A stretch of DNA of 64,000 bases from Heterotrichella gracilis (Eukaryota; Sar; Xanthophyceae; Tribonematales; Xanthonemataceae): contig JAULBX010011656.1 of the NCBI GenBank assembly GCA_032358255.1, forward strand, positions 41,171 through 105,170. Reading direction: 5' to 3'. Under the pieces are notes generated by a model, which was not told the DNA's origin, ran no database searches, and was given only the letters and a program-made list of their open reading frames with translations. This document shows positions 1 through 64,000 of this stretch, piece by piece (position 1 is the first letter of the stretch; the number at the start of each line of letters is the position of its first letter). The position numbers and the translations under genes are program-made.

Positions 1-138
1 AACATCCACAGCAATGGTCAGCATCTGGGAGCCAGAAGCCTGCGCAAGAGGGAAAACACAGGAGGTGAAACCCTAAACCCTAAACCCTAAACGTTCACAG
101 CAATGGTCAGCACCTGGGAGCCAGAAGCCTGCGCAAGG
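1..138 (-). repeat. Duplicated exon start with telomere-like spacer
   Basis: The acceptor and first 13 or so codons of the last visible DOMON exon occur twice, at 1-39 and 91-128, about 90 bp apart. Three CCCTAAA units on the + strand lie between them (about 70-92). The copy at 91-128 reads to a stop inside the repeat (GSQVLTIAVNV then stop). The copy at 1-39 stays open to the window edge and is the likelier true exon. Confidence 0.75.
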
Positions 139-3100
139 TAGGAAAGCACAGGAGGTGAAACCCTGACAGAGGGATTCAAAAGCGTGCGTAATTCCTCTTG
201 CCAAGTGGCCACAGGGAATCAGCATGGGAGTGTTTATGGTAAGAAGATTTTGCAGTGGCGGACACTGCCACAAACCCGTCCAATGAGCATTTGATCTTTC
301 GCAAAAGCACCACAATGCTGTGCGGCGCTGGCTGCAGATATTCCACCTCAAACCCCCGCCTCGGTTTTGCCTGTGCCTGCGGCCTGTTTAGGGTTTAAAG
401 TTCAGCATTTAGGGTAAAAGCACCCTACCGCCTGCGCCAGCCGCCTGCCTTGGTTGGTGGTAGTGGTGTCTGTGCCCAGGCTCCACAGCATTGTGTAGGA
501 TGGCACCGAGCCCATAGGGAAGGTGGTGCAGGACGAGAAGGAGGTGGCGGCCAGGGTGGTGTCCAGCTGGCAGGCACTGGAGACCTGGAGGGGGCGACAT
601 GTGGCGGTGGATGGGAGTGGGGCCATAAGGGACGCTACTAACTGCAGGGTTGCTGCAGGCACTGCCTGGGTCCTGTTTGCATTTTTTTTGTTGCTGCCAG
701 AAATTTTATTCGGATCACATTCTTCCTAATTTGTCGCTTCTCACATCAAGGATGAAACACATGACACATGCAAGCCCTCCTGTTTCATTATTCCCTGGCA
801 CAAATGCGCTCAGTTTCAGCTGGGTTTTTGTACGTAACGCCAAAAGGTGGGGGAGCTGCAGGATTGCTGTATGGTTGCCGAGAACTGGCTGAATAGTCCC
901 TGAGCAAACGCAGGTATTGAGTAACGGGTTTTGCCAAGCTGTGCCCCGTTCTGAAAATGCGGCAGCTTCAAGTAGATTCATGAGTGCATGAACCACATCT
1001 CGATGGATGTGGAGTGCAAGGAGAGGGTGATTGAGGGTCCAGGACTCCAAGGTTTAGGGTATCGGGTTCATGCTTAAGGCCACACCTGGATGGAGGGCGA
1101 TGATGATGGTGGTGCCTGCGCGGGTGCGTTGGTGGCTGTGGTGCTTGCAGCAGGGGATGGTGCTGCCACTGGTGGCATAGCGGCTGTGGTGGGGCTATTT
1201 GCGGAGGCTGGTCTGGTGACTGCATACCCACATCATAGGTCTGTTGGTGCTACATTGGTCACACCCTAAGGGAGGGTTCAATATCGTGATGGACTGTCTG
1301 TTCATCCCCCAACCCCCCGATCATTGCCATGTTGTGTTTTTACCCCAAACTGGCCCACCTTGCCACCATGTGCGCAACTGCACATGGGAGCACACGCACC
1401 GGCAAACCTAGCAAAACAATGCTGGGACTCCAAAAACCTTCAGAGCACAAGCAACACCCTCCATCCCAATAACCTTCAGAGCACCAGCACTGTTGGGTGG
1501 TGTGCTGCGTAACATCCCACTTACATACAAACTCCAACCCCACACAACCAGCCCTCCCACCCACTATGCACACGCACCTGCTACAAACTTGGTGCAGGTG
1601 GTCTGCGCCTGGCCTAGATTGAATTTGAATCCATCTGGCGCGTGGTCCACCTCCCCACGATGCTCCTGCACCCCGGGGACTCCCCCGGTCCCCGCGGTCA
1701 GCGGCCCAAATCCCCAGATTGCCGCCGCAGGTACATCGCCTTGCCAAGGCACATCCAGCGGGAAGTTGTTGGCAGCAGAGTTTTTTGCGGTGTCTGATGC
1801 GGACCCTAGGGGGCGGGAGAACTCCACGTACAGCACCCCTTCTTCCTCCCAGCACCGCTCCAGGGTGGCGTCGTTTTTACCCCCATAGACTGTGTCGGGG
1901 CACACGCCGGGACTCTGCGATGCAGGCACACGCTGTTTTTCAACGCCTGGGCCCATGAGGTGTCATACCCAACGGGATGTGCTTCCAACAGGGGATTGAG
2001 GGGTTTGGGGATTGATTCAAACTCCAATGCCATGTGCCTCATGGACCAAAAAAGCACACAGACCTAATTTGGTGCTTCCCTTCCCGTACCGTAGCGCGTG
2101 TAACGTCACACTCTGCGTAGTCGGACAAGTAGTAATCCAGCGCCCAGCACTTGCCCTTTGTCTTGCCCACCAGCACCACATCAGAGCTAACCATGGAGTT
2201 GTACCCTATGCTAGGGTCTGTGTAGCCAAAGCCCGCCCACTGCTCCACTCCATTGGCCAACTCCAGGCCTATCCGCACCACATTGGCAGCTGTATCGGTC
2301 TGTATTGCAGGGGGTTGACAGGGGTCACAAGAGGGTTTTGCAGGGTTTTCAGTGGTCTCGAGTTTCTCCGATTGCAAATGTGCCATGGCCCCTGAAAAGA
2401 TGATATTCCCCTGGAACTGAAACCCTACGGTTAGGGTATGGCACCGAGGAGCAAACACCCAAAAACCTATTGGGGCAAAACGCGGGATCAAGGCGGCAAA
2501 GGCTTGAGACCCACTTTCTGCAACAGCGCAAGTTGCTATTCTGCAGCTGCACAAGCGACGCCTGTCAGCCTGAACTGAACCGGCTCCCACCACAGGGAGC
2601 AGGGCAGTTACTCCGCCTCACCTGGTAGTGTATGTTGAGGCTGTTTGCCTTGAGAGTCGCACAATTTGATAGGGTATACAGGGGTCCGCTACCACTCTGG
2701 GCCTGCAAGCACGGGGAAGGTGCAGATTAGTATATGAGCCTCCCTGGTAACGCCGCTGCCACGTCTCTCAAGACCGACATCTGGTCACACAGCAATGCTG
2801 CATGCAAAACGAGGTCAAATGCGGCAGAATCGCAGTGTGGTCAATTCCAAGAGTTTGCATTGTAGATTGTATTGTAAGGTTGACCTTGGTCGGCATTTTA
2901 ACCCCACACCGACTGTTCCATTTTGAGGTCACTGCCCCACTGCCTAGCGACTTTGTGGACCGTGGTAGTGGTGGGGTCTACAAGGTAGGTGTCGAGTGCA
3001 ATCGGGGTTGGAACAAGTCCAGCAGACTGGTTTGCAAGGGCAGAACCCACGCATTGGCGTAGATCGCGATGCGGGAGACCGGCCTCGAAGAGACGTACCT

Positions 3101-3170
3101 CCGCATGCGGGGCACCAAGCATCGCCACGCCAAGGGCCAGCAGCGCTGCCAGCAGCGCCGGGAGTGCCAT
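1..3170 (-). CDS. Secreted DOMON-domain protein, 3' end beyond the left edge
   Basis: Exons in sense order: 2982-3170, 2622-2702, 2090-2299, 1578-1914, 1086-1219, 429-641, and a partial one at 1-39. Phases agree at each join, giving about 388 residues before the partial exon. The start at 3170 opens a hydrophobic signal peptide (MALPALLAALLALGVAMLG), so the product is probably secreted or membrane-facing. Residues about 75-240 read as a DOMON beta-sandwich (LSNCATL, then VRIGLELANG, WAGFGYT, VEFSRPL and IWGFGP), a fold that in other proteins binds haem or sugar; I see no proof of ligand here. Exon 5 is a Pro/Ala/Ser/Thr-rich linker. Exon 6 (SSACQL, SSCTTFP, YTMLWSLGT) and exon 7 (GSQMLTIAVDV) look like the start of a second DOMON-like domain. 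It faces KDM8 across a divergent spacer. The family call is by eye; exon 7 is uncertain because its start is duplicated at 91-128. Confidence 0.68.
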
Positions 3171-4453
3171 CGTGGTCGTCAATGCGTGTACTGAGGTGTG
3201 AATGCGTGGCACATGCAAGTGAGAGGAGATGATCTGGCTGCCTGGGCCACATATTGTCGAGGTATACCGTCGCAGGTGCGTTGCAAAGCTTACAAGTTGG
3301 CAAAGAACCAGCGCTGATGACGAAGCTAGCGTGGGGGTTGACGTGACGCATTTGATGGGATTTCTCTGATTTGACCCCACCAAAGTGAGCGGCGGCCAAT
3401 CGCACCGCCTCAAGCCTTCGCCGCCTGTGCTGAGCGGCGGCGGCGGCAGAACATTTGTGCCTGAAAAGGGCTTGATGCGGTGGCCGCCGCCCGTACGGGC
3501 CAAATGATTCCCACCGGTGGAAGCCGACCCTGCAGCTGATCGCCGCATTTTGTCACCTTGTACCTTGCAGCCAGCGCAGCGGGGGCCTTCACCGTTCTGG
3601 CTTTGCATCGATGCAGGTCACGTTGAAGTATCGGATACTGGTTCTGCCAAGTGGGTTTGTAGGGATACAAGCAAAGAGCGTACCCCTGCTTTTGAGTAGG
3701 GCCATTTGAGCCACTTCAGCCACTTTCTAGAGGACCAGTATAGCACCAGTATTGGGACTGTATTGACAACCTCCCATGGGGCGATGGCTGCCAGTCCAGG
3801 GCGGGTTTAGAGGTGTTGCTAACTAAGAATAAGCGAATACGTAGTTTTAGAGCTTTCGCTGGCGGCGAAACTTGCCCCGTATCGTGCTGTACACCACATC
3901 AGTGCCCACTACCCTGAGACTCCGGAACCAAATCGAGCAGGCGCTGCACATACTCAGGTCCAAACAGGTGCCCAAAATTTTCAGCGTTGTTCTCATCCTT
4001 AAAGCTATAGGTAGCCTGCTGGCTGTGGCTGTCTAAGGTGGTATCCTCAGTTCACTCGTGGTTGGTAGGTCGAATTTGACGAGGTTGATCTCAGTGTCAG
4101 CCCAGAGAGGAGGGACAGCATGGTCGCGGCCAGTGGCGGGAAACGATTGCTTCCGCAGTTGCACGTCGATGGCAAGGTGGGTGGAAGGTGGTGTGCTTGC
4201 AAAGTGATTAATGCTATTGCATGCATGCATGCATATGCAACCAAGTCATGACCAATGCTTGTTATGCATGCACTGGACCGTTTGCATGCATTGGATACTC
4301 AGCAGCAGCGACTTCAGCTTCGCGCGTTGACCCATGCTCCGACTGCAGTGCATTGCCTGCGGGGACGATATCCAGGTGATGGAGGGTTTCGGTGAGCTAG
4401 ACGAGGTCCTGGCAGGCGCATGACCACAGCGAGTACACTGGAGCTGCAGTAGG
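3171..4453. promoter_or_regulatory. Divergent spacer between DOMON (-) and KDM8 (+) genes
   Basis: Both start codons face away from this 1.3-kb spacer, so it should hold both promoters. It contains the coding remnant at 3868-4190 and a run of overlapping GCATGC/ATGCAT palindromes at about 4218-4240. I see no convincing TATA box. Confidence 0.4.
3868..4190 (-). pseudogene. Frameshifted coding remnant, unidentified
   Basis: Read on the minus strand, three protein-like pieces follow one another in different frames. The first includes VPPLWADTEINLVKFDLPTT; the second includes YSFKDENNAENFGHLFGPEY then VQRLLDLVPES; the last includes TDVVYSTIRGKFRRQRKL and then a stop. The joins are near 4050 and 3900 and look like single-base shifts, though a very short intron cannot be excluded. 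Composition and the basic C-terminus look like real protein, but I do not recognise the family. It lies in the divergent spacer between the DOMON and KDM8 genes. It may be a decayed gene or a transposon remnant. Confidence 0.35.
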
Positions 4454-7400
4454 ATGGCGCCAAACGGAAAGCAACCCATCTTGTCATCCTTTCTTGCAGG
4501 CGAAGCGGTCAGATCCCTTTTAGCAGGTGCGTTTTGCACTACCCCACTTGCGCAACAACTCTCGTGCTCGCTTGCAAATCCGTTGACGCGTCTTTCCTGC
4601 ACTCCACTTGTGCATGATGCAAACCTTTTCGGTGCACATATTGTGCTCCCCTTGGCCCACAGACCTGGAACAGCATGGCGAGGGCAGCACCCATGTACAG
4701 CTCGAGAACCTCCTCACATGCCTGACGCGCCATAACACCCACTCGGCAGCCACCTCCCCCGCCGGCCTGGCGCATGCCATCCAATCCGATCCCCTCCTGA
4801 CCATCCAAACGCAGGTGCGAACCACCCCAATTGGAGCTGGTTATTTCCGTTTTCTGACCATAGAAAATATATCTACCTTCTAGTTTTACTTATTTTTAAT
4901 TGTATGTTAATTCCTCTGGCGTGACCCCAGGCTCTGCAGGAGCTGGCCTGGGAGAAGCTCCACAGCGGCAGCTGGTGCCAGGTGGCAGTCATGTGGCGGG
5001 AGCTGTACTCAGCTGCCTGCCTCGTAGCAGCACTGCCAGCTGTCATCACCACAGAGGCCGACGGTGGGGATGGGGGTGGCATTGCACAGGGGGATTGTGC
5101 CGATGGTGCGGAGCAGCCGAGCACGGTTGGGATAGCCGACCAGGGCCCATGTGATGCAATCGCAGAGTCAGCACATGGCGCAGCCACATCCCACCAATTA
5201 CAACCCCACCCGGCAGCCGATGGCAACCATGCAGCAAATCCCAGTGCGCAGCGCCATGGCGACGTCCCTGCCCGGGTGCAGCATGCGGCGCGACATGACG
5301 CTGCCGAGACGCAGCATGAGGCGCAACCTGACGCCGCCATCAGGGCGCAGGATGAGGCGCAACCTGACGCCGCCATCAGGGCGCAGGATGAGGCGCAGCA
5401 TGGCGCGGCCCAAGTGCAGCATGCGGCCCAGTATGACGCAGGCATTGCGCAGGATCCCGCGCAACATGATGCGCCCCGGGCACAGCAGTCAGCACAACAT
5501 GGCGATGCTCGAGTGCAGCACGCAGTGCAGCATGCAGCTCTGCACGCGTTGGACATGGCGGTGATTATGGGCGGGCCCGGGATGCGGCGCGCGGTGGATC
5601 CCGCCATCGACATGCTGCATGGTGCGCTGGTGGCGGACCACGAGGCATGCGGGGGGCGGTGTCGGAGTGAGGAGGGTGAGGAGGAACAGAGGGCGGTCAA
5701 GAGGTCTGATGGGGGTGAGGATGGGGGCCCGGAGCGCAAGCGGTTGAAAGGTGGGTGGGTCAGTGCTAGGCATTGGTGCTGTTGCAATAAAATGGTGATT
5801 ATACCTTGTACCCCTCCTGGCATGCTGCACGAGTGCACCAGGGTTCATGCAGTTTGCTGGGTTCATGTCGTATCGTTGGTGAGAATGCTAAGTGGGTAAC
5901 TTGCCTGAACAGGGTGTGGTCGTTCTGGGTATGCAACCCCTGCATACCTCAGATCGAAGAAGAGCAACAAATGGTATTAACAGTATCAGGACCAAACTGC
6001 TTGGCGTTTCATGACTGGCTAGCTGCTAGTCTGTATTGCTGAAATGCATGTAGCTAACGATGAGAGAGGAATGTGGCCGTGGATGGATAAAGCCTGGACA
6101 TGTAACAAATGGCGGAATTGTGTGTCGACGAGGCTCATTCTAGCAGCAGGCAAGTTGTCATGGGCAAGGCGATTGCAGCGAAGTCGATGAAAACATGGGT
6201 GTGCCTGTCCTGCAGTACAAGCTAGCTCGTCCATTTACATTGCCAACTGGTTGCTTGGTGCCGCTAGCATGGTGTTTGTCAGTGGAAAGGCTTCTTGTAC
6301 TGCAGGACGGCCACAGCTATCGATATACCTGGTCCTCGGCTTCACTGCCAATTGCCTTGCCCATGACAACTTGCCTGCTGCGCAAAAGAGTGAGGGTCGC
6401 AATTATGTTTTGCAGGCTCTGCCTTGCCAGTCCACCTACCTACCTTCTCCATACTACGTTTCCCAAAAGCTGAAATCTGCTGTCGCTTTTTGGCCTATGG
6501 CTTTTGTAGATTGGAGCTTGTGGAAAGCCTGAAATGCTGAGATTCTCACCCTTGAAACCTAGTGACCCGCTCCCCTTGGTTCCAGACCTATGGAAATAGG
6601 GTGAAGGGTTGTAGGGCTTATGTACCATGTACTTTACATCTGCAGTGCAATCTACCGACAACCGCTTGTAGCGAGTACAATGGAGACCAAGTGCAATATG
6701 TGCAACTACCACACTACTCTCCCCACGCATTACACTTTTACCATCCCACCTCCCTTGAGACCATGCCAGTCCCCACTCGCAGTTGCCCCCGCCCCCATTC
6801 CCCTCCCCCCCAGCTCCCTCACCGCCTCCGGCCAGCGCCTGCCGCTCACTCACATGCCATCCCTGGAGGCCTTCTACACGCGCCACATGGCGCCTGCACA
6901 GCCCGTGGTGGTCACAGGGGCAATGGGCCACTGGCCGGCCATGCAGCACTGGGGCAGCAGGGACTACCTGTGTAGGGTAAGTACTCAAGGGTTTGGCATT
7001 GTAGTGCAAGAGCAGAAAGTACGTTTGTTGGGGAAGTGCGGGTTTGAGAAGGATTTGAAGTTACACAGTGAATGCCTTGGGATTACAACCCCATATGCCA
7101 CCCCAATCAGCCATTACCTCCTCCTGCACAGCACCCCGCCCCCATCCCCACCCCACGTCCCGCTCCCTCCCCCGCACAGGTTGCTGGCCTGCGCACCGTG
7201 CCTGTGGAGGTGGGTGCCCACTACCTGGCTGAGGGGTGGGGCCAGACCCTGATGACCCTGCAGGAGCTGTTGGACTGCCACATGGCGCCAGGTGGCAGCA
7301 CCACAGGGGTGGACCAGGATCAGCACCAGCACCAAAAGTCGCCACATGGCGCTGATGCTGAGGACAGCCACCCACCGGACAGCCATGGCGTGCCAGGTGG

Positions 7401-8416
7401 CAGTCCCCCACAGGACAACCGCCCAGCCCCGTCCCCAGCCACCACCGCCACTGACCCACCAACCACCACCACGCAAGCACAGAGTGGGGGTGGGGTGGGT
7501 GGTGCCACCCTTGTACGTGGTCAGGCCGCGCCAGGTGGCAGCCCCCCACAGGACCACCACCCAGCCACAGCCACCACCACCACATCGCCCTATAGCGCAC
7601 GTGGTCAGGAGGCGCCAGGTGGCGGCTCCTCGGGCCGCGCCTATCTGGCGCAGCACTCACTATTGGACCAGGTGCCTGTGCTGCGGAGGGATGTGGAGGA
7701 GCCTGAGTACTGCTGCCTGGGGGAGGGGGAGGTGCAGAGCGTGAACGTGTGGCTGGGGCCGGCAGGCACGGTGGGTGCAGGGGTGTGGTGTAGAATGGTT
7801 TAGGTGTGCCGGAGCGGTGGGTTTGGCGGGTGAGGGGCGTGTGGGTGGGACTTGGAGGGTGGTGTGCAGGAATGCCTGGGCCCCCTCCCCACTCTATTGC
7901 TTGCAATAATCCACATAATCATGCACCCATGCCCACCATTGTCGCTGACTGTTGGCAAGGGTAATTAGATGATAATAGGTCCTATTATTATCTATTCACC
8001 CTTGCTGTTGGGTCATCTTGGCCAATCTACGCAGGGGACGCTGCTTTAGTAGGTGAAGTAATATCGCCAATTTGTCTTGATATTAAAATGGAGTTTCTTA
8101 CTTGCCTGTGCAGGTGACCCCGCTCCACACCGACCCCTACCACAACCTCCTGGCGCAGGTGGTGGGGGAGAAGTATGTGCGGCTATACTCCCCCTTACAC
8201 ACACGCGCCCTCTACCCCTTCCAGGAGGGGCTCACAACCAATTCCAGCGAGGTGGACCTGGACCACCCAGATTTGGAGAAATTTCCAGAGTTGGAGGGAG
8301 CCCCTTTCCTGGACTGCGTGCTGGCCTCCGGTCAAATGCTGTACATCCCGCCTGGCTGGTGGCATTATGTGAAGTCGCTGAGCGTCAGCTTTTCAGTCAG
8401 CTTCTGGTGGAAATAG
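4454..8416 (+). CDS. KDM8: KDM8/JMJ30-like JmjC-domain 2-oxoglutarate hydroxylase
   Basis: Six exons join in phase: 4454-4526, 4663-4814, 4931-5750, 6783-6976, 7180-7770, 8114-8416 (stop TAG), giving 710 residues. The N-terminal part (QELAWEKLHSGSW, WRELYSAACL) and JmjC part (VVVTGAMGHWPA, YLAQHSLLDQ, LNLLAQVV-like and LYIPPGWWHYV segments) match plant JMJ30 and animal KDM8. The Fe(II) ligands are visible as HTD (H615, D617) and the His of WWHYV (H694); K630 in GEKYVRLY fits the 2-oxoglutarate lysine. The family acts in the nucleus as an Fe/2OG oxygenase linked to chromatin and, in plants, to the circadian clock. It is much longer than the usual 420 or so residues because of two low-complexity insertions: Ala/Gln/His-rich, about residues 110-320, and Pro/Gly/Thr/His-rich, about 450-565. 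The latter sits inside the JmjC domain without touching a ligand. Confidence 0.93.
6144..6380 (+). repeat. Nested inverted repeat (foldback) in KDM8 intron 3
   Basis: Outer arms 6144-6174 and 6350-6380 are complementary over 31 bp with one mismatch (core GGCAAGTTGTCATGGGCAAG). Inner arms near 6207-6221 and 6294-6308 pair perfectly over 15 bp (GTCCTGCAGTACAAG), with weaker pairing between. The whole piece could fold as a hairpin of about 237 nt in the KDM8 transcript. It could be a MITE-type foldback element or a long small-RNA precursor. Confidence 0.7.
7956..8004. repeat. Short near-perfect palindrome in KDM8 intron 5
   Basis: Arms 7956-7979 and 7981-8004 are complementary over 24 bp with three mismatches and a one-base centre (CAAGGGT to AATAGG and back). 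It lies in the intron before the iron-binding exon. Nothing marks it as functional. Confidence 0.6.
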
Positions 8417-9208
8417 AACCTTCATGGCCATGACAGGAATTTATTTTTCGCTTCTTTTTATTCTTTACAGGGTATATTGCTAGCACAAAATCTGATCAAA
8501 GATGCCGCTTTTTTGCACGCTTCAGGTCCTGGACATGTTAAACGCCCAACTTGGCATTTACTAAACTCTTTTTCTTATCATGAACATGGACAGGATTTTT
8601 GTCGCCATATGATATGCAACCCAGATATGGGTATAAGGACCCCTAAGTGCGCCTGTGTGTGTCCCCTTTCATTCTGTCTTCCTTCTTCTGACCATGCGGC
8701 TGTAGTGCACGGTGCAAAGTCGTCTGAATGCAGTGACTGGAGTAAAATTAAATAAAATCATGAAGCAAGTGCCTCTGGTCAATGGGTAGTATACTATTAG
8801 TGCCATGCCATGTTGCGTTCAGAGCCTGAAGTAGCACATACATTACAAAACAAACAAACAAAAGGCATTCCCAGCCGTCACACATACATTACGATAAATA
8901 ATCCACACAAATATAGGAAAGAACGTGCATATGTGTTAATGTTGTTGTCTGAAAGCAAAAAACTATGACCATGCATATGCATGTGAAGGCTGGATCTGAT
9001 CACCAATCATCACAATGTGGCAGCCTGTACGGCCCCCGGGGCCTGGATATTTTTCATCGCTTTGCAAAAATTGGAGGTGGGGTCTGTATATTGACTTCCC
9101 TTCACTTCATCCCACCTCCTCCCGACCACAGTTGCTCCAGAGGCCACCCTCACATTCCCCTTGCCAATGACCACGATCACTCCTCTATCGTCTCCCCCTT
9201 GACGGTGA
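8417..9208. other. Convergent spacer, KDM8 and USP 3' regions
   Basis: Both neighbours are transcribed towards this 0.8-kb stretch, so it should hold their 3' UTRs. The left part is AT-richer than the genes. I see no coding sequence or structured RNA. The copied USP gene end begins at about 9177. Confidence 0.5.
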
Positions 9209-9240
9209 TCACTCCTCTATCGTCTCCCCCTTGACCACGA
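9177..9240 (-). repeat. Tandem duplication of the USP gene end
   Basis: A segment of about 30 bp, encoding VKGETIEE and the stop codon, is repeated directly after itself. The first copy in sense order (stop at 9209-9211) ends the protein and the second is 3' UTR. The identity suggests a recent slippage or repair event. Confidence 0.8.
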
Positions 9241-11401
9241 TCACGGGTGCGTCCAGGCTGTGCACGCAGTAGTCGCTCACGCTGCCCAGACCAACAGCCG
9301 ACATCAGGGACCTGGACCAGGGGGGAAGAGGGCATGCAGCCTGGTGCGACGGGGGTGATAGGGCAGGGGATTTTTTTTAAACACAAAGTGTCATGCGGGG
9401 AGGGTGCGCAACCTGAGAAAGCTCAGGCGGGAAAGCGATGTAGCGCATATGCGAGGGGTTGATGAGGTGCATATCGCGCGCTGTGGTATGCCATGGCAGG
9501 ACTCAAGGGCAGCCTAGAATCTGAATCAGGCTACATGCATGTAGGGCAAAGGTTTCAAGGCAGGGTTCAAGGTCGTCCCCCCCCCCCTCCTCACTTTTTT
9601 ATGCTCCCCATCCCCCTGTGCCCCACCACCACCAGGTCCATGCCCTGCTCCCCCACGTAGCCCCTGATGCTCTCGCCCACCCCACCTGTGGCGCTGTGGC
9701 TGGAGGCGGGCAGCGCCTTGGTGTGGATCATATTGGGGGGGACCTGCGGGTGGTGGGGGTGGGTATTGGTGGTGGCGGTGGCGAATTGTGATGGTAATAA
9801 CAATGGCAGTGGTGGAGGAGGCGGTGGTTGGATGTGTTCCAGCTGCAGGCAGAGGGGCATGTACCCTTGCACAATGTGCGTCACCCAGCTTGGTGCCTGT
9901 GGTTATGGTGCATGACAAATGCAAGCATGGCGGGCGGCCCATGCAAATTACACCCGCCTGCACATGCCACCCATGCACCTGTTACCCCCCCTGGTGCCCA
10001 CAGCCACATCTCCCCCTTGTTCCACGCACCCTGGTCGCCATTCAGCCCAGCCCAGCCCAGCCTGGTTACCCCCCTGGTACCCACATCCCCCCCCTTGTCA
10101 CACGCACCCGCTATCCTCCCCCACCCGCACACCACCACAGGCGCACGCACCCCTGCCGCCGTGGCGCTGTTGTACCCCTCCCTCATCTGTATGCGCTCCG
10201 CGTGCAGCTGGAAGTCCTAAACCCTAAACCCTAAACCTCACTACACTACACAGTCAGGTACAGGTACCCGTGGCGCCTGCGGGGCACAGCAGGCAGCCCA
10301 TGCAACCACACACACACATACTTCCGCAGGCCAATCCCCTACCCCCCCGCCCAACACGCACCCCTGCCGCCGTGGCGCTGTTGTACCCCTCCCGCAGGAT
10401 GCGCTCCGCATCCAGCAGGAAATCCTCGCTGTAGTACACAGTGACCAGGTAAAGGTGGTCGTGGCGCTTGCGGGCGTGGCGGGCAGCCCAAGACAGGGCC
10501 GCCTTAGCATTGGCGCTGCCATCGATCATGGTGCAGAGCTTGCGCCCGGGGCGCGCCCCCGGCGGGGATTCTGGGTCTGGGTTGGGGTTGACGTCCATCC
10601 CGAACCGCATCTGGATGTGGGCCTCCACCAAGCGCTCAGTTTGGACGAGCTGGTGGAGTTCGTTAATTTTCTGGGGAGAGGGTGGATAGGTGGGTGGGTG
10701 GGGGGGAAGGGGTGTCAAGGGGCAAGGATCTCCATTCCGGATAGGGTAAGGATGTATGGTCAGTGCCTAGGGTTTCTGGGTCGTGTTGGGATTGGCATCC
10801 ATCCTCTGCAATTTTTATTAGATTAAGCGCATGGTTGGGGCTAGGTGGTGGAGCTGGTGCGTTGTCTAGGAGTGGGGGGTGGGGAGTGGGGGTGACACTT
10901 GGTTTTGGCTGGTGTCAAAGGGGGAGGTGGGGGGCAAAGTACCTTTTCTATACATGCAAAAGCGGGCATGATATACGAGAGCGCACGGGAAAACTTCCAA
11001 GTGGGTGCCTGTGGGTGTATCATATGGTTCAAGGTTAAACAAGGTTAAAAAAGGTTAAAAAGGCATGCACAACTTACTGCCACCAGTACGGATGGGTGGT
11101 TATCCAGGAATGTGTGGTCCCTATGCCAGAAGTCACACGCAACTGAACTCTGTGGCGGCGTGCTAAAAAAACAGGCCTGCTTGCTGCCGCACACGGGTTT
11201 CACCTCTAGGTAGCCAAAGCTTGAACCATGCACCCATGTCTGGAACCTTCACAAGCCACACACCTCGAGAGTAGTTGGGTACTGCATGAGACTATCGTTC
11301 GCCTCGCTGAAGTGCCTTTTGAGGTGCTTGATCACGTCCTCTAGCTTGGCAGCCACGGCTGCGTCGTCCTTCGCTGCCACGGTGCCGGAAGTCTCTGCCA
11401 T
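9209..11401 (-). CDS. Universal stress protein (UspA family), plant/algal type
   Basis: Five exons join in phase: 11264-11401, 11078-11239, 10362-10670, 9595-9743 and 9209-9311, giving 286 residues. The start at 11401 (MAETSGTVAAKDD) follows in-frame codons, but it is the first Met giving a sensible N-terminus. Residues 1-140 are an extension I do not recognise. From about residue 143 the Usp fold is clear: KLCTMIDGS, then LSWAARHA, VTVYYSEDFLL, LPASSHSATGGVGESI, MDLVVVGHRGMGS and GLGSVSDYCVHSLDAPVIVV. The glycine motif after beta-4 is GHRG then GS with about 14 residues between, against 9 in the classic ATP-binding motif, so ATP binding is uncertain. Usp proteins are small cytosolic stress-linked proteins. 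The gene converges on KDM8. The end of exon 3 is copied inside the following intron. Confidence 0.9.
10139..10212 (-). repeat. Pseudo-exon copy of the USP exon 3 end, with CCCTAAA run
   Basis: The last 60 or so bases of exon 3 plus its donor (true copy about 10362-10425) are repeated about 210 bp further into the intron with several mismatches. A run of CCCTAAA units on the + strand (TTTAGGG in sense) follows directly at about 10217-10238. The copy is not needed for the reading frame. Confidence 0.75.
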
Positions 11402-12623
11402 ACCTGTATCTCTGCCCAGGGTTCTCAGGTGTACACAGGGACCCTTCAACACCTATTGGCCGCAGCCGCTGTTGATATCAAAAGGGTTGTAGCCCTACAG
11501 TTCTTCCGTGTTCTGAGGTGTCTTGGGCACTATGCGGGCACCCAACTCAGCACTACAACTGTTTCGGAGTTTGGGTTCCGAAACCAAAACCTGGGCTGCA
11601 CGACTGCAGCGAGTTCAATTTACAAGCCGCTACCGGTTTGCGTTGCAATACAGCAAGCTTTATCTGTACCAACTGTTGTTAAGCAATAAGATATGTCAAA
11701 GGGGTACCCCACTAGGACCTAGTCTAGGGGTTGTCAAGTAACCCCCACTGAAGTTCAACCAGGCACCATGACCTGTCCGCGCACGTGGTCGATATGGTGA
11801 CCTGCGCTCGTACACACGGAAACCTGTTGGGCGATACATTCCTCGAACAACTGGAAGCGTTAGGCATTACCTGCCTAGTCTGGTAGACAACCACTATTTG
11901 CAAGTAACGTACAGTTATGGCGTGTTTCAATTGGCACATCTGCCCGCATGTGCACAGGTTTAGCGCCAGCTCGAGCGCCCGCTGAACCGGTCGGTCCCTA
12001 TCCTCAACCTCGCGCCCAAGTTCCTGGTTCTCGTTTGCATCTGCCTTTGCATACCGTATGTAGTCTTTTGGTGTTATGCAGCGGCGTGTTTGCCAGTTAG
12101 GGTGGTAGGCAAGAGCTGCGGTTTTCCTGTCCAAAGGTCCTTGTTCACTCTAACCATCTCCCTTGCCAAGGGTTTCAGACGTGCCAACCTTGGCGAAGAA
12201 ACTCATCGTGGAGTGCTGTGGGATTGCTGGAGTTTCTGGGCAGCAGAGGTGCGTGCAAAGCGTGCATGCATATCGAGCACAAGTGCATGCATGCATATGC
12301 ATTGCCCAACCTCTTGGTGGCCCTGTGTATATGATCTGCCACCTTTCCCACCAACAGGTACTCTGAATCTTATCTGAGTCTATACATTTGGTATACCAGT
12401 TGGGTCACGGTCTAGTGGAGCCTGTGGACTGGCGCTGCATATTCAAACCACAAAACATCATGGGTCCTGACTGGCAAACCCACCCTAGGGAGTACAGCCA
12501 CACGACCCTTTCACGCTACACACACGATGCTTTGACGTACACGGTGAGCCTGTTTCCTCTGACGCGCAGGTATCGAGCATCGCCCTCACCGCACACAGTA
12601 CTGCACACAGTAGCTAAGGGGCG
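11402..12623. promoter_or_regulatory. Divergent spacer between USP (-) and F-box/LRR (+)
   Basis: The two start codons point outward, so both promoters should be here. The stretch holds GCATGC/ATGCAT palindromes at about 12262-12300. An open frame of 136 codons on the minus strand (11724-12134) matches nothing I know. I see no RNA gene. Confidence 0.4.
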
Positions 12624-13970
12624 ATGGAGCACCCAACTGCAAATGTCACCCCCCATCAGATAGCGAGGGTGGAGCCACCAACTGTGAATGCCAGTCACCA
12701 GCCAAACTTGAACCACTTTTACCCACCCAGCTTACCAGATGCCATGGAGCACCCAGCACCTGCAGCTGTCTACTTACCCTGGTGGCACCCGCACCAGCCG
12801 AGCCAAGCATGGATTGACCAGGTATTAGCGGCCGTGGCCTGGTACAACATCCCAGCAGTCCGGGAACCAAAGCGGTGCCACATACACTCCCCTCCTGACC
12901 ACATTCTCCAGCGCATCCTGGGCACCCCGCCGGTCCCCACCCGTGGAGGGAGCGCAACCATCAGCCGCGCAGTCAGGCACAGCGTGCGGCAGCAGCTGGT
13001 GTGCAAGCGCTGGCGCCAGGCCCTGGAGGGTCCCAGCGAGGCATATACAGACATTTGCACGGGCTTCTGCATTTTGGGCGATCAGCTGCTTGCCTGGCTG
13101 GGGTCCAGGCTAGGCGAAACCAGGTCCTTCAGCTTTGCTTTCGAGGAAAGGCACCATGTGCTTCGGGCGCTCAAGATCCTCAATCCAGCCTGCCTCGCCA
13201 CCCTGCGTCCAATGGATGGCCTGTACAAGGGGGATATGGCAGGGCAGCTGCTGGAGGCCACCGCCCGCCTTACCTCCCTGACTGGCCTGCAGCTGTACCT
13301 GCGCTGCACCCGGGGCGAGGTGGTACCCTACATGCCAGTCTTGGCAGCCCTGGTGAATGTGGAGAGGCTGGAAGCCAGCGTCAGGCATCCCCGGGGGAGG
13401 CACTGGTGGCCGCAGCTCCCCTGCCTTGCCAAGCTGGGGACCGCGATAGTGACGGTGAACGGGGCAGACTACGTCCCCATGCTGGCCAACCAGACCACCC
13501 TCACCAGGCTTGAGGTGGTTGAAGATAAGTTTGACAATGTAGAGGGTCCAGTGGGCGGGACCTCCTTACGGCAGCTGACGCAACTCAAGCACTTGAGCGT
13601 GAAAGCGTGCACTGAAGACAGCCTGGAGCTGCCCCCTGCCTGCTTCCCCACATCACTCCAAAGCCTGGCCATCCAAGGCGACTGTGGGGTCATGGATGCT
13701 ATGGCACTCCTCCCACACCTCGTCCACCTGACATCGCTAGATCTATTCTCATATGAGCAGCTCTTGCAGGGATTGACCCCCGCCTTGGTTAGTCTCACCA
13801 GTCTACGGGAGCTGAAGGTGAGGGGGCATCCAGGGGTGCTGGTGGTGCCCCCCTTGCCCCACCTCACGCGGGTGGAGATAGGGTGGCGCGGGTGTGGCAT
13901 GACGCTGGAGGCGCCGCTCAACCCCCAGCTGCGCATCGTGTCGCCGGTACGGTTTAGGGCGACGGTTTAG
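12624..13970 (+). CDS. F-box-like leucine-rich repeat protein
   Basis: A long uninterrupted frame of 448 codons starts at the first ATG (MEHPTANVTP); a second, near-identical start context (ATGGAGCACCCA) lies 120 bases downstream. Residues about 90-130 fit a degenerate F-box (PPDHILQRIL, then VCKRWRQAL). After about residue 195 irregular leucine-rich repeats follow (LTSLTGLQLYL, LTQLKHLSV, LTSLDLFS, LTSLRELKVRG, LPHLTRVEI). F-box/LRR proteins usually present substrates to an SCF ubiquitin ligase; the substrate is unknown. The frame as read stops at 13970 inside a TTTAGGG-like stretch. A donor at 13947 would instead join in phase to 14266-14478, giving about 511 residues. The coding frame is strong; F-box and C-terminus are moderate. 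Confidence 0.8.
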   Translation: MEHPTANVTPHQIARVEPPTVNASHQPNLNHFYPPSLPDAMEHPAPAAVYLPWWHPHQPSQAWIDQVLAAVAWYNIPAVREPKRCHIHSPPDHILQRILGTPPVPTRGGSATISRAVRHSVRQQLVCKRWRQALEGPSEAYTDICTGFCILGDQLLAWLGSRLGETRSFSFAFEERHHVLRALKILNPACLATLRPMDGLYKGDMAGQLLEATARLTSLTGLQLYLRCTRGEVVPYMPVLAALVNVERLEASVRHPRGRHWWPQLPCLAKLGTAIVTVNGADYVPMLANQTTLTRLEVVEDKFDNVEGPVGGTSLRQLTQLKHLSVKACTEDSLELPPACFPTSLQSLAIQGDCGVMDAMALLPHLVHLTSLDLFSYEQLLQGLTPALVSLTSLRELKVRGHPGVLVVPPLPHLTRVEIGWRGCGMTLEAPLNPQLRIVSPVRFRATV

Positions 13971-14265
13971 GATTTAGGTTTTACCATTTGGTGGGAGCAT
14001 GGTGCGGGGATGGTGACTGGCCTCTGAGACTGGCTATCTGTCATGATAGGTGTGTGGCGGCGTTATTCTTCTTCCTTTCTTTGACTCTGTCTCTCCAATT
14101 GAGCAACATGCTCGTACTTGGGTGTATTTATTGCAACTAATGTGCCAAAAGCCTGTGTTTGGCATGAAAGTTTTTTTGCAATTGCAATCTTAACAACTTA
14201 TAGATTGTTTTGGAGGGGGAGGGGGGGGAGAGAAATGGTGTGTTTATTCATTTTGTCCATTGCAG

Positions 14266-14478
14266 GGGATGCATGGCAAGGGGGTGAGCATCAAGGGCAG
14301 GCACGGGGAGTACAGCCTACAGGGCCTGGATGCGGAGGGTGCCCTTGTGGTGCACACAGTGCAGCACATGCCTCCGGATGCTCTGCCAGGCGCTGAGCAC
14401 CCCCATGTGCACGAGGCAAGGGAAGAGAAGGAGCGGTGGTGTGCGTGGCTGCGGGAGTGCGCAGCAGGATGGCCCTAG
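14266..14478 (+). CDS. Probable last exon of the F-box/LRR gene
   Basis: After a pyrimidine-rich stretch and an acceptor (CCATTGCAG) at 14265, an open frame of 70 codons reads GMHGKGVSIKGRHGEYSLQG onward to a stop at 14478. Its phase matches the possible donor CCG/GTACGG after 13946 in the upstream LRR frame. No other gene on this strand is available to own it. The joint is inferred from phase only. Confidence 0.45.
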   Translation, partial: GMHGKGVSIKGRHGEYSLQGLDAEGALVVHTVQHMPPDALPGAEHPHVHEAREEKERWCAWLRECAAGWP

Positions 14479-15462
14479 CACCATGTGCAGCAATGAGCGG
14501 TGTACCCCTACTGGGTACATAAAGCACCATGCGCAGCAATGCGCAGCAATGCGCAGCAGCGTGGCCAGGGGTATACTAACTAACTGTTAGTGAACAGTCA
14601 GTATAACCTGTACGACATATGATACCCACAGGCGTGGGGGCATTTGCCAAATGAATTGCTGCCGCCATGCCATTTGTTTTTACCAGGCATAAAGGTGGCG
14701 CAGTTGTAGACTTGAACAGGTCGCGCATGCCACCTGAGTTTTAGTGACCCACACAAGGGCGACATCACTGCCATGTTGCTTTCTGGCATCCGTGATTGAG
14801 CTATTGCTGACTTACGTTATTCTTTATGTTGAATGGAGTGATTGGATTGCACACTGTCAGTTGCCAGACTCCTGTCACTAGTGCTGCAAATAATTTGTAG
14901 ACTCGCAACAAATACTACCCATGCACACAAAAGACATGCCTGCCTGTTCCTGCTTTCCTGCCAATGTCACAGTATGACCAAAGAAATGTAATAAAATAAT
15001 AATACGCTCTACATAAACGCTATGGGGCCATTGTTCAGCTATTCTCACATGACTCTGCCCAGCGCTCCAACTGAATGGCCTATGACTGCTGGCAGCAGTC
15101 ATGAATCTGGGCACAATCAATCACCAGCCATCCTGCATCAAGACCTAAGGTTTGCAGCACCCACTCACACCCTATTTACAACTACAACATCTGCAAAGCT
15201 GCACATTGATAGCAGCAATTTGACACCCGTCAGCTGGTCAACCGTGGTATACACAGCTAGGCATATGCTCACATAAAGGAAACATGACAGATGCCACCTG
15301 GTCAGCCCATTCCTTGGAATTTTTGCCCTACACTCCCATGAGCAGCCCATCCCATGCGCACTTCACACGCTCCTTAATTCTTTTTGTAAACTTGTGCGCA
15401 TTGCAGTGATTGCCAGCACAGCCCCAGCCCTTGCGCCCGCCCGCCCAAAACCCACACCCTAG
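14479..15462. other. Convergent spacer, 3' regions of F-box/LRR and M1
   Basis: Both neighbours are transcribed into this 1-kb stretch. It starts with short GCGCAGCAAT-type repeats (about 14495-14560). The rest is ordinary mixed sequence with no coding potential I can defend. Confidence 0.45.
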
Positions 15463-18400
15463 CTACCCATATTTGTTCATCCTCAGCATCTGCAGCTCAG
15501 CATCAATCTCCTCCGCAGACCGCACAAGGGACCCCTCCTTGGCCGCCGCGGCGCGCACCTTGCTGTCCAAAAACGTGCCCTCGGTGCTGCACACCATCCC
15601 AAAGTTGCCGTGCTTCACCAGCACCTTGTTGCCCACCCGCACAAAGGCGGTGGCGTCCGCGTAGGGCGAGGCCACCGCGGCGTCTGCTGCGCCGCCATGT
15701 GGCACATAGCTGGGCACCGCGGGGATGCGCGAGGTGATCTGGGATTGGTCGTCGAGGGGCAAAACCCCATCGGGGAGGGTCCTGGTCCCCAGGGGGGAGA
15801 TCGCTTCGGTTTGGGATGCGGGGGTTGTCCAGTGGTCCCCATATAATATGTCAAATGCTGTTTCCCCCCTGGGGTGGTGCATCCCAGGGGGAGTGAAGAC
15901 TGCATCGGGGCTGGGCCATGCTGCAGGGGGGATGTCACGAGCCCAGGGGAGGGTGCAGCTGGGTGACCTCCCCTCTTTAATTGTTGCGCACGCCCCCTTG
16001 TGCCTCCACCACGCCTTGGTCTGGCACTCCTTGCTGCAATAGGCAGCAACGCCGCAGCGCGAGCATTTGGACAGGGTGAGGGAGGACTCACTGGTGCCTG
16101 CGGGAGGGGAGGGAGGGGGGGGTTAGGGTGCGGCTAGGGTAATGGGCGCAGCATTTGGACAAGGGGAGGGATGACTCGCTGGGGCCCTGCAGATGGAGAG
16201 GAATGTATGGGGCATGGCATAATAAACGACGCTTCCCTCCTTGTGGACGTTATGCACATATCACATCAAGAGGAGCAGTACCGCTATTGCATGACCCATA
16301 TGCACCTTCAGCCTTATAACCTCACAGGCGCCACAGCCACAGCCACAGCCACAGCCACAGCCACAGCCACAGCCACAGCCACAGCTTGCATGCACCAACC
16401 AATCCCAGCCAACCCTTGTATTATCCCCCTCACCTGTGCAGTTTATGCAGTGTCCATAGGCGCAGCCCACCACCGGCCGCTGCATGATCAGCTCCTCAAC
16501 CTCGGCTGAGGTGCAGCTGTGGTCAAACCTCTCGTCACGCAGGTTGCTGAGGAAGCCAAGCATGTTCCGGCCCTGGTGCAGGGGAGAGGTGGTGGGGGGT
16601 GTGGGGGGGTGGGGGATTGGGTAGGTGGGGTATGGCACCTCCTGTGCTGTTTAGGGTTTAGGGTATAGGGTTGGTGGGTTCTGGGATTGTGTGAGGTTGT
16701 TAGGGAAATGTGGTGCAGCTGTAGTTTCATGCAGGTTGCTGAGGACCCCGAGCATGTTTTGGCCCTGATGCAGGGGGTAGAAGGGGGGTGGGGTGTGTTG
16801 AACAAGGGGTCTTGGGTCAACCCAGCCTACACGTTGTTCAAGAGCCAGAAATGGTGATAGGTAGCTGTGAAGGGTTGAGGGTTTGTGGTTATAAATCCTA
16901 TACCCTAGACGCAATCAAACGAAATAGAGCAATAAATCTCGATAAAATTATAAACTTAAAATCACTATATTCAATTGACATAGATTAAGTTTCAGTCATT
17001 TTTATGAACCCATTTATTTCTGATCCCAATCCCCACCTGCTCATCCTTGAGGTATGCCTCCACCTCGTCCTCCAGCAGCATGGCCCCCTTGGCCAGGCAG
17101 GTGTACACCGCCAACCCTACCCTAGGGTCCATGGCCTGCACCTCATGGTGGCAGGCCCACACAGCAGACTTGAGCTCCTGGGCGCTCACCACCAGGCTGG
17201 AGGTGGCGTCGGCGCTCAGACCACACAGGGCGCCCTGCGGGACGATGGATGTGGTTCCAGAGTTCATAACATACACACCGGGTTTAGGGTTTAGGGCTTA
17301 GGGTTGCGACTGCAGCTCCTGGGCGCTCACCACCAGGCTGGAGGTGGCGTCGGCGCTGAGCCCACACAGGGCGCCCTGCGAGGGGATGAAATTGGTTTCT
17401 TAATATGTAAGAGGGTAAATATACTAAGTGGCCTGTAGGGGCGGGGGCGAGGGGCGATCTCTTCTAAGACATGACGGGGAGTTGTTTCATGACCACTGCA
17501 TGTCCACCCACACCGCCCTCCATGCTTGCATGTCCCCCTGCGTAGTTGGTAATTATTACACTAATTTTTCTCCCCCACCCATTTACTCTTTTACTTATTC
17601 CTTTACTTATTATCTTCCCCTCACCCACCTCGTCCAGCCTGCTCCTCCTCAGCGCCCCAGCAAACAGGTCCCCAACTCCCAAAGCAACCAGCGCGCGATG
17701 CCACTGGGGGTCGGGGCACAGGCGGATCAGGGCCGTGGCAACCTGCAGGGGAGGGTTTAGGGTTTTAAGTAATACGAACCGTAAGAGTTGGGGTTTGGTG
17801 TGTGTGTGTGCCCACCGGGTTGGGACACAGGCGGATCAGGGCAATGGCCACCTATGGGGGAGGGTTAAGGATTTAAGTTTGAGGGTTAAGGGTTCACCAG
17901 GCATGCCTGGACGGCACAAGAGCAGGCAGCTACAGGCATTGGTTTGAGGGTTTAGGAGGACCCAGAAGCACTGTCTGCAAGGGCCATGGCGACGTACATG
18001 CAGACATTGACCCCCAAGGCAAGAAACGATGTGATAGGGATTTCATTGTGCCATCCCTGCCACCCCCCCCACCCCACCTGCACCGCCAGCAACCCCCCCT
18101 CCACCCGCAGCGCCTGCTGCAGCTCCATCCTCTCAGTCAGCTGCTCAGGCTCGTCCCCCGGACCCATGGCGATGGGCTCGGGCTTAATTTCCAGCAGCAC
18201 TGCCTTGAAGGCGGGGATGAGGTGGGCGGACAGGGACAGGAGGGCCCTGTGGGGTAGGGGGTAGGGTTTAGGGTGAGGGTAGGGTTTTGGGTAGGGTTTA
18301 GGGTTGAAGTCCTGCAAGCACTGCCTTGAAGGCGGGGATGAGGTGGGTGGACAGGGACAGAAGGGCCCTGAAGAAAAGGGATTAGGATGTGGGTAGGGGT

Positions 18401-21400
18401 GTGGGTAGGGTTCAGGGTTTGATGGGGCCAGGGTTGTTGCAGGAGCCTTGGGGAGTAGGCCCAGGCTTCTGTTCGAGCAATACTGCCTTGAGGGAAGTAA
18501 TGGTGTGGGCGGTCAGGGACAGGGATCCCCCCGCCCTGTGTGGGAGAATTTAGGGTAATGATTAGGGTTGACCCAGCTAACGTTATGCATGCACGCAGTG
18601 CACCGTGAAATCCTGAACAACATGCCCCATAGTCCCACTTCCACCACTTCCACCACTTCCACGCACCGCTGCGCCTGCTCCCCTTGCCCCCTCCCCGCCC
18701 TCAGCCGCTCCAGCACCAGCTGGCGCCCCACCCTCACCAGGTGCCACAGGGTATCGCACAGCGCCACGTGGCGCGTCACGCACTTTGCCCAGCTCACTAT
18801 CAGGCCGTGCACCTCCAGGGTGTAGGGTATTGTGGCGGGCAGAAACCCTAGATTGTCCCAGAGCGCGGCCAGGCAGGAGACCACGCTGCGGGCGCCCTTG
18901 GCGTTCATCCTGTGGGGGCAGAGAGGGTGGTTGTGGGGACTGCGAGGGATCCGAGGACGTGGGTGGGGTTTTGCAGGGCGCTGGGTGTGCGGTGAGGGTT
19001 TTACGGGGGATGTGGGGTGTGTATTTAGCGTAATGAGACGGGCAAAAACCCTAGGTTGTCCCAGAGCGCGGCCAGGCAGGAGACCACGCTGCGAGCGCCC
19101 TCCACGTTCATCCTGTGGGGGCAGGTGTGGAGTTAGGAGGGTTTTGTCACAAAACTTTTGTGGGGCGTATGGGAGGATTGTGAGGGATCAAAACCCTCAC
19201 CAGTACATTGCCCTTATGACAGATTCCATCAGCCGCACCAGCCCTCCTCCCCTCACCCAAACCTTAATCCCCAAATGCATATACTTCAAAGACTAGGACA
19301 CTATTCCAGTGGATCTTCAACAAACAATCCTCAAAATGCTGCAAAATCGCTCACCAATCCCAGCCCAGTTGACCACCAGAACCTTGCACCCCGTCAGCCC
19401 TGAAACCCTCAAAACCCTGCAGAACCCTCACCAGTCCATGGCCCGTATGACCGCCTCAATCAGGCGCACCAGCCCCCCCTCCCGCAGCGCCACAACCGCC
19501 GCCTGGCCCGCAGTCAGCACCCCAGCCCCCGACCCCACCACCTCCAGATCCACAGCCCGGTCAAACAGGTCGGGGAGGAGCGCCAATCCCCGCAGCACGT
19601 TGAGGGAGGCCACTCGCCGAATGTGGGCCGCCTCGGGCTGCGGGTGGGGGGTGTGGGGGGTGAGCGGAGTGTGGGTGCAATTCAATGGTGATACCATCAA
19701 TGAAGGATGACAACATCCCCTGGGTGGCCATGGAATGTTGTCATCCACTCATGATGGTGTTTATTCACCCTGATGATATTATTTATGCTCCCTCACCTTC
19801 CCTGCAACCTCCCTTGCCTTCCTGTCCGTTCCTTCAGGGCCAGCGCAAATGCTTGGTAATTCTAGTTTATCCAACCTTCAATTGTTTTATGTACTTCCTC
19901 ATTTGATTTTCACCTTCCCCCCTCACCTTCCCCGCCACCTCCCTTGCCTTCCTGTCCGCCCCCTCCACTGCCCTCAGGGCCAGGCGAGGCATCACAGCAG
20001 GCCAGCACCGGGACACCTGGTCGGGGTCCTTAGGGTTTTGGGGCGCGCGCCGAGCCCACGGCAAAACCCTACAGGTGGGTGCCGCTGTCAATAAAGAAAC
20101 ACATCCATATGTACAAGAAAGATATAGGTGCATTATTTCTTATAAGCAAAACATGTATTGGCATGAAACCGATGGGCGCTGTGCAGCCCATGAAGGAGGC
20201 ACGCTTGGTGTTGTAGTAAACCCTAAATCCTAAACCCTACACAATCAGCAGTAGCACCAGCACCAGAACCACCACCGCCACCCCCCCACCTGGTTTTGTA
20301 GCTGTCCATGAGCAGGCACAGGATGGTGGTGAGGTGGTTGACAAGCTCGGGGGTGCGCGCGTGGACGGAGGGGGGGAGGGTGCCGGGCTCGGTGGCCACT
20401 GCATAGGCTGTGTTGGTCAGGGATTTCAGGGACTCGCGGCTGCTCCACCACTCCCTGCAGATGAATGTCGGGATTTGAATTTGAATTTGAATTGGATTTA
20501 GAATTTGGTTTTGAATTGAATTTGAATTGGGAATTGGAATTTGTTTTCCCCTGAACTTCCACTGGGGGTCCCAGATGGGTGATGTTGTCTGCTGATGCAC
20601 GCCACCACCTCATGCTTGCAAACGCACAGGGCAAGCGCCCCTGTCCCGGCATCCATCCCCTCCACTGCGCCCCTGTATACATCGCCTACTCTTCCTCAAA
20701 CACAACCCACTTACAGCTCCTGATTCCTCTTATTACCTCCCCTTCAACCCGCCATTTCTTACACACTTTGTGTGCGTTATTTGCAGCGGGTAGCTGCAGC
20801 CCTGCGCCACCACCTCCTGCGTACACCCCCACAGTAGTAGGATTTCCTCCCCTTTCCTCAGGAGCAGTGTCCTACCCACCGCCTCCCCTCTTTCATTTCA
20901 ATTAATTCTCAATTTTTGACATCTAATACCCCAATTTTTCACATCTATTCACCCCCTGTGGCCCCACCTTATGTGCGGCATCTGCAGCAGGTAGCTGCAC
21001 CCATGCGCCACCACCTCCTGCGTGCACCCCCACAGCAACAGGGTTTCCTCCCCTGCTTCAGGCGCGGTGTAGTCCCCCCCCTTCACCCCGCGCTCCTCTG
21101 CCCGCTGCCGCAGCCTGGTCCATCCCCGCGCGTGCAGGTCGATGTGGTCGGACAGCTGGGACAGCCAGTGGAGGTGGGCGTCCTGCAGCGTTTGGAGGGG
21201 GTCGGAATGGATTATTTGGTGGTTCATTCGTTCTTGTTCCTTTTCCTTTTCTGTTTCCTGTTCCCTTTTCTATTTCCCTTTTCTATTTTTTTCTCTATTT
21301 TTCCCCCTATTTGCGTGCAGGTTGACAGCTGGGACAGCCAGTGGAGGTGGGCGTCCTGGGCATGCCTTGTTTGAGGGGAGATGGGGTTGGAATGGATTTC

Positions 21401-24160
21401 CCCCTCCCCCCCTCGTTTTGCTCGTATTGTTTTTGGTTTTGTCATTTTTCATTTTCATTTTTCGTTTACTTTTTCGTATTAGTTTTCCTTTTCCGTTTTT
21501 GGATGCAAGTTGACAGCTGAGAGGGCAATTGAGGTGGGCGTCCCGCTTCGCCAGGTTGAATCGGTTGATTTCCTTGGCGCCGCACGTGCATGGCTGTATT
21601 TCTATAATGCATGAGAGCAGTCCGGCAGTTCCAACCAGCACCCAGCATCCAACCCCCCCAGATTACCCTCGTCTCTCCCCCCCATCCCCCACACCCCACC
21701 TGTGTCTCCTTGGCCCCCAGCACCCGCAGCCACAGCTTGTTGGGCGGGAACCCAACGGGGACGGTGTAGGCGTTGCTGATGGCAGGGGGGGGGCGGGTGC
21801 CCTGCTTGTTCTGTAGCGGGGGAAGAAATTATTATTTATTCAGATCATGCAGACAAGGTGCAGACAAGCTTTAGGGTTTACATTTTAGGGTTCCAGGTTT
21901 ACCTGCAGGTAGGGCGCTGCTGCGCAGTTGAGGCGGCACATGCTGGTGGCCAGGGTGTGTTGGTGGTCAAAGACTGCAAGGTGGGAAATGAAAAGGGGAC
22001 AGGGGGTCAGCAACAATGATGACTTGCTAAAAAGGGGAGGACACACAAGCACACACACACACACGCACACATGCAATTATGGAAGTCTGAGGGAATCCTA
22101 ACCCCAAACCCTAATCCCTGTACTTGTGGTCTGCGCAATCGCGCCAGGTCAAGAATTGCTTTCACCCTAAACCCTACACCCAACACCCTACACCCCACAC
22201 CCTAAACCCTACACCCCTACACCGTACTTACTGTTACAACAGCGAGCCATGCTCAGAATCGCTTTCACCGTTTTCTCCCACAAGTGTCCGTTCGACTTAT
22301 TGACGTCACAGTAGGCCTGCGAAGAAGTAAATAAAGAAATAAATAGATTCAAAATATACTAATTGCTGTGCAAAGGTGTGCTGTATGTACACGCAGGAAG
22401 AGAGGATTTGATGCAAGCAAAGCAGAAATTCACCAACAATGGCTGGAATTGCCGGGCTGAGGGCGTCGAAGGTGGCATGCACAGATGGATAATCAAATTG
22501 ACCATCACCACCACCACTGCCACCAGCGCCACCACCACCACCACCACCACCACCACCACCACCACCAGCGCAGCTGGTCCCTACATACGACAGCTTATTA
22601 TCCAGAGCCTGCTTAGGGTTTAGGGTTTAGGGTAGAGGACACCCCACCTCAGACAGCTTTGTGTCCATGTGGCTTCCCATGGCTGCGTGCACAATGGTGG
22701 CAAGGTTTAGTGCTCAGGGTTTAGGGTTTAGTGCGTAGGGTATAGGGTTTAGCGATTAGGACACCCCACCTCTGACAGCTTTGTGTCCATGTGGCATCCC
22801 ATGGCTGCGTGCACCACGGTGACAAGGTTGTTGATACCCATGAGGCTCCACTGGAAAGGGGTGGGGCTGATGGTGGAGATCAAGGCCGAGGGGAGGGAAT
22901 TTGCCGCCAGGGTGGCGTGCACCACTTGGAGGGACAGGCGCACGCACTCCTTGGTCCATAGCTGGCTGCAAAGCGGCGGGAATAAAAATTAAGCAAAGTA
23001 AATGAAGCATAAACATAAGGAATTTAAGTATCTAAAACAAGCAAGCTAGCTGTAGGACAGAGCGGCTAATCTGGCTGTATTGCTGCAACGCACGTAAGTA
23101 CAAAGAAGGAAACTTTGCCATGCGAAGGTACAAGGGAGGGGACACACACCGGCGTAGAACCCCTATTAGGGTTTTACCACCCCAGAAGCCCTCTACCGCA
23201 GCACCCCTTACCGCAGCACGTTCCCCACCAGCGACCCCCTCTTTCCCAGCCCCAGCTCCCCCCCCGCCTCCTCCGCCTCCTGGTTAAAAACGTGCACCAA
23301 CACCGTGTGGGGGAAGTTGACCAGGGGCACCACCCACATGAGGGCGCGGGCAAGGGGGGCGAGCGGGGAGTGGGTGGGGGAGGGGGAGTCGCCCTTTGCC
23401 AGCTGGCGGGTGGCTGCCTCCCAGTCAAGGTGGGAGAAGAGGGCTGCGGCGAGCGCGGCGGTGGTGTCCCTGTGGGTGGGAGAGGGGGTGGGTAATTTTA
23501 CGGTGTTTTGAGGGGTTTTTTGTTTCCTGCACACGGTGTAGACCCTTGGGAAAGATTTTGGAGCAAGCCACTCGCGGGTGGCTGACCCCCAACCCAGATG
23601 GGAGAAGGGAGGCTGCTGCACGCGTGGCGGTGGTGTCCCTGCAGGGCAAGGGGAACTGGGTGGCGGGTGGAGGAGCGCTTTCTGGTGACACTGAACTGTG
23701 TACTCTACCAACATGCTTGCTAGTCTCCTTCAGGGATTAAGTAACAACTAGAATTGATAATAGTAAGATGGCAGGCTGAAAGTACTGGTCACTGGACACT
23801 GGTTCCCACCCGCCACTACAACCCATCCCCCCTTGGACCCACCCATGCCACCCACACACCACCCCCGCCCCCCCTCCCCCACCTGCTGAGCAGCCCCAGC
23901 AGGAACATCTTATCCCCCTTTTCGGCGCCGGGGAAGTTGGCCAGCACCACGTGGAACTGGTCCGCGAAGCGTTGTAGGCGGTCGGCAAGCGCCGGTCGGG
24001 TGGCCACCGCCGTCAACGGGATCGCGCCCTTGCTCTTTGGGAGCGCCTTCTCCACAGCCGAAACCGCGCTGACGTAAGCCTGGTGCAGCTCCAGGAAGGA
24101 CTGCTGCGTGGGGTTTTGCGGGGAGGTGGGGGGCGGGGTGGTTTTGGAGACCATAGCCAT
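15463..24160 (-). CDS. MYND zinc-finger protein M1 (class I)
   Basis: Sixteen exons join in phase, 1074 residues: 23883-24160, 23212-23469, 22770-22965, 22232-22316, 21903-21973, 21700-21810, 20968-21182, 20290-20454, 19927-20068, 19432-19637, 18667-18909, 18078-18246, 17629-17742, 17037-17234, 16434-16572, 15463-16097. The start reads MAMVSKTTPPPTSPQNP. The body is a long Leu/Ala-rich, probably alpha-helical region without a named domain (DAHLHWLSQLSDH, DQVSRCWPAVMPRLALRA). A MYND finger lies at about residues 855-892, split by the last intron: CAYGHC in exon 15, then KCSRC, YCSKECQ and HKGAC in exon 16. MYND fingers bind short proline-rich peptides; there is no SET or other enzyme domain, so it is likely an adaptor. 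The tail ends LQMLRMNKYG. It is head-to-head with M2. Many introns hold copies of neighbouring exon ends. Confidence 0.88.
16331..16385. repeat. CCACAG hexanucleotide microsatellite in the last M1 intron
   Basis: About nine perfect units of CCACAG/GCCACA. The same hexamer, degenerate and far longer, is translated in an exon of M2 at about 26516-26812. Confidence 0.9.
16650..16800 (-). repeat. Pseudo-exon copy upstream of M1 exon 15
   Basis: The start of exon 15 (true exon 16434-16572, NMLGFLSNLRDE) is repeated about 190 bp upstream in sense as NMLGVLSNLHE with its CAG acceptor, then degenerates. TTTAGGG units on the + strand (CCCTAAA in sense) separate the two. Confidence 0.75.
17281..17390 (-). 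repeat. Pseudo-exon copy upstream of M1 exon 14
   Basis: The first 70 or so bases of exon 14 (GALCGLSADATSSLVVSAQE) recur nearly unchanged at about 17315-17383, separated from the true exon by telomere-like units at about 17280-17303 (CCCTAAA in sense). Either acceptor could splice in phase; only the lower-coordinate copy continues into the rest of the exon. Confidence 0.85.
18247..18375 (-). repeat. Pseudo-exon copy upstream of M1 exon 12
   Basis: The first 60 or so bases of exon 12 (LLSLSAHLIPAFKAVL) recur with few changes at about 18312-18370. TAGGG/TTTAGGG units fill the gap (18250-18305). Confidence 0.8.
19030..19235 (-). repeat. Pseudo-exon copies between M1 exons 10 and 11
   Basis: At about 19045-19125 lies a copy of the exon 11 start (ARSVVSCLAALWDN) with its acceptor. 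At about 19185-19245 lies a degenerate copy of the exon 10 end with its donor. One intron therefore carries relics of both flanking exons. Confidence 0.75.
20470..20535. repeat. GAATTT-type simple repeat in an M1 intron
   Basis: Degenerate hexamer repeat of GAATTT/GAATTG just upstream in sense of exon 8. It is the only clearly AT-rich simple repeat in this gene. Confidence 0.8.
21130..21545 (-). repeat. Three copies of the M1 exon 7 start
   Basis: The true exon start (DAHLHWLSQLS, acceptor at 21183) recurs at about 21315-21360 and 21490-21545 with increasing divergence. T-rich strings on the + strand (TTCCTTTTC type; purine-rich in sense) separate the copies here in place of telomere-like repeats. 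Confidence 0.8.
22480..22810 (-). repeat. Exon 3 end duplication and CCA trinucleotide run in M1
   Basis: A CCA-rich trinucleotide run lies at about 22498-22566. Beside it, the last 60 or so bases of exon 3 with its donor (true copy from 22770) recur at about 22640-22705, separated by TTTAGGG-type units at about 22715-22755. Confidence 0.8.
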
Positions 24161-25057
24161 GGTGGGTGGGTGGGTGGGGGGTGTGTGAGAGGGGCGAGTG
24201 GGTGCTGGGAAACGGCGCCTGATCAGTTCATGACGCGCTAGGGATACGTATTGAAAGAGAAGGAGGTATTAATTATATCAGTGTATCATTTTCTCGGGGC
24301 ACAAGGGGGGGAGCTGCGAGCGCTTGCGCCCCATCATGGCACGGACCGCCTCCAATTGGCATGTATCTGATGCCGACACAGAACAAAGCCCAAAACCGCC
24401 CTGCTATAGATCCCCCACAACCCTTTCGAGCCACTGTGAATCGGAACGAAATTAAACCTAGAGAGTGCAATTCCATTGCAGGGATATGGAGGAGGGTAGC
24501 GTGGTCTCAGCGAATCGGCACAAGGCCTGCGCGGTAGGGCCTCCAGTGGGGATGGGAGGTTGTCCCGAGGGTTTTATATTCGCCCACCCAAAAAGCAGGC
24601 CATTCGTCGCCAATAATGTGCAAATTGTAAACACCCACTAGCTCGAGATGTGCTGTGCCTTCAATACCAGCGGCTCAGGTGTGTTGATGTGACGCGGGAA
24701 AGAGGGTATCGGCCCGCTTTGCAGCAGCAGCTTATGCATGCATATGCATGCATGCAAGACGAGCAGGCCATCCGTCGCGAACACACATAGCACCAGTACC
24801 CACAAAACTGTCTCTTGGCAACAGCTTATTCTATTGGTTTTTAAGCGGGGAGGTGTTCCGGTGCCGATCCCCAGCAGCACTTGTACACGCAATGACTGCC
24901 GGTTGAATGGGTTTTTGAGCTACGATCATCGTACCGATGGTGCATTGCGCAGCCACGAACCCGTAACCGCACAATGCAAGCAGCAGGCAACTCCATGCTC
25001 CACCAGGCGTGGTAAATAACGCAACCCCACCCCACCTACCCCCAGCACCCAGCCGCG
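24161..25057. promoter_or_regulatory. Bidirectional promoter region of M1 and M2
   Basis: The start codons of the head-to-head paralogs lie 897 bp apart. The spacer holds a G-rich string next to the M1 start, a TTTTATATT stretch at about 24571-24580, and a GCATGC/ATGCAT palindrome run at about 24733-24756. Shared regulation of the pair is inferred from the geometry only. Confidence 0.5.
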
Positions 25058-28000
25058 ATGAACGACCCAATAGTCATGCCGAAGCCCCCACCCCACCCGC
25101 TGCACCAGATGAAGCAGTTCCAGCTGGCGTTCCTCAACTTCGGCGCGTCCCTAGAGAAGGTTTTCCAGTTGCAGCAGCCGGGGGCCTCCATTCCCGTACA
25201 GGCGGTCCTCTCAAAGCCCCAGCTGGTGCAGCGGCTCCGCCGCTGGGAGGAGGTGGAGCGCGGCGCGGGCTTCGAGCGCTCGGCGGCGGAGGAGGGGCAG
25301 GACGGGATGCGGCAGAAGGTGGAGGATGAGATGCTGTCGGGGTTCGCGCAGCAGTTTTTCAAGTGAGGGCCGAGCCGATCTGGCATATGCATGCACATAT
25401 GCATGCATGCATATGCGCTCGTTACACAAGCCCACTCGCACGCGCAGCTGCATATGCATGCATACCGACACCCACTGGTACACGCCTGCGCGCACGCACG
25501 CATGTGGGGGCACAGGGTACCTATGCACTCGTGCGTGGCACCTAAACCCTATGGTTTAACCCCTAAACCCTACACTCCTGAACGGAGCCAGCGCACGCCC
25601 TAAACCCTACACTCTTGCAGGTATGCTAGCACCCTCACCAAGTGCATCCAATGGCTTGGCCGCGTCGACTGGGGAGGGTGCACGCGCCGCTGTCAAGTGG
25701 CACCGAGGAAAACCCTAACGCCCAGACAACAAACCCTACGCCACCCTACTCCTTGCAGGGATGCCAACCCTAAACCGTAACCCCAAACCCTACACTCTTG
25801 CAGGGATGCCGCCACACTCACCAAGTGCATCCAGTGGCTTGGCCGCCTGGACTGGGAGGGCTTCATCCGGCGCTGCGAAGGGGAAGCGCAGGCAACGGAG
25901 AAAACCCTCCTCTGCGCCCTTTGCTCCCTCACCTTATTCCCCCTGGATGTGTGGGGCATGTGCCGGAGGGTGGCGCCCTCGCCAGCATACCTTATGAGGT
26001 GGGTGGCAGGGGGGGGGGGTGTCCAAGGTCTAGGGTTTTAGGGTGTGGAGTGTAGGACATGTGCAGGAGGGTGGCGCCCTCGCCAGCGTACCTCATGAGG
26101 TGGGTGGCAGGGAAGGGGGTTGTCCAGGGTGTAGGGTTTTAGGGTGTAGGGTATGTGCAGGAAGGATGCGCCCTTCGCAAGCGAGCTGTCGAGTAGGTGG
26201 GTGGACAGGGCCACCTCGCTATTTCTCTATTCTTTTTTTTCATATTCATTTCTATTAATGTATCGATTTCTGCACTGCCACAAATTGGTTTCTGCATTGC
26301 CACAAGTTGATTCTGCATTGCCACAAGGGTTTGCCATGCTGTTGCCACTCACGGCCCCTCCTGATTGGATTCAACCTCCTCCCATGGAATCGAACCCGCG
26401 ACCTCCTCCCATGGAACCGAACCCCTGACCTCCCCCCCACCCTTCCTACCAGGCCCAGGATATACAGGCCAGCCATCGGCGCACTCCAATGCCTGGCAGC
26501 AATGACCCCCATAGCAACACCCACAGCCACAGCCGCAACCACAGCCACAGCCACAGCCGCAACCACAGCCACAGCCACAGCCGCTGACACAGAAGCTGAC
26601 ACAACCGCTGACGCAGCCACAGCCACAGCCACAGCCACAGCCACAGCTACAGTCGCTGACACCACCACAGCGGCAGACACCACCACAGCCACAGCCGCTG
26701 AAACCACCACAGCCACTGACACAACCGCTGACGCAGCCACAGCCACAGCCGCTGACACCACCACAGCCACAGCCACAGCCGCTGACACAGCCACAGCCAG
26801 CACCTCCGCTGGCGAAGGGGATACAGGGTTACAGGGTGCGCTGGGTGGTGGTGGTGGATGGTGGTGGTGGGGGGGAGATGGGGGGGTGCCGTGCCGCAGT
26901 GTTTGTGTATGGGGGGTTGTGTACTGGAGTGTGGTTTGCTGGGTTATAGGGTGTGCTGAGTGGTGGTGGTTCCTGTTGATTTTGTGCGTGAGAAAGGGGT
27001 GGGTGGGTGCTGGGTTATGGGGTGCGCTTGGTAAGCTGGAATGGGGGTTGTAGGTGGGTGGTTGCTGGTGTGGGTGGGTGCCTCTGGGCTTACTATGCAT
27101 GTGGGTGATGATACCCTAGCTAAGGTGTTGTGAAGCGGCAACGAAACCCTAGCCAAAAGATACCGAAACCCAAGCCAAGGGTCAATATGCATACCAACCA
27201 CCTATAGCACTTCTACTAGCTGCCCCCAGCAACCCACAGGGCCTGCAAGGCCCACCAAAACCAGAATCCCCCAAACAACCATACCATGCCCCTCACACCT
27301 TGTCCCCCACCTCTCGCAGGATCCCCACCCCCCACCCCCACCCCCACCCTCCCCACCCTCAAAAAGCTGACGGAGCACCTGCAGCACCTGTACAAGCTGC
27401 TCAAGGCAACCCACAGGACCTGCGAGGGGGACCAGGGCCAGGTTTCGAATCCCCAGCCGACCAAAGCCAGTCCCAAACGGGCCCAGAAGCATGGGAAGGA
27501 GGGAGCAGGGGAGGCAGGTGGGGCGGGGTTGGTGCGGCATTTCCACAAAGCTCCATCGTTGCTCCATCAGTCATTCAATAATCAATCCGATGTAGGTTGG
27601 GACTGCACTGTTGCCAAGGAGGGATCTGCGGCATTCCCACAAATCCCCATAATTTCCATAAACCCCCTCCACTGTCCCGTCAACTCACTCCATGGCCATG
27701 GCGGGTACTCGTTATTATTCTTATTCTTAGTCTTATTCTTATTCTTTTCTTAAATCCTTATTCTTATTCTTATTCTTATTCTCATATTCCATGGTAATCC
27801 CGATGCAGACTGGGACAGCGCCATTGCCAGGCGCACCCTGCGGGACTTTGCGTGCGACAGTGCGTGGGAGCGGGGCGTAGACATGGTCATTTGGCTGCAC
27901 AGGCAAGCCAGGGCACAGCTGCCAATGGAACCAGTTGGGAATGGTGGGTGGGCGGGTGGGTGGGTGATGGGTGTGGGACCAGCGTACAAAGGGGGAACCC

Positions 28001-31000
28001 TAAACCCTGAACATACACCAAACCCTAAACCCTACACCCTAAAACAGGTGGCATTGGGCAAGGGGTAAGTATAAAGCAAAACAGTATAACAATATATGGT
28101 AAGTTTTATTTTCAGGACTTGGCGCTGGTGAGTGCGAGTGAGGCGGGTGGGTGGGTGGGTGGCGGTTGTGGCACTAGCTTACTAAGGGGGAATTAGATGG
28201 CATGCGCGAGTGTGTGCGTGAGGCGGGTGGGTGGGTGGATGGGTGGCAGTTGTGGGACCAGCTTACAAAGCGGGATCAAGGTGGCATGGGCAAGTGTGTG
28301 TGCGTGAGGCGGGTGGGTGGGTGGTGGGCGGTGGTGGTGGGACCACCTTGCGGGACAGACAAGGGTAATAAGATGACGATCAGTCCTGCTTCATTGTGTT
28401 GTGACGCTGGGGTTGGCACGTGCTGTTCCCTCCCCTCCTCCACCCCCCCCCCCCCCTTTTCCCCTGCAGTTGTCGCCCTGATGCGCGTGTGCCAGCTGCT
28501 GACGCTTGGTGCTATTTCCTCCCCTCCTCCTCACCCCCCTATTTCCCCCCCATTGTAGTCCTCCCCCTGATGCGCGTGTGTCAGCTGCTGATGCTGGCCC
28601 TGCTGGAGGGCCCCCTGGTGGCGCAGGGGGTGGATGACAGGCTGCGGGAGGGAGGGGAGGTCAACTGGGGGGGTGGCAAGCTCAAGGAGAAGTACCACCA
28701 GGCGCTGCTGAAGGAGGGGGTCATGGTGGGTGTGGGGATGTGGGGGGTGAGGGTGGGGGTGGGGGTGGTAGGATTGTAGGGTGACTGGGGTGGTAAGACA
28801 TGGGTTTCAAAGGTACAGCCAGATGGAGGAGGGGGGGTCATGGTGGGTGGTGGGGGATAGGGGGAGGGGGGGAGTGTCAACGACGTGCGGTGGGAAGGCA
28901 CTGCCAGATGGGGGGTCGGCCATGCACGCCTTGCGCCATTAGGGCTGGCTTCAGGGTTTAGAATGGGAACAAATCGCCCCCCATTTCACACACGCCCCCT
29001 CTGTCCCAATCCCACAGCGCGGAGTTTGTCCGGTGGGGATCCCCCCACGCCACCTGCATGCTCAATGCGTCTGAGTCCACATGGGCTGGGGGCCACCCAT
29101 CAAACCAAAGAAACCCCCCCAAAAAAACAAAATTTGCAAGAGCAGGGACACTAGCATACCAAGGTAGTATAACAGTACACCCCTGGCAATTGCAGGGCAA
29201 ACGTTTCCTACCCTTGCGAACAATTTTATGTAATACTTCATTCAGTAACTCCTGTGTATCATGATTGTTTGATGGGATTTGGATGTTTTGAACCTCACCC
29301 ATTCGCCCCCCACCCCCCCGCAGCGCGACCTGGTTTTCTGGGTTGACGACCGCGCAGGCGCCATGCTCAGCTCCGCCGAAGCCTCCTGGGGAGGGAACCA
29401 GGGGGCGCGCGCGGATGTGGTGATGCTAATGGCGAAGGAGCTGCTGACGCTGATACGGGTGGGGGCGCTGCAGGCGTGGCTGGCGCCGGCCGAGACCAGG
29501 TGCGGGTGGGGGGTGGGGCGGGGGGTTGCTGTATTGGTGGGGGATGGCGCCACGTGGCGCCAGCATGCATGGATGTTGTGATGGTGATGGCTAGGGGGAG
29601 GGCTATGCAGGCGTGTGTGGCGCCGGCTGAGGCGGGGGATGGGTTTAGAAGTGTGGATGTGATGCGTGCCGTTCCATTGTTGCTAGGCATGCCATTGCCC
29701 TGCATGCGATTGGAATTTAGCCATTGGATACTTGTCAAAGTGCACTGTATACCAATGGATAGCTTCCACCAGCATCCACCCGCCATACCACGCGCCCCAC
29801 TTCCCACTCCCCAACCTCCACTCCCACCCAACACCTTTCATGCGCACGCTCACCCCACCACCCCCCACCCCCCGCAGCTCCTCCTGGGGATCCCTCACGG
29901 GCCTCCAAGCCCTCATCACACCCTTGAAAACCCTAAACTAGGCTAATACCCCTTCGTGACATCCCTCTATCCCCCACAGCTCCTCCTGGGGATCCCTCAC
30001 CGGCCTGCAAGCCCTCATCACAACCCTGCGGGCCTGGACCAGGGTACACCAGGCGGCGGGCATCGACATCCCCTTTTACGCCTGCACTATCCTCAACACC
30101 CTGGCCATGACCCAGGCGGGAAATCTGGCGGCGCATGTGCGGGGTCCCTCCAAGGGGGGGCGCATGTGGCTGATGATTGTGCCCCAGGTGGCGCACATGG
30201 TGGCGCTGGATCTGCATAAGACCCTAGGGTTCCTAAGGGCGGACGCGGCGAAGAAGAACATTCCGGCGGTGGGTTGCCAACCCTAAACCCTAAACCTCAA
30301 AGTGTATCCTGTCCTGCCTTGAGTATATTGTGTAGGGTTTAGGCGAGGCTGGCAGGAGGATGCCGCTGAGATACGTCCTTATACTGAAACCCTCATCAGT
30401 GGACTGCCAGCGTTGTAAGCGACGTGGTCCCAGTATGTAAGTTCAGGGCGACCCCATCTTGCTGCCCACCCCAATCACGCGCACCCCCAACCCCCCTCCA
30501 ACCCCCCACCCCCCACCCCTCCAGGGCAAGCTGCGCACCATCGTCAGCCAGCAACTGGCCCCCCACCTGCGCCTCCTCCACCACCTCCTCCACCTCACCC
30601 ACCTCCCCATCGACCCCGCCATCACCCCAGTCACCCTAGCAGACGTGCTGGGGGGGAATATCGCCAACCCCCTGCTGCGGGAGGAGGAGGGGGGGGAGTG
30701 CCTGGAGGCGGGGGGGGCGGCGCTGGTGATGTGCCGGGCGATGGGGGGGGCGGGGGGTGGGGGGGATGCGGGGCAGCTGCTCGAGGCCTGCCTGAGGATG
30801 GCGCACATGTACGTGTGGGGGGTGGCGGGGGGTGGGGACTGTGTGTGCATGGGTGTGTGAGGCTGGATGGGTGTGCGTGGTTGTTGGGGTGGTGGTTATC
30901 GGTGCCCGCATGTACATGTGGCAACCTGTTGGGCAGTGGCATGGGTGGTGTCATGGAACGAGCACGCCTGTGTATACACACAGGGTTCAATACCACCGAC

Positions 31001-34000
31001 CCCAAACATGTCATTTTTTACCGTTGCGTAGGGTTCACCCCCCGCCCTCCCCAAAACCATACGCAGGGTCGAGGACGATAATGCCACCGCCATCACCGAG
31101 CACACCCAAACCTTACTCCAAAACCCTTGCCCAGGGTTCATCCAACCCCCACTGAAACCTTACGCAGGGTTGAGGAAGACGACGCCACTGCCATCATCGA
31201 ATCGGTGTGTCGGGACATCGTGCCATGCCTGGCGCAGCCCCTGTTTGCCGGGAATAAACCCTACGGGGTTCACCTCCACTGCCTGATGCTGACGTGGACC
31301 AAGGTCATCGGCCAAAATCTGGGCGATCTGGGGACGCTGTATGTGCTGCTGTCGGGATTGGAAAAAGTGGTGCTGGTGGTGTCCGCCAGGGGGGCGGTGG
31401 AGTATGGGGCCGGGGGGTGCACGAAGGAGGAGGAGGCAAGGTGCGAGTTCTTTTGTTTTCTGTGTGTGTGTTTAATGGGTAGACACCCACATCCACAGCC
31501 ATAGCCACAGTCACAGGTGCATCCACATGCACATCCACATCCACACCCACACCCACACCCACACGCACACCCACATCCACATCCACAACCACAACCACAT
31601 CCACATCCACATCCACATCCATAGCCGCCTCCACAGGCATAGCCACAGCCGCATCCATAGCCACACCCATATCCGCCTCCATCCATACCCACGTCCTCGT
31701 TTTCAACAGCATCAACACTCAGAGTAGGGCATTCACATGCGCGTAGCCCCACCCCCCACACCCCTTGCCAGTCCCCCTCCACCCCCCCTCACACCCCCCC
31801 GCACCCCCCACCCCTCGCAGCCTCCTCTTCAGCCTGTGCACCAAGCTGCTCCCCCTCCTCAACACCATCCACACCCTCCACTCCCCCACCCAGCCCCCAC
31901 CCCCGGGCGTGGGGGCGATGGTGCCAGTCATGGCTGCGGGTGTGTGTGTGCGGCTGGTGGGGCTGTGCAGGCGGTGGGGGGTGGGGGCGGAGCGGCTGCG
32001 GGTGATGGTGGGGGGGGGGGGAGGGGAGGGGATTGCGCTGGCGCTGGCGGCAGGACTGGTGCGGTGGGGAGTGGAGGAGATGGTGGTGGTGGGGTGGGGG
32101 GCGTCAGTGGTGGTGCTTGCTGTTACCAGCGTTGGAGGTACCTCCCCCAGCATGATGGTTCACATTTGCCATGTATCAATGTACTATCACCAAAAAACCC
32201 AAAGCCAACTCCCCTGTACGGTACATCTCTTGTACCATTGGGGTGCCTATGGTCGTCACATATATAAGGGGAGGTCTGACTGCAAGGGGTATGGACCACA
32301 GGCACGGCCAAGGGGTGAGGGTGATTGTAAGCCATTTTACGACCATTTATCTCAACCATTTCACGGGCACGACAATCAAGGGTCGACCAAGGCTCGAGGA
32401 TGAAGCTTTTACCATCTCTTTATCATTATTTGTTAGTATTAACCATTTCATTTGTTTTTAACCATCTCATTATCATTCATTGATTATCTAATATGATATT
32501 AACCATTTCACAGGCGCGGCAATCGCGGGCAGGCCGACCCAGGCTGGAGGATGACCCCGAGGTCGATGCCATGCTGGCGCAGTCACATGCAGTGGCCAGC
32601 ACATGGGCCCTGGACACCCTGCAGCTGCTCCTCTCCCCCGAGGACGACTGTGATGTTGCCCCCCTGCTGCTTGCCACGCTGGATGAAAGGGGGCTGCTGG
32701 AGACAGCCTGCGCGGGGTCGCAGGTGCGGCCCTGATTTCAGGGTTTTGCTAGGGTTTCCTGTGGTTTTGCTAGGGGTTTTTCGTGCAGCATTTACGGGCT
32801 TGCTGGTAGGTTGCACAAAGGTGACAAGTGGGGTCCTGGCAGGGTTTTGCTAGGGTGGTTTTGCTTACCCTCCATCCAATTTCCCCCTGAGTGGGCACAC
32901 ATCAGCCTGCAGCTCTCAAGTACAAACCCCTAAACCCTGAACCCCATCCATCCCCTGGGCAGGGCCTCAGCAAGTACCCGTCAGCCCGCAGCTCCAGACA
33001 CAAAACCCTAAACACCGTACAATAAAGCTTAACTCCAACCCCTAAACCCCCCTCGCAGCGCCTGAGCGAGCACGCGGCAGCCCGCCGGTCCAAGTACAAG
33101 GCGCAGGGGGTGGATGCGGATGTGGGTGAAAGGGAGGTGGAGGCCTGCCTGGTGGAGGCGTGCACGGTGGGGTGCTGCTACATGCACTGCGACAACCTCA
33201 TAGGTAGGTTTAGGGTTTAGGGTTTAGGGAACGAGCCTTGTAGTGGGTGAAGACCAGGCTGGCTGTGCACGAGGCCTAGCAATACGTGAGGACAGTAACT
33301 ACCTACCTAAGTTTTGCAAACTACGTGTTTCCCTTGCAGAAACCCTGTTGTTTGATGTTTTGAAGTTCAGGAATTGGTGGGATCGACGTCCGGAAAGCTG
33401 TGTATTGGACCCCTCGTTTGCTCCCCTCCCCTCCCGCAGGCCCCCAGCAGGTCCTCCTCCCCCTGTCCAAGTGCTGCATCAATACCCTAGCCAAACCCTT
33501 ATTCCCTCCCCTCCCGCAGGCCCCAGCGAGTCCTCCCTCACCCTGTCCAAGTGCGCACGCTGCAACGTGGCGTCCTACTGCAGCAAGGAGTGCCAGGTGA
33601 AGGCGTGGCGGAGGCACAAGGGGGGCTGCGCGACAGTCAGGGCAAGGTGGGATCGGGCGGCTGACGCGTGGCAAGCCAAGGCACAGGTACGGTCTGACCC
33701 CCAGCCATTGAATTAAAATAAGAATAAATTAATTAATGTACCCGTCGTGCCCCAGAAGGGACATAGACTACACGCTGGGACAGGGGCGGCATCTCAGCCA
33801 TTGATTTAAAATTAGAATTGAAATATCAATGTACTAGTCGCGGCTCAAAAATCCCATGGACTATGCGCTGGGACAGGGGCAGCATATCTGCAGCGGAGGT
33901 CTGCAGAGCAATGCGCGCTCACATGCAAAAAAACGGTTCGCAAAATAAGAGACTGATCCTGGTGATTGCCTGGCCCAGTGATCACCTGAGATCCCCACAG

Positions 34001-34523
34001 GCAAAATCTGACCCCAGTTGATCACCTGTGATCTCAAATGATTTGCGCCCCGGCGCATGGGACGCTGCCACCTGGCAGCCATGTGACGTTGTGTCATCTA
34101 CATTTACCTTCCCACAGGCTGCCATACGAAACCCTAAACCCTAACCCCTGTGGCTGGTGCCCCCCGCAGGCTGCCTGGAACGCATCCAGACCCACCGCCG
34201 ATGCACGCCCCTCATCCCAGGCCGCACCCAACGGGGACGGCACGAGCTCAAGCGGGGACGAGGAAAATCACCCTCATCAGGGTGGAAACCCTAGAGAGGA
34301 GGAAAACCCTAGCAAGGGGGAGAACTCCACCAGGGAGCTGCTGGAGGCCATTGCTGGGCTGGGGGTGGCGCCGCGCACGCCGCCGCTGGTGGGGGGTGGG
34401 GTGCTGGTGGGGGAGGGGGGGGCGGAGGGGGCGGGGGTCCCCGTCTCCCACCCTCGGGTGCGGCGCGCGCATGCCGCCCAGGCCCTGGATGATGCCCTCT
34501 CGGGGTTCTTGGCACACACGTAG
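25058..34523 (+). CDS. MYND zinc-finger protein M2 (class I)
   Basis: Fifteen exons, about 1199 residues: 25058-25362, 25804-25998, 26453-26835, 27320-27517, 27809-27943, 28559-28725, 29324-29499, 29980-30268, 30525-30808, 31168-31440, 31821 to about 32137, 32514-32723, 33059-33203, 33520-33686, 34170-34523. Phases agree except at the end of exon 11, where GTTGGAG/GTACC is one base out of phase with exon 12, so another donor near 32110-32130 is likely used. It is collinear with M1: the same helical body, some M1 exons fused, and the same split MYND finger (CCYMHC in exon 13; KCARC, YCSKECQ and HKGGC in exon 14) at about residues 1018-1056. Exon 3 contains an Ala/Thr run of about 100 residues from a hexanucleotide repeat, absent from M1 and M5. 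The C-terminal tail is acidic then Gly/Val-rich and unlike that of M1. Probably an intracellular adaptor; function unknown. Confidence 0.85.
25615..25803 (+). repeat. Pseudo-exon copies upstream of M2 exon 2
   Basis: The exon 2 start (LTKCIQWLGRLDW in the true exon at 25804) recurs at about 25620-25690 with its own CTTGCAG acceptor, with changes and a frame break. A further bare acceptor copy (TTGCAGGGATGCC) lies at about 25752. CCCTAAA units in sense lie before each acceptor. Confidence 0.85.
26030..26195 (+). repeat. Pseudo-exon copies downstream of M2 exon 2
   Basis: The exon 2 end (CRRVAPSPAYLM plus donor GTGGGTGGCAGG) recurs twice, at about 26060-26110 and 26155-26205, each more degraded. 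TTTTAGGG-type units in sense separate the copies. Confidence 0.85.
26516..26812 (+). repeat. Translated CCACAG/GCTGAC hexanucleotide array in M2
   Basis: Degenerate hexamer array of about 300 bp that stays open in the M2 frame and encodes Ala-Thr repeats with scattered Asp/Glu. It begins after IYRPAIGALQCLAAMTPI and ends before STSAGEGDTGLQ. Both flanks match the M1 exon 3 context, so this is an insertion into an older exon. Confidence 0.85.
27945..28355 (+). repeat. G-rich minisatellite in M2 intron 5
   Basis: Four diverged copies (about 27945, 28140, 28215 and 28300) of a unit built on GGTGGGTGGGTG then GTGGGACCAGCTTACAAAG. The unit matches the end of exon 5 and its donor only loosely. The GGGTGGGTGGG strings could form G-quadruplexes. 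Confidence 0.7.
31485..31690. repeat. CCACAT/CCACAC hexanucleotide array in M2 intron 10
   Basis: Degenerate hexamer array of about 200 bp right after exon 10. It is related to the translated array in exon 3 and the one in the last M1 intron, but is intronic here. Confidence 0.85.
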
Positions 34524-35977
34524 GGTGTGGGGGAGTGAGGTGATGAGCAGACGCGGTGGTTGGGGAGTCGCCTATGGTTACACACACACACACATGCTTC
34601 AATGTATGCGGGCAGGTGGCCAACCTTCACCTTTGGAGGGGTGGTGTCCGTTGGTATTGACTGCATAGGTAGTAGGGCAGGCGGGGCAGAGCCGAAACTG
34701 AACAGTGGAGGTGAGGCTCAGGCGAGCATAAAACGTGGTCATTGATATACAGTGGAACCCATGGCAGCAGCAGCAAATAATTTATTTACTATACATAGGG
34801 GCGCATGCCGGCATCGACTTGCCGCTTTTGACGTACTTTTGCATAACTCTGTCCACTTGTGTTGGGTGAGCGTGTTATGCCCACCCTCGTACGACAGGCA
34901 TTGCACGGCATCTGGCATGCCAGGGGCCTCCCAGGTGAATTTGACTGTAACCCATTGCATGCGCGCCACTGGGTCGTTCGGGGCCAAAGAAGGGACGTAA
35001 GAAAGGAAGGGAGCGCCCAAAGGGCAGCGCTGTAGGCTCCAATGACTCTGCTGTGTGTTGTTCTTTCCTTTCGTTTCAATCCATAGATATCCAGACACAG
35101 CAGGGAGGATCCTCCCCCACACCACCCCACCATACCCCACCTGCTCACTTCCCCCTTATTCTCCGGACCTCCTTGTTAGTTTTAGAAGCACGATAAAGGG
35201 AAAAATAAAACTCCAATATTGGGCCATAAACGACGGGAAAAAGAAGACAGACAAAACCCCGCCAAAAGTGGGCGATAACCCCTAGGGTTTGGGGCTCGGC
35301 CAGTGACGCACCACAGCTTCGCAAACAGAGGTGGAGGGAAGCTCTCCTATTGTTTTATTGTTTCAAGCCGAACGCCTACACTGCAGCTGCAAGAAGGATA
35401 TTGCTGCCTCCGACCAGCATCACTTGGGGGAAGCATTGGTTGCTTGCTGTTTGATCATAAGCCGCGCGGTCTCCTGCATGCATGCCTCCTGCGTCTGATC
35501 TCGTGAATTATTCAAGGCGAACCAACGGCGAAGAAGCGTAAACGTTACCGAGCTGTCAGAGCGTGTATCCACTGCCGACAATATCTTCGGCGTAGAGTGC
35601 CCCAACCGGGCTGGTTGGTTTCCCTCGAGGTGTGTGATGGCTCTGGTGGTTTCCACAAGGTGCACTTGGCGCGTCCGAAAGGATGGGCGTGGCTATGAGA
35701 TGTACTATGAGTGGGCAACTGCCGAACTGACTGCCCGTACATCATGACAAAGGGCCTTGTGTATCTGTTGTCACCCATGCCCCAACTGCTCATTCCCCCA
35801 CCCAATTGCCTCGTCCAAGGAGAGGGAGCGTTCAAATGTGCTTTCGTGTGCTTGGTAGTTGACCTACAGCTTTGTTGCGACGTAGCCATACTTTTAAGCC
35901 CGTGCCGCGGCCCCACCAACCTCCCCAACCGTCCCTGCCCTACAGGATATTTTGACATGTTGGAGCGCTGAACCAAT
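34524..35977. other. Spacer between M2 and the membrane-protein gene
   Basis: This 1.45-kb stretch should hold the M2 3' UTR and the promoter of the next gene. A minus-strand open frame at 34739-35140 (133 codons) looks partly protein-like but has no recognisable motif or splice partner, so I do not call it. No structured RNA seen. Confidence 0.4.
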
Positions 35978-37832
35978 ATGGCACCTCCCGATCTACCCTC
36001 CACTCCACCCAGTCAAGAAGTGGACGGGCCAGGCTACCAGAGCCTGGTGTCATCAAGCCTGGGGACCATCTGGGCGGTGCACAGGGGCTCACTCTCCTCC
36101 CTCACCTCCAAGCTCCTCCCAGCACACACAGCAGATGCCCTCTTCCAGCTCTTCTGCGACCTGCGGGCCAACTCCCCCAAGGATGCCAAGTTCTGGCAGA
36201 GGCACGCCAGCGCCCTGACCCCACACACCCTACGAGGGTACCTGGCGCTGGCGGCAGCAGTCCTGCTGGGCTCTGGCGCCCTGGCGGGGGTCCTGGGGGC
36301 GGTGGTGGCCTGCTGCCTCCTGATCCTCTTCGCCTCACTCAGCGTGGCGGTGTCAGTGTCAGTGCTCCTGGGCCTCATACTTGGAGGCTTGGGCATCGGA
36401 CTGGCAGTGCTGTCCACCATAGCCTGCCTATCAGCCTTGGGGGTGGGGGCGGCCTACTTGTGGGCTGATGGTGCAGCACTAGCCCTCAGGCTGGTCAAGA
36501 AGCTAGTTTTTGGGATCACCGGCAGCAGCCCGGGGATTGATGGTGGTCCCCAAGCAGCCAAGGCGATCATGCCAGCAGAGCCCAGCGCAGCCGGCAGCGA
36601 TGCAGGTGCACCTGCCACAGTGCAGGGCGAGGGCGGCTCCCCCATCCCACAGGACAAGACCGGCAACCACACCGCCGCCGCGCAGCCAAAGCCGCAGCCA
36701 AAGCCAGCCTACACGCCCCTGTTCCCACCCACAGAGGCGCCCAGCGTGGCCCATCAGTACCACTACCCCATCCCCCCTGCCGCACAGCCAATCATACAGC
36801 CCCGCCGCGTGTCACCCACGGGTCGGCCCCAGCGGCGCTCCTTCCAGCGCGACTCACCCCCCCGCACCTTCAGCACCCCCGCCCCCGCATCCTTTGCACA
36901 GCCCCAAGCAGACATGGCGCTCTCGCCCCCACAGCCCATCCGCACCCCACACGTGGTGGTCCATCCCGGGGCTGAGGAGGTTCTTCCCCCCTCGGCGTTC
37001 GCCTCCCCAGAAGCCCAGCAAGCCCAGCTGGCGGCTTCAGAGACCTCGTCTTCAGCGGGGATCCCCACCCCGGGTACGACAGAAAGCGGGTCCCTCCTTG
37101 CCTCGTCTTCCCCCTTGTTCAAGGACGGGATCACTGGTGCCGCCTCAGTTGAATCCTTCCACTCCTCTTCCTCCAATGAAAGGTTGGCACCTTGTGAGTC
37201 CTTTCCCTGTGCCCCTGTGTGCTTGGTTACCCTTGTACATATCCTCAGGGTTTGTAGCTCTGCCACACTTTTTACTGCGTCTTCCCTAAAGTTGCTGACC
37301 CCTGCTGGGCCTGTTGCTTGTTTTCCCTTGCACAGTTCCCTAGCTTTGCAGTTCTTTCCCAGCCACTTCATGTGCGCTCCCCCCTTACCTGGTTTGCCTT
37401 GCCGTATCTTCCTCTGAGTATTTGCGTGGGGTTTTTAAGTATCCTTCCCTGTTCTTTCGCATACACCCTTGCTTCTGTCCAGACAATGCCTGGTTGTTTA
37501 CTGGCAAAGTAACGCGGCGGGGGCCACATCCCCCCTCTAGGTTGCCACCCGTCACCCTTACTGTAGAGCTGTGTATTGAAACCCTGATCCCTAAGCCTTT
37601 AACCCTTAATCAACGCGCTTCTTCCTCGCACCACAGGCTGGCACCCGTCACTCCCACCCCAGAGCTGTCCAAAATTGGGCGGGCAGGGAGCATCGACTCC
37701 CCCGCTTCTGGCCGCAAAGCAGGCGCAAGGGGCAGCAGGGGCGCCAGTCGGAGCATGAGCACCAACCTGGCCAGCCTGAGTAACCTGGGGATCCCCATGA
37801 CGGGGGGGATGCAGTCCCCATGCCGCTGGTAG
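35978..37832 (+). CDS. Membrane protein with long hydrophobic block and Pro-rich tail
   Basis: Exon 1 is 35978-37182 and exon 2 is 37637-37832; they join in phase (SSSSNE-R-LAPVTPTPE) to give 466 residues. Residues 88-162 are almost continuously hydrophobic and Ala/Gly/Leu/Val-rich, enough for three to four membrane passes or two hairpins. An amphipathic-looking stretch precedes them. From about residue 185 to the end the chain is Pro/Ala/Ser/Gln-rich and probably disordered and cytosolic. This resembles lipid-droplet hairpin proteins (promethin/LDAF1, oleosin-like), but the oleosin proline knot is not visible, so the assignment is only a suggestion. Unspliced, the frame would run to a stop at 37417 with a Cys/Leu-rich end. 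A degenerate copy of the exon 2 start lies inside the intron. Confidence 0.72.
37526..37580 (+). repeat. Pseudo-exon copy of the exon 2 start
   Basis: About 100 bp before the true acceptor, the intron holds CCCTCTAG then GTTGCCACCCGTCACCC, a diverged copy of the exon 2 start (GCTGGCACCCGTCACTCC). The copy soon meets AACCCTGATCCCT-type telomere-like sequence. Confidence 0.75.
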
Positions 37833-39305
37833 GGGGAGTGAGGTTTTGTGGGGGGGAAATGAGCCACCGCAGCCTGCGCTCCCCTTGCGGGGGTGATAGG
37901 GGGCTGGGAGCTACCCGCCACGGGTGGTGCGCCTTGCTGGCGCGGGTGGTTGGAAGGTGGATGGAGCCCATATTGGGTGGTTTTCACTGCCCTTGTGGGT
38001 GGTGAGGAGGGAGGGGGGTATTTACTAGGGCAGCCTGCGCTGCCGTTACTGGTAGGAGGGGAGTGGGGAATACCCACCAGGGGTGATTTGCACTGCTATT
38101 GCGGGGGGTAAGGGGGTGGACGTATCCACTCTCCTGCCGGGGGGGGAGTGGAGGTGGGGAGTCAAGAATGGGGTGGTGGGTGTGCGCCTCCAAAATTGTG
38201 TGTTTTTCTTAGTATGGCGCGTATGGGTGGAGAATGTAGCATGGGTGGGTGAATGGGTGGGTGGTGGTGCCTGTAAGGCACAATCTGCTCGCTCAGGGTA
38301 TTGTTCCTGGCAACTTGGGTCCAGGTTTTGGGAGGGGGAAAGTGACAGCTATATTTAGCCTGCCTGGCATCTTCCTTGTTGAGTCTTCCTTGTGTGTTTG
38401 TTGCCTTTGATAGTGTGTGCCAGTAGCCGCTGGTAGATATGCCAGGTAGTGTATTAAACTGTTAGGTAGTCAATCGTATGTGTCCCAAGCACACACCGTT
38501 ATAATTCCACTTCTCAAGAGAACGCAGCAACAGGACGCATACTATGTTGTGCACTTTTTACCAGGCTCAGCGACTTTTTAGTACTAACGGATGCCTTCAT
38601 TGTGGCAGGTTGTATGCGTATGCAATATCCTTGTCGCGTGAGCTTACCAGCTTACAAATCGTAGCAAAACATATTTTTGTTCTAATGACAACCCTCATAA
38701 TAGGCTTGGATTTCCAGCCAATGGTGATAACACAGGAGATAATGGTGATATATGACAGGTATTTTTTAAATATTAAAGGTCGATGGTCGATGGCATTCCA
38801 GTAGTTGAAGACGATGGTTCAGTAGTTGATGTTCCAGCATACATTTTTTGTCCTTTTGACGGTAGCCTCATGGTAGGCGTGGAAACAAGGCCAAGTAGTG
38901 GGCCAGGTATGGTGGTAGTGTGAGGGAAATGAAGAAGGACAGTATGTTTCAGCCCATTGATGCACATCCGTTTCTCAGTTTGCTCTGTCCATGTTCTACC
39001 TCTTCCAACCTTCAAAGTTCTCACATATTTGCTCTGCCTTCAGACGACAAACTACCAATGTTGTTGTACCACTCACGACGTTTTTATGAAATAAAATTGA
39101 ACTTTTAATATCCTGCCTACGAGTAGATTGTGGATGGGAGGTTGTCACTCAACGCCTGGGCTGAATTTGGAAGGTGCTGACAATATCACATGTAAGCTGA
39201 GAGGGCAAACCTATCAGTAGTCGGACTCCACAATGGGGGTGACACTGTGAGCAAAACTCACATGTTACCCATTGGAAGAAATGCCGAGTCGAGTACCAAG
39301 CTGCC
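37833..39305. other. Convergent spacer with G-rich minisatellite
   Basis: Both neighbours are transcribed into this stretch. At about 37850-38160 a G-rich unit of 70-150 bp (GCAGCCTGCGCT then GGGGGTGATAGG-like) recurs three times in diverged form. From about 38500 the sequence becomes distinctly AT-richer than the rest of the window. I see no convincing gene. Confidence 0.45.
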
Positions 39306-42300
39306 CTAATCACCTTTGCTTGCCGCCAGCCGCGTCTCCCTGTGAGCCGCCTTGTGCTGCCGCCAGTGCTGGTTCTGGCAGTTGGTGCTGCAGTAGCGAG
39401 CTTTGCCGCAGGGGCACTTGCGCAGAGTCACGCCACCCCCTGCTGCAGCGCCGCACGCGCTGCAAGTGCGCCGCTTGGACTGCTGCATGGGTCCACCCCT
39501 GACCCCCCCGCGAGGGTCTGAGGAGGGGTCACTCGGTGCGCCATCCAGGCCTCGTGAGCTTGGCGTTTGGCCCTCCAGCGGCGGCCACAGCGGCGCATTG
39601 CTGCAGTATGCGGTCAGGTGCACGCCATCGTCTTGCAATGCACCAAATGCGGCATACAGCACACAGGCGTGCTCCATCCACTGCGGCGCGTCTGGAGGGG
39701 GTGCCAAGCACTGCTGCGCCACCGCCACCAGCACCTGGCGCTGGATTGCGCGGGGGATCCCGCTAGGCGCTGGTTCCAGCTCCACTGCCTGCCATTCGCC
39801 CCAGCGCACCACCACAGCGCCACTTGGCAAGTGGTCCTGCACCCGTGGCTGGTACTGCGGGCAGGTGTGGTGGTGAGTGAGTGGGTATCCTGTTGATAAA
39901 CATTTTTAAAATTTAATCCGCGGTGCAATCTAAGGATGCATCCTGCATGTACTCAGGCACTTGTTGCTGGGGATCCCCATCCCCATCCACAAGGCAGTGA
40001 CTGTCACACAAGCGCTACACCGCACATTTAACACTAATCCTAAAACCCTAGCTCTATAAACCCCTAAACCCTACTGGCTCAACAACCGCAGTGCAGCGCT
40101 TCAACACAACCCCTGCCACGTGGCTCCATGTTAGGGTTTAGGGTTTAGGGCGCCCTACCGCTGCAATAGAACGCCACTCCCTGCTGAGGACCAATGCGGT
40201 GACCAGCCCCCGCATGGCAGGTGGGGTGTCCACGTAGCGCACACAATGCACCACAGCGCTGCAGCTGGCCCCACCTGGCAGCGCCACCTCCATGTGGTGG
40301 GTGGTGGGGCCCCGCAGCAGCCCTGACCACTGCTCGTGGCACACGCGCTGCATCATGCGGCACATGCGGGAGGCCTGTGGGGCACGCAGTGAAGGTTTGA
40401 GAGGTCTCCCACCATCTTGGAAACACAGTTGAATAATAGCACATATTGCGCCTTCTTGCGCCCCGCACCTTGTCCTCCCAGTTGCTGCCTATGCGCCACG
40501 TGGCACTGGCTGACTCCCACACCACATCGCCAGGTGGCAGTGCAGGATCCACCTGCACAGCCAGCTGCCACGCACCGGGCCCCTCCCCAGGCGGGGGAGG
40601 GGCCTGGGAGCCTGCACACCAGCAGCAGGTCAGAGGGTGAAGCTTAGGGTGTAGGGTTTGGGTCTAAGGGTGTAAGAGTCTAGGGCAGAGTCTGCGCACC
40701 AGCAGCAGGTCAGAGGGTGAAGCTTAGGGTGTAGGGTTTGGGTCTAGGGTGTAAGAGTCTAGGGCAGAGTCTGCGCACCAGCAGCAGGTCAGAGGGCATA
40801 GGTTAATATTTGGGGTGTAGGGTTTTGGGTGTAGGGTTTTGGGTCTAGGGTTTGGAGTCTAGGGCAGAGCCTGCGCACCAGCAGCACATCACTGGTGGGG
40901 ACAGGGGTGCGAGCTTGCACAACTAACAGGTGAGGGCAAGGAGCTGGTGAGGGGTTGTGCACTGATCATGAACAGATTATCAACGGAGCAACCCTAAACC
41001 CAAACCCTCTCTGAAATCACTGCGCGCACCTCTCTCCCTCCTTACCAGCTGTATGACCCTAAACCCTAGATCTAAACCTAACCCCCTCCCTGAGGTCACC
41101 ACACCCACCTGTCTGCCCCCTTGCCAGCTGTACGACCCTGCACAGTGCCCCCCACATGTGCCACAGGTTGGGGCGCAGCTCACACTCCGATTGGTGCAGC
41201 AGGTACCTGGCAGGAGCACATGGAATGGCATGTGATCAATTTTGATTACATGTGATGATTTGTGACAATATTTGATGACAAGTGATCAGATGTAATAATG
41301 CAGCCTGATCGGCGCACCAGGCACCTAGGAGGAGCACATGATATTGGATGATGTGCGATTTCATGTGATGATGTGCAATTCTATGTGATGAGGTGCAATT
41401 GCATGTGATGACGTGTGATCAGAGTCTGGGGAGCATCAGGCGCCTGAGGAGCACATGCTGCATCCTCACATCTAATCACACGTCATTACAAAAAATACAT
41501 TTCATCACACTATCATCCCTGGGAAGTGCACATGCTGCATTCATGCCGTATGACCTGAACCACGTATGTGCTTATGACAATATGCATGGCACCCCCCCTG
41601 CCCCAGCACACACAATACACCCACCTGAGCGCCTCCCCCATGACCCTCACATCGTCATACACCCCCTGCGCCGCCTCCACATCCCCCTCCACCACCATGT
41701 CCCACAGGCACTCCTCCACTAGTTGCCCCAGGGTTGCGGGGGGTTGCGGGGACAGGCGGGACCATTCTCGGGGCCAGGGGGGGCTGCCCAAGAAGATTGA
41801 AGTTCCTCCCGGGTACAGGTAGGTGATAGCCAACTCCACATCCATTCCCCTGCACAGCACGCAACAACCCTAAACACTAGACCCTAGATGGTGCCAACTT
41901 CACATCCATTCCCCTGCACAGCACGCAACAACCCTACTCCTTAGACCCTACATCCTAGATGGTGCCAACTTCACATCCATCCCCCTGCACAGCACGCAAC
42001 AACCCTAATCCTTAGACCCTAGACCCTAGATGGTGCCAACTTCACATCCATTCCCCTGCACAGCAGGCAACAACCCTACTCCTTAGACCCTAGACCCTAA
42101 ATGGTGCCAATTGCACACCCACCCCCCTGCACAGCACGCAAGGGGAATGGTGGCGCTGCGTAAAAAGCCAGCATATCACCGGAAACGCTCTCCTGCCCTA
42201 AACCCTGCACCAGAACCTAGACCAAAACCTACCCGCTGCTCAGTATGGTCCCAATGAGGCGCGTGAACCCCGTCCCCTACCTTAAACCCTAAACCCTAGC

Positions 42301-45300
42301 CCAAACCCTAGCACCTACCCGCTGCTCAGGATGGTCCCGATGAGGCGCGTGAACCCCGAGCGGTGCATGAGGTGGGTCAGCGGCGTGGTGGGCCAGGCGG
42401 ACTGCGCAGCCTTGCCTTCTGGCAAGGTGCGCACAAGCAGCCCTGCGTGACAGGTGCGGGCGAATCTGCAGAATGCCATGGGGGTGCCGCCTTGCAGCCC
42501 AGTGAACCAGACGTTGGCTGCATTGTATGCCTCAAATAGCCTCCTCAACCCGGCGCAGGTTGGCTCCAGGACCCTGGTCTGCATGTAGGGATTAGGGTTT
42601 CATTGTGTAAGGATTTAGGGTTTGTGAGGATGGCACCAGGGCCTAGTCTGCGTGGGCAAGGGGTGTGTGGCCGAATGAGCAAAAAGCATGCATTACCCCA
42701 TCATTTGTATAACCCTTGCTACCCCCCGTCCATCCTCCCACAATTCCATCCGCACCTCCACCACCCGCTCCGCCACCTGCCCATCGGCGTACATCTGCAG
42801 CAACACGCGCAGCGCCTTGGCAGAAACAACCGTTGGATCTTTATCATAATTACTGAAGTGGTCCTGTCCCTCCACATGCAACGCCCTGGCTGCGCCCTCG
42901 TAGGTTGCGGGCGCCACCAGCCAGGGCACCGCCACCGCCAGCGCGTGTGCGTGCTCGGTGCGTGGGTTGGTCCCGGGGATGCGCAGCCGGGCCTCGTTGC
43001 GCGCAACCCGGCCTACCAAACGCACCTGCGCGGCGGGAAAAGAAACGATTGTAAGAACATTGCTTCTTCCCCAAAACAAGCGTAAACAATGCAACAGAAT
43101 CAATTACTGAAGCAAAATGCAATGGTAATTAATAGACTTGCGTCTGAGAGGCATGGCAACCTTTGCTTCACAATAATGATTATCTGCATGATATCCATTA
43201 CCATGTGCCTGGTCCTCTCAAATTACCTGCACTAGGACGTTGGCGTCGGCGTGTTGCAGGCACGCAAACTGCATGGCCTCCACGCCCATCATCGGCACCT
43301 GGCACACACCCGCGATGTCTCCCACAAGCTGGCAGTAGCGCCCGTAGCACACCTCCCCAAACCTCTTCTGGGACCGTCCGAACAAGGGTGGGTGGTCGCC
43401 TCCGGAAAATGTGCGGGGTAGTGCGTAGAGGGTGGGCAGCAGGCGGGCGTGCCTGCGCACCAAGGCGTCGCCCTCCTGCGGGGACACACTTGTTTATATT
43501 TCATAATCGACGTAATGTTTGTTTGCTCGCAGGAGGGCTATTCAAAGGTAATGGAGTAGCCCTCCTGCGAGCAAACAAACAGTACTTCGATTATGGTTGT
43601 GGAATACTATTTCATTCATGAATGTGGGATGTGTCGTATCATGCGATTTTTTCCCCCCTTGCTCCAGGGCAGGCGCGATTTCCCTACACTGACCTGAATG
43701 GTGTGCATCACATGTGTTCTAGAAACTTGATTGACAACCTCACTGTCGGCCCCCACAACCATTTCATGTGACTCTTCCATGCATTTAATGCATTTAGTTG
43801 CGTGACGCCCCCCCCCTGTGGCTGGCAGCATATGAAATTGAACAGCAGGGGGATGAGCCTCAAAACCACGCAATCCTTGCATGGGATGAGATGCGTCCCC
43901 GCATCCCCACGCGCCACCTTATCCACCAGCGCCACTGTGAGGGAAGCCGCCGCATCCATCGCCCCCGCCCCGACCAACCACCTGCAGGGTTTAGGGTTTA
44001 GGGTTTAGGGTTAGGGTTGTGGGGTCAGCTACACCCGCCCTGCCCAGCCACCTGCAGGGTTTTGGGTTTAGGGTTTTGGGGTCCGCTACACCCGCCCTGC
44101 CCAGCCACCTGGAGGGTTTAGGGTTTAGGGTTTTGGGGTCAGCTACACCCGCCCTGGCCAACCACCTGCAGGGACCAACATTTTGGTTAAACCTTTCTGG
44201 AGTAATAAAAAATAATTTAAAAATGCATGCTCTGACTGCGGCGCAACGTAACCACGCCGCCGCGTCCACACAGATGTTATGTAATGGCATGTAACATTTT
44301 TTTTGGTCGAACAAAGAGTTAGACCTTTTCAGAGTAATCAAATGAGTGTCGTGAGGGTAACAACCTGAAATTATTTGCAGACCTGAAACCATTTGCAAGT
44401 TCAGATGGTGGGGTTGCACCTTTCTTGCCAGTACTGTAACGCTTCAACACACAAAGAAACCCACAAAAATATAACGCAAATGGGATGAACTGGGTTTGAT
44501 GTAATGCACATGGATATACCTTATCATATGAATGTGGTTTACCGTAGTATGTAAAAACGCGACAGAAAGAACAGCTATGCGTTAGAGCTCTTAACGGGAA
44601 CCAATGCAATGCAGTGCGCCCCACCTGCATGCCCTGACTGCGGCGGGGTTGGCTCGAGACGCCGTGTCCCGCACCTCCGCAATTACGTGTGAGTCCATGA
44701 GCAGCTCCTGGTGGTGTGCGGGGAACAGGGTGGTGCGCAGGAGCTCCGCGTCATACCAGTCCTTGCCACTGGGGTGAGCTGCAATGTGAATGGTAAATGG
44801 TATATAAATGATATATAAATGGCATGTGTAAATGGTATATGTAAATGGTATCTAATTGGTATGTGTAAAAGATCAGTGAGCAGCAATATGAAGGGTATAT
44901 ATATATGGCATGTGCAATTGATCAGTGATAGTTTACAAATGGTGAATGGTACAGTCTAGTTAATACTTGATAGTTGGTAAATGGTAAATGGCAGAGGTAA
45001 ATGGGTAGATGGTACCCAAATGATGTAATGTACTGTACGCCTGTATGTATGCCTGTGAATGGTATTGAGTACGCCTGGTTACAATATAACTGGGTGCTGG
45101 ATACTGGGAGAACATTAATATATTATATATTCTTTTATAATAATTATGTTATATATCTATTTATATAATGTTCTCCCAGATTCTAGCTGCTAACAGGTCA
45201 CATACACGCATGCCCGCAACACAGACTCATTCGAAATGACCATCATCATTAATGATCCTTTTCCTCCTTGCTCATGCGGCGCCAAGCAGGTTCACCCTGG

Positions 45301-47884
45301 CACTTCTTATACCGTGATGGTGCGCGATCCAAGCCCAACCCTTACCCCTAGACAGTGGCAAGTTTCAGGTGGGGGTTGGGCGTGGGAAACTCAGCTGAGC
45401 CCCCGATCTCAGACAAGGGTCTGGGCCTAGGGTTTAGGGTGACATTACCGGTGGAGATGCAGTAATCCATGAAGAAGGCAGCATGCTCCTTAAGTGCCAC
45501 ATGCCCCCTCAGCAACTTGTCTCGCGCCTCCCTCCCTGCACCCGCGCGTGCAGGGTTGCCACCTGGCGGCACATCCCCTGCTTCTCCACTGCCTGTTGCT
45601 GGCTTCGCAACACTTGACACATTGCCTGCTTCCCCGCCACTTGGCGCCGCACCCTCGCCACCCGGCGCTGCACCCTTGACACCTGGCGCCGAACCCTCGC
45701 CACCTGGCGCTGGCGGCGACTCAGCACCACCCGTCCCCAGCGGCGGCGGCGGGCCACGATGCCCGACTGCACCCGATTTGGGCTCCACAATCTGGGCACC
45801 AACATCTGGGCCACAATCTGGGGCCACATCTTGGGACTCGCTGCTGGGTTGCTCTGCCTGTTTCACCGCTTTAGTGACAGCAATCAAGAGTTCGCCCAGT
45901 GCCCGCAGTCCCCCAGAGAACCACAGGGCCTCGAACTTGACGGGGTGGCGGCAGAGGGGGACCAGCACCATCAAGAGCCGCCACACTTTGAGGGCATCAG
46001 CCTCGACTGCCAAGCTACCTGCAGCACCCACCCATCACGATGGGTTTTAGGGTTTAGGGTTTTGGGGCACATGGCGGGTATAAGAAGAGGAGATAACGAT
46101 CAAAACAGAGAGCGATGCGATAGAGGATGCCCAGCATTAAAACCCTAAAAAACAAAGTCCCCTTCGAGCCATCTGGTAGCATGCGCCACAGCAGGTACGT
46201 CCCCTGAACTCCACACCGCAAAACCCTAAACCCTAACACCCTAGGACCCTACTCATCTGGCACTATGCGCCACAGTAGGTGCGTACCCTGAACCCCACAC
46301 TGCAAAATCCTAAACCCTAAGACCTTAGGTCCCCACCCACCTGGCACCATGCGCCACAGCAGGTATGCCACAGCCGCACCCAAAGGGCTGGCCATGTACG
46401 CACAGCACGCGCCAACTGGCAGGTGCTTCAGAGCCTCCCCAACCACGTTGAACATGGGCGGCAGGGCTGGCGGGGTATTTTGATCCCCACTGCCTGGCCC
46501 TGGGACCCGCAGCTTGTGTGCTAGTGCCTGCGCCAGCTCAGCAGCGGCGGAGCCCTGCATCATCATCATCAACAATCTCATTTGCTGGTATCAGTACCTT
46601 GCTGCATGCGCCAGCTCTGTAGCTATGATGCAGCTGCAGCGCCTGTGGCTAGTGCGACAGTGGCCCTAAATACCCTGGCGCCTGCTGGTTATGATAGGGT
46701 TTTGGTGAACCGGAGGGGTTTCCAGCATGCATCCGCTAGGCACCTCAAATCGCACAAGCCAATAAATTGTAGGGATTTAAGGTTCAGGGTTTATGGTCCA
46801 CCCACCTTCCTCCCCAGCTGCTGCGCCACCTCCTTGTATACGATTGGGGTTTAGGGTTTAGGGTTCAGGGTTTAGGTTTCACCCACCTTCCTCCCCAGCT
46901 GCTGCGCCAGCTCCTTGGCCACTGCCTCATGTACTGCCTTGGTGCCGCTAGATGCAGCATGCACCCTCTCCATCAGGCGAGCCACCTCGGGGGAGAGGGC
47001 GGGTGGGGGCACCTGCAAGAGCAACAGGCGCGGAAACTCTTTTTGGGGAGTAGGGCTACAACCGAAACTGAAACTGAAACTCTGAAAACCCTAAACACCT
47101 GCACCAGCACCAGGCTAGGGGGGTGGGGTAGACTAAGTGTGGCAATAGTGGCGATGCTGTCCTTGACCATGTGATGAGAGCTCATTTATTTTGAGCATGT
47201 GGCGGATAGGCAACCAGTACAGGCAAGCGTAGACCGGCCCTACCCAGTCCGTGCAGGAGTAGCAACGGATGCAGCTGTGGTTGCTTCTGACTAAGCTCTG
47301 GAACCCTCTACCTCGGCATCCTACATCCTGGAAACCTAAAGCCTAAACCCTTCTGGCCACGTTCTGGGACAACAGAGCTACCACACGGTCTCACCTGTGG
47401 CTCCCGCGGGCATGGCGCGTCCTGCAAAGAGGGTTGGGGTTAGGGTTTAGGGTTTAAAGGGAACCCCGGGCCAATAGGGTATGTTGGGTGAGCAGGCGCC
47501 AGAACTGTTCCAACACTTGAAATAACATACAAGCGTGATGTGGGGAGACCTATTATGGCGGCGGTGGTGGTGGCTGTAACGGCAAGCAGTGTGACAGCAC
47601 CATGTGAGCAGTTTCATAGCCCATCACCTTGGCGCCACCGCAAACAAGGCTAAACCCTAAAACCCTAAACTATGGATGGTGGACCATGACCACAGTGGCC
47701 ACCCACCCGTGCTGAAAACTCAGGCCCAATGCTGTATTGTTATGCACGTGGAGCCACGGTGCACAGGGTTAGCTCTTACCTCTTCTGCCAAGTCCAGCTG
47801 CGCAAGCTCCTGGCACAGTGGCCCAAGCTCAACTCCAGGTGGTGGCGGGAAGGCGGCAGCGCTCTCGGGGGTCGGTGGCTCCAT
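39306..47884 (-). CDS. MYND zinc-finger protein M3 (class II), last Zn ligand changed
   Basis: Fifteen exons join in phase, 1089 residues: 47780-47884, 47395-47421, 46887-47012, 46341-46554, 45449-46018, 44625-44778, 43918-43981, 43227-43475, 42756-43025, 42319-42578, 41625-41849, 41109-41206, 40469-40611, 40159-40374, 39306-39854. The start (MEPPTPESAAAF) is shared in style with M4. The body is helical and Ala/Leu-rich (AAAELAQALAH, LPRTFSGGD, NPRTEHAHALAVAVPWLV, TLGQLVEECLWDMV). Exon 5 has a Pro/Gly-rich insertion of about 80 residues with APGGEG repeats. The MYND finger is the extreme C-terminus (residues 1038-1078): CSAC, KCPC, YCSTNCQ, then HKAAH where the family has HKAAC. No catalytic domain is visible; it is probably a protein-binding adaptor. 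M4 lies directly upstream on the same strand. Confidence 0.86.
40611..40900 (-). repeat. Four tandem copies upstream of M3 exon 13
   Basis: A unit of about 80-100 bp carrying the exon 13 acceptor (CTGGTGTGCAG in sense) recurs at 40611, about 40691, 40771 and 40871. TAGGGTGTAGGGTTTGGG-type strings on the + strand fill each unit. Confidence 0.85.
41830..42140 (-). repeat. Five tandem copies upstream of M3 exon 11
   Basis: A unit of 64-72 bp containing the exon 11 acceptor and first codons starts at about 41830, 41894, 41966, 42037 and 42106. Between copies lie ACCCTAGACCCTAGA strings. This is the clearest acceptor-unit array in the window and the main exception to the usual repeat polarity. 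Confidence 0.9.
43502..43595. ncRNA. Near-perfect hairpin in M3 intron 7, possible small-RNA precursor
   Basis: Arms 43502-43540 and 43557-43595 (39 nt each) are complementary with only two mismatches, around a 16-nt loop. The core arm reads GTTTGTTTGCTCGCAGGAGG. It lies between exons 7 and 8, next to the exon 8 acceptor. Chlorophyte small-RNA precursors are often long, near-perfect intronic hairpins, so a precursor is plausible. A recent inverted duplication with no product is the alternative. Confidence 0.5.
43971..44175 (-). repeat. Four tandem copies upstream of M3 exon 7
   Basis: A unit of about 63 bp (CCTGCAGGTGGCTGGGCAGG in sense, acceptor plus first codons) recurs four times with CCCTAAACCC strings between copies. 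Only the lowest-coordinate copy runs on into the true exon 7. Confidence 0.9.
45104..45179. repeat. AT-rich foldback with 14-bp terminal inverted repeat
   Basis: Arms 45104-45117 and 45166-45179 (CTGGGAGAACATTA) are perfect inverted repeats around a very AT-rich centre (TATATA strings). Size and form fit a tiny MITE or a foldback. It lies in the M3 intron after exon 5, in a locally AT-rich block (44790-45180) of TAAATGGTAT-type repeats. Confidence 0.65.
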
Positions 47885-48814
47885 CCCGCACGCTTGCGTC
47901 AAGGGAACAATATAATATGCTGTTGGTTAACAGTCTGCGCACAGTGGTGGGCTGGTTGGACCCTGGTGTGTGCGCGAGCTCAAATGTGGCATGGCATTGC
48001 GTATGCATACGCATCGCCGAATGCATGCATACGCGTGGCCTTGTCTTGGAGGCTGCAAAGGTGCTGCTCCTTGGCTGAGAATAAGCTGAAATGGGTTATT
48101 TTCAGTGCGTTGTCGAAGGTGCCCTATGTGGAACACCTAAAGAAGGGACTAAGTATAGAGCCTCAGGATTCGTCGGAACGCACGACACCATGGACCACAC
48201 TCGTCAGATAGCAACGCTGAGTAAACGCTGCTAAAACCCTAAACCCTAACCATTAAGCCATGTGACTTCACCCATGATGGTGGGAACAAAGCCCACCAGC
48301 AAGCTGCAGCGCACCCCATGTACACACGCTGCTCCCCTTCCAGGCACCGCATGGAGCCACCGTGGCGTGACGTGGGCTGGCTATGAATCATGCGCGCTGC
48401 CAAAAAGCAACGCAGCCTCAGCATGTTCCATTAAACTGACATACAATTTGTAAGTGCATTTGGGCCGGGATGAAGTACGTGATCTGGACCAATGATGAAC
48501 AGAGAAAGGGTAGAAATATTAAGCAATCAATAGAATTATTGCAACAAATTTTGAGATTGTTCAAAAGGTATATAATACACTATCAACCGGTGCACATGCC
48601 ATGCCCAAGCAGCTCACATGCATCAAAGCTTGCCAAACGCTGCAGCTACACAACAACAATAGAATGTTGAAGAAGCATTGGCATGACCTGCTGCTTTGAC
48701 ATTGAGATGCCACGGCATGTGCTCAGACCCAATGCTGACTTATGCATCGTGGGCCAAAATTGTTAATGGGTCCCACAGCTACTGCTTAGGATGGGCATCA
48801 TGTCAAATTCCAGG
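47885..48814. promoter_or_regulatory. Spacer between M4 end and M3 start
   Basis: The M3 promoter and M4 3' region should lie here. It holds ATGCATAC/GCATGC palindromes at about 48000-48035 and a CCCTAAACCCTAA string at about 48235-48249. The right third is AT-richer. No coding sequence recognised. Confidence 0.45.
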
Positions 48815-50829
48815 CTAATCAATGACGCTCGCTGCCAGCCGCGCCTTCCTGCACGCCGCCTTGTGCTGCGGCCAGGCCTGGTTCTGGCAGTCGGTGCTGC
48901 AGTAGCGCGCCATGTCACAGGGGCACTTGCGCAGGGGCGCACCCTCCCCCGCCCCACAACAGCTGCATGTGCGCGCCTTGGACCGCCGCACGCGCCCACC
49001 CCTGGACCTTCCTGAGGGTCTGAGGTTCCACTCGGTGCGCCCTCCAGGCCCCGTGAGCCCGGCATTTGGCCCTCCAGCCGCGGCCACAGGGGCGCATCGC
49101 TGCAGTATGCGGTCAGGTGCACGCCATCCTCCCGCACCGCATCAGGCATAGCATACAGCACACAGGCATGTTCCATCCACTGCGGTGAGCCCGGCGGGGG
49201 TGCCAAGCACTGCTGTGCCACCGCCACCAGCACCTGGCGCTGGATGCTGAGGGGGATCCCGCTGGGCGCTGGCTCTGGCTCCCCTGTCCGCCAGTCGCCC
49301 CAGCGCACCACCATCGCTGTGTGGTCCCTGGCCACGTGGTCCTGCACCCGCTGCTGGCACTGCAGGCAGGTGCACACGTGCATGAGTGGGTATCCTATCG
49401 GCGTGCATTATTACCACGCGGTGCAACAAAAGAATGCATATATGGGCACTTGTCGCTGGGGGCACCATCCATCCACCAGCCACAAGGCAGCCGCACAAGC
49501 GCCACAACCCACACAGCCACCCTAACCTCTAAGCCCTACTGTGTAAAAAACCGGATAGAAGCGCTTTAAAACACAGCGACCCCTGCAACGTGGCTCCATG
49601 TCAGGGTTTAGGGTTCATAGTTAGGGTTTAGAGTGCCCTACCGCCGCCACTTGGCTCCATTCCCTGCTGAGGACTAGTGCAGTGACCAGCCCCCGCATCC
49701 CAGGTGGGGTGTCCACGTAGCGCACACAATGCACCACCACGCTGCAGCTGGCGCCACCTGGCAGCGCCACCTCCAGGTGGTGGGTGGTGGGGCCCTGCAG
49801 CAGCCCCGACCACTGCTCCTGGCACACGCGGTGCATCAAGCGGCACATGCGTGCAGCCTGCGAGGCACATGGGGTAGGGCAAGGGGGGTAGCGCACAAAA
49901 ACCGTGCAAGGGGCTGATCATGGCAAACCGTGAGCCGGTGTTGCTGAAGTGTCAACCCCAAACCCTAAACCCTAGACCCTAAACCCTAAAACATTTGGTT
50001 GCATTGGGTCACACCTGGCAAGAGCCCCAAGTTTTTCCCACATCTGCCTTGCTTTGTGAACCCCACCCCGCACCTTGTCCTCCCAGTCGCTGCCTATGCG
50101 CCACGCGGCACTGGCTGGCTCCCACACCACATCGCCAGGTGGCAGCGCAGGGTCCACCCGCACAGCCAGCTGCCACGCACCGAACCCATCTCCCGGAGGG
50201 TGCGGGGGGGCGGCGCCTGCGCACCAGGAGCAGGTCATGAGGGTTTAGGGTTTGGGTTTGGGGTTTAGAGTTTTGGGTGTAGGGTTAACGCACAGCCTGC
50301 CCACCAGTAGCAGGTCAAAAGGGAGGTTCGGAGGGGAAGGGCTGCCAAGGTAGTTGCAAGGGTGCACATGTGTGTGTGTGTGTGGAGTGTGTGGGGGGCC
50401 ACCAGCACCAAGAGATCTCTTCTAAACCTCTTTCTATGCACCACCAATGCCCAATCTTTTATATCTCTTCCATATACCCCCCTCGTCAGTACTCATCAGC
50501 AATCGGCAACAATTTTTAGCATATTTTTTTCTTTTTTAGGGCACCACACCAATTCATAGCATACCTGGTGATTTGTTCCATTTGCTGCTGCAATGCGCCC
50601 TCAAGCCCTCCGCTAGTTGCACCACGCAAACCTGCCTTCCCCTAAACCCAAGTATCAACCCTACCCCTGAACCCTTAAACCCTCCCTGGGGTTACTGCGC
50701 GCACCTTGCTCCTCCTTTGCCAGCTGTATGACCCGGCACAGGGCCGCCCACATGTGCCACGAATTGGTCCTGATTCCACACTCTGAGCGGTGCATCAGGT
50801 ACCTGTGAGGCGCACATGGGATGGTGGAT

Positions 50830-50990
50830 GATCAGATGTGACTAGTTGTGATGCCGTGTGATCAGATGTTACTAGTTGTGATGCCGTGTGATCAGATGTG
50901 ACTAGTTGTGATGCAGTGTGATCAGATGTGACTAGTTGTGATGCCGTGTGATCAGATGTGACTAGTTGTGATGACGTGTGATCAGATGTG
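50830..50990. repeat. 30-bp minisatellite in M4 intron 12
   Basis: A 30-bp unit (GATCAGATGTGACTAGTTGT plus ten more bases) is repeated just over five times almost perfectly. The same intron position in M3 (about 41225-41420) holds a degenerate GTGATGATGTG-rich relative. Confidence 0.92.
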
Positions 50991-53743
50991 TTAATGGGGC
51001 GCAGCTCGCACTCCGATTGGTGCAGCCTTGCTGTATTGGCCGCATTGCGCACGTGGTTCCCTAAACCCTAAACCCTAAACAGTACAACAGTGCCAAGGGC
51101 TGCACTCAGTTGGATGGCATGCGGGACACAGGGAGTTGACTTGTAGGTTTTAGGGTTCATCCTGCCATCCACCCAGGTGGCCGAGCGTCGCCATTCCCTT
51201 ATACATCCCCTACGCCCCCCTGTCCTGGTGGCATATACCCCCACCTGAGTGCCTCCCTCATGACCCTCCCATCGTTGTATACGCCCTGCGCCGCCTCCCC
51301 ATCCCCCTCCACCACCGTGTCCCACAGGCACTCCTCTGCCAGCTGGCCCAGGGTGGCAGGGGGTGGGGGGGACAGGCGGGACCATTTGGGCAGTGGGTCA
51401 GGCCCCACCATGGCCAGGATTTCGCCTGGGTACATGTGCTTGGTAGGCAACTCCTTGTCACGGACATTGCTGCACAGTCAGAAATGGCAGGGTGAGTAAC
51501 GTACGGGGTATTGAATATGCAAATGAGCAAAGACAGGGGCACAGTGGGGGCACACATACTTCTTCAGTTTTTGACCACCGAAATTTCTGCTTTCGTGAAG
51601 CTTACCTGCTGCTAAGTATGGTCCCGGTGAGGCGTGTGAACCCCGCTCGGTGCATGAGGCGGGCCAGCGGCGTGGTGGGGCAGGCGCACTGCGCCGCCTT
51701 GCCTTTTGGGGAGGTGCGCACAAGCAGCGCCGCATGGAGGATGCGGGCAAAGGTGCAGCAAGTGAGGACAGGGTGGTTGTGGAGGCTGGGCATGTAGAAG
51801 CTGGTGAGGGTGTTGATTTTCTCGAATGCCTGCGTGATGCTGGCGCAGCTGGGTGCCAGGACCTTGATCTGGATTTGAGGATTAGATTTAGGGTTTAGGG
51901 ATAGGGTTTAGGGTTTGTGAGCTTTGCGCAGCCGAGTGCCATGGCAGGACCTTGGCCTGCATTTGGGATCAGGGAACAATAAAATAGGGTTATTGGTTAG
52001 GGTTTGTGAGCTTGGGGCAGTTGGGTACAAGGACCGTGGTCTGCGTTTAGGGATGAGGGTGTGGGACTTAGGGATTGTTCCCCCATGAGCAAGGATAGGA
52101 TTGGTGCCTGGGCAAAGGAAGGGTGGTGAGGTACCGCTGCACTGCACACAAAGCCCTAGGGTTTTCAACGTTGTCCGGTCCTAATATTTCACATGGAAAA
52201 GGCCCTTATCATAATGATAGCAGGCCACATGGATTACAGAAATGTCTCGTTAAAGGCAGAACTGCACTTTTGAAGCTGATGCGACGCTGGCAGAAGCGCA
52301 TGCCCTTTCCCATTTGCCCAACACGGCACCCCGTGCCTTGCCCCCCATAAGGTACCAACGGTGCACGGTTTGACACGTCCCGCAGGCTCCATCCCCTCGC
52401 ACCCCCACCAACGGCTCCGCCACCTGCAAATAGTAGTAATAATAACAACAATATCCCGCACCTCCACCACCCCCTCCGCCACCTGCCCATCCAGGTACAT
52501 CTGCAGCAACACGCGCAGCGCCTCGGCATAAACAATCATGGGGTCATCGACGCGGTGGTCCACTTCTGGCAACGCCCTAATTGCACCCTCGTAGGTTACG
52601 CGCGCCACCAGCCAGGGCACAGCCACCGCCAGCGCGTGCGCGTGCTCGGTCCGCGGGTTGGTCCCGGGGATGCGCAGCCGCGCCTCGTTGCACGCCACCT
52701 GGCCCACCAGCAGCGCATGCACAATGTGGAAATTGGCCTACTCTTTACAAATCAATTGACAAACCAAAAGAGTTACATTGTTTAACCTTCAGATGTTTTT
52801 GATGTGTATGTGTGGTGCTTATATTGTAGATATTATATTATTGGTGACCATGATGGATACCCACTGACAAGTTAGTCTAAACGCCATGACAGGGTAAATT
52901 TGACCAAAGGTTAAAGGCTGAAAATAAGAGGCCCACACCTGAACGATAGGAAATAATCAAACAGTACATACACAGCACAAGTGGAAACGAAAACGACAAC
53001 CCAGAAAGATGCCCACCACCACACATTGTGGAAAGGTAAGGTGACTGGGTCGGGCGCGCAGGCAAAGCGCATCGCCTCTGGACTCACGACGGGCACCCGG
53101 CACAGCCGCGCGATGTCGCGCACCAGGTGCCGTGCGTGCGTGGAGCACCCGTTCTCTGCCCATGAGCAGTTGTCGTCGTCGATGTGGCTGAACACATAAC
53201 GCTGGCCATCATCGAACGTGCGGGGTAGTGCGTAGAGGGCGGGCAGCAGGCGGGGGTGCCTGCGCACAAGGGCGTCGCCTACCTGCATATGCGTGGATGG
53301 AAATTTCACGTGGTCTGCTCGTGGTCCAACACAGTTTATTAGGTGTCACGATGTATATGAATGTTGCACCATGGGTTCCTGCGTGGCTGCAGCATGGGGA
53401 GTGGTCCAGCCGGGGAGGAGTGTGGTCATGTCAAAATGTAAAAAATACTGCAAAAACATATACAGCGAAAAAACTGCAAAAACTGCAAACGGCTCATCGT
53501 TCAGCCACGTAGGACGCTAGCAAGCCGACGCAATTGCGTTGCAATGCGCCTTGGGGTGTGGCTCCAAGATATGTTTGCACAAGCACCAAGAATATGGGGA
53601 TCCCCATTTGCAAAGGAGGCTACCCTGTGATGGTACATGCACGCATCTGCATGCCCTGATCACCAAAGTATATGTGATATAACGCTACCTTCATCTTTTA
53701 CCCCTTCAATCACAACTGAACGTAGTGTGATATAGTGGGCATG

Positions 53744-53884
53744 GACATGGACATGGACATGGATATAGTGGAGGAGAAACGAATCTAGTGGAGGTGAAAT
53801 GAATCTAGTGGAGGTGAAATGAATCTAGTAAAGGTGGAAATGAACCTAGTGGAGGTGGAAATGGACATGGACATGGACATATAT
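53744..53884. repeat. GGACAT hexamers flanking a 20-bp repeat in M4 intron 8
   Basis: Three to four GGACAT units open and close the block. Between them a unit of about 20 bp (GAATCTAGTGGAGGTGAAAT) is repeated four to five times. Confidence 0.85.
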
Positions 53885-55929
53885 ATTGTTCGCGCACCCA
53901 GATATCCTGGCATTGGTGGGGTTGGCTCGCGCTGCCGCGTCCCGCGCCTCCTCCAGTGCGTGTGGGTTGACCAGCAGCTCCTGGTGGTGTGCAGGGACAG
54001 GGTGCCCTGCACAAGCTCCAAATCAAACCAGCCCTTGCCACGGGGGTGATCTGCGGATGCATTGCAAAACCCTTAGACGTGGTCACCCACAATATAAGGG
54101 TTTTTAAGAGGTATCTGACAGCCACAATATCTCTCCGACGCTTTCGGAACTGATCCAGCTTGATGTTCATTGTGACGGACTGGCGATTTGTAACAGAATG
54201 TAACGCTTTGAATCGGAAACGACACGGTAAGGGCCAGACGTCTGAAATCAGCTTCAACCGGTGAAGAATATTTACATTGGCAAAAGTTTCATGAAATGAC
54301 CACGTCTAAATCGATTTGCAATGAAACGGTAAAAGAATAGAAAAGGGAGCGTGGTGCAATCGGGTAAAATCTATGTGATGCTCAACAAACTATGGGCTCC
54401 CTGTATGTGACAGTCAAATGTATCTAGTGCATGTGACTTAACAAATGATAACAAAACGGTTTCAATTGTAGAAGGATGTACAGGAATTTACGGGGGTTTT
54501 GTACAAAGACATTATATAGATATATAATATAAAAATAGTTTAAAAAACATTATACATATTACCGGTGAGAATGAAGCGGCTCATCCATGCAGCTGCTATC
54601 CTTGCCAGTGCAAGCTGAGGCAGGAGAACCCCATCCTTCTGCCTCTGGGCATCCTCGGGCACTGGGGCTGCACCCTCGGGAGGCTCCGTCAGCTTCACCA
54701 CCTGACAGGAAAGGGCGATAGATGAAGGAGCAGGGAGTGAACTAGGCACTGTGGCAGTGTTGTTCCCCCCTAGGAGCATGGCTACGGAGCCAGCAAGGGT
54801 GAAGCAGAAACCCTAATGGATACCCTAATGGACCTGCGACACAGCCGGGAAGGGCAGCAACCAAACCGCAGGCAGGCAGCGGGAAGGGCACATATCTAAA
54901 AGCAGATAGCACGTGAACAACAAAGGTATGTACATTGTTTCCTGTGTAGATAGAAATGGCCAGAATAGGGTTTCTTTCCTCACTGTAGTACCTCGGAGAC
55001 CGCAATGAGTAACCTGGTCACTGCCCGCAGGCCTCCCGAGTCCCACAGTGCTGGGTACATGTCCTGGCGATTGCCATTGGGGACCATGGTGTGCATGGCT
55101 CGGAACATGCGGGTCGCGATAACAGGGTCGGACATGCCTCCTGCAATGGGCAGACGTGGGACGAGAAGAAACTGCTCCTTGCATGCATTCCAGCAGCACA
55201 GCTAGACGAGCAAGCTATTGACTGAAAGGGAGTTCATCAAAACCAGATACCACTATTCTAGGGGGACTGTCACATCCCAGCCACATCTCAGGGTCATGCA
55301 CAAGGTTCTACAGCGCCCACCCACCTAGGTCCATCTGCTACAGCAGGTACTCTAACCCCTAACCCTTAAAGCATACAGCTTCAAACCCCGAAACCCTTTG
55401 GCCACACCCACATGGGTCCATCTGCCACAGCAGGTACCCCAAACCCTACTCTCTACAGCTTCAAACCCGAAAAACCTACAACCCCCACCCACCTGGGTCC
55501 ATCTGCCACAGCAGGTGTGCTGCCACTGCACTCACGGGCCCGGCGGTGTGCGCACAGTACGCGCTCTCAGGGAGGTGCTTCACAACCCTCTCAACCACGC
55601 GCGTCAGGCGCTCCCTGTTCGGACCCCCGGCCAGCAGCTGGCAGGCTAGCGCATGCGCCAGCTCAGCAGCAGTGACGTCCTGCACCACCATGGTCACATG
55701 TTACGTCATCATTGTCGTCTATTGATCCACCACTTTCATTTGTGGCTTATTTACATCATCGCTGTCACTGAATGCATCATCATTGTCACCTATGTACATC
55801 ATCGTCCTCATTACTTGAAGCATCATTGTCACCTGTGTACACCATCGTTGTAATTAATTGCATCTCTGTTTTCCCAGAGGGCGCTGCAAACCTGCCTTTG
55901 TAGGGTCTAGGGTCTACCCACGTTCTTCC

Positions 55930-56124
55930 CAAGGCGCTGGGCCACCTGCCTGGCCACCTCGCCCGTGTCGCAACAGTGCGGGTTACAACCCTAAACCCTC
56001 AATCCTGCGCTCACATTCTTCCATAGGCACTGCGCCACCTGCCGGGGCCCCCTCCCCCTGCGCTGCTGCAGTGCCGTTCACTCCACAAAACCCTAAACCC
56101 CAAACCCTCAACCCCTGCCCTCAC
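55930..56124 (-). repeat. Two pseudo-exon copies downstream of M4 exon 4
   Basis: The exon 4 end (GGCGCAGCGCCTTGG-like plus donor) recurs at about 56020-56075 and 55920-55975 with changes. AACCCTAAACCCTCAA strings on the + strand (TTTAGGG in sense) separate the copies. Confidence 0.85.
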
Positions 56125-57467
56125 ATTTTTTCCAAGGCGCTGCGCCACCTGCCTGGCCACCTCCTCCTGTGCTGCAGTAGTGCCTGACATCGTGGCAAGC
56201 AGCCGCTTCATCATGCGCGCCACCACGGGGGAGGAATTGGGCAGGGGCGCCAGCTGCAGCACCGAGCACGAGGTGTGATGCATGATGTTTGTGTAACATT
56301 GGATGATGTATGATGTATGGGATGATGTGTGATGTGCGATGTGTGATGTATGATGCATGCTGATTGTGGCATCATGTATGAGGTATGGGTTGAGCCCTCC
56401 ATTGGATTGGCACTCACATCACTGTCACAGCAGTTGGAGAAAGCGCCTCGTGATGCTGGTGCGATGCCATTGCGGAATTTGTCCAGGGTCATGACATACC
56501 TCTTCCCTGAGGGCTGCATGTTTCTCCAGACTTGCAATTGAGTGCACTTCTAATGGATAGTGCATGTGCATGCAACGATTGTACAGCGCCATGACGTACC
56601 GTACCTCATTTCCACGGGCTGCATGCTAGGGTTTAGGGGTTGGTATTTATATGGGATTAGGGTTTAGGGGAGCAGCTCATTTGTTCCTATAAGTGATGGA
56701 CTGCCTCCAGGCAGCCACGGTTGGCCCGATCCACTGTATATGCCCCTAATTATGCTGTGAAACCCTAAACAGAGGGTAGCTCCCATGTCGTGGAACCCTA
56801 CGCCAGGGTCTCCCACGTCGCACCTGCGGCTCCCGTGGGTATGGCGCATCCTGCGAGGAGGGAGGCGGGGGGTAGGGTTCAGGTTTAGGGCACATCCTGG
56901 CCAGGAGGGTGCGTGGGTGGGTGGGTCGGTATTGTTGCAACAACCAAACACCATGTGGGAAGCGTGGCTGTGTGGTAGTTTGGTGTGGTGGTGGTGGTGG
57001 TGGTGGTGGTGGTGGGGAGTGTGGCTGTGTGGTGGTGGTGGTGGATGGGTGTGACACCCAGGTCATCCACAATGGGAACCCACAAGCCTTGCACACTCTT
57101 CCAGCCTGTGTGACCTACCACCTACCACAATACGGTGCTGTACACTTGAAGCTATGCTACTGGTGCTGTGCATATGTAGGCGTGGTGTACATGTGAAGGC
57201 GCGGTGAACACACGTAGAACCACGGCATGGGGTACATTTGAAGGCGTGGTGTGCACAGTGTATGTCGCTACACATATCACTCGAAATGCAGTTGTGGTGC
57301 TGTCCTATGAAGGCATGGTGTCAAGACAGCCTTACCTCTGCTGACAAGCCCAGCCGCTCAAGCTGCTGGCTCATCGGTCCAAGCTCAGCTGCACCACCTG
57401 GCGCCACCTGCGGACCCATGGTAGAGCCACCAGCACCCACAGGCGAGGGGCCTCCCACCTGCTCCAT

Positions 57468-58409
57468 ATGAAAGCTCAAGGCGGCAAGCTCAGGTTCCCA
57501 GGATTTTGGCTATTGCTTGCGCAGCTGGACGGTTCACCCTTGTGCGGTGGTGGTGGCCATGGCACCCACAGAGGGGCTTCCCACCTGCTCCATACGTATG
57601 CTCACGTCAATGTTACAAGCTCAGCTTCAGGTTCTCTTTGGCAGCCCACGTGCGCACAACAGCTGGACCGTTCACCCCTGTTGATTCATCCTACTGATGC
57701 ATGCATGCATGCATGCATATATACCAAGATGGGGAGGAAAGTGACAGTGGGAACAACCATTGCACACACCACTCAAGCAAGTGCAGATGGTCAGCTGCCC
57801 TGCTTCCACCACGAGTAGGCCAAATACCACCCATGTGCGTCCAGGGCACTCTTGTACACGGCCGGGTTGTTCGAACTCGCAAGCATATTGCCTGTGGAAC
57901 TCGAGTCTAAGATAAGTTGCGGCCACCAGGATACAGCGAACAGATGCCAGGGAATGTGGTGCCCGTTTGCAGGAGATCTAGTACGGTAGGCTACAGCTGT
58001 ATCCCAGGGGTCGTCCTGAACACGCATGCATACGCAAGGGAGAGTACCAAAGCGCTAGGCACAACAGGGTGTCGGGAGCTCGAGCGTTCAACTCCCGAGC
58101 TTTGTCTTTGCCGCTCCTTTAACGCTGACACCTCTCCACCCATTATACCCATTCACCTCCTCTTCTGTTTCGTACAGCAACGCCAGCCTCACGAGATACC
58201 TACACAGATCTGGCATTGGCATGCATGCATCACTTCCCACTCGGATGGTCCCACAGAGCGGCTACCCATGCTTAATCGCCTCCATTACACCCGTGCAAGC
58301 CTTCCAATCCACCGTAATGGTCGTTTAGACACCTCCTAACGCGTCAACATCTGGGCATTGGCACATACATGTAGCATCGCCATTGCAAGCAGTGGGTCCT
58401 GTCCCAACC
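57468..58409. promoter_or_regulatory. Bidirectional promoter region of M4 and M5
   Basis: The starts of M4 (57467, -) and M5 (58410, +) lie 942 bp apart, the same head-to-head geometry and nearly the same distance as M1/M2. The spacer contains a long GCATGCATGCATGCATGCAT run at about 57700-57718 and more such palindromes at about 58024 and 58200. Confidence 0.5.
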
Positions 58410-61400
58410 ATGGCACTAGCGATCCCACCCTCGTTCACAGAGCAGGCGCTCGCGCTCTTCGCGGATGTGCTCACCTCGATCGAGCACTTCTTCCCCAAAC
58501 CCAGCAAGCAGTCGAAAGCCAAAGGGAGCGTCTCCATCACGCTGGATGCGCTGCTGTCCAAGCCCCCCATGGCATCCAAGATACACAAGTTCAGTGGCAT
58601 GGTGCAAGAGGGGCTGCTGTCGCAGTCGCACACCTGGGGCTTTGCGGAGAGCCGGGAGCTGCTGTACCGCATAGTCAAGTACGCACACAGCCGTCTGCAT
58701 GCACGCTGCTAAGCGGTGCATGATGCATGCATATTTGACTGATTCCTGGTGCATGGAACCTGGACCAGGGGTAGGCAGGGTGTACGGGTATGCCTAACCC
58801 CAACAATAGAGGCAACGCTTGTCGGAAAATGCTGGCAAAGTGGCAGAACGTGGACAGCATGATTCCATGTCTGCTACCATGGGGTTGGCTGAATGGGCGG
58901 CTGGTTGTTGGTGCTGGGATACGCAACCCCCCAAATACCATGCCCTGAAAGGCAGCCCTGTATACATCGCGTTTTCATTTTCACTAAGTCTGCAAACAGC
59001 ACACCCCAGACCCCAACCCCATCCCCATCCCTATCCCCATCCCCACACCCCTCCCAGGGACCAACTCCTCGCCAAAGCCGCCGCCACCCTCGCCCGCCTG
59101 GACTTCACAACCGCCTGCGAACACATCAGGGGCAACAAGCGGGAGCGAGCGGCGGCCACTGCGGCGCTGGCCCCCGTGGGACCCCTGTGCATCTTCCTGC
59201 TGGAGCTGTGGGGCAGGGTGGGGATGGACCCCGCTGCATCGGCGGATGACGTTTTCGTGGGGGAGGAGGTGCCCACGTGAGCAAATAACGCTGTTAAGGG
59301 TTTAGGGTTTGGGGAGCTAGGGTTCCTGTGCGAGGAGGGGCCCACGTGAGTGCGTCGGATTCCGATGCCAGGGCTCCTGGGGTTTGGGTGGGGTTTTCAT
59401 GTTTGGGTTCTTGTGGGAACAGGTGCTAAATTTGTTGGGGTTGTGCTGAGGTTTTTTGGGAGCGTGGGCGGGTGCCAGAAACCCTACACCCTGGGTAAAC
59501 CCTTACCATACCCATTTCCCCCCTGCATCCTTGGGGCATGGGCCTGGAATACCTGGTCGCGCTGTGTGTCATAAACCCCAAACCCTAAACCCTAAACCCT
59601 AAACCCTGACAGGCACCTTTTTCCGTCCTGCAGCCTGCTGGCGAGCCCCAAGCTGCTGAAGCCTGTGGTGGGGGTGTGTGAATGCCAGCTGGCGGCAGCA
59701 GAGGCGACGCAAGGGGAGGAAGAGCAAATGGAGCGCACCATGGGGGGGACCCCACCTCCGGAGCTCATACTGGTCCACCTGTCTGCGGTGATAGTGCATG
59801 TGAGTGGAAAAGCAAGCCCTAAACCCTAAACCCAAACCCTAAATCCTAAATGCCGGCCGGGGGTGTGTGGCATGGCGGGTGGGTGACAAAGGTTTCAAAC
59901 CCTAAACCCTGTATGCGTATGTGGGGATGCTGGTCCACCCGGCTGCGGGGATGCTGCATGTGTACCCTAATCCTAGGTTCATTCGAGGAGGATCCAAGGG
60001 TTTCGGGTGTGCATAGAAGACCTCACCATTCCCCTCGTATGATCACCCTCATTTCCCCCCCTGCAGGCGTTCACTGCAGAGAGGGAAGGGAGCAAGAGCA
60101 AGAAGGGGGGGAATGTTAGGGTCACGCTGGCGGGTGATGCTGAGCTGACAGGCCACCTGGTGAAGCTGCTGGTTGCGGTTGCAGGTGGGCAGGCGGCAGG
60201 GGTTGGGGCTTAGGGTTTTGGGAAGTAGGGTTTAGGGCCAGGTTGGCTGGTTGCAAGTGGCAGGTGAGCAGGCGGTAGGGCTTGGGGCTTAGGGTGTAGG
60301 GTCACGCTGGCGGGTGATGCTGAATTGACAGGTCACCTTGTGAAGCTGCTGGTTGCCGTGGCAGGTGGGCAGGCGGTAGGGTTTGGGGGTTAGGGTTTAA
60401 GCGTAGGGTTTGGGCGTAAGGTTTGGATCTTAGGGTTTAGGGCGGGCGGGTGATGCTGAGCTGGCATGGCGCCTTGTGAAGCTGGTCGTTGCGGTTGCAG
60501 GTGAGCGGGCATTAGGGTTTGGGGCTTAGGGTTTTTAGGGCGTAGGGTTTGGGGCCAGGCTGGCGGGTGAGGGGGCATGCTTCACCACCCCACCCACCAC
60601 CACATGTGCCCTGGCAACCCCGCACCCTCATCCCACCTCTTTCAACCCCCTTCAGCCCCCTCCAGCACATCAACACAGCCTGATTGGCACCTGCTACACA
60701 CCGCCACGTTTGGCGTCATGCCCCCCCCCATTCCACCCACAACCACCACCACATGTACCTTGACACCCCGCACCCTTCCTCCCACCTCCCCCTAAAATCC
60801 CCCCTTTCCTCCCCTCCAGCGAACCACCACAGCCTGATTGGGCACCTCCTCCACACCGCCACCTTTGGCGTCATGCCCCACCACCCCACCCACCACCACC
60901 ACCACATGTACCTTGACACCCCGCACCCTTCCTCCACCCTCCCCCTAATACCCCCCCTTTCTCCCCCCCTTGCAGCGAACCATCACAGCGTGATTGGGCA
61001 GCTGCTCCACAGCGCCACCTTTGACGTCATGAACTCGCTCACCGCAGCGGCGGATGTGCTGCCGGGGCGCAAGAACAAGCAGGTGGTGGTGAAGTGGCTG
61101 GCGGTGGAGGGGATGCAGGTGCGGGGTGGGGGGTGGGGATGCTGATGGGGCTTGGGGGGTGGAGGTGTTGCTGGTGGGGGGTGGGGGGTGGTGCAGGGAA
61201 CAAGCACGACGGGTGTCCACGCAACCGCAGGGCGCCATGTTTCATTGTAGTGGATTGGCATGTGTGGCCCTTGTCGTTCCAATCCCTTCGTTTTCCAACA
61301 CTTCTTGTGATTTTGGCCAGGCTGTCACCTATCTTGGGACCTAGTTGGTTGGGCTGTTGGTTTGCTGGTCCACTCCACTCTCCCGATGTGGGTTTCCCTC

Positions 61401-64000
61401 ACCAGGGGTCTTCCCCGAACCCATTCAGTCCCATTTTCTGCCCTTTGCCACTTCTACCCCTTGAATTCCTCCCCTCCCTTTTTCCACCCTGTAATTCCGC
61501 CCTTCCCATGTTCCACCCTGTATTTCCTTCCCTTGCCACTTCCCGCCCCTTGTAATCTGTTTTTTCTCCCCTTGTGCAGGACGCCCTTCTTGGGTGGATG
61601 ACCACATTTGCTGGCGCCCTGGGGTCTGATCCCGAGGCTGGCATCAAATGTGCGGATCTCCTGGACATGGTGCGGAGCGGGGTGGGACAGGGGGGGGCAA
61701 GGTGCGTGTGCAGGAAAGGGAAACCCTAGTGACCCTAAATGGTGACATGGCGTTCCGGCAATCAGCCAGATCAGCAGAGGCAGCCTTGCGCAAGCTTGCG
61801 CCACTTTGGCTCTGTTTTGGCATTTGCTTGCACCATGTTTGAACATCCCTGGTCGTCAGGTCCTTTGTAAGTGGGGGTGTTTCATAACTTGAAATGCTAC
61901 ATGTAGATAATCTAGATTTTTTTTTCGATTGTGGTTTTGAAAGGTGGGGGATGGGTACACCAACCTTCGGTATAGGGCGAAAGAGCTTGAATTTGGGTTA
62001 GGGTGCATGATGGGTGCACATGCTCTACCACTGTCCCCAAACTCTCCCCCCACCGCCCACCCTGCAGCAGACTCCTCTTCTCCCGCCCCCTCTCCAATCC
62101 ACCAACCCCTCCCCCCATTCCTGGCAAACACCCCACTCCACCCCCACCCCCCACTCCTCACCCTCACCCACCCCCCACCCCGCAGCAAGTTCTGGTCCAA
62201 ACCCCCCGCCGTGGCAGCCCTCAGCACCCTCATGGCCACCTGGAAATACTCCCTGGACGACGATATCAAGATCCCCATCCTCACCCAAGACACCCTCGCC
62301 CTGATTGGCCAGAAGCACAAGGAGGGGGTGGTGTATTATGCGCGCATGAGGCAGCCCCCGGGGCCGCCCCTGTGGGTTTCTGTCCCGGGGATGCTGAGTC
62401 GCGTGCTGCAGGCGTGGCATGCCCTGGACACGCAGGTGGGGTTAGGGTGTAGGGTTTAGGGCTTGGGGATGGGTCAGGGGTTTTGTGTGGTGGATGGTGT
62501 GCACGTGCATGGAAGGGTTGGTGGTTTTTTGTATGCATAATGGAGTCCCCGGGACCGCCCCTGTGGTTTCGGTCCCGAGGAGTGCGGCTGCAGGCGTGGC
62601 ACGCGCTGGACACGCAGGTGGGGAATAGGGTTGGGTTAGGGTTTTCGTGCGGTGCACAGAAGGAGTGGTAGGAGTGGAGTCCGCAATCCACCTAAACCCT
62701 AAACCCTTGCTTGCAGCCCAAAGTGGCGGAGCGCAAGGAGCGCATGGGCAATGAATTCTACAGTCCACCAAAACCCTAAACCCTAACTCTACACCCTTGC
62801 TTGCAGATCGAGGAGCCCAAAGTGGTGGAGCGCATGGATAATAAACCCTGCAATCCACCAAAACCCTAAACGTTTAACCCTAAACCCTCGCTTGCCGCCC
62901 AAAGAGCCCAAAGCGGCGGAGCGCATGGATAATGAACCCTACAATCCACAAATACCCTAAACCCTAAACCCAACACCCTTGCTTGCAGCCCAAGGAGCCC
63001 AAGGTTGTTGAGCGCATGGCGTACCTGGGCGCATCTGCCAGGGCCTGCTGGAGCGTGCTGGACTGGGTGATGGATGGGGAGATTATGCCGGGGGCCGGGG
63101 ACGAGCAGGTGCAGGCAATAGAAACAATAATAATAATAATGATATCATTTTTATGTGTTACAACGTTACAACGTTTCAGTAGCTTTGGATAAAAACCTTC
63201 AATCTAAAATGAAAAAAAATTGCATTTCCATGTGGGTGATCTGGAGCGTGCGGGGCTGGGTCACCCAGTGATGCATGGCAATGCGCAGGTGCAGTCAATA
63301 TGTTTTACTTTTTCGGAACAAAAAACCAGGAATGCCTTGCGCTGACCACGCGCATGAGCGCCCTTGCAGGCTGTTGTGTGTGCACATTTCTGAGTCCCCT
63401 CGCCCCACCCCTAAACCCTGAACCCTAGACTCGAAACGCCCCCCCACTCCTGCAGGTCATGTCTGCATCTGAGGTGTCCGACAGGGTCCTGGGCCAGGGG
63501 CTGGTGGCATCACTGGAGGCGCACCTGAGGTTGCTGGCAGAGTACGTGCAGGGTGTAGGGTGTAGGGCGTAGGGTTTAGGGTGCAGGGTGCAGGGTGTAG
63601 GGTGCAGGGTGCAGGGTGCAGGGTGTAGGGTGTAGAGTGCAGGGTGTAGGGTGTAGGGTTTGGGCGCACGCGAGGTCACTGACAGAGTACGTGCAGGGTA
63701 TAAGGGTGTAGGGTTTAGGGTTTGGGTGCACACGAGGTCCTGCACAATGGACTGTGGAGCACACCCCCTCCCTGCACATTTGGGATACAGGCCCCCCCTG
63801 TCTGCATATTGCCCCCATGAGAGCCCTGTTGACGCACACGGGGTAGTTGTCCTAACAGTCACTGCTAGGTGATGTATCCACCCACACCCCCACCCCCATC
63901 CCCAAACCCACATACACCCTCCCTCCCCCACACCACCCTTAACACCAATCCCTCCCACCCAACCCCCCCCCTCCCCCCCCCCAGAACCCCCCAGGAGAAC
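58410..64000 (+). CDS. MYND-family protein M5 (class I), 5' part
   Basis: Nine complete exons join in phase: 58410-58678, 59058-59276, 59634-59799, 60067-60184, 60976-61118, 61580-61701, 62186-62435, 62989-63108, 63456-63545; a tenth starts at 63985 and is cut by the window edge. The start (MALAIPPSFTEQALALFADV) fits the class I N-terminus of M1 and M2 (a Lys/Ser-rich stretch, a short LLSKPPM-type motif, and the phase-2 donor after exon 1). Exon 2 (DQLLAKAAATLARLDF) matches the second exon of M1 and M2. About 500 residues are visible. The MYND finger itself would lie beyond 64000, so membership is inferred from the N-terminal half. Introns are rich in copied exon ends. Confidence 0.8.
60185..60510 (+). 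repeat. Two further copies of the M5 exon 4 end
   Basis: The end of exon 4 (GHLVKLLVAVA plus donor GTGGGCAGGCGG) recurs at about 60293-60380 and 60445-60510, progressively diverged. TTAGGGTTT-type units in sense separate the copies. Confidence 0.88.
60575..60975 (+). repeat. Tandem copies of the M5 exon 5 start, about 150-bp unit
   Basis: Copies of the exon 5 acceptor and first codons (NHHSLIGHLLHTATFGV-like) lie at about 60668 and 60821 before the true exon at 60976. Each is joined to a pyrimidine-rich CCACCACCACATGTACC stretch. Confidence 0.88.
62700..62988 (+). repeat. Tandem pseudo-exon array upstream of M5 exon 8
   Basis: CTTGCTTGCAG acceptors plus an EPKVVERM-like start recur about every 90 bp (62717, 62807, a degenerate one near 62897, and the true exon at 62989). 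AACCCTAAACCC strings lie before each. Confidence 0.9.
63546..63720 (+). repeat. TAGGGTGCAGGGTG array and exon-end copy after M5 exon 9
   Basis: Directly after the donor GTGCAGGG, about fifteen heptamer-like units (TAGGGTG, CAGGGTG, TTTAGGG) form a degenerate telomere-like array. It is followed by a copy of the exon end (GACAGAGTACGTGCAGGG) at about 63680-63700. Confidence 0.88.

Follow-up and report, generated by a model that had tools for sequence, protein, structure and literature searches.

Tandem duplication of exon ends across splice sites, often with telomere repeats, in Heterotrichella gracilis

Exon-end arrays in the window

The window is a 64,000-nt stretch of Heterotrichella gracilis contig JAULBX010011656.1 and is cited here by its own coordinates. 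It contains a DOMON gene, a universal stress protein (USP) gene, a membrane-protein ORF and genes of the MYND type, including a pair of paralogues. Tandem-duplication arrays were found along it, most of them at exon-intron boundaries, and 44 of the 106 introns predicted in the window overlapped one, so that the figure of more than twenty affected introns in the first-pass annotation was an understatement. The nine regions described there as clear cases all coincided with independently found tandem arrays, each including an array with at least eight exact telomere 7-mers. They are 17167-17397, 22610-22829, 25598-25883 with 25944-26210, 40608-40886, 41829-42141, 43964-44173, 55919-56184, 60117-60568 with 60585-61031, and 62691-63019.

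On the minus strand, the 3' splice-site array at 17167..17397 consists of the intron end and the first ∼68 nt of the exon in copies 141 nt apart (89% identity), with CCCTAAA repeats on the sense strand at the copy joint. Two copies are spaced 192 nt with telomere-type filler at 16535..16797, 109 nt at 17708..17878 (83%) and 203 nt at 18823..19124 (90%), all at 3' splice sites. In the 3' array at 18160..18523 the identity of the inner copies to the exon end falls from 89% to 64% with increasing distance, and the 3' array at 23398..23641 (82%) is without a telomere 7-mer. 5' splice-site arrays of this strand lie at 19790..19958 (2 copies spaced 130 nt, 95%, without a telomere 7-mer) and 22610..22829 (2 copies spaced 122 nt, 89%, with sense-strand CCCTAAA as joint filler).

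Plus-strand 3' splice-site arrays were located at 25598..25883 (2 copies spaced 183 nt, 82%, CCCTAAA-type filler), 29861..30000 (89%, CCCTAAA at the joint) and 33424..33554 (90%, preceding a MYND-type exon). The tandem array at 25944..26210 (plus strand) has a unit of ∼102 nt made up of the exon end with its donor and TAGGGTTTTAGGG. Further along this strand, a 5' array at 60117..60568 has TTTAGGG-type filler and inner copies of 89% then 83% identity with distance, and is followed by a 3' array at 60585..61031 (unit ∼150 nt, ∼3 copies, a single telomere 7-mer), a 5' array at 62318..62631 (78%) and a 3' array at 62691..63019 (unit ∼91 nt, 3.6 copies). The unit of this last array is formed by CCCTAAA repeats, TTGCTTGCAG and the first ∼40 nt of the exon.

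In the MYND paralogue pair, there are four minus-strand arrays for which just one copy can be aligned in the partner gene. These are the 3' array at 40608..40886 (unit 80 nt; single copy at 50215-50317), the 5' array at 40994..41139 (2 copies, 78%; 50680-50734), the 5' array at 42196..42358 (2 copies, 94% over the aligned part; one exon copy at 51603-51645) and the 3' array at 51843..52059 (69%, telomere-type filler; 42553-42628). A single copy in a paralogue would be weaker evidence than a site that is empty in a relative. For the 3' array at 41829..42141 (minus strand, unit ∼71 nt, ∼4.5 copies) the paralogue has no exon-derived match. Two 5' sites on the minus strand carry separate arrays in both genes, at 46170..46364 (unit 84 nt) with its counterpart at 55308..55516, and at 46770..46917 (91%) with 55919..56184, the latter having CCCTAAA-type units on the plus strand. 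A further minus-strand 3' array at 43964..44173 (unit 57 nt, ∼3 copies) has TTTAGGG-type spacers on the plus strand.

The pattern had been said to extend beyond the MYND family to the USP, DOMON and membrane-protein genes. Boundary arrays were present in the USP gene (10144..10426, minus strand, where the gene finder called both copies exon), at the end of the DOMON gene (1..164) and in other genes, but the region 33892-40607, which includes the membrane-protein ORF at 35972-37417, was free of arrays. Outside the window, arrays were found in xylose isomerase, threonyl-tRNA synthetase, amidase, CAF-1 and transporter-like genes. At five array sites the joined exons match solved proteins, and a sixth fits less cleanly. 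In these few conserved genes the copy adjoining the exon forms its genuine end, and the inner copy and filler therefore belong to the intron.

Sequence sample, gene models and array detection

The material comprised 288 kb of the 68.5 Mb genome in 29 sequences: the window (64 kb), 20 grid stretches and 8 telomere-motif loci. The grid stretches were taken from six contigs (C2, C3, C8, C9, C11 and C13), chosen from a telomere-motif listing that showed them to be long enough; positions inside the contigs followed a fixed grid independent of the motif. A gene finder was trained on the same 288 kb from curated seed ORFs and predicted 416 introns with sensible splice signals. The gene models are thus predictions from the same DNA as the arrays, and inner copies were sometimes called exon. 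An unsupervised codon mixture was dropped as a gene-finding method after it converged on a C-rich composition model. Repeat pairs shorter than 30 bp, below 50 bits or with a period below 25 were discarded before counting. Expected overlap with boundaries was obtained from 300 circular shifts. A Piwi search of the genome gave 4 matches and a kinase search was also run; neither has a bearing on the arrays.

Distribution of the arrays

A boundary-spanning copy was present in 70 of 97 local tandem-duplication arrays across the 288 kb, against 41.1 (sd 4.4) expected from the circular shifts (the boundary total is 70 or 71 depending on the analysis, the edge margin differing by one base). Wholly intronic arrays numbered 6 (22.9 expected) and intergenic arrays 0 (9.2 expected). 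The window alone gave 31 boundary-spanning arrays out of 40 (18.3 expected, sd 3.0) and the grid stretches alone 31 out of 48 (18.0 expected); in neither case did any of the 300 shifts reach 31. Planted duplications were recovered at 92-99% in each class (intron 101/104, intergenic 66/72, exon 80/81, boundary 84/87). Boundary-spanning exon-end duplication is confirmed as a real pattern that extends beyond the window, and the tandem duplication across splice sites that had been proposed for the locus was borne out in many genes and contigs.

In the whole sample 138 of 851 boundaries carried an array, and array frequency in the grid stretches was ∼1 per 4 kb (48 in 200 kb). Repeat pairs within 500 bp (at least 30 bp and at least 50 bits) were direct in 135 cases and inverted in 2 over all 29 sequences, and in the window 52 were direct and 0 inverted. 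This orientation fits fill-in and not templated insertion. Arrays were unevenly spread, with 8 of the 20 grid stretches having none (Poisson P 0.0002). The number of arrays per grid stretch was correlated with telomere motif (rho 0.74, p 0.0002; 20 stretches) and not significantly with GC (rho 0.40, p 0.08) or boundary number (rho −0.20, p 0.41).

Copy geometry, age and intron length

Copy geometry was determined from the 59 of 97 arrays that were non-overlapping and two-copy, giving 48 boundary records. The duplicated length was 38-117 nt (median 69), of which the exon part was 26-100 nt at 28 5' sites and 18-97 nt at 20 3' sites, in agreement with the earlier description of copies of 30-80 bases. 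The exon part exceeded the intron part at 25/28 5' sites and 16/20 3' sites, and the intron share of the duplicated stretch at 5' sites was at least 5 nt. Filler between copies measured −1 to 169 nt and also differed in sequence.

Copy identity ranged from 68 to 98% across arrays, a wide range of ages that accords with the suggestion of a continuing process. The steady decay of copies with distance that had also been described was not borne out in that form. Of 19 multi-copy arrays examined, 9 were scored for the outer exon end together with two or more inner copies, and identity fell with distance in 5 of these; in two further arrays lacking a scored outer copy it dropped by only 0.02-0.04. 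Inner splice sites were also compared with their surroundings for signs of selection. The inner GT was retained in 42/49 cases (39.3 expected); inner 5' sites decay as their surroundings do. The inner AG was retained in 41/43 (33.4 expected), a small excess over the surroundings.

Lengthening of introns by this process, as originally proposed, received divided support. Introns with telomere 7-mers were longer (median 335 vs 282 nt, p 0.0003), but those with a detectable array were not clearly so (339 vs 297.5 nt, p 0.15). Creation of new introns by duplication was rejected, since in none of the aligned array pairs did a 5' site map onto a 3' site.

Telomere repeats within the arrays

TTTAGGG is the organism's own telomere motif. 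(CCCTAAA)7 occurs on 11 contigs: on 6 it lies in telomere polarity no more than ∼200 bases from the contig start, and on 5 others it is on the opposite strand. A telomerase RNA-binding domain is encoded on contig C626. At least three telomere heptamers (TTTAGGG/CCCTAAA) were present in 51 of 71 boundary arrays, where 11.9 (sd 3.0) would be expected from matched boundary segments without arrays. None of the 6 intron-only and 5 exon-only arrays reached this number (0/11; Fisher p 6e-6). Telomere-type units between copies had been noted at the outset, and these counts bear that out, with the motif of 5' sites lying at the joint.

Placement of telomere-motif runs was not random: 226 of 245 were intronic, 12 intergenic and 7 exonic, and 93 of the 226 intronic runs fell inside duplication arrays. 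The density of 7-mers peaked within ∼40 nt of splice sites, outside arrays as well. Predicted intergenic DNA, promoters and UTRs included, contained 1.47 7-mers per kb against ∼20 per kb per orientation near 5' splice sites (intergenic and exon densities were computed with loci L005, L006 and L008 left out).

The filler was analyzed in 42 separable arrays, of which 24 had a telomere 7-mer at the joint and 18 did not. In 5'-tagged arrays (n = 27) the motif reached 66.8 per kb in filler and 5.5 per kb beyond the inner copy, the tag being imperfect in that arrays predicted to contain 5' as well as 3' boundaries were tagged 5' (17167-17397, for example, is truly 3'). The corresponding values at 3' sites were 55.0 and still 30.9 per kb, and some of the motif at 3' sites may therefore be older intron sequence. 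The polarity expected of telomerase, with TTTAGGG by the left end and CCCTAAA by the right, was not seen in the 42 arrays, both forms being scattered in the filler.

Origin of the arrays

The event that forms an array duplicates, in direct orientation, a stretch reaching from inside the exon to just past the splice site, and leaves filler at the joint that is frequently the organism's own telomere repeat. The arrays may well be scars of recurrent break repair anchored at splice sites. Such an event would start with a staggered double-strand break with overhangs of ∼40-120 nt, nicked in the exon and in the adjacent intron. Both overhangs would be filled in and the ends joined, as in small tandem duplication dependent on CST and Pol alpha, with telomeric DNA often added to an end or captured before joining. 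The mRNA would remain intact because the outer splice site is used, making the event near-neutral and merely adding intron. Later copies would arise by repeat-mediated expansion of the unit. Break repair with telomerase had been suggested from the start and is plausible in view of the true telomere repeat and the telomerase domain, but the polarity of the filler does not match it.

The array distribution is the evidence that suggests a break hot spot at splice sites. The least certain step is its cause; splicing or transcription could be responsible, for instance where intron or exon RNA forms an R-loop whose edge is nicked. The uneven spread, with 8 of 20 grid stretches lacking arrays, is a point against the model, which gives no explanation for it. 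The scattered polarity of the filler and the 18 of 42 separable arrays without a 7-mer at the joint likewise count against it. A wider reading is put forward more tentatively: exon-intron junctions would be marked for breakage by splicing or transcription and healed by telomere machinery, and introns would be extended at both splice sites as they take in copies of the adjoining exon ends, with telomere repeats tagging each event. Intron growth and length differences between lineages are usually ascribed to transposons and small indels. In the alga every step of growth seems to be marked, at a defined place, by a scar that can be dated from copy identity and is tagged with telomere filler. If this is true, splice sites are tied to DNA breakage and telomere machinery, and telomere tags form a readable record of intron growth.

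The shortage of intronic and intergenic arrays makes it unlikely that selection by itself filtered random small duplications with filler, removing exonic ones and sparing those that span a splice site through use of the outer site. Intronic and intergenic duplications should then survive equally well or better, yet they were far below expectation (6 vs 22.9 and 0 vs 9.2), although planted duplications were detectable in all classes, and telomere motif was absent from all six intron-only arrays. Faster drift of two free intron copies would give, by rough estimate and not by computation, about a twofold deficit and not all of it. Such a filter does explain the missing motif in exon-only arrays (0/5) and the intron stretch of at least 5 nt duplicated at 5' sites, and it leaves direct orientation to the repair step.

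The high motif density by splice sites outside arrays would also follow if telomere-like elements were old components of introns there, perhaps as pyrimidine tract or branch point, and arrays arose by slippage or unequal crossing-over, an origin considered improbable. On the sense strand CCCTAAA outnumbers TTTAGGG by 77 to 23 in the 3' halves of introns, where a pyrimidine-rich motif suits splicing, but the bias is absent from the 5' halves (62 vs 64). Every unit of the multi-copy arrays 62691-63019 and 43964-44173 repeats the motif, and 3' arrays show it beyond the inner copy too, as old elements would; the young two-copy arrays at L016 3735, L016 5372 and L015 8019, however, carry it at the joint, with none following the inner copy. 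For a first duplication, recombination would also need the motif at the exon-side end, and only 4 of 70 wholly exonic ends had a 7-mer within 20 nt. Slippage or unequal crossing-over may account for later expansion steps that follow break repair.

An introner-type mobile element with telomere-like ends, inserting at splice sites with a long target duplication, would account for an insertion with flanking direct repeats that is limited to introns and found on many contigs. It is very improbable and was rejected: after masking of telomere motifs, only 8 weak pairs among the 416 introns (sample ∼0.4% of the genome) shared 29-60 bp (E<=1e-5), and the fillers vary in both length and sequence. Assembly artefact or chance similarity is almost certainly not the explanation for, although short repeats are difficult to assemble and the analysis rests on assembled sequence, the copies differ by 2-32% where artefacts would be near identical, and the arrays occur on several contigs, at exon boundaries of conserved proteins and above shifted controls.

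Comparison with known systems

Comparisons were made with excerpts of the papers cited. Each ingredient of the break-repair model is known elsewhere; in the literature searched, largely open-access and represented in part by excerpts, no report was found of telomere-tagged duplications at splice sites or of splice-site anchoring.

Short interstitial telomeric sequences at double-strand breaks are described in primates, rodents and horse (PMC7215372). Like the arrays, they consist of the genome's own telomere repeat at internal positions, occur in either orientation, and can show direct target duplication, ascribed there to staggered breaks. Duplication was rare at the horse loci (3 of 66 simple, and 2 within complex changes). 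The intron share of the human sequences was 31%, which fits random insertion, and splice-site preference is unmentioned in the excerpt (PMC7215372). The runs of the alga, unlike these, are nearly all intronic (226/245) and densest by splice sites. Its telomere-bearing boundary arrays have the flanking target duplication, and a break may be the cause.

Small tandem duplications formed through CST and Pol alpha at complementary 3' overhangs are similarly direct and tens of bp long, are attributed to staggered 3'-protruding breaks with end joining, and involve a telomere-maintenance complex (PMC8355091). They were obtained in mouse and human cells at induced breaks, and the excerpt mentions neither telomere filler nor splice-site anchoring (PMC8355091). 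Intron gain by tandem duplication or staggered-break repair is reported in Drosophila and, as cited in the same paper, in Daphnia, also with direct repeats overlapping splice sites and with staggered-break repair proposed (PMC2809761). Those events make new introns, whereas the arrays of the alga enlarge existing ones (0 creation-type pairs).

Plant telo boxes share the presence of telomere motif within genes, and they were proposed to originate where open chromatin exposes free 3' ends to telomerase (PMC3022908). They are most frequent in 5' UTRs and somewhat depleted in introns overall, although the first two introns of Arabidopsis are richer; they are single units, and copies of exon ends are unmentioned in the excerpt (PMC3022908). 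Introners resemble the arrays in being intron-limited and genome-wide, and have been described mostly in fast-evolving lineages, green algae for example (PMC9860276). Unlike introners, the arrays were found in a sample without a dispersed family of similar introns. An introner would be expected to show target duplications of 3-9 bp and/or terminal inverted repeats; the duplications of the alga are 38-117 nt.

Sampled DNA and gene models

The analysed DNA came to 288 kb, about 0.4% of the genome (68.5 Mb in 903 contigs), and was drawn from seven contigs in all. It consisted of the window (C118:41171-105170, 64 kb), 20 further 10 kb stretches placed as a fixed grid on six contigs taken from a telomere-motif listing, and eight loci of 3 kb selected by telomere motif on contigs C2 and C3. 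Genes were predicted with a two-strand hidden Markov gene finder trained on the sampled DNA from seed ORFs, the models being predictions from the very DNA analysed for arrays. After convergence the set held 416 introns (median 310 nt) and 471 exons, with predicted consensus (C/A)AG↓GT(G/A)NG at donors and TGCAG↓G at acceptors. Pfam domains in window genes were DOMON, USP, JmjC/cupin and MYND; a desaturase and a hydrolase were recognised among array-bearing genes. Among proteins encoded in the genome, chlorophyll a/b-binding ones gave 43 exon-level matches; a telomerase RNA-binding domain gave two, both on contig C626. The source is likely a green alga.

As an independent check, predicted exon joins at array-bearing introns were aligned to solved proteins. 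Joins were gap-free after residue 221 of xylose isomerase, 127 of threonyl-tRNA synthetase, 190 and 371 of CAF-1 subunit B (the aligned part stopping five residues past the former) and 260 of an amidase. The sixth join, after amidase residue 306, fits with a one-residue gap three residues upstream; its downstream exon is duplicated and the choice of copy ambiguous. At these sites the true end of the exon is the copy adjoining it, and its duplicate falls inside the intron.

Enrichment at exon-intron boundaries

Local repeats in the 288 kb were direct in 135 cases and inverted in 2. The direct repeats formed 97 arrays (local tandem duplication groups), 40 of them in the window. Boundary arrays, with at least one copy across an exon-intron boundary, numbered 70 of 97, against 41.1 (sd 4.4) expected from 300 circular shifts. 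Wholly intronic arrays (6 vs 22.9) and intergenic arrays (0 vs 9.2) were scarce, and exonic (5 vs 7.0) and mixed (16 vs 16.7) arrays were also counted. Both the grid stretches alone (boundary 31/48 vs 18.0, sd 3.2; intron-only 2 vs 11.2; intergenic 0 vs 5.8) and the window alone (31/40 vs 18.3; 3 vs 8.6; 0 vs 3.5) agreed. The first-pass annotation's observation of exon ends copied with their splice sites was borne out, and its figure of more than twenty affected introns is an understatement: 44 of 106 window introns overlap an array.

Detection bias was assessed by planting 344 artificial duplications at 6-18% divergence, which were recovered at 84/87 boundary, 101/104 intron, 80/81 exon and 66/72 intergenic positions. 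Arrays contained 138 of 851 predicted boundaries.

Anatomy of two-copy arrays

Clear examples were read directly at L016 3735-3877 and 5372-5544 and L015 8019-8146, both sampled stretches, and at window 17167-17397. The duplicated stretch covered 26-100 nt of exon and 5-46 nt of intron at 5' sites (n = 28), and 18-97 nt of exon and 4-55 nt of intron at 3' sites (n = 20); the exon part was the longer in 25/28 and 16/20, respectively. Whole duplicated length was 38-117 nt (median 69), and the filler joining the outer copy (the exon end) to its inner, intronic duplicate had a median of about 50 nt. In 3' arrays of all loci, per-base identity was 0.977 at the inner, upstream AG and about 0.87-0.89 in the flanking sequence; the inner GT of 5' arrays showed no comparable retention above its surroundings.

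The telomere 7-mer (TTTAGGG/CCCTAAA) occurred in the filler of 24 of 42 separable arrays. Its density was 66.8 per kb in filler vs 5.5 directly past the inner copy in arrays tagged 5', and 55.0 vs 30.9 in those tagged 3'. Among the 70 ends lying entirely in exon, just 4 had a 7-mer within 20 nt; telomere motifs on both sides were therefore not the start of the duplication.

Identity and placement of the telomere motif

The motif is the organism's telomere repeat, as shown by (CCCTAAA)7 runs: six contigs carry one within ~200 bases of their start, oriented as at a telomere, and five more carry one on the other strand. Three tandem units matched the genome 834 times, the reversed control 0 times. 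Of 245 runs in the 288 kb having three or more 7-mer matches, 226 fell in introns, 12 in intergenic DNA and 7 in exons; 111/118 grid-stretch runs were intronic. Density peaked within 40 nt of 5' sites in both orientations (~20 per kb each) and, for CCCTAAA, 20-40 nt upstream of 3' sites (28 per kb); intergenic DNA (three motif-chosen loci excluded) had 1.5 per kb and shuffled introns 0.9. The peaks remained outside arrays, but weaker.

Genome-wide, in the 25 nt after the donor-like CAGGTGNG, CCCTAAACC occurred 478 times and GGTTTAGGG 722 times; the swapped-order control for CAGGTGNG and CCCTAAACC gave 176, many acceptor-like among the matches listed. Upstream of TGCAGG, CCCTAAACC occurred 1096 times vs 624 for GGTTTAGGG. 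These counts agree with the sample densities. In several of the matches listed the same match recurred ~100 bp further on (e.g. C23:72994, 73106, 73218).

On the sense strand, TTTAGGG and CCCTAAA were about equally frequent in the 5' half of introns (64 and 62), but CCCTAAA prevailed in the 3' half (77, against 23 TTTAGGG), likely because TTTAGG is acceptor-like whereas CCCTAAA suits a pyrimidine tract. Close to the window end, at 63546-63659, lies an array of 16 GTGTAGG heptamers, a variant-like unit of telomere length.

At least three 7-mers were present in 51/71 boundary arrays, against 11.9 (sd 3.0) of 71 matched array-free boundary segments. They were present in 8/15 mixed arrays and 0/11 intron-only or exon-only arrays (boundary vs these 11, Fisher p 6e-6). 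Tandem duplications thus appear to fall into two classes, ordinary ones lacking the motif and boundary ones that usually carry it.

Origin of the boundary duplications

Under a selection filter, boundary events would survive because the outer splice site still functions. Such survival accounts for the scarcity of exon-only arrays but fails to explain that of intron-only and intergenic ones, a gap that leads us to propose a hot spot for breaks where exon meets intron. Speculatively, the hot spot may be the edge of an RNA:DNA hybrid. A staggered break, with both overhangs filled in and the ends then joined, would give direct-only duplication with filler at the joint. Telomere repeats with flank duplication at a staggered break, matching this scheme, are described in horse (PMC7215372), and in human and mouse complementary 3' overhangs yield small tandem duplications via CST and Pol alpha (PMC8355091); as far as the available text of these reports goes, both precedents leave splice-site anchoring unaccounted for. 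A simple telomerase model predicts which filler side each motif orientation touches, a pattern absent from the data.

Dynamics, paralogues and regional distribution

Identity between copies ranged from 68 to 98%. The proposed decay of copies with distance held in five of nine scorable arrays.

Two related predicted genes stand in tandem at window 39306-47884 and 48815-57467; MYND-like Cys/His residues occur in the first. Their aligned blocks are 69-90% alike, and the pair can help to date intron changes. At arrays 40608, 40994, 42196 and 51843 one paralogue has at least two copies where its partner has a single exon copy that can be aligned; for array 41829 no exon-derived copy was found in the other paralogue. 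Matching sites 46170/55308 and 46770/55919 carry an array in both. Within-gene identity exceeded between-gene identity in six of eight comparisons (40608, 42196, 46170, 55308, 46770, 55919), was about equal at 40994 (79 vs 78%) and lower at 51843 (81 vs 84%). Most, not all, of these duplications therefore postdate the gene split or were homogenised.

Outside telomere motifs, introns of different loci (L001 1375-1610, L003 1837-2223, L010 6884-7347, L016 5434-5984, window 22965-23211 and 61701-62185) have a common 36-60 bp stretch, 82-89% identical, which may be a small dispersed repeat.

Arrays were clustered, with none in 8 of 20 grid stretches (L017, L018, L020, L022-L025 and L028, where telomere motifs were mostly few) and one to six in each of the other 12 (Poisson P 0.0002). 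Either the process itself or its survival depends on the region or the gene. Array-free L025 carries exons with helicase-like motifs on the minus strand (3272-6567), which presumably resemble HELQ or polymerase theta.
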